Source of the DNA: a virus
DNA: 34,137 nt
IMG/VR virus record: IMGVR_UViG_3300031657_000005
Span: 1-34,137 of that record
Direction: 5' to 3' (one strand)
Position numbers and translations under genes: made by a program. Each line of letters opens with the position of its first letter. The stretch's first letter is position 1. Under the pieces are notes generated by a model, which was not told the DNA's origin, ran no database searches, and worked only from the letters and a program-made list of their open reading frames with translations. Positions 1 to 34,137 of this stretch are shown piece by piece.

Positions 1-1
1 A

Positions 2-520
2 ATGCCTAAATGTGTAGTAGGTGTAAAAACTGTATGGGAAATGACTCAAGGAAATAGAGTATTTGGTATAAATGATCCCGATTTAAATTTCGATAGACTT
101 ATGGCATCTGATTTATATTTAACGCCATTATCATCTGATCAAATAACATACAGAACAATACAGTGGTCATTCTGGGACCTTGCAAGGGCATTTAATCTAA
201 GAGATATAAACCATGATTTTAATTTAAATACAAAACGATTGATTATTACAGGTAGAGATCCTACTGAGTCATTATTTGTTTTATCTATGATTCAAATACC
301 TGATGAAGATGCTTATGATGATCCAATAGTTCTTAAATGGATGATTGCTCAAGGAAAAAGATCATTAGCAAGAATTCTAGGAGCATTTAATTACCAACTT
401 TTGGGAAATATAACAATTAATTTTGAACAATATAGATCAGAGGGAAATGAAGAATTACAGGAATTGAAAGATAAAATTAAAGGGGATGATGTACCTGATT
501 GGTTCATAATGTTTCCATAA
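2..520 (+). CDS. Probable virion structural protein, 5' end at window edge
   Basis: Reading frame of 172 codons from the second base to a TAA. The first visible Met may be internal, so the real start probably lies upstream of the window. It is a soluble mixed alpha/beta protein without a signal peptide or membrane segment, ending in an acidic tail and an aromatic PDWFIMFP terminus. I recognise no specific family. A neck or tail-completion role is plausible only because the rest of the window encodes tail and baseplate genes. It carries no KPKS-type tag, unlike its downstream neighbours. A 45-base gap with a promoter-like sequence separates it from the homing endonuclease. Confidence 0.6.
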   Translation: MPKCVVGVKTVWEMTQGNRVFGINDPDLNFDRLMASDLYLTPLSSDQITYRTIQWSFWDLARAFNLRDINHDFNLNTKRLIITGRDPTESLFVLSMIQIPDEDAYDDPIVLKWMIAQGKRSLARILGAFNYQLLGNITINFEQYRSEGNEELQELKDKIKGDDVPDWFIMFP

Positions 521-544
521 GTATACTTTTCATTATATTTTAAT

Positions 545-561
545 GAATATATAAAATAAAA
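545..561 (+). promoter_or_regulatory. Late-promoter-like motif before the homing endonuclease
   Basis: GAATATATAAAATAAAA ends four bases before the ATG at 566. The same 17 bases occur on the minus strand at 32320-32336, and near-identical versions occur at 4748-4764 (minus) and 6365-6381 (plus). The core resembles the T4 late promoter TATAAATA. It could instead, or also, act as an A-rich translation enhancer. Confidence 0.45.
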
Positions 562-565
562 AGAT

Positions 566-1546
566 ATGAGAATTGGAATAATTTATAGGGCTACTTCACC
601 CTCCGGGAAAAAATATTATGGAAGATCCATTCAACCGTTGTCGAGAAGAAAATATCATCATTATAACAGTACAAGGAATGGATCCAATTTATATTTTCAT
701 AATGCTATTAGAAAATATGGAGAAGATAATATAAAATGGGAAATAGTAGAAAAAATAAAATATAAAACAAAAGAAGAATTAATAGAAATTCTTAATGAAA
801 AAGAAATAAATTATATTGATAAAGATAATACTCTTTGTCCAAATGGGTATAATTTGAATAAAGGAGGGGGTAATTATTGTGCAGGATTATCAAATAGAAA
901 AGGAAAAACATATGAAGAATTATATGGGAAAGAAAAAGCTGAAAATATAAGAAATAAACAAAGAAAAAATAATTCACATTATTGGAAAGATAGAAAAGTT
1001 CCCAAAGAAATTATAGAAAAAAGAGCATTTTCTAATACTGGTAAAAAACTGACAAAAGAAACAAAAGAAAAAATTAGACAATCTTTGTTAGGAACAAAAC
1101 ATACAGAAGAAAGAAAAAGGAATATTAGTGAAGCTCACAAAGGAAAAAGCTTTTTTGCTAAAAATTTTGGTGGATCTAGATATGGAAAAGATAATCCAAA
1201 TTATATTGAAATAAATGAAAAATTGGCAAGTAAAATTATAACATTACATACAAAAAAGTTTTTAAGTGCTAAAAAGATTGCAATAATGATAAAAATAAAT
1301 GGGACTAAAATAATAAATTTTTTAAGAGATAAAAATGTATATATGACCTCTCAAGAATTAAATGAACATAAATTAATTTATAAATTTCAAGAAACTATTA
1401 TTAATTTACATACAAAGGAATTATTAAGCGCTAAAAAAATTTCTACAAAATTAAAAATAAATAACTCCAAAGTTATTAAATTATTAAAAGAAGATAACGT
1501 TTATATGACCATTAGAAAACTAAATCAAAAAAGAAATGCAAGTTAA
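566..1546 (+). CDS. GIY-YIG homing endonuclease with NUMOD-type DNA-binding region
   Basis: The N-terminal GIY-YIG nuclease domain (about residues 1-100) shows the GIIY strand at 4-7, KYYG at 16-19, a following Arg-rich helix, a likely catalytic Glu near residue 80 in the EKEINYI helix and a GYNLNKGG segment. Lys-rich NUMOD3-like repeats follow (GKKLTKETKEKIRQSL and GTKHTEERKRNISEAHKGKS). The C-terminus is a tandem duplication of a roughly 55-residue helix-turn-helix unit, each copy holding LSAKKI and ending NVYMT. Free-standing enzymes of this type cut phage DNA and spread their own gene into uncut genomes. The gene has its own promoter-like motif, and its last 11 bases overlap the next tagged gene. 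Confidence 0.88.
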   Translation: MRIGIIYRATSPSGKKYYGRSIQPLSRRKYHHYNSTRNGSNLYFHNAIRKYGEDNIKWEIVEKIKYKTKEELIEILNEKEINYIDKDNTLCPNGYNLNKGGGNYCAGLSNRKGKTYEELYGKEKAENIRNKQRKNNSHYWKDRKVPKEIIEKRAFSNTGKKLTKETKEKIRQSLLGTKHTEERKRNISEAHKGKSFFAKNFGGSRYGKDNPNYIEINEKLASKIITLHTKKFLSAKKIAIMIKINGTKIINFLRDKNVYMTSQELNEHKLIYKFQETIINLHTKELLSAKKISTKLKINNSKVIKLLKEDNVYMTIRKLNQKRNAS

Positions 1547-1910
1547 ATTTATAAAAGAATCATTAGAAGATATTTTAAAACCTAAACAAATAATAGGTAA
1601 AATATTTTATGCAGAAGGTGCATTTAGTTCAGTACCGCCGTTTGCATTTAAAATATTAAATATGGGAAAAATGGAAAATATAGTTTATGAAGAAGTCATG
1701 ACATTTGAATGTGAAGTTGTTTTTAATAAGCATTTAATTGAAGGATCACAGTTTTTTAGTTTAGATGTTGGTGGAAAATTTAATCTTGATGAGGAAAATT
1801 TTAGTCATTTTAAAGAATTAGATGGTAAACCAATAGAAAAAATGAATAAACAAATTCATGAATTAGAAACGAACAAAAAATATTTTGAGAAATTATTAAA
1901 TGAAAGCTAA
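1536..1910 (+). CDS. Tagged protein, KPK-type leader plus unknown domain
   Basis: A 124-residue protein starting MQVKFIKESLEDILKPK, the tag shared across this window, with an I-K-E|S site matching a prohead-protease cleavage pattern. The rest is a mixed alpha/beta domain with a Val/Phe-rich centre and a charged C-terminal helix; no family recognised. The start lies inside the end of the homing endonuclease (11-base overlap) and the 3' end overlaps the next tagged gene by 11 bases, so the three are probably translationally coupled. Confidence 0.72.
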   Translation: MQVKFIKESLEDILKPKQIIGKIFYAEGAFSSVPPFAFKILNMGKMENIVYEEVMTFECEVVFNKHLIEGSQFFSLDVGGKFNLDEENFSHFKELDGKPIEKMNKQIHELETNKKYFEKLLNES

Positions 1911-3582
1911 ATTTGTAAATGAAAAATTAGAAGATATTTTAAAACCTAGATCCCAAGAAGAAATTTTTAAGGATGCAGAAAAAGAAGGTCAACTTGGGCG
2001 TCTCCATGGTTGGTTTATTTTAACTGGAGAAGGATCAAATAAAGAATATCTTCAGGATTATGAAGATTTTGATTATGCTGAGTCCATCAAATTTACAAAA
2101 AATAAAGATGAAGCATATCATTTTATGTATTATCAACAAGCAATTTTTATTGCAAAGATGCTAGATCATAAATATTTTAGATGTATAGATACAGCAAAAG
2201 TAGTTAAATCAAATATTTCTGAATCTTTAAATGATATTTTAAAACCTAAATCACAAGAAGAAATTAATAAAATAATGTCTAAATTATATTCTCATGAGTT
2301 ATGGGATTATTATTTAACAACAAAAGATGAAAAATTTTTAGATGTTGCTATCAAGAAAGGTTTACAGGATATACATCCCAATGAAGAAGAAATTGCTGAT
2401 GTTCTCGATAATTGGAAAAAAGATTTATCTCCCTTTATTCCTTTAATTATACCTTATCTTAATGATCATAATGATTTTAAAATATCAAAAACAAAATTAG
2501 GATTTAATGTACATTTTAACTATTGGGATGATTTTAGCTGTTTTTTTGAAGATAATAGCGAAATAACTACAAATGATATTAAAACAATAATTTCAGGAGA
2601 AGACCCAGAATTGTTTCAACAATATTATGATTCAACCATATCAGATATTCATGATTTAGGAAATATATTTGATCATATTCCAATAGCAAATGAACTTCAA
2701 AAGTTATTAGTTAATGTTGTTAAAAATGAAGGAAAGGATTTATCTAAGTTAAAAAAATGGAAAGACGGATTTGAATATTTATTTAATTATATTTTAGAAC
2801 ATAAAAATGATATTGAACTTAAAGGAATAATATCTGCTATATGTTATGCTTATAATGTAACTCAAGCAACAGCGGATGAGGATAAAGCTAGAGATGAACT
2901 AATTGGTGAAATACAAGAATATTTTGGATTTGATACAAAACCTAAAATTGGAAATGAAGATTTATATGTTATGCCTATTAGCAAAGAAAATTTAATTGTA
3001 ATGTTTAAAATATCACTTAATAGGAAAAATGGTATAAGCTATCACCCACCTAGTTATGGATGGATGGGTGATATTGAAAAATATGGTGATGTATTTAATG
3101 AAGAATTATCAAACCGATTGGATGATATTGAAATATTAAATGAATCTTTAGGTAATATTTTAAAACCTAAATCAAAAGATGAAATTTTAACAATTTTTAT
3201 AAATTTATCTATAAGTAATCAAGTAGAATTTCTTGAACTTGAAGATTACAATAATAAAAAAATTATTCCTCAAAAACATTGGCCTCTTATAATGAAAATC
3301 AAAGAAAAATTTAAAAAAGATTTTTTTGAAACTTTTAGAGTTACATACATAGATTTATGTCTATCAAAAAATGGAGTTAATTTTAGAATTTATCCAAGAG
3401 AAAGAAATCGTGATCCGATTAGAATAGATCAATATGATTCTGATGCTGATTTTGTAAGAGTAAGGGAAATGTATACTACAAAAATTATACCACATCAAAA
3501 TAGAAAACCAAAACGTGTTGAAACTTATCAAGAATTTTTAAAATGGTTTAATGAGGTTTTATCCACTAAAAAAAGGATGTAA
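1900..3582 (+). CDS. Three-module tagged protein (possible polyprotein)
   Basis: A 560-residue protein built of three units, each opened by the shared tag: residues 1-22 (KLEDILKPRSQEEI), about 106-122 (ISESLNDILKPKSQEEI) and about 413-429 (LNESLGNILKPKSKDEI). Unit 1 is a small globular domain of about 100 residues, unit 2 is the largest (about 300 residues, helical, acidic) and unit 3 is about 130 residues with basic patches. None matches a family I recognise. V-N-E, I-S-E and L-N-E precede the three tag cores, so cutting after E would release three separate proteins; this is inference. The start overlaps the preceding tagged gene. Confidence 0.75.
   Translation: MKAKFVNEKLEDILKPRSQEEIFKDAEKEGQLGRLHGWFILTGEGSNKEYLQDYEDFDYAESIKFTKNKDEAYHFMYYQQAIFIAKMLDHKYFRCIDTAKVVKSNISESLNDILKPKSQEEINKIMSKLYSHELWDYYLTTKDEKFLDVAIKKGLQDIHPNEEEIADVLDNWKKDLSPFIPLIIPYLNDHNDFKISKTKLGFNVHFNYWDDFSCFFEDNSEITTNDIKTIISGEDPELFQQYYDSTISDIHDLGNIFDHIPIANELQKLLVNVVKNEGKDLSKLKKWKDGFEYLFNYILEHKNDIELKGIISAICYAYNVTQATADEDKARDELIGEIQEYFGFDTKPKIGNEDLYVMPISKENLIVMFKISLNRKNGISYHPPSYGWMGDIEKYGDVFNEELSNRLDDIEILNESLGNILKPKSKDEILTIFINLSISNQVEFLELEDYNNKKIIPQKHWPLIMKIKEKFKKDFFETFRVTYIDLCLSKNGVNFRIYPRERNRDPIRIDQYDSDADFVRVREMYTTKIIPHQNRKPKRVETYQEFLKWFNEVLSTKKRM
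2215..2265 (+). other. Internal copy of the KPKS tag (module 2)
   Basis: Encodes ISESLNDILKPKSQEEI in frame within the 1900-3582 gene. The nucleotide sequence is also close to other copies (for example gatattttaaaacctaaatc), which could support recombination between modules. Confidence 0.75.
3136..3186 (+). other. Internal copy of the KPKS tag (module 3)
   Basis: Encodes LNESLGNILKPKSKDEI in frame, marking the start of the last module of the 1900-3582 gene. Confidence 0.72.
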
Positions 3583-3586
3583 TTAT

Positions 3587-3952
3587 ATGATTAGTATTAT
3601 ATTAATGATTTTAGCTGGCATATTCAACGCCACAATGGACATGTTAAAAGTTCATTTTAAAATATCTATTTTTAAGGATTGGAAAGGACAACAATGGATA
3701 AATCCTTCTCTTTCATGGCATAATAAATGGAAACCAAAATCTAAATTTGGTGATTTAATAATGTCTACTGTATTAGTATGGTTGACAGATATGTGGCATT
3801 TTGTCAAAATGTTAATGATTTTGACAGTTTGTTTAGCAATTGTTTTTTATTCTCCTATTTGTAAATGGTGGGTAGATATTTTAATTTTCTATATTGCTTT
3901 TACAGGAACATTTGAACTTTTTTTCAGTAAAATATTTAAGAAAAGCCCTTAA
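3587..3952 (+). CDS. Small integral membrane protein
   Basis: I chose the ATG at 3587 rather than the in-frame ATG at 3551: it leaves a 4-base gap after the previous stop and has a rare Shine-Dalgarno-like AAAAGGA about ten bases upstream. The product (121 residues) begins with a hydrophobic helix (about 1-18), has a Trp-rich polar middle (WKGQQW, SLSWHNKWKPKSKFGD) and ends with two more membrane helices (about 68-87 and 92-110) and a basic tail. The KPKSKFG string is not the shared tag in context. It converges with the lysozyme gene and overlaps its 3' end by 17 bases. A lysis-related (holin-like) role is possible from position but not shown by sequence. Confidence 0.65.
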   Translation: MISIILMILAGIFNATMDMLKVHFKISIFKDWKGQQWINPSLSWHNKWKPKSKFGDLIMSTVLVWLTDMWHFVKMLMILTVCLAIVFYSPICKWWVDILIFYIAFTGTFELFFSKIFKKSP

Positions 3953-4739
3953 TGAATAATTCAGCTTCTTCAGCACGTCTTTTCTTTAATCCTGGATATT
4001 TTTTGTTAATTTTTGTAGTTAATATTCTCTCCGCCGCTCCAAAATAATCTTTTCTTTTTAGTAGTTGTATCATTTCTGAGGTTCTTAAAGCGGTAGTACC
4101 AACATTATATGTTATAGAAACTAAAGCATCAAACATATTGTGAGAAATTTTAATATTTATACCAGAATCTTGCCATTGTTTAAATATTCTTTTTACATCT
4201 CTTTCTTTTTTCTTAATATCTTGTATAAGTAATCTTTCTGCTTCTTCTTTCGAAATTTTATCTCCTAATCTATATTTAGATGTCTTTATTGGTTCTGCAT
4301 GTCCATATCCGATAGTAATTCTATTATCTTTAAGACTATAAGCCTTCAAACGCAATCCTTCGTGTTTTTTAATTATATTTATACAATTATTAGTAACTTT
4401 TAAAGTTAAGGGATCTTGTAAAATATTAAATTCTAAATTATTGTCCTTCCTATATAAGTTTAATAGTGTTTCAAATTCAGTAAAAATTTCATCTCTAGAA
4501 AGGAAATCTTCTTGTGACATATTTATTATTACAGGTTCTTTAGAAATTAAATCCTTATTAGGTAAGGTCATTTCAGATGTTTTTGAATTAGCAAACATCA
4601 AAAACATAGATGCTAAAACACCAAGTTTTTTACTCGTATCAACTATAGAATTTATATTAATTTTCTCGTTAAGAATATTTTCTGCTAAAAAATCTTCATT
4701 TAACATCATAAATCGATTTATAGATTCGCGAACAAGCAT
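3936..4739 (-). CDS. Phage lysozyme (GH24, T4 lysozyme family) with N-terminal extension
   Basis: The C-terminal 150 residues are a GH24 muramidase, which cuts the peptidoglycan glycan backbone. The catalytic Glu is in KKHEGLRLKAY (E127), followed by TIGYGH (142-147), and the conserved FDALVSITYNVG helix comes later. An extension of about 115 residues precedes the enzyme, with a weak hydrophobic stretch at about 39-50. The first residues, MLVRESINRF, fit the [ILV]-x-E|S site seen in the tagged proteins, so the extension could be a targeting or pro-region. It might serve host lysis or act as a virion lysozyme; the separate gp5-like spike in this window has no lysozyme domain. It has its own upstream promoter-like motif. 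Confidence 0.9.
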   Translation of the reverse strand: MLVRESINRFMMLNEDFLAENILNEKININSIVDTSKKLGVLASMFLMFANSKTSEMTLPNKDLISKEPVIINMSQEDFLSRDEIFTEFETLLNLYRKDNNLEFNILQDPLTLKVTNNCINIIKKHEGLRLKAYSLKDNRITIGYGHAEPIKTSKYRLGDKISKEEAERLLIQDIKKKERDVKRIFKQWQDSGINIKISHNMFDALVSITYNVGTTALRTSEMIQLLKRKDYFGAAERILTTKINKKYPGLKKRRAEEAELFIKGFS

Positions 4740-4747
4740 AAAAATAC

Positions 4748-4764
4748 TTTTGTTTTATATATTC
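4748..4764 (-). promoter_or_regulatory. Late-promoter-like motif before the lysozyme gene
   Basis: On the minus strand this reads GAATATATAAAACAAAA and ends eight bases before the lysozyme ATG. It differs by one base from the motif at 545-561. Confidence 0.45.
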
Positions 4765-4780
4765 TTTTAGAAAAAAAATT

Positions 4781-4816
4781 AAAATTTATGACAAAGTGAC
4801 AAAAATTTATGACAAA
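4781..4816. repeat. Direct repeat in the lysozyme/hsp20 divergent promoter region
   Basis: AAAATTTATGACAAA occurs at 4781-4795 and again at 4802-4816, 21 bases apart, i.e. two helical turns. It lies between two oppositely oriented promoter-like motifs, a typical arrangement for a regulator binding site. No regulator is identified. Confidence 0.5.
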
Positions 4817-4833
4817 AATAGTAAAAATTTTAC

Positions 4834-4868
4834 TTGGCATAATTTTTGTAGTATATACTATATAAAAT
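4834..4868 (+). promoter_or_regulatory. Promoter-like region before hsp20
   Basis: TTGGCA (4834-4839) is followed by TATACT (4854-4859, spacer only 14 bases) and by TATATAAAAT overlapping the late-type motif (to 4868), 14 bases before the ATG at 4883. Whether a sigma70-type or late-type promoter is used cannot be decided by eye. Confidence 0.35.
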
Positions 4869-4882
4869 AATATATAAAAACT

Positions 4883-5266
4883 ATGTGGGAAGAAAACAAT
4901 TTATTCAACGACAATTTATTTAATAATTTATTCGAAACTGTATTTAAAAGTAATTATTTTGAAACAGAATCTGATGCATATATTTGGTTTGATAAAGATA
5001 ATGAAGAATATAATATTAAAATTAAAGTCCCGGGATGGAACAAAAATGAAATTAACATTGAAGTTGAGATAGATAAAATGTCCATTTCAAGTAATCTTGA
5101 AACTAAAGACGAAAGAAGTAAATATGGAGTAAGTTCATTTAAATATTTTGTTAAGGTAAGAAATATTGATTCTAAAAGTGTTGATGCACAACTAGAAAAT
5201 GGAATTCTTACAATCAAATTTAAAATTGAGAAGAGTAAATCTTTAAAGAAGATCGAAATTAAGTAA
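4883..5266 (+). CDS. Small heat shock protein, Hsp20/alpha-crystallin family
   Basis: A 127-residue ATP-independent holdase chaperone. The alpha-crystallin domain covers about residues 33-116: KVPGWNKNEINIEVE (48-62) at its start, an FKYFVKV strand, and the hallmark ENGILTIKF (105-113). The C-terminus LKKIEIK contains the I-x-I anchor used for oligomer assembly. The N-terminal arm is short and rich in Asn and Phe, as is usual. It stands alone between a divergent promoter region and a strong hairpin terminator, so it is probably its own transcription unit. Large T4-like phages often carry Hsp20; help with virion protein folding is likely but not shown here. Confidence 0.9.
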   Translation: MWEENNLFNDNLFNNLFETVFKSNYFETESDAYIWFDKDNEEYNIKIKVPGWNKNEINIEVEIDKMSISSNLETKDERSKYGVSSFKYFVKVRNIDSKSVDAQLENGILTIKFKIEKSKSLKKIEIK

Positions 5267-5272
5267 AAAAGT

Positions 5273-5298
5273 AAGGAGGAAATTATTTCCTCCTTTTT
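5273..5298. terminator. Bidirectional hairpin terminator after hsp20
   Basis: A perfect 10-bp stem, AAGGAGGAAA (5273-5282) pairing with TTTCCTCCTT (5286-5295), has a 3-base loop and a T-run on the plus strand. The minus strand has a matching T-run just beyond the stem. The stop codon of the minus-strand gene (5297-5299) lies in it, so it can end both converging units. Confidence 0.85.
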
Positions 5299-6316
5299 AT
5301 ATTTTCATGAATTCATCTAAATAGTATGTTATTTCAGATTCTGTTTTAAAAAAAGCCCTTACTCCCCCATAATAATCATAATTTTCTTTATCATCTTCCT
5401 CTGATAGAATTTCATACTCTATTTCACTAATATGTGGAATTATTTCTCCTGTAAATCTATATTGAACAAGTTCGTAAGTATCATTAACCTTAATTTCAAT
5501 ACCACCTGTGTTTGTTAATGCTAAACCTCCATGAGGCTTCCATGTATTTTTATAATAATATTCTAATATATTTTTGGCTGTTTTTGATGGTGCTATTAAG
5601 TTTTTAAAACCAGCCTTTATAAATTTATTAATATCAATTTCAGCATTAATCGAATACATTTCTTCAACAGGTTCAGTATATTCATCTAACATATTATTTA
5701 CAAAATCTTCATAATCTTCATATGTCATATTCTTGAGAACATCTACAATTTCCTCTTCAGATTTAGGTTTTAAGATATCACCTAAAGATTCACTAATCTT
5801 TTCTTGTCTTTGCAACCATTTTTTCAATAATTTTTTTGCAGATTCAGGATTTTCATAAACACTATAAGATGCCCTTTCCTTATGATAATTAAATAATGCT
5901 TTATGTATATCAATAGATCTAATATTATAATTATTTAAAATATATTTTAAAACTTTTGTAAATCCAAAACATATTGACTTTTCTAATATAAGATTTCCAA
6001 TATATCCCACACCATTCTCAAAAAAATTAGAATTTTTTAAAAACTCTATAATAATTTCTTCAGGGATTGGTGTATATTCTAAACCTTCAGCTTCAAATTT
6101 ATTAAAAACTAACCATAAAATTCCCGTTGTTTTTTGTTTGAGTATTTGCGCTCCATGTTTTAATGCATGTTTAACATATAAAATTGATCCTAAACTAATA
6201 GCTTTTTTTAAGTGTGTATTAGCATTTTCTATACCTGTTATATGAATTGCTAATATTGATTTCTTAATATCTTCTTCAGATTTAGGTTTAAAAATATCAT
6301 TTATTTTTTTTTGCAC
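5297..6316 (-). CDS. Two-module tagged protein with diverged ankyrin-like first module
   Basis: The start codon is GTG. The 339-residue product opens with a shortened tag (INDIFKPKSEEDI) lacking the usual [ILV]-x-E leader. Residues of about 25-170 are helical with weak ankyrin-like units (for example YVKHALKHGAQIL). A full second tag at about residues 174-190 (ISESLGDILKPKSEEEI) begins a second domain of about 150 residues, with NMTYEDYEDF soon after it; a similar MSYEDYDYE string follows the first tag of the 28383-29507 gene. The C-terminal domain is mixed alpha/beta and acidic, of unknown function. It diverges from the gp25-like gene. Confidence 0.72.
   Translation of the reverse strand: MQKKINDIFKPKSEEDIKKSILAIHITGIENANTHLKKAISLGSILYVKHALKHGAQILKQKTTGILWLVFNKFEAEGLEYTPIPEEIIIEFLKNSNFFENGVGYIGNLILEKSICFGFTKVLKYILNNYNIRSIDIHKALFNYHKERASYSVYENPESAKKLLKKWLQRQEKISESLGDILKPKSEEEIVDVLKNMTYEDYEDFVNNMLDEYTEPVEEMYSINAEIDINKFIKAGFKNLIAPSKTAKNILEYYYKNTWKPHGGLALTNTGGIEIKVNDTYELVQYRFTGEIIPHISEIEYEILSEEDDKENYDYYGGVRAFFKTESEITYYLDEFMKI
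5747..5797 (-). other. Internal copy of the KPKS tag
   Basis: Encodes ISESLGDILKPKSEEEI on the minus strand, one of the most canonical copies, at the module boundary of the 5297-6316 gene. Confidence 0.75.
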
Positions 6317-6324
6317 AATAAATA

Positions 6325-6340
6325 CTTTATTTATATATTA
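6325..6340 (-). promoter_or_regulatory. Late-promoter-like motif, exact TATAAATA
   Basis: The minus strand reads TAATATATAAATAAAG, containing an exact match to the T4 late promoter TATAAATA (6328-6335), and ends eight bases before the GTG start at 6316. Confidence 0.5.
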
Positions 6341-6364
6341 AAATTATACACTTTCAAATCTCTT

Positions 6365-6381
6365 AAATATATAAAATAAAA
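6365..6381 (+). promoter_or_regulatory. Late-promoter-like motif before the baseplate operon
   Basis: AAATATATAAAATAAAA ends six bases before the gp25-like ATG at 6388. Together with 6325-6340 it forms a back-to-back pair serving divergent genes. Confidence 0.48.
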
Positions 6382-6387
6382 CATAGA

Positions 6388-6750
6388 ATGATTACAGACC
6401 TCTATATTAGAAATCCTAGCGATCCAAATTATGTTTATGGAATACTTCAACACTCAGATCCAATTGAAAGTATTATTACCAAAATCAAAATGTTATTTGG
6501 GACTACCCAGGGACAAATATTGGGTGATCTTAATTTTGGTGTTGGGTTAGAAAATCTTGTTTTTGAGACACGAATTAATAAAATGGAATTAGAAGGAAAG
6601 ATTAAATCTCAGATTATGCAATATGTAAATGAATCTAAGGATTATAAGATAGAACCTCGAGTTTCCTTTGGTAAAGGGGATGGATTCGACTATTGCGTGG
6701 TGGATATTTTTATAAATGAACAAAAAGTAATAGGTATTTTAGTAAAATAA
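6388..6750 (+). CDS. Baseplate wedge protein, gp25-like
   Basis: A 120-residue protein, close in size to T4 gp25 (132 residues). It shows the family pattern: an N-terminal segment ESIITKIKMLFGTTQGQILG, then NFGVGLENLVFE (about 51-62), where T4-type proteins have a conserved FG.GL..LLFE motif, a helix KIKSQIMQYVNES and a C-terminal strand pair. The gp25 family forms the inner baseplate wedge and helps nucleate the sheath. It is first in a plus-strand run and directly precedes the gp6-like gene, an order common in myoviruses. It has no KPKS-type tag. Confidence 0.85.
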   Translation: MITDLYIRNPSDPNYVYGILQHSDPIESIITKIKMLFGTTQGQILGDLNFGVGLENLVFETRINKMELEGKIKSQIMQYVNESKDYKIEPRVSFGKGDGFDYCVVDIFINEQKVIGILVK

Positions 6751-6794
6751 GAGCCAAATCCAAAGAAGATTATTAAAAAAATAAAAAAATAAAA

Positions 6795-8711
6795 ATGGCA
6801 AATAATAATATAAAATTTGAATTTTTTCGTACACAAAGAATTAGGTTTTCAGAACTTTTTCAGGATGCTATAAATTTTGTAAAAGCAACATATGAAGACG
6901 TTGGTCAGTATTTTACAATGGCTTCACCAATGGGTCAACTTTTACAGATTACTTTGCATTTAGGCAGAATGATAATGTATTATATTGAAGACTCTATCAC
7001 TGAATTAAATATAAATACAGCCTCTCGTCCCGCTAGTATAAAAGGTATAGCTTCTATAACTGGGCATAATCCTTCAAGAGCAATGGCAGCTAGAGGAACT
7101 TTAAAACTTAATTATAATGGAGAAAAATTAGATATTTACGGTAATACAGTTACTATTCCCAATTATACTCAATTAGTCTCTACAACAAATGGACTTACAT
7201 ACACAATTATATTACCAGGAGAAGAAATTAGATTAGATTTAAGTGGAATTAATAATTATGTAGATGTAAATATTGTACAAGGTAAAATTGAATATCAACA
7301 ATCTACTGGTACTGGAGATCCTCTTCAATCATATAATTTTCAAAATAAAAAAGGAGCAGGAATTGACAATTATTTTGTAAATATTTATATTGATGGAAAA
7401 CGTTGGGAGAAAAGAAACTCTATTTTAGATATGAATTACAATGAAGAATCCTGTATAGTTAAAACAGGAGTTATGGGTGGAATAGATGTATTTTTTGGAA
7501 GTGGGTATAATGGAATGGTTCCAAGAATTGGTTCAACTATTTTATTAGAATATCTTTTAACTGATGGAGAACCAGGAAATATTAAAACACCTTCTGCACA
7601 ATCTCTTACAAATTGGAAATTTGATACAAAAGGATATGCATTAAATAGCGAAGAAGTTGATCTTAATAAAATTATAAATGTTACAATTAAAAATGATATT
7701 ATATTTGGAACTTTAGAAGAACCTCTTTATCTTACAAGACTTTTAGCTCCTCATATGTCACGGTCATTTACTCTTGCAAATGCTAATAATTACATATACT
7801 TTTTACGTAAATTAAATATGTTTACTATTGTAGATGCTATTCCAGGTTTTGCAACATTTGAAGATAGATTTGCTTTAGACAAATATAATCAATCTAAAAC
7901 AAATTATGAAAATATTAATGAAGAATATAGAAAATTAGTTTCAACAATTGGAGCCAGTTCTACACAATCTTTAGCAAAAAAACAGGAATTGAATAATGCT
8001 CAAAATGAACTATATAAATGGCAAGGAATCCTTGAAGAAGAAAAGAAAAATGATAATACAGTTTATCTTTTTTTAGTCCCGGATGTAAACAAAAGAATTT
8101 CAGCCGCTCAAAATTATTATAGTTGTTCATTAGATTCATTCAAACTAACAAGTAGTGAACAAACAGCAATACTTGATTTAATTGAAGAAAGTGGACAAAG
8201 AATCATAACGGTTGATAATGCTATTATGACACTTAGATATCCTCGATTTGTTTTAAACTTATCACTTATTATTTATGAGGGATTTGAATTTGATGTTATA
8301 AGAGAACAAATTATTTCAAAAACATCTGAATATTTTCTAAAGAATACAAGAAGAGATCGTATTCCACAATCTGATTTAGTCCGTATAGTAGAAAATATAG
8401 AAGGTGTTGATTCAGTAACTGTATGGTTTGATGCAGATAAAAATAATAAAACAATTTATCAAAGTGGATATGGTATTGATGATTATGGAGATATTATTTT
8501 AAAAAGATATGTAGATGATGCATTTGGAAACAAAGTTCCCGTTAAAGACATTTATCCATTAATTAGAGGGGGCTGGAATAGTTATAATGAAATTTATTAT
8601 GATGATTCTTTAGATAAAAATAAACTCTCTACTGTTAATATAAATGTAAGAGGGATAACTAACGTGGACTTTAACAGCCAAGCAAATAAAACTATAGTAT
8701 CGTCTCTATAA
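6795..8711 (+). CDS. Baseplate wedge protein, gp6/Baseplate-J-like
   Basis: 638 residues, close to T4 gp6 (660). The N-terminus has helices containing FSELFQDAINFVKATYEDVG and DSITELNINTASRPASIKGIASITGH, typical of gp6-type and gpJ-type wedge proteins. A beta-rich core follows, then a Lys/Glu/Asn-rich helical insert (about 360-420), then a C-terminal part where REQIISKTSEYFLKN and IPQSDLVRIVENIEGVDSVTVWFDA match the Baseplate-J C-terminal pattern. In T4, gp6 dimers tie neighbouring wedges into a ring. The start has no Shine-Dalgarno, only an A-rich leader (AAAAAAATAAAAATG). The sequence recognition is mine and not confirmed by profile search. Confidence 0.8.
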   Translation: MANNNIKFEFFRTQRIRFSELFQDAINFVKATYEDVGQYFTMASPMGQLLQITLHLGRMIMYYIEDSITELNINTASRPASIKGIASITGHNPSRAMAARGTLKLNYNGEKLDIYGNTVTIPNYTQLVSTTNGLTYTIILPGEEIRLDLSGINNYVDVNIVQGKIEYQQSTGTGDPLQSYNFQNKKGAGIDNYFVNIYIDGKRWEKRNSILDMNYNEESCIVKTGVMGGIDVFFGSGYNGMVPRIGSTILLEYLLTDGEPGNIKTPSAQSLTNWKFDTKGYALNSEEVDLNKIINVTIKNDIIFGTLEEPLYLTRLLAPHMSRSFTLANANNYIYFLRKLNMFTIVDAIPGFATFEDRFALDKYNQSKTNYENINEEYRKLVSTIGASSTQSLAKKQELNNAQNELYKWQGILEEEKKNDNTVYLFLVPDVNKRISAAQNYYSCSLDSFKLTSSEQTAILDLIEESGQRIITVDNAIMTLRYPRFVLNLSLIIYEGFEFDVIREQIISKTSEYFLKNTRRDRIPQSDLVRIVENIEGVDSVTVWFDADKNNKTIYQSGYGIDDYGDIILKRYVDDAFGNKVPVKDIYPLIRGGWNSYNEIYYDDSLDKNKLSTVNINVRGITNVDFNSQANKTIVSSL

Positions 8712-8732
8712 TATAAAAATTAAAGATTAAAA

Positions 8733-9179
8733 ATGAAAGCTAAGTTTGTATATGAAGCAATGAGTGATATTTTAAAGGGAAAATCTGAAGAAGATATTAT
8801 ATCTTCATTAGAAAATACTAATTTAAAACCAAATGAATTACTTATTCAATCAGCAAAAATGGGTTTTTTACCTGGCGTAAAGAAAGCAATAGAAATAGGT
8901 GCTGATGTTCATGTTTATCATGATTATCCTTTACTCAGGGCTTCAAGATATGGTCATTTAGATGTTGTAGAACTTCTACTTAAGAATGAAGCTGACATCC
9001 ATGCTGTTAATGATGAGGCTTTACGATTGGCTTCAGAAAAAGGTCATTTAGATATTGTAGAAATTCTAATTAAAAATGGAGCTGATGTTCATGCTCAAAA
9101 TAATGAAGCTTTACAATGGGCTTTCAATCATAATCACTTAAATGTAGCAGAATTATTAATAAAATGGATGAAAAAGTGA
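8733..9179 (+). CDS. Tagged ankyrin-repeat protein (KGKS type)
   Basis: 148 residues. It opens with MKAKFVYEAMSDILKGKSEEDI, with V-Y-E|A at the presumed cleavage position, then a helical cap (NTNLKPNELLIQSAKMGFLP) and about four ankyrin units with a 30-residue period (ALRLASEKGHLDIVEILIKN, GADVHAQNN). It ends LLIKWMKK. Ankyrin repeats bind proteins; the partner is unknown. The gene follows the gp6-like gene by 21 bases and its stop overlaps a GTG start of the next ankyrin gene (GTGA). Confidence 0.87.
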   Translation: MKAKFVYEAMSDILKGKSEEDIISSLENTNLKPNELLIQSAKMGFLPGVKKAIEIGADVHVYHDYPLLRASRYGHLDVVELLLKNEADIHAVNDEALRLASEKGHLDIVEILIKNGADVHAQNNEALQWAFNHNHLNVAELLIKWMKK

Positions 9180-9586
9180 AGGCTAAATTTGTATATGAAG
9201 CAATGGGTGATATTTTAAAGGGTAAATCTAAAGAAGATATTATATCTTCTATGGAAAATACTGATTTAGATCTAGATAAATTACTTATAAAGTCTTCAGA
9301 AGTGGGTTTTTTACCTGGGGTAAAAAAAGCCCTAAAAATGGGAGCGAATATTCATGCTTATAATGATTATGCGTTACAAATAGCTTCTGGAAATGGTCAT
9401 ATAGATGTTGTTGATCTTTTACTTAAAAATGGTGCTGATGTTCAAGCTGATGATGATTTGGCTTTACAACGGGCTTCAGGAAATGGTCATACAGATGTTA
9501 TTGATCTTTTACTTAAGAATGGTGCTGATGTTCATGCTCATAATAATCATGCTTTATTATATGGGCTTCCGTTAATAATAACTTAA
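9176..9586 (+). CDS. Tagged ankyrin-repeat protein with a frameshifted C-terminus
   Basis: I prefer the GTG at 9176, which overlaps the previous stop as GTGA and aligns with the family MKAKFVYEAMGDILKGK start; an in-frame ATG lies at 9164. Cap and two good 30-residue repeats are present, but the frame then ends abnormally as ALLYGLPLIIT. Dropping two bases near 9555 restores the usual WASVNNNLNVIEL, and a 13-base tandem duplication (TGTTATAGAATTA at 9588-9600 and 9601-9613) explains the remaining offset, after which LLKKYM and a stop follow. The final repeat is therefore broken by two indels, and the product is a shortened ankyrin protein. Confidence 0.75.
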   Translation: MKAKFVYEAMGDILKGKSKEDIISSMENTDLDLDKLLIKSSEVGFLPGVKKALKMGANIHAYNDYALQIASGNGHIDVVDLLLKNGADVQADDDLALQRASGNGHTDVIDLLLKNGADVHAHNNHALLYGLPLIIT

Positions 9587-9587
9587 A

Positions 9588-9613
9588 TGTTATAGAATTA
9601 TGTTATAGAATTA
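9588..9613 (+). repeat. 13-base tandem duplication in a broken ankyrin gene end
   Basis: TGTTATAGAATTA is present twice in direct succession. A single copy would encode the normal NVIELL segment, so the second copy is a recent duplication within the dead end of the ankyrin gene. Confidence 0.85.
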
Positions 9614-9631
9614 TTAAAAAAATATATGTAA

Positions 9632-10047
9632 ATGAAAGCTAAATTTGTATATGAAGCAATGGAAGATGTTTTAAAACCTAAAGATATAGATTTTAAGGAA
9701 TATTTAAAAACAAAAAAATTTTTAGGATATGATATAGCTACAGATACTTGGATAAAAAAAGGTAAAAAAAGAAATTTGATGTAGAGGGAAAATATATACA
9801 AATTTATCTTAAAAATTATGATTATATTATATTTTTAAACAATAACAAAGTAACTGGAGATATATTTGTTGCAAAAAATGATGGTGTTATGAGCATGTAT
9901 ACATGGGTTCCTCATTCAGTTTTTAGAAAAAGCTGGTTAGATAAAATGTTAAATGATTATTATAGTTTAAAAAATAAATTTGAAGAAGTTGGAGTTACCA
10001 GAAAAGATATTGAAGATATAGCAAAATTTAATAAAATTATTACTTAA
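9632..10047 (+). pseudogene. Frameshifted tagged gene (KPK type)
   Basis: The first part (9632-9784) encodes 50 residues beginning MKAKFVYEAMEDVLKPKDID and stops at TAG. The following 260 bases stay open in the -1 frame from about 9772 up to TAA at 10045-10047, encoding KFDVEGKYIQIYLKNYDYII and ending IAKFNKIIT, directly before the next ATG. The break coincides with a run of seven A at 9764-9770; one extra A would rejoin the frames into about 138 residues. It may be a recent mutation, a homopolymer sequencing error or a slippage site; the A AAA AAA string just upstream (9754-9760) leads to an immediate stop in the -1 frame. The domain is unrecognised. Confidence 0.75.
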
Positions 10048-10048
10048 T

Positions 10049-10351
10049 ATGGCAGCAAATAATAACATAACAAATCCTCGTTCAGGTGTTCCTAGAAGAA
10101 ATACCTCTAAGGTTCGTTTACCTTATTTACATCAAGCAAAACATCATAATGATGAATTTAAAAATCTTGGATATAACTATAGGGGAAAAATTTTAAGGAA
10201 AAGCACATCACCTGAATTATGGGCAAATCCATTACAAACAGCAATGATGGGGCAAATAGAAGCAATGATGACTTATGTACTTGAACAAGTAAAAATGATT
10301 AAAAAATGGTTTTCGATTGCTCACGAAAAAGATGATTTAAACATCACATAA
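10049..10351 (+). CDS. Small probable virion protein
   Basis: 100 residues, untagged. The N-terminus is Asn/Arg-rich and probably disordered (NNNITNPRSGVPRRNTSKVR), followed by a His-rich stretch (HQAKHHNDEFK) and a C-terminal helix (AMMGQIEAMMTYVLEQVKMI). It starts one base after the stop of the frameshifted gene and is followed by an ankyrin cassette. Position between the gp6-like and gp7-like genes suggests a small baseplate component, but no family was recognised. Confidence 0.65.
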   Translation: MAANNNITNPRSGVPRRNTSKVRLPYLHQAKHHNDEFKNLGYNYRGKILRKSTSPELWANPLQTAMMGQIEAMMTYVLEQVKMIKKWFSIAHEKDDLNIT

Positions 10352-10367
10352 GATAAAATTATAAAAT

Positions 10368-11642
10368 ATGAAAGTTAAATTCGTATATGAAGCAATGGGT
10401 GATGTTTTAAAAAGCAAATCTGAAGAAGAAATTATGTCTTCATTAGAAAATACTAATTTAAAACCAGATGAATTACTTATTAAATCTACAAATGTAGGTT
10501 TTTTAGCTGGTGTAAAAAAAGCAATAGAAATGGGTGCTAATGTTCATGTTGATAATGATTATGCTTTACGTTTGACTTCTGAAAGAGGTTATCTTCCTAT
10601 TGTAAAACTTTTACTTGATGCAGGAGCTAATATTCATCAATATGAGGATTACGCTTTATGTGTATCTTCACAAGGTGGTTATAAAGATGTTGTAGAACTT
10701 TTACTTAAGAATGGGGCTGATGTTCATGTTGTTAATGATGAAGCTTTACGAGAGGCTTCACTATATGGTCATAAAGATATTGTAGAACTTTTGCTTAAAA
10801 ATGGTGCAAATATTCATGCTAATGAAGATAAGGCTCTAGAATGGGCTTCACTAAATGGTCATTGTGATGTTGTAGAACTTCTACTTAAGAATGGAGCTAA
10901 TGTTCATGATAATATTGATAAACTTTTACGTTATGCTTTACGAAGAGGTCATCATGATGTTGTAAAGTTATTAAATAAATATATGAATATTAAAGAATCT
11001 TTAAGCAATGTTTTAAAGGGAAAATCTGAAGAAGAAATTTTGTCTTCAATAGAAAAAGGTAATTTAAATTCTGATAATTTACTTATTAAATCTACAAATG
11101 TGGGTTTTTTACCTGGAGTAAAAAAAGCGCTAGAAATAGGTGCTGATGTTCATGTTGCTGATGATTACGCTTTAGAATGGGCTTCAAGATATGGTTATAA
11201 AGAGATTGTAGAACTTCTACTTAAACATGGGGCTAATGTTCATGCTAAAGATGATTTGGCATTCCGATGGGCTTCACAAAATGGTTATTTAGCTACTGCA
11301 AAACTTTTACTTAAATATATGAATATCAAGGAATCTTTAGTAAATATTTTTAAACCTAAATCTCAAGAAGAGATCAATAGAGATTTAATAGAATTATATG
11401 GATTTATTCCTAGTGATGAAGAAACATTAATTTTAGCTATTGATAGAGGTAAAATGAAACCAGGTGATCATCCTTATCCAATAGAATATCATAGAGATTC
11501 AATTGGAGTTTTTTGGAAAAAATTACCTGGTCAACGACCATTATCTAGGCTTAAATCTTCTGAGATACTTTGGCTTTTAGATATAATAGATGGAAAACAT
11601 GAATTCGATTCTCAATGGATTAAAGGTCCAAAATTTAAATAA
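10368..11642 (+). CDS. Three-module tagged protein: ankyrin, ankyrin, unknown
   Basis: 424 residues. Module 1 (1-205) has the MKVKFVYEAMGDVLKSKSEEE tag, cap and five 30-residue ankyrin units. Module 2 starts at Met206 (NIKESLSNVLKGKSEEEI) with a cap and two units. Module 3 starts at Met318 (NIKESLVNIFKPKSQEEI) and carries about 90 residues of a non-ankyrin domain rich in Pro and His. Both internal tags follow the K-Y-M end that closes stand-alone ankyrin genes, so the protein looks like three formerly separate genes fused by loss of a stop. The internal ATGs at 10983 and 11319 could also be used for internal initiation. It lies between small virion and gp7-like genes. Confidence 0.83.
   Translation: MKVKFVYEAMGDVLKSKSEEEIMSSLENTNLKPDELLIKSTNVGFLAGVKKAIEMGANVHVDNDYALRLTSERGYLPIVKLLLDAGANIHQYEDYALCVSSQGGYKDVVELLLKNGADVHVVNDEALREASLYGHKDIVELLLKNGANIHANEDKALEWASLNGHCDVVELLLKNGANVHDNIDKLLRYALRRGHHDVVKLLNKYMNIKESLSNVLKGKSEEEILSSIEKGNLNSDNLLIKSTNVGFLPGVKKALEIGADVHVADDYALEWASRYGYKEIVELLLKHGANVHAKDDLAFRWASQNGYLATAKLLLKYMNIKESLVNIFKPKSQEEINRDLIELYGFIPSDEETLILAIDRGKMKPGDHPYPIEYHRDSIGVFWKKLPGQRPLSRLKSSEILWLLDIIDGKHEFDSQWIKGPKFK
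10983..11039 (+). other. Internal tag copy with its own ATG (module 2)
   Basis: Encodes MNIKESLSNVLKGKSEEEI, a hybrid of the ESL-type start and the KGKS ankyrin-type core, located exactly where a new gene would begin. Confidence 0.72.
11319..11375 (+). other. Internal tag copy with its own ATG (module 3)
   Basis: Encodes MNIKESLVNIFKPKSQEEI and marks the switch from ankyrin repeats to a different domain. Confidence 0.72.
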
Positions 11643-11654
11643 AAAATAATAAAA

Positions 11655-14600
11655 ATGAATGTAGAACTTTGGAAAATATTTTCAAAAACAGGTTCCAACC
11701 TTAATTTATCTGGTGATGCGTATCTGAACCTTATTATTAATTCTGATTCAGGGGTAAATGCCGCTGGATATGCCATAACAGATCCAAGTACTCAAATTAT
11801 AAGAACATATATTAAGAATTCTGGATGGGGTTATGATTCTGCTATTCAATCAGGTATCCAATTAGATTATACATTTAGCGAAGATGCTCTACCTATTGAT
11901 GTGGATGTTTCTATATTTTATAAAGATGTTTCTGTATTTAATCCTGATCCAACACCATCTAAAGGAATATCTTCTATTATAATAGATGATTCTACAAATT
12001 ATATATATCCTTCATTAACATACGCAGGAGCATTATTTTTAGATCCTGTATCTCAAGGACTTATTGAAACAGAGCATCTTATGTTTTTCCAAGAATCTTC
12101 ACTTGGTTATGTTTCTCCTTATGATACTTCAAATGGTACATTAATATTTAGAATGCTAGGGGATGAAGATGTAATTAATTTTTTCACACTTGATAGTGAT
12201 AGTCAAGAGATTACATGGACTGAGGAATTAATATTTGACGTAAGTTCTCATGGTTTAATAAATAATGGGCTGCAAATAAATATTGGATTTCGTTCTGATG
12301 AAGAAGGTGTTTATGAAAGAAGAATGGTTGCTTATCATAGAATAGATGATGAAGATTTTCCTTTAATGGAGTTAGTTATAAACGCACAATCAATTGGAAG
12401 AGATGAAAGATTTGATACTTTATTAGATAATTTCGGACTTTATAAACCAGAATCATTTTCTCAATTATTTAAAGAAACTGATATAAATGAGGATCTTCCT
12501 GATTGGAAAATCCTTAATTATAAAGGAAAACATATGATTCTTGAACATAATAAAATTTTACCATTTATAGGAACATATAAAGCTCTTATAAATGCTATTA
12601 AATGGTTAGGATATGAAGATATTTCTGTTAAAGAATGGTTTAAAAATGTAAAAGAAAATACAAAATTATCTCTTTATGTTCCTTATGATGCAGATGAAAG
12701 AAAGAAAACTATTAAATACTTTACACCTGAAGAAAGAATAAACTTAAAAAAATTAAATCAACTATCTCTTGTTTACTGTATTAATCAAGAAACAGGAGAA
12801 GCTGATGAATGGGGTAATCCGATTACTGAGAATTGTTATGCATATAATCTTAAAGAAATTCTTATTAAATTATATGCATTAAAGGAATGGTTAGAAAAGA
12901 ATATTATAGGTGTTAATGCCCGTATTTGGGATTTAACAGGAGAAGGAATTTATTTTGAAATATTTAAAAACTTTATATATGGTACTCAAAATTTAGGAAC
13001 AAATGCTAATTATTTAGAATCACTTACTCCTGATACAATAGATGAAAATTCAGAATTAGTGAAGGGAAAAGCAAGTGTTTTATTAACTCTAAAAGAATAT
13101 CAAACTCAAAATATAGGAGATACACAAGTTTCTATTATTGATATGGCTAGATATGGATGGGATCCTTCTAATGGGTTTTTTACCCCGTCGGATTACTTTA
13201 AAGAAGATTTTTATTCTGATCCATCTGCAGTTTTTATAGGGTCTCCAATGTCATATCCATTTAAAGATCTCTATGATATTCAATGGAAGCTTTCTCTTGA
13301 TAAGGAATATGCTGGAGTATTAACTACAGATTTTGTAACAAATCCTTTATTTATTTGGGATAATGAAATAAAGTTTTATAACTATTTTGATACATCTTCT
13401 TTGTTTTTAGATACATCTGTAAATGTTGATGTGACTATTGAAAAAGGATATTTAAGAGATTCATCTAATGATCTTTGGACAAGTTCTCTTGCCTATTCAA
13501 TTTATCCAAATTTTTATATGAGATTAGATTCTTCAACAACAAAAACATTAACATATGATGCTTCATACGCAGTTATTAATGGATCTGGAATTGTTTACAC
13601 AGAAGATACTTCTATAATTTTCAATACTTCCAAAAATCCAACATATTTCTCTGTTGATGGATCAGTTTTTATAATTATTGATACAAGTACTACAATTGAA
13701 TCCCCTCTTCAAAATGGATATACACTAGAATCTTCACTAGGTGTTTTGTATGATTTTAGTAGTCAATTTTCATTACAAGCAAGTACTAACGCTACATTAA
13801 GATATGATTTTAATGATAATTATAAAGCTCCTTTTTTAACAATTGAAGGATATAAATGGACTGATTCAACTGGAACCTCACATTTATTAGAAAGACAATA
13901 TTTCCTAGATATTGTAGATGGAAAAGTTGCTATGCAAATAGATGCTTCTATGACTTCAGATGGAATATTAGTTGGAGATGCTATTCCAAATGACGCTTCA
14001 ACAAGAGATTATACGAATTTAACAGAATATATTAATTTTAATTATGATACGTCTTTAGATGAACAAAAAATATCATTAGTTGTTACATATACAAGTCCTC
14101 GTATTCCTATATTTAATTTTGACCCATCAGATGCTTTAATTCTTTACTATAACCCAGATGCTTCAATTGTATTAGTTGAAGATAATAGTATATATCAAAT
14201 GAATGTAAATCATGCAGGAAATTATGATATTGAAGTTTATGGATGGAATGGACAAAATAATTTATTCTTTAATTTTGATAGAGATGGATATGAAATATGG
14301 CAAAAATACCCAATTATAAATTCATATATTGACACCTCTTGTGCGGGTAATATTGAATATTCATGTACAAGTACTTATTTAACTGCAATGGATATTAGTT
14401 CATTAATAGATCGTTATCCAATATTTGATAGAATTATTCCATCACAAGGGCTTACATTAGAATATGATAATCAAGGTCTACCTTATATAAATGTTCCTTC
14501 TATTAGTTATTTTCAAGATCTTCCTACAGCAGAATCAATAACTCGTTACTATAATTTAACTGAAAGAATTATTTCAATCAATGATCCTAGTATAATAGTA

Positions 14601-15545
14601 GATGAAGATTTTCAGAGTTTTTATGCAGGAGATGATGTAAAAATTGTACAATTTGATAAAGGAAAATATTCATTTATTCAAGAATCAAGTGCAAGTATTG
14701 TATCTGGAACATCTCCAACCTTTGAAATTGATAGTTCTCCATCAGGATTCACATTAGATGGATCTTCAGATTGGTATATTTTAAATAATACTGAAAGAAT
14801 AATCACAAGAGGAACTAATGATTTAGACCTTTCAACATTTACTTGTGATATTTCAAATTATATGTTTGAAGAAAATCAATTAGTTGGAATATTAATTGAA
14901 GATACAAAAATAGATTATAAATGGGGTTCATCATTTAGAGTATTAGATTCAAGTACAATACAAGATGCTTCATGGGGATATAATCATACATTAGAAGGAA
15001 ATGTTCCGGAATTTGTTCTTACAGATCCTAGTTATAATTTAACTGCAAAACATGCTTTTTCAACTTATTCAAATTTTCAGATAGATATTGCGAGTTCTTC
15101 AGAAGAAGATAATAATTTTAAAATTTATTTGGATGATTCAGACGATCTTTATTATCATCAATATTATTTAGATAATACATTTATATTTTTAAGTATTGAT
15201 TTTGATCAAGAGAGAGTATTAAAACAATGGTATGATCCATCTACTGATGCCCCATTAAGTCCTACTTATTATCCATTTAATCATTCAATTAAATTAGATG
15301 TAAGCACACTTGTAATTTTAAGAGCCGAATATGATCCAAGTAATTATATGTTAGATCAAAAAAATATCTGGACAATAAGAGAACATGATAGTGATGAATT
15401 AATAATGGAAGTATTCAATGATTCTCTCTCATACATTTTTAACGAAGAAGGTAAATATGATGTGGGAGTAAGTTCCTATGATAAATTTGGAAATTTAAAG
15501 CAACAGGAGTTCGAAGGACTAATAATAGTAAAAGATGAAGAATGA
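11655..15545 (+). CDS. Large baseplate/tail protein, gp7-like candidate
   Basis: 1296 residues, the longest product in the window; T4 gp7 has 1032. The first 450 residues are globular and hold a helical segment ILPFIGTYKALINAIKWLGY that recalls baseplate wedge and gpI-like tail proteins, followed by a helical stretch around ALKEWLEKNIIGVNARIWD. From about residue 480 onward it is beta-rich, acidic and full of short Asp-Thr-Ser and Asp-Ala-Ser motifs, suggesting repeated beta domains, perhaps surface-exposed or fibre-binding. The assignment to gp7 rests on size, position after the gp25/gp6-like genes and the helical segment only; a fibre-attachment protein is an alternative. The 3' end overlaps the next gene by 11 bases. 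Confidence 0.72.
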   Translation: MNVELWKIFSKTGSNLNLSGDAYLNLIINSDSGVNAAGYAITDPSTQIIRTYIKNSGWGYDSAIQSGIQLDYTFSEDALPIDVDVSIFYKDVSVFNPDPTPSKGISSIIIDDSTNYIYPSLTYAGALFLDPVSQGLIETEHLMFFQESSLGYVSPYDTSNGTLIFRMLGDEDVINFFTLDSDSQEITWTEELIFDVSSHGLINNGLQINIGFRSDEEGVYERRMVAYHRIDDEDFPLMELVINAQSIGRDERFDTLLDNFGLYKPESFSQLFKETDINEDLPDWKILNYKGKHMILEHNKILPFIGTYKALINAIKWLGYEDISVKEWFKNVKENTKLSLYVPYDADERKKTIKYFTPEERINLKKLNQLSLVYCINQETGEADEWGNPITENCYAYNLKEILIKLYALKEWLEKNIIGVNARIWDLTGEGIYFEIFKNFIYGTQNLGTNANYLESLTPDTIDENSELVKGKASVLLTLKEYQTQNIGDTQVSIIDMARYGWDPSNGFFTPSDYFKEDFYSDPSAVFIGSPMSYPFKDLYDIQWKLSLDKEYAGVLTTDFVTNPLFIWDNEIKFYNYFDTSSLFLDTSVNVDVTIEKGYLRDSSNDLWTSSLAYSIYPNFYMRLDSSTTKTLTYDASYAVINGSGIVYTEDTSIIFNTSKNPTYFSVDGSVFIIIDTSTTIESPLQNGYTLESSLGVLYDFSSQFSLQASTNATLRYDFNDNYKAPFLTIEGYKWTDSTGTSHLLERQYFLDIVDGKVAMQIDASMTSDGILVGDAIPNDASTRDYTNLTEYINFNYDTSLDEQKISLVVTYTSPRIPIFNFDPSDALILYYNPDASIVLVEDNSIYQMNVNHAGNYDIEVYGWNGQNNLFFNFDRDGYEIWQKYPIINSYIDTSCAGNIEYSCTSTYLTAMDISSLIDRYPIFDRIIPSQGLTLEYDNQGLPYINVPSISYFQDLPTAESITRYYNLTERIISINDPSIIVDEDFQSFYAGDDVKIVQFDKGKYSFIQESSASIVSGTSPTFEIDSSPSGFTLDGSSDWYILNNTERIITRGTNDLDLSTFTCDISNYMFEENQLVGILIEDTKIDYKWGSSFRVLDSSTIQDASWGYNHTLEGNVPEFVLTDPSYNLTAKHAFSTYSNFQIDIASSSEEDNNFKIYLDDSDDLYYHQYYLDNTFIFLSIDFDQERVLKQWYDPSTDAPLSPTYYPFNHSIKLDVSTLVILRAEYDPSNYMLDQKNIWTIREHDSDELIMEVFNDSLSYIFNEEGKYDVGVSSYDKFGNLKQQEFEGLIIVKDEE

Positions 15546-15870
15546 AAGATTATATAAAGGTTATAGAATTGCTAATAATCCAGATCCTAGTAAAACATTT
15601 ACTTTAGTAGATAGTGCTAATTTTAAAAAACCTTGTATAATTTCATTAGAAAATTTGGCGGGTATTTTAACAGTAAAGGTTGATGATAATTTAAATAATT
15701 TGAATGTTGTATCTGTTAATTGTGAAAATCAAGAAGATAATCCAGAAAGTCCACCAAATACATTTAAAGTTAATACAAAAGCACATATAGCTATAGATGA
15801 TAATTATCTTTATGTATGGATTCCATCATTAAAAAGATGGAAGAGAGGCATATTATCTAATTGGAAGTAG
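15535..15870 (+). CDS. Short protein after the large baseplate gene, unknown
   Basis: 111 residues, untagged, mostly beta strands (IISLENLAGILTVKVDD, AHIAIDDNYLYVWI) ending in a basic Trp-rich tail (LKRWKRGILSNWK). The start overlaps the preceding gene by 11 bases, suggesting coupled translation, and the end overlaps the converging ankyrin gene by 18 bases. It resembles the small beta-sandwich proteins that accompany fibre or baseplate genes, but I recognise no family. Confidence 0.62.
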   Translation: MKNERLYKGYRIANNPDPSKTFTLVDSANFKKPCIISLENLAGILTVKVDDNLNNLNVVSVNCENQEDNPESPPNTFKVNTKAHIAIDDNYLYVWIPSLKRWKRGILSNWK

Positions 15871-16497
15871 CATTTGGGCATTAGCACCATTCTTAAGTAG
15901 AAGTTCTACAATATCTTTATGACCATTTTGTGAAGCTAATTGTAAAACCTCATCATTATTAGCATGAATATCGGCACCATTCTTAAGTAAAAGTTCTACA
16001 ACATCTAAACGACCATATCTTGAAGCGTGTCGTAAAGCATAATCATTATGATTATGAACATCAGCTCCATTCTTAAGTAGAAGTTCTACAACATTATAAT
16101 GACCATTTAGTGAAGCCCAACGTAAAGCATAATCATTTTTAGCATGGACATCAGCCCCATTCTTAAGTAAAAGTTCTACAACATCTAAATGACCATTTTT
16201 TGAAGCCCACCGTAAAGCAAAATCATCCAAAGCATGAACATCAGCGTCATTCTTAAGTAAAAGTTCTACAATATCATAATGACCTTTATGTGAAGCCCAT
16301 TGTAAAGGATTATCATTAAGAGTATGAACATTAGCTCCCATTTCTAGGGCTTTCTTTACTCCAGGTAAAAAGCCTTTTTTTGAAGATTGTACAAGTAAAT
16401 TATATGGTTTTAAATCCTCTATTGAGGATAAAATATCTTCATCAGATTTACCCTTTAAAACATCACCTATTGCTTCATATACGAATTTAGCTTTCAT
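15853..16497 (-). CDS. Tagged ankyrin-repeat protein (KGKS type), 3' end probably truncated
   Basis: 214 residues: tag MKAKFVYEAIGDVLKGKSDED, a cap that lacks the usual ENTN part, five clear 30-residue ankyrin units and the start of a sixth. Repeats are close to identical even in DNA (ELLLKNGADVHA units). The usual LLKKYM ending is missing; the sequence runs out as GANAQMLLPIR where it overlaps the 3' end of the converging plus-strand gene, so the end of the gene was probably lost when the two regions were joined. It is last in the long minus-strand run. Confidence 0.85.
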   Translation of the reverse strand: MKAKFVYEAIGDVLKGKSDEDILSSIEDLKPYNLLVQSSKKGFLPGVKKALEMGANVHTLNDNPLQWASHKGHYDIVELLLKNDADVHALDDFALRWASKNGHLDVVELLLKNGADVHAKNDYALRWASLNGHYNVVELLLKNGADVHNHNDYALRHASRYGRLDVVELLLKNGADIHANNDEVLQLASQNGHKDIVELLLKNGANAQMLLPIR

Positions 16498-16526
16498 GTT
16501 TTATTTATTCATATTTTTAAAAAGAA

Positions 16527-19500
16527 TTAACTTGTTGGTAAAGGTGGGAAGATAGGAAAGCCATAGGTTTGAGCTCCTATTCTTGTCCAATCTTTATAAA
16601 GAAATGAAATCCAAGGAAGATTTGTTACTTTAAGATGTTCATATTTTGGAAATGGATCTTTTTTAATAATAGTAGGCATTGCACCCCTTAATGCACTTGT
16701 ATATTTTTTCCAATTTACCACCGTATTATCTAATTTACTATTGTAATTTGTTGACATTAAATCTTTATTTTTAAATTCAAATTTCTCAACTATAGGATCT
16801 AATACTCCATTGTTTATATTATCATTAAGTTCATCTCCAAATTTAATAATTGGTTTAGGATTTTTAATTGTAAATCCAAAATTTGCAGTTTCAGGTTTTG
16901 ATGTAATTGGTAAAGGCGCTAAAAATATATTAATACTATCAATAAGTTTATCAAGTTTTTCAAATTGTTTATCTATTGATTCTTCAGTTTTTTTCATTGA
17001 TTTAATTTTTGTATCTGAATTATCTTCAACTTCTGCCCCTGAATACGCATTATAAACAATTTTATATCTAATTTCTAATTTATATTTTTCGTTTTTTAAA
17101 GTTAATAATTCATTATCATAATTACGTTGAATGGAGTTCCATTCTTTTAATTCTTTCGTATATATAATTCTATTATTCTTTTTGGTTCTATCTCTTCGTG
17201 GTTTTTCTAATTTATGAATACGTCTTTCTTTGGTTTTTGAATCAATTTTTTCATTTGTAATTATAATTTCTTTTTTTGTTTTTGTCATATATTCTTTTAA
17301 GGTAGATTGACGATACGTTTTAAATTTATTTGTAAGAGATTTTTTTAAATTTCGTACTTGTTTTTTAATTAAAGAAGCGGGATCAGCAAGAGGAACATGA
17401 TAGTTAGTAGAGAAATTTGTAAATAACACCCACGGAAATGGATAAATTCCTGTAATAGTTATTCCAATAACAATAAAACCCCAATTAAGTTGAAATGCTT
17501 TAATAGGAATGTAAACCACTGGAAATGGAATAGGGCCGAAAGGAGGCGGAAAACCCGTACTCCATCCCAATGGAAAATTAGTTATTCCAATTAATGTTGT
17601 AATAGCACAATATTTTAACCAATATTTTAACTGTCCATATTCTGATTCAGAAAAAGGAGAACTATATTCATCACCATCTGTATCTGGAATTGGACATTCT
17701 CGTTCCTTTCCAAGTCCATAATAACGATATTGTTCATCATCAATAGTAACTATTGAATATGTTGTAAGAGTATATTCTAATTCATCTAATTTCTTATAAA
17801 TTTCTTTTAATTCTCCTGGAATATTTTCGTAACGTTTCCATAATTGATTAAAATAATTCTCTATAAAATTGGCTTCTTTTATTACAATTTCATATCTATC
17901 AAATGTAGATACATAATTACTTTCTATTTTTTGAAGAATTTGTAAAACAAAATCAAAAATAAACATTATTTTATTAATAATTTTTTCCTTTTCGTATTCT
18001 GTAAATGATTCATTGTCTTTTCCTAATGATGAAATAAAACCTTTAACACTTTTTAATTTTTTATTACTATTATAACGATTTAACATTTCTATAAAAAAGT
18101 TTGGAGTATCTTCAAAAAATGTTCCTTCTGATAATTCATTACAAAGACTATTTACTCTTTCGGATAATTTCTCTTGATTCCATTCATCAATAAAAAATCT
18201 TTCAATAAGAATTTTATTTAATTCATCTCTGAATGGAACAACAATTTCATTTTGATCCCATAAATTAAAAACATCAGTGTAAAGATCAAAGAAATAATCA
18301 ATTGCAGCAAATTCTTCTTCTTTTGGGAGTGTCATTTGCGCTTGTGATTTACCTTCTGATGTTATGTTTCTTAATTCTTTGTAATAAACTTTATCTTGTA
18401 TGTCAATTTCTTCTTTTATCAATCCCAATTCTTCGTTTTCAGCTTTTTGTTTGACATTATCTTTGCCAGCTATATTTGAAATTGTTTTTTCGTAATTTTC
18501 TTTTCTTTCATCTGCATTTTTCTGAACGACTTCAAATCTTTCCCATACACCACCCGTAAAATATCGTATATTTCCGAATTCCGCTGCACTTATTGAAGCA
18601 TCGATTAAAGGGGATTCTCTAAGCATTATAGGATACCATGAATTTACATAGAAATCTTTGATAAAATATTTAGTATCATTTAATTCTTTATAAAGGTCTT
18701 GAGATTCTTTAATTAATTCTTCTAGGATCATACTCCCAGAATCACTTATATCACTTATAATAATCTTATTACTTTCAATATTATGTACTATTCCATTTAT
18801 AGGCGAGTGTACCCTGACATCCCCAAGTGTCCCCAGAGTCGTCTGAGTATTCACTACTTGTTTTTTAGAAACCAATATGTTAAAATTTAATAAAGATGTA
18901 TTTTCAAAGATAGCTTTTGTTGCTATATCATAAAAATTTCCTTCATCAACGAAGGTTGTAGTCATTGGAGATCCTTGAACGACCTCGCAAGAATTTAAAT
19001 TTTCATTTGAAATTTTAAATGGTTCATGAGGAACCATAGGTTCTTCTTCAATTGGGCATATAACAACATTGCTTTCATCATATGGTTTAAAATCTGGATG
19101 AGAATCTTCGTTACTTATAGGATTTTCAATATTTTCACATGTTATTGAACTTGCTATTGAAGAAAAACCCCTAAATGATTCTTCTTGTAATTGTTTTCGA
19201 TTAGTTAAATATACAAATGTCGCCATTAAGGATGCAACAATAATTGAATCTAAAGATTTTAACATATTAATAAATTCACTAATTTCTCCTTTTACCTCTC
19301 CTGAAACTTTTTTAAGGATTTTAGCTATTGTTCTAATAAGTCTTTGTAAATATTTTCCTCTATATTTTGATGGGTAATCATTTTGTGTAAGAAATTCTTT
19401 GATTTTAAGAATAAGAATATAAATAAGAAATAGCCAAGGAAGAATTCCGATTATTTTACTAAGTAATCTTTCAAGATTTCCTATTTTAGAATTATTTACT

Positions 19501-19955
19501 TTTTCATCAAAATCACTTTCTTTTTTTGCAATTTTTATAAAGTCATTTCCGCTTAATTCCTTATTTCCAAGAGCTTTTTTTAATCTTTTAGTTTGATCTA
19601 CGTAATATTCAGGATCAGAACACGCAAGAGTAATATCTGAAGCAATAGATTCATCTAAATCTCTTCCTACATAATCCAAAACATTTTGTAAATCTCTGTT
19701 ATTTTTTACATAATTTTTTATATCATTATCTGAGAGGTTATCTATGTCAACAGAACTATCTATGATGGAAGAATTTTTAGATTTTTTTTTGAGAAGTTCC
19801 TTAAGCCGTGAAAGTAGAGGATTTAAAATAGCAAGCGAGGCAATTTGTAAAACAACTAAAGCTTTTGGCTTACTGAAAAAATCTAAATTTTTTTTAGTTG
19901 ATTTATTAAAAAATTTTAATAAGAATTTTTTTATTATATTTGATACTAAGCTCAT
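16527..19955 (-). CDS. Large membrane-associated, coiled-coil virion protein, unknown family
   Basis: 1142 residues. The N-terminus is basic and amphipathic, with membrane helices at about 169-187 (ILPWLFLIYILILKIKEF) and 236-250 (SIIVASLMATFVYL). A short beta stretch VHSPINGIVHNIESNKIII (382-400) resembles a lipoyl/M23-like hairpin, too short to assign. Long charged helices follow (about 470-730), then a second strongly hydrophobic Pro/Gly/Phe-rich region (about 772-855), then a Lys-rich coiled coil and a Pro-rich C-terminus. The gene sits downstream of the gp5-like spike gene and a GNAT-tag gene. It could be a tape-measure or pore-forming ejection protein; neither is proven. Confidence 0.68.
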   Translation of the reverse strand: MSLVSNIIKKFLLKFFNKSTKKNLDFFSKPKALVVLQIASLAILNPLLSRLKELLKKKSKNSSIIDSSVDIDNLSDNDIKNYVKNNRDLQNVLDYVGRDLDESIASDITLACSDPEYYVDQTKRLKKALGNKELSGNDFIKIAKKESDFDEKVNNSKIGNLERLLSKIIGILPWLFLIYILILKIKEFLTQNDYPSKYRGKYLQRLIRTIAKILKKVSGEVKGEISEFINMLKSLDSIIVASLMATFVYLTNRKQLQEESFRGFSSIASSITCENIENPISNEDSHPDFKPYDESNVVICPIEEEPMVPHEPFKISNENLNSCEVVQGSPMTTTFVDEGNFYDIATKAIFENTSLLNFNILVSKKQVVNTQTTLGTLGDVRVHSPINGIVHNIESNKIIISDISDSGSMILEELIKESQDLYKELNDTKYFIKDFYVNSWYPIMLRESPLIDASISAAEFGNIRYFTGGVWERFEVVQKNADERKENYEKTISNIAGKDNVKQKAENEELGLIKEEIDIQDKVYYKELRNITSEGKSQAQMTLPKEEEFAAIDYFFDLYTDVFNLWDQNEIVVPFRDELNKILIERFFIDEWNQEKLSERVNSLCNELSEGTFFEDTPNFFIEMLNRYNSNKKLKSVKGFISSLGKDNESFTEYEKEKIINKIMFIFDFVLQILQKIESNYVSTFDRYEIVIKEANFIENYFNQLWKRYENIPGELKEIYKKLDELEYTLTTYSIVTIDDEQYRYYGLGKERECPIPDTDGDEYSSPFSESEYGQLKYWLKYCAITTLIGITNFPLGWSTGFPPPFGPIPFPVVYIPIKAFQLNWGFIVIGITITGIYPFPWVLFTNFSTNYHVPLADPASLIKKQVRNLKKSLTNKFKTYRQSTLKEYMTKTKKEIIITNEKIDSKTKERRIHKLEKPRRDRTKKNNRIIYTKELKEWNSIQRNYDNELLTLKNEKYKLEIRYKIVYNAYSGAEVEDNSDTKIKSMKKTEESIDKQFEKLDKLIDSINIFLAPLPITSKPETANFGFTIKNPKPIIKFGDELNDNINNGVLDPIVEKFEFKNKDLMSTNYNSKLDNTVVNWKKYTSALRGAMPTIIKKDPFPKYEHLKVTNLPWISFLYKDWTRIGAQTYGFPIFPPLPTS

Positions 19956-20743
19956 TATTTAATAACTTCTTTATTAACTCCAAAAAAAGTACTTAGAAAA
20001 TTTTCAGGTAAAATAAATAATCCAAATCCGTTTTTATCACCAACATATGCATAATCAGATCCTTTATAAACATAATTAAAAATATGTGAATTATCATCAT
20101 GATAAATTTTACTTTGTAATTCATTTAATTTATATAGAAAACTTAATAATCCTTTTCCTTGTGTACCAATTCTTGTTTGGACTGCTTTTAAATTACCATT
20201 TAATTTTTTTGATATATCTAAGATTATTTTTGTTGCTTTTTTTGTAAAATCAATAGATTTCCATTTTTCATCATCAAAAACGTTAATAATTGAATTTCCA
20301 AACCATTTTTCCTTTAAAAAAGAAAAATCTTCAAAATATTTTTCCAAAGAAGGGAGCCCATTTAAATCTTGTTTTAAATCTTTATATTTATAAAGTGATT
20401 TTAATATTGATATTATTTCTTCTTCGGATTTAGGTTTGAAAAAATCATTTAAAGATTCACTAACAAATTTAGGTTTAAATAATTTACCTGAATCTGTTTT
20501 CATTGATTCTTTATATTCATATTCCAAATTTTCTTGTTGAATATATTTCATTAATAGTGATCCAAATCCTTGTCTTCTAAATTTGGGTTTTATTTGAATA
20601 TCACTTACAGTTAATTCATCATTATATAACACATAATCAACATATCCAACGTCCTCATTATCAACATAAATGATTGCTTGCATATTTACTTGATTTGAAT
20701 ATGCATCAGTTGAATGATTACTATATGTTATTTCTTTTTTCAT
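19955..20743 (-). CDS. GNAT-like acetyltransferase domain fused to a tagged module
   Basis: 262 residues. Residues 1-75 look like a compact GNAT fold: strand pairs (MQAIIYVDNEDVGYVDYVLY), then VSDIQIKPKFRRQGFGSLLMKYI, in which R-R-Q-G-F-G-S matches the acetyl-CoA-binding Q/R-x-x-G-x-G/A loop (56-61). A degenerate tag-like YKESMKTDSGKLFKPKF (78-94) is followed by a canonical tag VSESLNDFFKPKSEEEI and a helical domain of about 150 residues of unknown function. Here the tag is internal, with the enzyme in front. The start overlaps the gp5-like stop by one base and the end overlaps the next gene by one base. Confidence 0.75.
   Translation of the reverse strand: MKKEITYSNHSTDAYSNQVNMQAIIYVDNEDVGYVDYVLYNDELTVSDIQIKPKFRRQGFGSLLMKYIQQENLEYEYKESMKTDSGKLFKPKFVSESLNDFFKPKSEEEIISILKSLYKYKDLKQDLNGLPSLEKYFEDFSFLKEKWFGNSIINVFDDEKWKSIDFTKKATKIILDISKKLNGNLKAVQTRIGTQGKGLLSFLYKLNELQSKIYHDDNSHIFNYVYKGSDYAYVGDKNGFGLFILPENFLSTFFGVNKEVIK
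20414..20464 (-). other. Internal KPKS tag in the GNAT fusion
   Basis: Encodes VSESLNDFFKPKSEEEI, with V-S-E|S at the presumed cleavage site. It separates the GNAT-like domain from the C-terminal domain. Confidence 0.72.
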
Positions 20744-21513
20744 TAAGTTGATATAAGGACATTTTTTGATGTAGCAGCTTGCTTTGCTTGTTCCACTATT
20801 CCGACATTTATTCCAGGAGTTGCGGGCATTTTACTATCAATTGATGTAGCTAAGGTTGATAATAATGATATAATTGTTTCTCCTAGTATAGCATGGCTAT
20901 ATGGTCCTGGCCCGATTTTTGTTGTATCATTTCCAGCTACTCTTACTTCATCGGCAACAACTTCAACTTTTGCAGCAGCAGAAATATTTATTTCATTTTT
21001 TGTTACTATATTACATTTATCTCCTTCTAATTGAATAAGTGAATCCTGGTTTGCATGTTGAATTGTAATCATTGAATCAGGAGCAATTTGTATAAATGAT
21101 TCTCTATAATAAATTTCAAATCCTCTATTCCTTTGATAAATTACATTTAATCCCTCATCAGGGTCGTAAAGAATCACATGTGTTCCTTCATAATCTTCTT
21201 TTATTTCTTCAATTAATTCTGTATCAATATTTTGAATAGTTGTATATTCAGGAGCATAAATATCTCCATTGTTAAATTGTATACGAACAATTTGACCTAT
21301 TTTTGGAACTGATAAAGAACCTGCCCCATCCCCAGCAAATATAACAGAATTAATAGGTACAGCCCATGGAAGTTCTTTGGAATCAATACTATCCATTAAA
21401 CGAAATACTCTTATTTGACACCTACCAGAAAATAATGGATCGTTATTATTTGTGATTGTAGCAATCCAATCATTATCTTTCATATCTTTTGTTAAAAAAT
21501 CTGGTACTTTCAT
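20743..21513 (-). CDS. Baseplate spike protein, gp5-like OB-fold without lysozyme domain
   Basis: 256 residues. The N-terminal OB-fold (about 15-105) has the gp5/VgrG pattern: WIATITNNNDPLFSGRCQIR, an ELPWAVPI segment and PKIGQIVRIQFNNGDIYAPEY. Short regular beta repeats follow (MITIQHANQDSLIQLEGD, EINISAAAKVEVVADEVRVAG), which could form a small trimeric beta-helix, then AILGETIISLLSTLATSID. Unlike T4 gp5 (575 residues) there is no lysozyme insertion. The family forms the membrane-piercing tip on the hub. The ankyrin gene upstream ends exactly where this one starts. Confidence 0.82.
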   Translation of the reverse strand: MKVPDFLTKDMKDNDWIATITNNNDPLFSGRCQIRVFRLMDSIDSKELPWAVPINSVIFAGDGAGSLSVPKIGQIVRIQFNNGDIYAPEYTTIQNIDTELIEEIKEDYEGTHVILYDPDEGLNVIYQRNRGFEIYYRESFIQIAPDSMITIQHANQDSLIQLEGDKCNIVTKNEINISAAAKVEVVADEVRVAGNDTTKIGPGPYSHAILGETIISLLSTLATSIDSKMPATPGINVGIVEQAKQAATSKNVLIST

Positions 21514-21857
21514 TAGATATATTTTTTTAAAAGTTTTACAACATTTATATGACCATTTTCTGAAGCATATCGTAAAGCATAATCATTTTGAGCATGAACG
21601 TTAGCTCCATTCTTAAGTAAAAGTTCTACAATATCAATATAACCATAATTTGAAGCATATAGTAAAACCCAGTCATTATTAGCATGAACATTAGCTCCCA
21701 TTTCTAAGGCTTTTTTTACTCCAGGTAAAAAATCTTTTCTTAAAGATTGTTCAAGCAAATCATCTGGATCTATATTTTCCATAGAAGATATAATATCTTC
21801 TTCAGATTTACCCTTTAAAATATCACCTATTCCTTCATATATGAATTTAGCTCTCAT
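21513..21857 (-). CDS. Short tagged ankyrin-repeat protein (KGKS type)
   Basis: 114 residues: tag MRAKFIYEGIGDILKGKSEED with I-Y-E|G, a shortened cap and three 30-residue ankyrin units, ending VVKLLKKYI. It lies between the tube/baseplate candidate and the gp5-like gene, overlapping the latter by one base. It is one of the smallest complete members of the family here. Confidence 0.84.
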   Translation of the reverse strand: MRAKFIYEGIGDILKGKSEEDIISSMENIDPDDLLEQSLRKDFLPGVKKALEMGANVHANNDWVLLYASNYGYIDIVELLLKNGANVHAQNDYALRYASENGHINVVKLLKKYI

Positions 21858-21860
21858 CTT

Positions 21861-23687
21861 TTATTTTTTTACTTTACTAGGAGCGGCCTCAAATATTTTC
21901 CCTGTTTTAATAAATTTTGGTTTACCATCTAAATCGGTTGCTAATGATCTATCATTATTAGTAGATAAAGCTATATTTTTTTTATATTCATCTTTCCCCC
22001 TAATTTCAACAGGTTCATTTATTTCATTTGGTCCTATAAGATCTGTTGCTAAAGATAAATCTTTAATTTTATTCCAAGTTCCTCTGTCTCCTAAAGCTAA
22101 ATTAGCAGCTTTTATCAATTCGAGTTCCTCGCCATCCGTTGCCTCGGATTGGGTTACTCCAATTAAAAATTCTTTGAATGTGTTACTAATTTTTTCATCT
22201 AATTGTGATGATGGAGGTTCTGTTCCGCTAACAGATTCATTGATAGCTCTTCTTATTAATGCTAATACAGAAATGAAATTTTTTGATTCTATAGCAGCGA
22301 TAGCATCATTAAATGAAAATCCTAATCCAGGAATTTTAGTCATTTTTGCCTTATCAACCTTTTCTGCTATGAAATTAATTCCAAATGCCTTTCCAAAAGT
22401 TAATGCATTTTTAACCCATGTTGCTGGATTAGTTGAATTTATTTTTTCAGCATCAAGAGCGGCATTTGGACCTACATTTTTAAAATTATCTATATTTCCT
22501 GATTCAATAAACGGTACTCCTCCAGCTTTATGTAGATTTTTTTGAGAAATAGTATCTTGAGCTATTTGATCCATATTTTTATATCTTGCATCTCCTTGTT
22601 TTGTTGTTACATAAACTCCATCTCCTCCTATACTTGTAAGATATCCATATTTATTTTTTGTATTTCCTTTTTCTTTAGATCTATCTCTTCCATTAATTTT
22701 ATAATCATTAAAAATATAATGACTAAATAATGGATATGTTTGAATTTCATTTACATTTCCAACTTTAACTTGAAAACTAACAGTTGCTTCAGTAGGATCA
22801 TCATAAACAGATAAAGTATTTTTATAATCTAAATTATAATTATTTTCAATATCAAATTCACACATTTGGCATTCAATTACATGTGTTGGTAAAATCCCAT
22901 TTAAAACTTGTAAATAAATTGGTTCTATTTCTCCTGAGGTTACTTTTCCTATTCCAAGAGCTCTTTTTATTTGTTCGAATCCAAGTTCTTTTTTAAGTCT
23001 ATCAAATACTTTAGTTTTACCTAAATTATAAATATTTTGTTGTTGTGATTGTGTTGGTTCATCAGCTATTTCTGATAAAGATGAACGATGAAATGTTCTA
23101 AATTCTGTAATATAAATTTTAATTGAAAAATATCTCATCATATCAGGTAAAATCCATCTTTGATAAACATCGTCCCATGCAATTTTTCTATAAAGATTAA
23201 GTAAGTAAGAAACTCTTTGATCAATACCTTCAGCCATATTGAAAGTTAAACGAAAATCACTTGCTACTCTTCTTCCGCTTTCAGGAGTAGCTTTTAATAA
23301 GTCACCAACACCTTCAACAGATCTAAAATAATATTGAAAATTCTTTTGTAAATCACTCCACATAAGTTGAAATTCCTTTAACATTTCAGCTCTTGAAAAT
23401 TCATTTCCATCTCTCAAATAATCAATAGTTGAATAATAATCTCTATTAAATTCAATACTATTATTTGCTCTATTTTGTGTCGCATCCATTTGTATTGGAT
23501 TAAATAATGGATGTGGCATTTTATCATAGTTAGTATTAAGTAATGTTACACCACTCCATGATGCAAAATCTTCTCCAAAGATAACTCTAAATGTTAAATA
23601 AGTAGGTTCATCATATCTTTTAGTTAATAGATTACCTTCTACTGCTCGTTTAACATCTCTAAATAATTTATATTCATTACTAGGCAT
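21861..23687 (-). CDS. Tail tube/baseplate junction protein candidate (gp48/gp54-like)
   Basis: 608 residues, untagged. The middle has a conserved-looking stretch (WDDVYQRWILPDMMRYFSIK, IYITEFRTFHR) and a later one (VIECQMCEFDIE, ATVSFQVKVG) that resemble the tube-like fold of proteins joining tube and baseplate in T4-like phages. The C-terminal third is helical and polar. The gene stands between the gp27-like and gp5-like genes, which supports a hub or tube-initiator role. Confidence in the exact T4 counterpart is low; it could also be a hub protein. Confidence 0.6.
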   Translation of the reverse strand: MPSNEYKLFRDVKRAVEGNLLTKRYDEPTYLTFRVIFGEDFASWSGVTLLNTNYDKMPHPLFNPIQMDATQNRANNSIEFNRDYYSTIDYLRDGNEFSRAEMLKEFQLMWSDLQKNFQYYFRSVEGVGDLLKATPESGRRVASDFRLTFNMAEGIDQRVSYLLNLYRKIAWDDVYQRWILPDMMRYFSIKIYITEFRTFHRSSLSEIADEPTQSQQQNIYNLGKTKVFDRLKKELGFEQIKRALGIGKVTSGEIEPIYLQVLNGILPTHVIECQMCEFDIENNYNLDYKNTLSVYDDPTEATVSFQVKVGNVNEIQTYPLFSHYIFNDYKINGRDRSKEKGNTKNKYGYLTSIGGDGVYVTTKQGDARYKNMDQIAQDTISQKNLHKAGGVPFIESGNIDNFKNVGPNAALDAEKINSTNPATWVKNALTFGKAFGINFIAEKVDKAKMTKIPGLGFSFNDAIAAIESKNFISVLALIRRAINESVSGTEPPSSQLDEKISNTFKEFLIGVTQSEATDGEELELIKAANLALGDRGTWNKIKDLSLATDLIGPNEINEPVEIRGKDEYKKNIALSTNNDRSLATDLDGKPKFIKTGKIFEAAPSKVKK

Positions 23688-23688
23688 A

Positions 23689-24219
23689 TTACATATATTT
23701 TTTTAATAAGTCTACAACATTTAAATGACTTTTTTCTAAAGCTGATCGTAAAGCAAAATCATTATAAGCATGAACATCAGCACCATTATTAAGTAAAAAT
23801 TCTACAACATCTAAATGACCATTTCCTGAAGCCCATTGTAAAGCTAAATCATCTTTAGCATGAACATCAGCACCATTCTTAAGTAAAAGTTCTACAGTAT
23901 CTAAATGACCATTATGTGAAGCCCATTGTAAAGCTGAATCATTATTAGCATGAACATCAGCACCATTCTTAAGTAAAAGTTCTACAACATCTAAATGACC
24001 ATTTTTTGAAGCCCGCCGTAAAACATAATCATCAACAACATGAACATCAGCACCCATTTCTAATGCTTTCTTTACACCAAGTAAAAAATCTTTTCTTGAA
24101 GATATAACAAGTAAATTATCTGGTTTTAAATTAGTATTTTTCAATGAAGATAAAATATCTTCTTCAGATTTTCCCTTTAGAACATCACCCATTACTTCAT
24201 ATATGAATTTAGCTTTCAT
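23689..24219 (-). CDS. Tagged ankyrin-repeat protein (KGKS type)
   Basis: 176 residues: tag MKAKFIYEVMGDVLKGKSEED (I-Y-E|V), cap with NTNLKPDNLLVISSRKDF, then five 30-residue ankyrin units and the standard end NVVDLLKKYM. Successive repeats are nearly identical in DNA, including the ttcttaagtaaaagttctac stretch seen in other family members. The ATG directly follows the stop of the gp27-like gene (TAAATG), a junction also seen at other ankyrin genes, which suggests coupled translation. Confidence 0.87.
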   Translation of the reverse strand: MKAKFIYEVMGDVLKGKSEEDILSSLKNTNLKPDNLLVISSRKDFLLGVKKALEMGADVHVVDDYVLRRASKNGHLDVVELLLKNGADVHANNDSALQWASHNGHLDTVELLLKNGADVHAKDDLALQWASGNGHLDVVEFLLNNGADVHAYNDFALRSALEKSHLNVVDLLKKYM

Positions 24220-25827
24220 TTATATATTTATATTTTCAGTATTTACAGGTACTGGTTCTATTGGTATAGGGGGCGGCCATTCTCGTCTTGTTAATATAAA
24301 ATTTTGTGAAAAATTGGATATAATAGAATCTTCTTCTTTTCTCGACCATGACAATGTAAAACCAGAAACTAAATAATATCCACTATAAAATTCATTTTTT
24401 CGTTCTCTTGATTGAGCATTTTCATCAACCATTTGATTTTCTATAGAGTCTGTTCCTATAAGAAGAACAGGAATTTTATCACCTCTAATAACATTCATAT
24501 TTGTTCCTTGGACATTAATTTCAAGATTTAATTTTTGAAGTTCCGCCATATTAATAGCTTGATGTGCTTTTGCTCTTAAGTAATTTCTATGTTGATTTCC
24601 TGTCCATTCAGTATTTTCTTTTTTTGGATTTGTAATTGTATATTGAATTCCCATCCATGGAGCACTTGTATATAATTTTGTATAATCATAATTAGCTCGA
24701 GCCAATTCTCCTTCATTAACAGAAGAATCATATGTCGCTCTTCCTCTTAATAAAATATATGAGTTTAATTTCTCTTTATCATAACTAGGACTTATATCTA
24801 TATTCCAATATTTTTGACTTTCATCATCTTCATATAATGAATTTAAGTGTTCAAAAAATGATGCATTCATTGATGTTCCATATTGAAATGTTATAGCAGA
24901 TGATCTATTATTAGGTTTCCACTCAGTTATATAAAATGAAGATGTTCTATATCCAATATAATTTGAAAAAACTTTAGGCATAGGTATAGTTTTATCTTGA
25001 TCTGTTTCTGGTCCCCAAGTCCAATCTGTATCAACATTATATAAGATAGCTGCATCATCTACATCATCTTCTGCACTTAATAATTGTTTTTGAATATTAA
25101 TAAAATTTAAATTATAATAAACATCAATCCAAACATCATAAAATGAATTTTCATTCCTCCAAGCAGAATTTACTGTATTATGAATAAATTCATCACAGGA
25201 TTGAGTCACATACCATATTTGAAGGTCATCTGTATCATCATCATTTGTATTAAATCCTAATTCTAAACATTGTGCAACTTCTTTAAGAGACTCCATAGAA
25301 GTACCTTTTAATGATTTTGAACCTAGATAACTTTTTAATCCTGGAACAAATAGTTCCCCAAAAAAAGTTACTGTAGTGGGAACTGTTCCGCTTGTTCTTC
25401 TTCTAGACGGTGTCACCCCTGTTATTACATAATCATTACGAATAATATTTAATACATCTGATTTATTTCTTATTGCAATGGAAATTATGTCTCCATCCTT
25501 TGGCATTTCTTTATCAATAAATTTATCACTAAAAAATACACATTGTAAATTTATTCTAGGTAGAAAATCTCTACAATCAATTGTAAGATATTCTAATTCT
25601 TGTTCTGAAATGAAATAATTATTTATTTTTATAAGAGGATATTCTAAAGAAGCTACATCTTCAACTTTTTTATTTTCTCCATAACCACTCATAGGAAGAG
25701 ATAATTCATCTAAAACTATTGTAGGTTTAAATATATTATAAATTCTATATTTAGTACCTTTTTGACTTGTAGATGGATTAGCTGCTAAACTTTCTCTATT
25801 TGGTGATTCATAAATATATTGTGCCAT
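24220..25827 (-). CDS. Baseplate hub protein candidate, gp27-like
   Basis: 535 residues, untagged. Early on it has a barrel-like pattern (LEYLTIDCRDFLPRINLQCV, DGDIISIAIRN, YVITGVTPSRRR) as in gp27/gpD-type hub proteins, then a helical segment SLKEVAQCLELGFN and an aspartate-rich loop (NDDDTDD), and ends with another barrel-like half (IPVLLIGTD, YYLVSGFTLSWSR). gp27-type proteins form the trimeric collar joining tube and gp5 spike. Position two structural genes upstream of the gp5-like gene agrees. The call rests on pattern only. Confidence 0.62.
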   Translation of the reverse strand: MAQYIYESPNRESLAANPSTSQKGTKYRIYNIFKPTIVLDELSLPMSGYGENKKVEDVASLEYPLIKINNYFISEQELEYLTIDCRDFLPRINLQCVFFSDKFIDKEMPKDGDIISIAIRNKSDVLNIIRNDYVITGVTPSRRRTSGTVPTTVTFFGELFVPGLKSYLGSKSLKGTSMESLKEVAQCLELGFNTNDDDTDDLQIWYVTQSCDEFIHNTVNSAWRNENSFYDVWIDVYYNLNFINIQKQLLSAEDDVDDAAILYNVDTDWTWGPETDQDKTIPMPKVFSNYIGYRTSSFYITEWKPNNRSSAITFQYGTSMNASFFEHLNSLYEDDESQKYWNIDISPSYDKEKLNSYILLRGRATYDSSVNEGELARANYDYTKLYTSAPWMGIQYTITNPKKENTEWTGNQHRNYLRAKAHQAINMAELQKLNLEINVQGTNMNVIRGDKIPVLLIGTDSIENQMVDENAQSRERKNEFYSGYYLVSGFTLSWSRKEEDSIISNFSQNFILTRREWPPPIPIEPVPVNTENINI

Positions 25828-25837
25828 TCCTTTTCTA

Positions 25838-27376
25838 TTATTCTTTTAATATTTTTTTAATATATTGATATACATTATCAACATTATTAATTCTTTGATG
25901 GTTTTTAAATACTCCTCCAATCTTATCATTTGAATAAGATTTATCCAAATATGAAATTGCTGGAAAATTTGAATATGGATTTTGACTGATTAAAAATGTA
26001 AATTCTTTTTCATTTTTATCTGTTTCTTTAAATGCAAATGAAGCATTTATACTATCCCCATTAATATCTAAATTAAATTTACTATTAGGAAACATCGCAT
26101 AAAAAATTTCTGCAAATACTCGATATTCATTTTCATAAGATTTTCTTATTTCTTCTTCAGATTTTGGTTTTAATATATCATGAATAGATTCATTAATCGA
26201 AAAACTCAAAAAATCCAAAAGATTTTTTATATTATCTAACTCTATGGATGTATCATTATTTTCAAGTGTAACTAAAGTCTTATTTTTATTAGGGGAAAAA
26301 GCTACAGTAAATCTTCCTTGTTGTTTTACTCCAGATAATCCAAATCGAATATATATGTTCTTAATAGTTTTAAATTTAAATCCATATCCATTAGATGGAA
26401 AAAATTCCATACCAGATGTTATTTTACACTCTTTATTATAGCGATCCTGTACTAATTTATATAGATCGTTTAGAAATATATGTACTTTATGTGGAATAAA
26501 TGACATAAGTTCATTTTTAGATTTAGGTTTAAAGATACTTGATTCTTCTAATTTAGATTTTACTTCAAGTACTCGAATAAAATCCACAATGTTTTTTATT
26601 TGATCATTATCTGAACCACTATTTTCAAAAATTAAAATAAATTCATCATTTTCTTTATTTTGAGGTTCAAACCCAAATACATATTCTCCTATTTCCCCTT
26701 GATGAAATCCTTTTTCTTTTATAGGTTCAGTACTTTCAAATTGAAAACCATATATTTCATAATAAAATCCTAATTTTGATGTAATAATATAATTAGAAGA
26801 AGATTGAATAACTTTAAAAGCACTTTCAACTAAATTCATTTCATTTTTAAGATTAAATCCATATAATTTTAAAAAATTATCTTTGATTTGTTTTTCAGAT
26901 TTAGGTTTCAAGATATCACTTAAAGATTCTTTAATATTCATATATTTTTTTAATAATTCTACAATATTTGAATAACCTTTTTCTGAAGCGCGCCGGTAAG
27001 CTTCAGAATTGTTAGCACGAACATCAGCTCCATTCTTAAGTAGAACTTTTATAACATCTATATAACCGTAAGATGAAGCATAACGTAGAACCCAATCATA
27101 ATAAACATGAACATCAGCTCCATTCTTAATTAAAAGTTCTACAATATCTGAATGATCTTTTTCTGAAGCCCGTCGTAAAGCTACATCATTCATAGTATGA
27201 ACATCAGCACCCATTTCTAAGGCTTTTTTTACCCCAGGTAAAAAACCTATTTTTGATGATTTAATAAGTAAATTATCTGGTTTTAAATTAGTATTTTCTA
27301 ATGAAGACATAATTTCTTTTTCAGATTTACCTTTTAGAATATCGTCCATTGTTTCATATATAAATTTAGCTTTCAT
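25838..27376 (-). CDS. Four-module tagged protein: ankyrin plus three related unknown modules
   Basis: 512 residues. Module 1 (1-145) is tag MKAKFIYETMDDILKGKSEKE, cap and ankyrin units ending LLKKYM. Module 2 (from Met146, NIKESLSDILKPKSEKQI), module 3 (LEESSIFKPKSKNEL) and module 4 (INESIHDILKPKSEEEI) each add about 115-140 residues. Modules 2-4 look alike: a helix, then strands with an F.F pattern (YGFQFESTE, YGFKFKTIKN, NASFAFKET), so they may be diverged copies of one domain. Cleavage after E at each tag would free four products. The gene starts right after the gp53-like stop (TAAATG). Confidence 0.8.
   Translation of the reverse strand: MKAKFIYETMDDILKGKSEKEIMSSLENTNLKPDNLLIKSSKIGFLPGVKKALEMGADVHTMNDVALRRASEKDHSDIVELLIKNGADVHVYYDWVLRYASSYGYIDVIKVLLKNGADVRANNSEAYRRASEKGYSNIVELLKKYMNIKESLSDILKPKSEKQIKDNFLKLYGFNLKNEMNLVESAFKVIQSSSNYIITSKLGFYYEIYGFQFESTEPIKEKGFHQGEIGEYVFGFEPQNKENDEFILIFENSGSDNDQIKNIVDFIRVLEVKSKLEESSIFKPKSKNELMSFIPHKVHIFLNDLYKLVQDRYNKECKITSGMEFFPSNGYGFKFKTIKNIYIRFGLSGVKQQGRFTVAFSPNKNKTLVTLENNDTSIELDNIKNLLDFLSFSINESIHDILKPKSEEEIRKSYENEYRVFAEIFYAMFPNSKFNLDINGDSINASFAFKETDKNEKEFTFLISQNPYSNFPAISYLDKSYSNDKIGGVFKNHQRINNVDNVYQYIKKILKE
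26147..26197 (-). other. Internal tag copy (module 4)
   Basis: Encodes INESIHDILKPKSEEEI at the start of the last module of the 25838-27376 gene. Confidence 0.73.
26507..26554 (-). other. Internal tag copy, shortened (module 3)
   Basis: Encodes KLEESSIFKPKSKNEL. It keeps L-E-E|S and F-K-P-K-S but has lost the D-I-L part. Confidence 0.6.
26885..26941 (-). other. Internal tag copy with its own ATG (module 2)
   Basis: Encodes MNIKESLSDILKPKSEKQI directly after the KKY end of the ankyrin module, like the fusion points at 10983 and 11319. Confidence 0.73.
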
Positions 27377-28030
27377 TTATATCTTTTTACTTTTTATTAC
27401 TTTAGTTAAGAATTCACTTGAACTCATTCCGCTTTTTAAACATGCGCTTTCTCCGATTCCTTCACCAAAATAAATTCTTCCATTTCTTTCTACTATTTGA
27501 GTCGTACCTTCCTCTGCAATATTAGGTGGAAGTACTCCATACCTTATTGTCCTTCCACCTAATCCGCCACCTTGTCCACCTCCATCTCCTCCATCTACTG
27601 TTTCATCAAATTTTCTATCATCAAAATTTGCTAGATCTTTATCTCTTTTAGGAATTTTTGAAGGATCAATATATTTAAACGAATCTCTTAGTTTTTTAGA
27701 TGGATCAGCATCACTCCCGCTTCCAGCAGTTGTTTTTGTATTAAGTTTTGCACTCTCAAGATTTGGAATAAGAACAACATCCCCTTCATTTAACGAAAAT
27801 GGATTTGAAATTCCATTATATTTTAGGATATATTCAGCATAAAGTGTATTATTATAAACTGCCTGAGAAATTAAATCAGGTCTCATTACATAATCTTTTG
27901 GAATTTTAAAAGCATTAAATGAGGTATAGTTGTTTGCTCTAAAATCAAACATTGATTGTGTAAGATCTCTTACAATATTTCCATCTTTTTTATTAAAAAA
28001 TGGTTTACGGTCTAAACTTGCGAGGAACAT
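27377..28030 (-). CDS. Baseplate wedge protein, gp53/LysM-like
   Basis: 217 residues. Residues 41-94 (FKIPKDYVMRPDLISQAVYN, then ILKYNGISNPFSLNEGDVVL, then IPN) match the T4 gp53/LysM-like pattern in which a protein places a LysM-type fold in the wedge. A Gly-rich hinge at about 147-158 (GGDGGGQGGGLGG) leads to a C-terminal region ending in a Lys-rich tail. In T4, gp53 clamps neighbouring wedges and is needed for assembly of the full baseplate. It lies between two tagged genes and has no tag. Confidence 0.72.
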   Translation of the reverse strand: MFLASLDRKPFFNKKDGNIVRDLTQSMFDFRANNYTSFNAFKIPKDYVMRPDLISQAVYNNTLYAEYILKYNGISNPFSLNEGDVVLIPNLESAKLNTKTTAGSGSDADPSKKLRDSFKYIDPSKIPKRDKDLANFDDRKFDETVDGGDGGGQGGGLGGRTIRYGVLPPNIAEEGTTQIVERNGRIYFGEGIGESACLKSGMSSSEFLTKVIKSKKI

Positions 28031-28044
28031 TTTTTTAAATTATT

Positions 28045-28380
28045 TTATTTTATTATAATTATATTATTTCTCATATGAAAAACACATGTTTCATTTTCCC
28101 ACCCATAATAGGCATTAAGAAAATAAAAAATATTTAGCAAATCACCTGTTATTCCATATGCGTACATATTAGGAAATTTAATGCCTTCTTTTTCTAAATT
28201 ATATTTTTTTAATAATTCATTCATTTTTTCTTCATAATATATTGAAAATGGTAAAGAAAATCGTATCGAGATTTTATCCTTTTTAATTTCTAATTCTTTT
28301 TTTAAATAATTTCTTATATCTTCTTCAGATTTAGGTTTTAAAATATCACTTATTGTCTCATATATTAATTTAGCTCTCAT
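28045..28380 (-). CDS. Tagged small protein (KPKS type), unknown domain
   Basis: 111 residues: tag MRAKLIYETISDILKPKSEED (I-Y-E|T), then a Lys-rich helix, a KISIRFSLPFSIYYEEKMNE segment, and a C-terminal part with aromatic residues (GDLLNIFYFLNAYYGWENE) ending in a hydrophobic strand NNIIIIK. No family recognised. It is separated from the preceding tagged gene by two bases and from the gp53-like gene by 14. Confidence 0.68.
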   Translation of the reverse strand: MRAKLIYETISDILKPKSEEDIRNYLKKELEIKKDKISIRFSLPFSIYYEEKMNELLKKYNLEKEGIKFPNMYAYGITGDLLNIFYFLNAYYGWENETCVFHMRNNIIIIK

Positions 28381-28382
28381 TT

Positions 28383-29507
28383 TTATGCTTTGAATATTTT
28401 ATCTTTAATTAAATTAATATCAATTTCTTCATTATTAATTTCTAAACTCTCAATTTTTAATGGCGTATTTTTAAATAATCTTATTTCTTTTTCTTCTTCT
28501 GCCACAGGATCCATATTTAATCTAATTGTTTTAATCCAATCTACTTCATCTACCTTTACAGAAGAACTTATACAAACTAAATCTTTTTTATCAGTATTAT
28601 ATCCATGATGTTCTTCTGCTGCCTCAGGATTCCAAGACCAATAAATTCCTAATCGTTTACCTTCTTTTTGTATATGTTCAAACCAATTGTCTGAAACAGT
28701 CATTTTTCTCCAAATTTGAATTCTTGATCCCTGAATTACTTCATAATGAAACTTATTTATTGTTTCATAAAATCTACTTTCAATTTCATATTTAATCCAT
28801 TCACTTGCTTCCTTGGTATCTATCCACTCATTTACTTCCATTTTTTCAGGGTCTAATCCATGTTCTTGTGCATAAGAATACATAAATAATTCATTTTTAA
28901 AATCATCTCCCATCCAAATATTTAATGTATCTTTATTTATGATATCATTCATATTTATATCCGAAAAAGCCATCTCATTTAATTTTGCTTTCTCAGCACC
29001 ATTCTTAATTAGAAGTTCTACAATATCTAAATGACCATTTTCTGAAGCTAAATGTAAAGCATAATCAAATTTATAAGAATGAACATCAGCACCCATTTTT
29101 AGGGCTTTTTTCACCCCAGGTAAAAAACCTACTTTTGCAGATTTAATAAGTAATTCATTTGGTTTTAAATTAGTATTTTCTAATGAAGATATAATATCTT
29201 CTTTAGATTTTCCCTTCAGAACATCACCCATTGTTTCATATATCTGTTCAAATGTATCAGCTATTTCTTTTGCTACTTCCCTTGGATCCTTTTTATCTTT
29301 AAATCCTTGGTCAGCTATTTTTTTTAATTTTCTTCTAAATTGTTTCTTATTTGTAATTCGATTCCATCTATTGTAAGGATAAATAGCTTTAAGCATCTCG
29401 TAATCATAATCCTCATATGACATTTTTTCTATTTCTTTTTGAATATCTTCTTCAGATTTTCCTTTAAGAATATCATCCATTGCTTCATATATGAATTTAG
29501 CTTTCAT
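28383..29507 (-). CDS. Double-tagged protein with ankyrin unit and ADP-ribosyltransferase-like C-terminus
   Basis: 374 residues. Tag 1 (1-22, FIYE|AMDDILKGKSEEDI) begins a basic helical module; tag 2 at 89-105 (IYETMGDVLKGKSKEDI) begins a cap and a single ankyrin unit, ending near residue 172. The remaining 200 residues resemble R-S-E-type ADP-ribosyltransferases: IQIWRKM with R267, then LGIYWSW (287-293) followed by NPEAAEE, and AEEEKEIRL with E339-K-E341 before a Thr-Pro-Leu strand, matching the E-x-E ARTT position. In T4, Alt is a head-packaged ADP-ribosyltransferase injected with DNA. The ART reading is by eye and moderate to weak; the second motif lacks the usual S-T-S. Confidence 0.7.
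   Translation of the reverse strand: MKAKFIYEAMDDILKGKSEEDIQKEIEKMSYEDYDYEMLKAIYPYNRWNRITNKKQFRRKLKKIADQGFKDKKDPREVAKEIADTFEQIYETMGDVLKGKSKEDIISSLENTNLKPNELLIKSAKVGFLPGVKKALKMGADVHSYKFDYALHLASENGHLDIVELLIKNGAEKAKLNEMAFSDINMNDIINKDTLNIWMGDDFKNELFMYSYAQEHGLDPEKMEVNEWIDTKEASEWIKYEIESRFYETINKFHYEVIQGSRIQIWRKMTVSDNWFEHIQKEGKRLGIYWSWNPEAAEEHHGYNTDKKDLVCISSSVKVDEVDWIKTIRLNMDPVAEEEKEIRLFKNTPLKIESLEINNEEIDINLIKDKIFKA
29193..29243 (-). other. Internal KGKS tag (second module)
   Basis: Encodes IYETMGDVLKGKSKEDI within the 28383-29507 gene, followed by the ankyrin cap. It is a full KGKS-type start now internal, as expected if two genes fused. Confidence 0.73.
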
Positions 29508-29858
29508 CTACATATATTTTTTTAATAGTTTTACAACATCTAAATGACTATTTTGTGAAGCCCACCATAAAGCATCATCATTATTAGCATGAACATCAGC
29601 TCCATATTTAAATAAAAGTTCTACCACATTCAAATGACCATTTTCTGAAGCATTTCGTAAAGCCGCATCATTGTAAACATGGACATTAGCTCCCATTTTC
29701 AGGGCTTTCTTTACCCCAGATAAAAAACCTACTCTTGCAGTATTGATAAGTAAATCATTTATATCTAAATTAGTATTTTCTAATGAAGACATAATTTCTT
29801 CATCAGATTTTCCCTTTAAAACATCACCCATTGCTTCATTTACGAACTTAGCTTTCAT
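29508..29858 (-). CDS. Tagged ankyrin-repeat protein (KGKS type)
   Basis: 116 residues: tag MKAKFVNEAMGDVLKGKSDEE (V-N-E|A), a cap (ENTNLDINDLLINTARVG), three ankyrin units with a 30-residue period (ALRNASENGHLNVVELLFKY, then a WWASQNSHLDVVKLL unit) ending LLKKYM. It starts two bases after the 816-residue structural gene and is followed directly by the next tagged gene (TAGATG). Confidence 0.85.
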   Translation of the reverse strand: MKAKFVNEAMGDVLKGKSDEEIMSSLENTNLDINDLLINTARVGFLSGVKKALKMGANVHVYNDAALRNASENGHLNVVELLFKYGADVHANNDDALWWASQNSHLDVVKLLKKYM

Positions 29859-29860
29859 CT

Positions 29861-32311
29861 TTATTTCAATGCTTTAAGTGAAACCCAATCAACTGTTCTA
29901 TATGCGCTTCTAAATAATGGGTTTTCTTTAGTTTTTATGACTTGATCAGAATTTGGAGAAACTACATTAAATTTAGATCTATTCCAAACGCTTACAGATC
30001 CTCCCATTGCATTATCAATAGTCTTACCAGTTCCAAATTTACCTCCTAATGTTGTACTATCAGCAATTGGAACCCTCCAATAAATTGGATTTCTTCCAGT
30101 TTCAGGAACATCAACACCAGTTACATTATCTATTTTAGTTTCATCCTCTGCTGCTCCTCTCATACTATCAGGTAAATCATAAATTCTTCCCATACCTCTA
30201 TTAAAAATGGATTGAATTGCATCACGGTCTCTTGCCATTCCATGTTCTAATTTGACTATAACTCTCATTTCAATAGGAAAATCATCAGGACCTAATTCAT
30301 TTCCAAATTCCACTTCAACACTTTCACAAACTAAGTTACCTATCATTGCAATAGGATTTAAGGGATTTCCAATTGTTATATGCCATTCTCCAACCGGCTC
30401 ACCAATTAATAAAGCTTTTAGTCCCTGAAGAAAGGGTATTTGACCATTAGATTTTTCTGCTGCATATTGTTTTACTAAATTACCAGCAATTCCAGTTCCT
30501 CCTCCATATACATTTTCAAGAGATCCAAATAAATCTTTGTTTCCACTTCCAGATTTTCCAAGAATAGAATTAAAGAAATTTTTAGCAGCGTCTAATATAC
30601 CACTACCTGCTGCTTGTCCTTTTCCTAAAAAACTCTTAATTGATGTTGACCCCCATTCAACTGGTTTACCGGAGTACCATTGTTGTATACCTTTATCTCC
30701 ACCTAAAAATGGATAGGTTTGGGGCTGACCCATAAATCTATGTTGACCTCCCCAGAAAATAGCTGCTGTCGAACCCATTATTAAAAAGTTTGAAAGTATA
30801 TCAAGGAGAACCGCTTTAATGTTTATACCACCAACAGGTCTTGCGACATAATCAAATTTAAGTTCAATTCCACTCATTTCAAACTTAATTCCTGCTTTAC
30901 GTTTTTTTACTTTGGTAATACGGTTTACTGGACCAAGAATTCTATTTTCATATGGACCATCTGTATATGGATCAGGTGGTAACATTCCTTGATTTAATAC
31001 AGCTTCTTGGTTCCAATCACCCATTGCTACGTTTAACATTGTAGCATATTTTGTTAATCCTGGAAAAAGACCTCCGGCACCTTGTTCTGATCCAGGAGTT
31101 TCAGTAGGTGTAACTTTCCAAACATTAGCTTCTGCATCATCCCATTCAAATCCAGTTGTAAATTTAAGAATATCTTTAAGGGTGTTATCTGTTTCATTTC
31201 CAAAATATGTAATTGCAGTTGCCATAGGAGGGAATGTGATTTTTTTAGCAGATCCACCAGGTTCTGTCCCTGATTCAATTTCCTTTCCATTGGCATCAAC
31301 TTGAGGAATATTCCCTTCTTCAGCCATAGGACTTCCAGGAGCTTGCGTACCATCCATACCAGGAAATTTTAAATTATCTATTATAGGTGCTGGATATCTT
31401 CTTAATGTGATTAATCTATTATTAGGAATTTTATTCCAATGTTTGCTAAAAACAAAATCTGTAAAATTATAGGGAGTTCTTCCATATGGATCTCCATTTC
31501 CCCAAGAAATTAATGAGGATGTTGTAGGATGTTGAGAAAAATTTAATAAATTGTCCTTTCCGATTGTTTCATCAACCTCATACCATTTTCGTTGTCCTTT
31601 TTGATTAATTAAATATCTTCCACCTTTTGATCCATATAATTTAACATATGCATAATTATTCATTAATGCTGGAACTCCAACAAAAAAATCATCATTCTGC
31701 ATCATGTGAATATCTCCCCTTGTTTTATTAATTAACTCAGCTTTCTTTTGTGATTTAGAATTATGAATATAAGATTCTGAAACTGTATATCCGATAGTCC
31801 CAGCTTGAGCATAAACAGTACTTATAGGAGTTATTGCATAAACACCAGCATTTTCTTTTGATTCATCAATTATTAAACGATCTAGTCTTCTGTCAAATGG
31901 AGATATTTGAGGGGTAGTTGGATCAGGATAATCTGTAGTATCTAATTTAGGGAGAGTAATATTTTTACTTAAATTACTTAAATTTATAGCATCTAATGAT
32001 TGTAAACATTGTTCTAAAGCCTGTTGAGCTTCTTTTAAATAATTATTATGTACAGCAATAGGAGCTAATAACCTTACATCATCTCCTTTTATACTTTGAG
32101 CTTTTTTAATAAGCCAATCTTTTCTACTATCAACAACATCATAACCCTTTTTTAATCCAGAATCCCAATATTTTCTTTCAAGTACTTTAACATAAAGATC
32201 ATTAACCTTTCTACGAAAACAAGCATTTTGAACATACCAATATTCAAAATTTGTAACAGTTTTTATAGTTTGAACTATTTCTTTAATTTTTGCAGTTGAC
32301 TTTTCACTCAT
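29861..32311 (-). CDS. Large tail/baseplate structural protein, unknown
   Basis: 816 residues, untagged. The N-terminal 120 residues are helical and rich in charged and aromatic residues (FEYWYVQNACFRRKVNDLYV). A large mixed domain follows, then a glycine-rich loop region (about 340-400) and, near residues 600-720, WHITIGNPLNPIAMIGNLVC with GPDDFPIEMRVIVKLEHGMA, a pattern I associate with tube-like or tube-terminating tail proteins. The C-terminus is basic and beta-rich. I cannot name the family with confidence. It heads the minus-strand baseplate run and has a late-promoter-like motif directly upstream. Confidence 0.65.
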   Translation of the reverse strand: MSEKSTAKIKEIVQTIKTVTNFEYWYVQNACFRRKVNDLYVKVLERKYWDSGLKKGYDVVDSRKDWLIKKAQSIKGDDVRLLAPIAVHNNYLKEAQQALEQCLQSLDAINLSNLSKNITLPKLDTTDYPDPTTPQISPFDRRLDRLIIDESKENAGVYAITPISTVYAQAGTIGYTVSESYIHNSKSQKKAELINKTRGDIHMMQNDDFFVGVPALMNNYAYVKLYGSKGGRYLINQKGQRKWYEVDETIGKDNLLNFSQHPTTSSLISWGNGDPYGRTPYNFTDFVFSKHWNKIPNNRLITLRRYPAPIIDNLKFPGMDGTQAPGSPMAEEGNIPQVDANGKEIESGTEPGGSAKKITFPPMATAITYFGNETDNTLKDILKFTTGFEWDDAEANVWKVTPTETPGSEQGAGGLFPGLTKYATMLNVAMGDWNQEAVLNQGMLPPDPYTDGPYENRILGPVNRITKVKKRKAGIKFEMSGIELKFDYVARPVGGINIKAVLLDILSNFLIMGSTAAIFWGGQHRFMGQPQTYPFLGGDKGIQQWYSGKPVEWGSTSIKSFLGKGQAAGSGILDAAKNFFNSILGKSGSGNKDLFGSLENVYGGGTGIAGNLVKQYAAEKSNGQIPFLQGLKALLIGEPVGEWHITIGNPLNPIAMIGNLVCESVEVEFGNELGPDDFPIEMRVIVKLEHGMARDRDAIQSIFNRGMGRIYDLPDSMRGAAEDETKIDNVTGVDVPETGRNPIYWRVPIADSTTLGGKFGTGKTIDNAMGGSVSVWNRSKFNVVSPNSDQVIKTKENPLFRSAYRTVDWVSLKALK

Positions 32312-32319
32312 TTAGAATA

Positions 32320-32336
32320 TTTTATTTTATATATTC
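32320..32336 (-). promoter_or_regulatory. Late-promoter-like motif before the 816-residue structural gene
   Basis: The minus strand reads GAATATATAAAATAAAA, identical over 17 bases to the motif at 545-561, and ends eight bases before the ATG. It lies in an 80-base gap, which otherwise holds the end of the preceding gene's terminator and nothing else I recognise. Confidence 0.5.
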
Positions 32337-32391
32337 AAAAATTCTAAATGTACTAAAGTTTATTCAATTATGGGGTTGGTGGGACCTAATT

Positions 32392-32871
32392 CTAAAAAAA
32401 ACCCCTTTTGGGTATAAATCCATCCTTTATTAATTTTTGTTTGGAAAAATTTATAATTTCTTTTATAGGTTTTGCTTCAATTAATCTAATCTTTTTAATG
32501 GATGGAAAAAATATTATTTCATTAAAAAATGAATAAAACTGTTGAAGCTTAGGAATGTTATATTCATCTATTAGGACAATTTCTGTTATTTTTTCAAAAT
32601 CAACTAAAATTTCATTAAGATTATTTATGATGTCTTCGTTTAAATGTGGGTTAGAATAAATAATACCTCTAATTCTCTTGGATTTGGTATAATTTTTTAT
32701 TAAAGAATTTATTTTCTTATTTATAATAAATGCTCCATAATCATCTATATTATCATAATTATAATTATGTTCTTCAAGAATATCTTGAATATTTATTATA
32801 GAAAATAATTTTAAATTTAAAAAAGAGCGTTTTAATTTTGGAATCCCTTCTATTGTTATATAAAACTTCAC
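32392..32871 (-). CDS. Hypothetical protein in a three-gene overlapping cluster
   Basis: 159 residues, untagged, alternating strands and helices (IRGIIYSNPHLNEDIINNL, ITEIVLIDEYNIPKL, IKKIRLIEAKPIKEIINFSK), ending KRGFF. The alpha/beta pattern suggests a compact Rossmann-like protein. No family recognised. The start overlaps the stop of the upstream gene by four bases (ATGA), and that gene likewise overlaps its own upstream neighbour, so the three form one operon. The last codons overlap a terminator hairpin. Confidence 0.72.
   Translation of the reverse strand: MKFYITIEGIPKLKRSFLNLKLFSIINIQDILEEHNYNYDNIDDYGAFIINKKINSLIKNYTKSKRIRGIIYSNPHLNEDIINNLNEILVDFEKITEIVLIDEYNIPKLQQFYSFFNEIIFFPSIKKIRLIEAKPIKEIINFSKQKLIKDGFIPKRGFF
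32394..32413 (-). terminator. Hairpin terminator within the end of the 32392-32871 gene
   Basis: On the minus strand ACCC (32413-32410) pairs with GGGT (32404-32401) around an AAAAG loop and is followed by seven T. The hairpin also encodes the last residues of the gene. Expression of the next gene probably relies on its own promoter at 32320-32336. Confidence 0.55.
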
Positions 32872-33161
32872 TGGGTAATTTCTTGTTTATAAACTTTTTT
32901 AGCTTCTTCTAAAGCATCAATATAAGATAAACTTTTTGAAATCATAAGTTCAGTTGCAATTGACGCTATTCTGTTATTATCAATTTTATCTTCATTTTCT
33001 TGTTCTTGGAGTCTTCTAATTTCTTTCATTTCTTTCTCTTTCTCCTTCCCTTGTATAATGTTTTGTTGAAGTGACTCCATTCTTTCACTAAATGGTAAGG
33101 ATTTTTTGTGTTTGGTAATTCCTAAGTTTTTTTCCGTTAATCGTCGTTCTTTTCTATTCAT
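32868..33161 (-). CDS. Small charged helical protein, unknown
   Basis: 97 residues, nearly all helix, with Arg/Lys at the N-terminus (MNRKERRLTEKNLGI) and a Lys/Glu-rich coiled-coil-like middle (GKEKEKEMKEIRRLQEQENE), then a helix (IASIATELMISKSLSYIDAL). It overlaps its neighbours by four bases on both sides (ATGA). A role as an assembly helper such as the small hub chaperones of T4 (gp51, gp26) is possible from position but unproven. Confidence 0.65.
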   Translation of the reverse strand: MNRKERRLTEKNLGITKHKKSLPFSERMESLQQNIIQGKEKEKEMKEIRRLQEQENEDKIDNNRIASIATELMISKSLSYIDALEEAKKVYKQEITQ

Positions 33162-33721
33162 TTTTTATTTTTTTCTTGATCAGTAACTAAAGAGTTTACA
33201 TAAAAGAAATTAAAAAGTCGTAAATAAGCTGAAAGAAAAAGCATATCATCAGTTTGAATAACTTTACTTGAATCTAAAAGTTTAAAATTTCTTCTAACTT
33301 CTTTTTCTTCAACATTTTCATCTGACTTAATTTTTATATTAGTGATATCAATAGCATAAATTTTAATAGGTGAATCTGATGACATATTATTATAAAGACT
33401 TCCAAGATACATCCACAAATCAGCTTGAGATATATTTGTTCCTATAATTTCAAAAAGAACTCTATTGGCAGCAACCAAATCTGTACTATCATCAGACGAA
33501 ATATAATCATTTATAAGTGTTAAAACACTTTCTTCTTCTAAATAATTCCAATCTTGCATAACACCTATTTTATCCAACAAACCATTAGTTGAAATAGTAT
33601 AAGGTAATATACAAATACGATTTTTTTTGTCTATTAAATAATAATGATCATTCAATTCAATAACATTTTCGAATGATCCATGTAAAACAATTTTCTTTTC
33701 TATTTTTTTATCCATTTTCAT
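33158..33721 (-). CDS. Hypothetical protein, possible tail assembly factor
   Basis: 187 residues, mixed alpha/beta: N-terminal strands (KKIVLHGSFENVIELNDHYY), helical middle with an acidic ISSDDSTDLVAANRVLFEII segment, and C-terminal SPIKIYAIDITNIKIKSDEN followed by a helix ending FFYVNSLVTD. No signal, membrane segment or tag. First gene of the three-gene cluster; a second in-frame ATG lies two codons in. The 74-base upstream gap has no clear promoter motif. Confidence 0.66.
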   Translation of the reverse strand: MKMDKKIEKKIVLHGSFENVIELNDHYYLIDKKNRICILPYTISTNGLLDKIGVMQDWNYLEEESVLTLINDYISSDDSTDLVAANRVLFEIIGTNISQADLWMYLGSLYNNMSSDSPIKIYAIDITNIKIKSDENVEEKEVRRNFKLLDSSKVIQTDDMLFLSAYLRLFNFFYVNSLVTDQEKNKK

Positions 33722-33795
33722 GGTATTATTTTTAATTAGAAATTAGAATCATCATCATTATCCGCTTGAAGACTCACGAGGTTCAGCACAAGCTA

Positions 33796-34131
33796 TTAAC
33801 CTGTTTGTATACCTACACCTTGAGGCTTTTTATCTTGATAAGCTAAGATTAAAGCTTCTTTAAGATTGTTTTTTAATTTTGTGTCATCTATATTACTTAT
33901 TATATATTCAATGACTTTTGTTCCTCCAGCTTCAAAGGATTCTTTGGCAACATTATACAAAGCTTTAGATGGTAATGATATAATAAGTTCCATAGAAATT
34001 TGTGTATCAAATTTTTTGGCTTTTGACATCATTAACCAAACAGGGTCATTAGAATGATCAACATGATCAGATATAGAAGATGCAACTGTTGCAACTGTTG
34101 GTTGTTTGGAAATTTCACCAAACTTTGCCAC
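33796..34131 (-). CDS. Hypothetical protein, 5' end possibly outside the window
   Basis: The visible start is a GTG (34131-34129). The frame stays open for the last six bases of the window, so the true start may lie beyond it. The visible 111 residues are helical, with a Thr/Ser-rich N-terminus (QPTVATVASSISDHVDHSND), helices containing PVWLMMSKAKKFDTQ and ALYNVAKESFEAGGTKVIEY, and a C-terminal LKEALILAYQDKK helix. No family recognised. Confidence 0.6.
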   Translation of the reverse strand: MAKFGEISKQPTVATVASSISDHVDHSNDPVWLMMSKAKKFDTQISMELIISLPSKALYNVAKESFEAGGTKVIEYIISNIDDTKLKNNLKEALILAYQDKKPQGVGIQTG

Positions 34132-34137
34132 TGATTT

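Follow-up and report, generated by a model that had tools for sequence, protein, structure and literature searches.

The DNA analysed here (the window) is the whole of IMG/VR record IMGVR_UViG_3300031657_000005, 34,137 bases long and itself a piece of a larger phage. Genes were called as the longest non-overlapping open reading frames. The phage was placed through its untagged, gp6-like baseplate wedge protein (6795..8711, plus strand), which shows 43% identity to its counterpart in the Prevotella Lak megaphages and about 30% identity to those of other megaphages of 460-735 kb. The window is a 34-kb fragment of a megaphage that is distant kin of Lak. Through the same protein, close relatives of the window phage were found in IMG/VR, such as G007, a 259,840-base contig with a baseplate protein 80% identical to that of the window. 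Other sequences compared include G023 (a contig of 405,016 bases and 454 genes) and W02 (LR756500).

Fifteen genes of the window carry a short peptide tag, the core of which reads DILKPKSEEEI in this lineage. A search with a profile of the copies detects 24 of them, each strongly (E about 3e-15 to 2e-6; 1e-7 for the 16-residue copy at 9632). The first-pass annotation had counted 14 genes that start with the tag, which this search bears out, and ten internal copies; the latter number also stands, though the genes that hold them are six and not five: 1900-3582 (two copies), 5297-6316 (one), 10368-11642 (two), 19955-20743 (one), 25838-27376 (three) and 28383-29507 (one). Its statement that 23 of the 24 copies keep [ILV]-x-E is likewise correct, the sole exception being the N-terminal tag of 5297-6316 (MQKKINDIFKPK).

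Six tagged genes lie on the plus strand and one, close by, on the minus strand. Gene 1536..1910 (plus) starts with MQVKFIKE/SLEDILKPK, where the slash marks the predicted cut (its G007 homologue at 70249-70602 begins MKLVKE/SVEDILKPK). The profile shows the next gene, 1900..3582 (plus), to have three modules, with an N-terminal tag and internal tags at about 2209-2277 (NISE/SLNDILKPKS) and about 3127-3198 (ILNE/SLGNILKPKS). The two-domain gene 5297..6316 (minus) combines an N-terminal core that lacks the E (MQKKINDIFKPKS) with an internal tag at about 5732-5806 (KISE/SLGDILKPKS). Tag and ankyrin repeats follow in 8733..9179 and 9164..9586 (both plus), then a 50-residue reading frame starting MKAKFVYE/AMEDVLKPK (9632..9784, plus) and a gene built as tag-ankyrin-tag-ankyrin-tag-domain (10368..11642, plus; internal tags at about 10977-11054 and 11313-11387).

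The remaining tagged genes are all on the minus strand. Tag plus ankyrin repeats recurs in 15853..16497, 21513..21857, 23689..24219 and 29508..29858, and gene 19955..20743 consists of a GNAT domain, an internal tag at about 20399-20476 (FVSE/SLNDFFKPKS) and a C-terminal domain. A four-module gene occupies 25838..27376 (tags at about 27296-27373, 26873-26947, 26492-26566 and 26132-26203), 28045..28380 joins the tag to an unknown domain (its G007 homologue at 43306-43659 is tagged too), and 28383..29507 contains a tag, a short stretch, a second tag at about 29178-29249, ankyrin repeats and an unknown C-terminal domain. Pfam confirms the ankyrin and GNAT domains that had been read as joined to the tag; an ART-like domain, also proposed, finds no Pfam support at E<0.05. 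Among the tagged genes lies an untagged one for a small heat-shock-like protein (4883-5266, recognized by eye). GIY-YIG or HNH endonuclease-like genes, also recognized by eye, occur amid structural genes in the window (566-1546) and in many places of G007, G008 and G023.

Reading TAG as glutamine, which would fuse tagged genes and would follow the recoding of TAG in Lak, is unsupported: TAG ends 3 of the 35 window genes, and two of these three would gain at most 20 codons upon readthrough. The tagged genes 29508-29858 and 28383-29507 are separated solely by a TAG codon with an ATG right behind it, and would form one multi-tag protein if it were read through.

The N-terminal pattern [ILV]-x-E-[SAGN]-[ILMVF] is found in 9 of the 35 window genes; the expectation given by shuffles is 0.4 (at most 2 in 200). 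Given this enrichment and the presence of the core in other contigs, the tag is not a product of chance. In the G023 tags the fraction of identical codons is 0.653 against 0.635 expected, so codons are nearly free, and the DNA upstream of the tags shows no visible conservation; selection therefore acts on the protein. The same codon freedom and unconserved upstream DNA, together with the internal copies, speak against a DNA-level mechanism such as a mobile cassette, a promoter or a translation leader, which we reject. Tagged genes are mostly accessory: none of the 13 window genes that are conserved in Lak or LR756500 is core-tagged, against 14 of the remaining 22.

The window-type tag is present in every relative with a baseplate protein at least 77% identical, and in G007 some 50 copies, on some 40 genes, are scattered over the contig. 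At a baseplate identity of 74% this tag is gone and a different one is found instead. In G008 and G009, leaders such as MKAKFVFE/S and MIVKE/S precede the core INFERGxDPKxxMxIG, and in G023 the tag reads MKLVREHINE/KFxEESDPIxDMGIG, with 84 copies on 61 of the 454 genes and a maximum of six per gene. Lak-A1 has starts of the type MNKxIKxLLE/SLFDDD ([ILVM]-x-E plus [SN][LM]FDD on 11 N-termini), and in the 42 kb that surround the Lak-A1 baseplate gene a profile search finds no DILKPKS tag. About 15 proteins of W02 begin MKYIKEYEEFILE/A or a close variant, and in G001 a window-like core follows a leader of the T4 kind (MKKFKEFINE/NIKSILKGKSDEDV). Because related lineages pair similar leaders with different cores, a leader with [ILV]-x-E is common to the lineages and the core is lineage-specific. 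T4-like leaders are also seen in G001 at 60467-62249 (MKRLKKFKQFITE/D and MSVKSFKNFVNE/N), on a deoC-like aldolase (by eye) and its neighbour; metabolic enzymes may also be head cargo. A tblastn search of short tag consensus sequences against annotated phages gave nothing convincing, the exact pattern of the G023-type core is found in 0 of 84,980 prokaryotic species, and the open literature yielded neither a description of these or similar tag peptides nor proteomics for any member of this clade.

The first-pass annotation of the tag has to be revised in three respects: leader and core are separate modules, the core is not universal and some tags have no site. Larger relatives show the tag to be made of two separable parts, a leader ending in [ILV]-x-E and a lineage-specific core. 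A leader alone is found on a lysozyme (window 3936..4739, minus strand, MLVRE/SINRF, with similar leaders on the G007 and G008 homologues), on a 1425-residue G007 protein with ResIII and Eco57I-methylase domains and, in several lineages, on a pair consisting of a MoxR-like AAA ATPase and a VWA protein. The G007 protein (212950-217227) has the leader MIVCE/SLFSFLKLNE/N and is DarB-like in content, which makes it a candidate injected antirestriction protein. The MoxR-like and VWA/DUF2201 pair is kept in four megaphage lineages (G008 120662-125700, G023 45465-49200, W02 200318-203494 and W01 75412-80861), nearly all with propeptide-like [ILV]-x-E boundaries. For the MoxR-like family these read ELNE/A, SLNE/G, ELNE/G and LINE/G, and the part before the boundary is between 22 and about 60 residues long.

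Conversely, core-only proteins begin within about five residues of the core (MTSISDILKPKS, MGMTDILKPKS on a helicase, MNFERGKDPK), which is about the position at which a cut protein would start. The [ILV]-x-E is absent from about 9-11 N-terminal window-type cores and from 5-6 G008 cores. Since some tags have no site, the site cannot account for everything the tag does, and the existence of core-only proteins suggests that the core can work without a cut. Three of the E-less core-only proteins (G008 27383-27841, G022 42900-43355 and G007 182084-182812) contain short stretches resembling the major capsid protein of the phage that encodes them; these stretches differ between the two lineages.

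The proposal that the leader holds a prohead-protease site gains strong sequence support from the relatives. The window record itself contains neither an S77 protease gene nor a major capsid protein (MCP) gene. In relatives, S77 prohead protease genes adjoin gp23-type MCP genes, and the T4-type protease shares its polypeptide with a long scaffold-like region. On contig G021 the S77 protease and the MCP occur together with the window-type core. All complete MCPs of the close group read KYAH[FY]HALNEA[AE][ML]GG, of which the region HALNE/A[AE][ML]GG is like the T4 gp23 cut site. The comparison with the capsid protein's cut site that the first pass had suggested, here run in relatives, is favourable, the predicted LNE/A boundary fitting the leader site. 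The protease-scaffold proteins have matching sites of the type [VIL]NE/[SAG], kept in 11-14 of 14 homologues inside otherwise variable stretches, and [ILV]NE[AGSN] is several-fold more frequent in them than in shuffled sequence. Genome-wide outlier lists of [ILV]NE sites single out few proteins.

The positions kept in the tags agree with such a site. N-terminal [ILV]-x-E occurs at a fixed spacing in 39 of 58 window-type, 58 of 59 G023 and 11 of 16 G008 copies. Internal copies have a hydrophobic P3 and Glu at P1 in 25 of 25 cases for G023 and, at the fixed spacing, in 30 of 37 for the window type (most of those off this spacing are shifted by a few residues), and in G008 Glu at P1 is found in 12 of 12 and a hydrophobic P3 in 10 of 12. 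In the two larger sets of internal copies the information is at or near noise from P4 outward, and upstream only P3 and P1 are kept. T4 gp21 cuts after L/I-X-E with little else needed (PMC9026906). As [ILV]-x-E is common by chance, the weight of these matches lies in their position and co-conservation. Leaders of 5-8 residues would not be too short for cutting, because the N-propeptide of T4 Alt has only six (ITE-6, PMC5694885). Counting against a shared site, P1' is Lys in most G023 tags and Ala in the G023 MCP. Residues 4 and 7 of the T4 capsid-targeting sequence (CTS) have no clear match in the shortest leaders (MIVRE); at P4, F is found in 9 of 12 window leaders (compare T4 F7) and residues are mixed in G007, G008 and G023.

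Multi-tag genes add information on the modules. In G007, the third module of window gene 1900-3582, which in the window follows an internal tag, forms a gene of its own with the tag at its N-terminus (67927-68406). Where cargo is homologous between lineages, each protein has the core typical of its lineage, as seen for module 4 of G008 125721 and G023 137557 (43% identity) and for G006 19614 and G023 323519 (35%); ankyrin cargo likewise bears each lineage's own core. AlphaFold predicts a confident solenoid for the tag-ankyrin protein 15853-16497, with a low-confidence and apparently flexible tag arm (pLDDT 53-58). For the two-tag protein 5297-6316, in a model of modest quality, the internal tag (residues 174-184) is in a linker between two domains, among the least confident stretches.

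Similar arrangements are known from other systems. The T4 internal proteins have leaders such as MKTYQEFIAE/A. Like T4 IPI-III and Alt, with their gp21-cut capsid-targeting sequences, the megaphages equip mutually unrelated accessory proteins with short N-terminal leaders that end in [I/L/V]-x-E, and relatives of the window phage have the S77 protease and a gp23-type MCP with LNE/A. The leaders MKYIKEYEEFILE of LR756500 and MKKFKEFINE of G001 resemble the T4 CTS, and the six-residue Alt leader is as short as megaphage ones. In contrast to T4, the megaphage tag has a second conserved core downstream of the predicted cut, which would stay on the protein; it is found on dozens of genes rather than a handful, recurs inside multi-domain genes and in part lacks the site. 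Contractile injection systems and T6SS also join one N-terminal effector marker to many unrelated domains, but the sequences are other ones and the megaphage marker contains a head-protease-like site. Giant phages SPN3US and phiKZ have ejection proteins with propeptides cut after Glu, by gp245 and gp175, respectively; there, however, propeptides are mostly long, the cut motif is A/S-x-E, and neither a lineage-wide retained core nor a large set of tagged accessory genes is present. The diverged SPN3US paralogues gp53 and gp54 have identical N-terminal 15 residues (PMC5694885). In phage P1, the prohead protease cleaves DarA (PMC12810830). DarA and DarB are packed in the head and co-ejected, and the 1425-residue G007 protein is DarB-like on a domain-level comparison, but the Dar proteins share no peptide tag.

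Together these results lead us to a reading that we hold moderately probable: a T4-type head-targeting leader that is cut by the protease, followed by a retained address core, with multi-tag genes as cleavable multi-effector precursors. The leader, 5-12 residues ending in [ILV]-x-E, would help to carry the protein into the prohead, where the phage's own T4-type (S77) protease would cut after the E. The core (about 12-16 residues) would then remain at the new N-terminus and serve as a docking or address peptide, either in the course of assembly or once the protein has been delivered to the bacterium. Multi-tag genes would be precursors which the protease splits into separate effectors; as every module keeps its own core, the core probably acts after the cut. 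We infer packaging and cleavage in the head from the identity of the site and its co-conservation, and injection by analogy to the internal proteins of T4, the ejection proteins of SPN3US and the Dar proteins of P1 (PMC9026906, PMC5694885, PMC12810830). The 61 tagged genes of G023 are many for a packaged set, which counts against this reading.

The main rival holds that the tag is a purely intracellular docking or localisation motif, made during infection and directed for instance to a compartment built by the phage or to a shared phage receptor protein, and that [ILV]-x-E belongs to its binding surface and is never cut. The core is the longest conserved part, and E-less core-only copies exist, including one on helicase G007 194397, whose G023 homologue is untagged. 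Also, in G008 the virion gene block contains none of the 6 E-less copies; of the leader copies, 4 of 14 are outside it (Fisher p 0.01, with the block and the counts set by hand). Nonetheless, P3 and P1 survive with unrelated cores, at differing distances from the core and on proteins that have no core, and matching sites are present in the protease-scaffold and capsid proteins, so that we consider a docking motif of this kind unlikely.

Two further explanations are less likely still. The interleaving of tagged and baseplate genes, seen in the window and in relatives, would fit a tag that directs effectors to the tail tube or baseplate, in the manner of contractile injection system cargo, instead of to the head. 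However, the tag sites agree with those in the head protease itself and with the MCP boundary, tagged genes are found throughout contigs of 260-405 kb, and in G007 the leader is on 0 of 31 tail and baseplate proteins against 77 of 280 others (p 1e-4, for a hand-made and partly circular list); loading into the tail is therefore improbable. We give even less credit to a repeated peptide that is a functionless by-product of gene duplication and gene-end recombination by a homing or mobile DNA element. The window copies do share somewhat more codons than expected from codon usage (0.775 against 0.629), and GIY-YIG-like endonucleases (by eye) are nearby, but among the 84 G023 copies amino acids are fixed while codons are free, and no conservation is visible in the upstream DNA. 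Most of the cargo is unrelated, and where it is homologous the cores differ.

More tentatively, and with rather more doubt than we attach to the head-targeting reading itself, the tag may represent a modular protein-routing code in giant phages. The cut leader would admit a protein to the virion and the retained core would route it to a common host target; uncut core-only proteins produced inside the cell would be routed likewise, and multi-tag genes would be polyproteins split by the head protease. Should this hold, the proteins that uncultured megaphages inject could be listed from sequence alone; they would amount to tens of accessory proteins in each genome, many of them unannotated and probably the first to act on the host. 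There would then be a peptide code for the cargo loading of large phage heads, effector polyproteins would be cut by a capsid-maturation protease, and the lineage-specific cores would point to a receptor that co-evolves with them.
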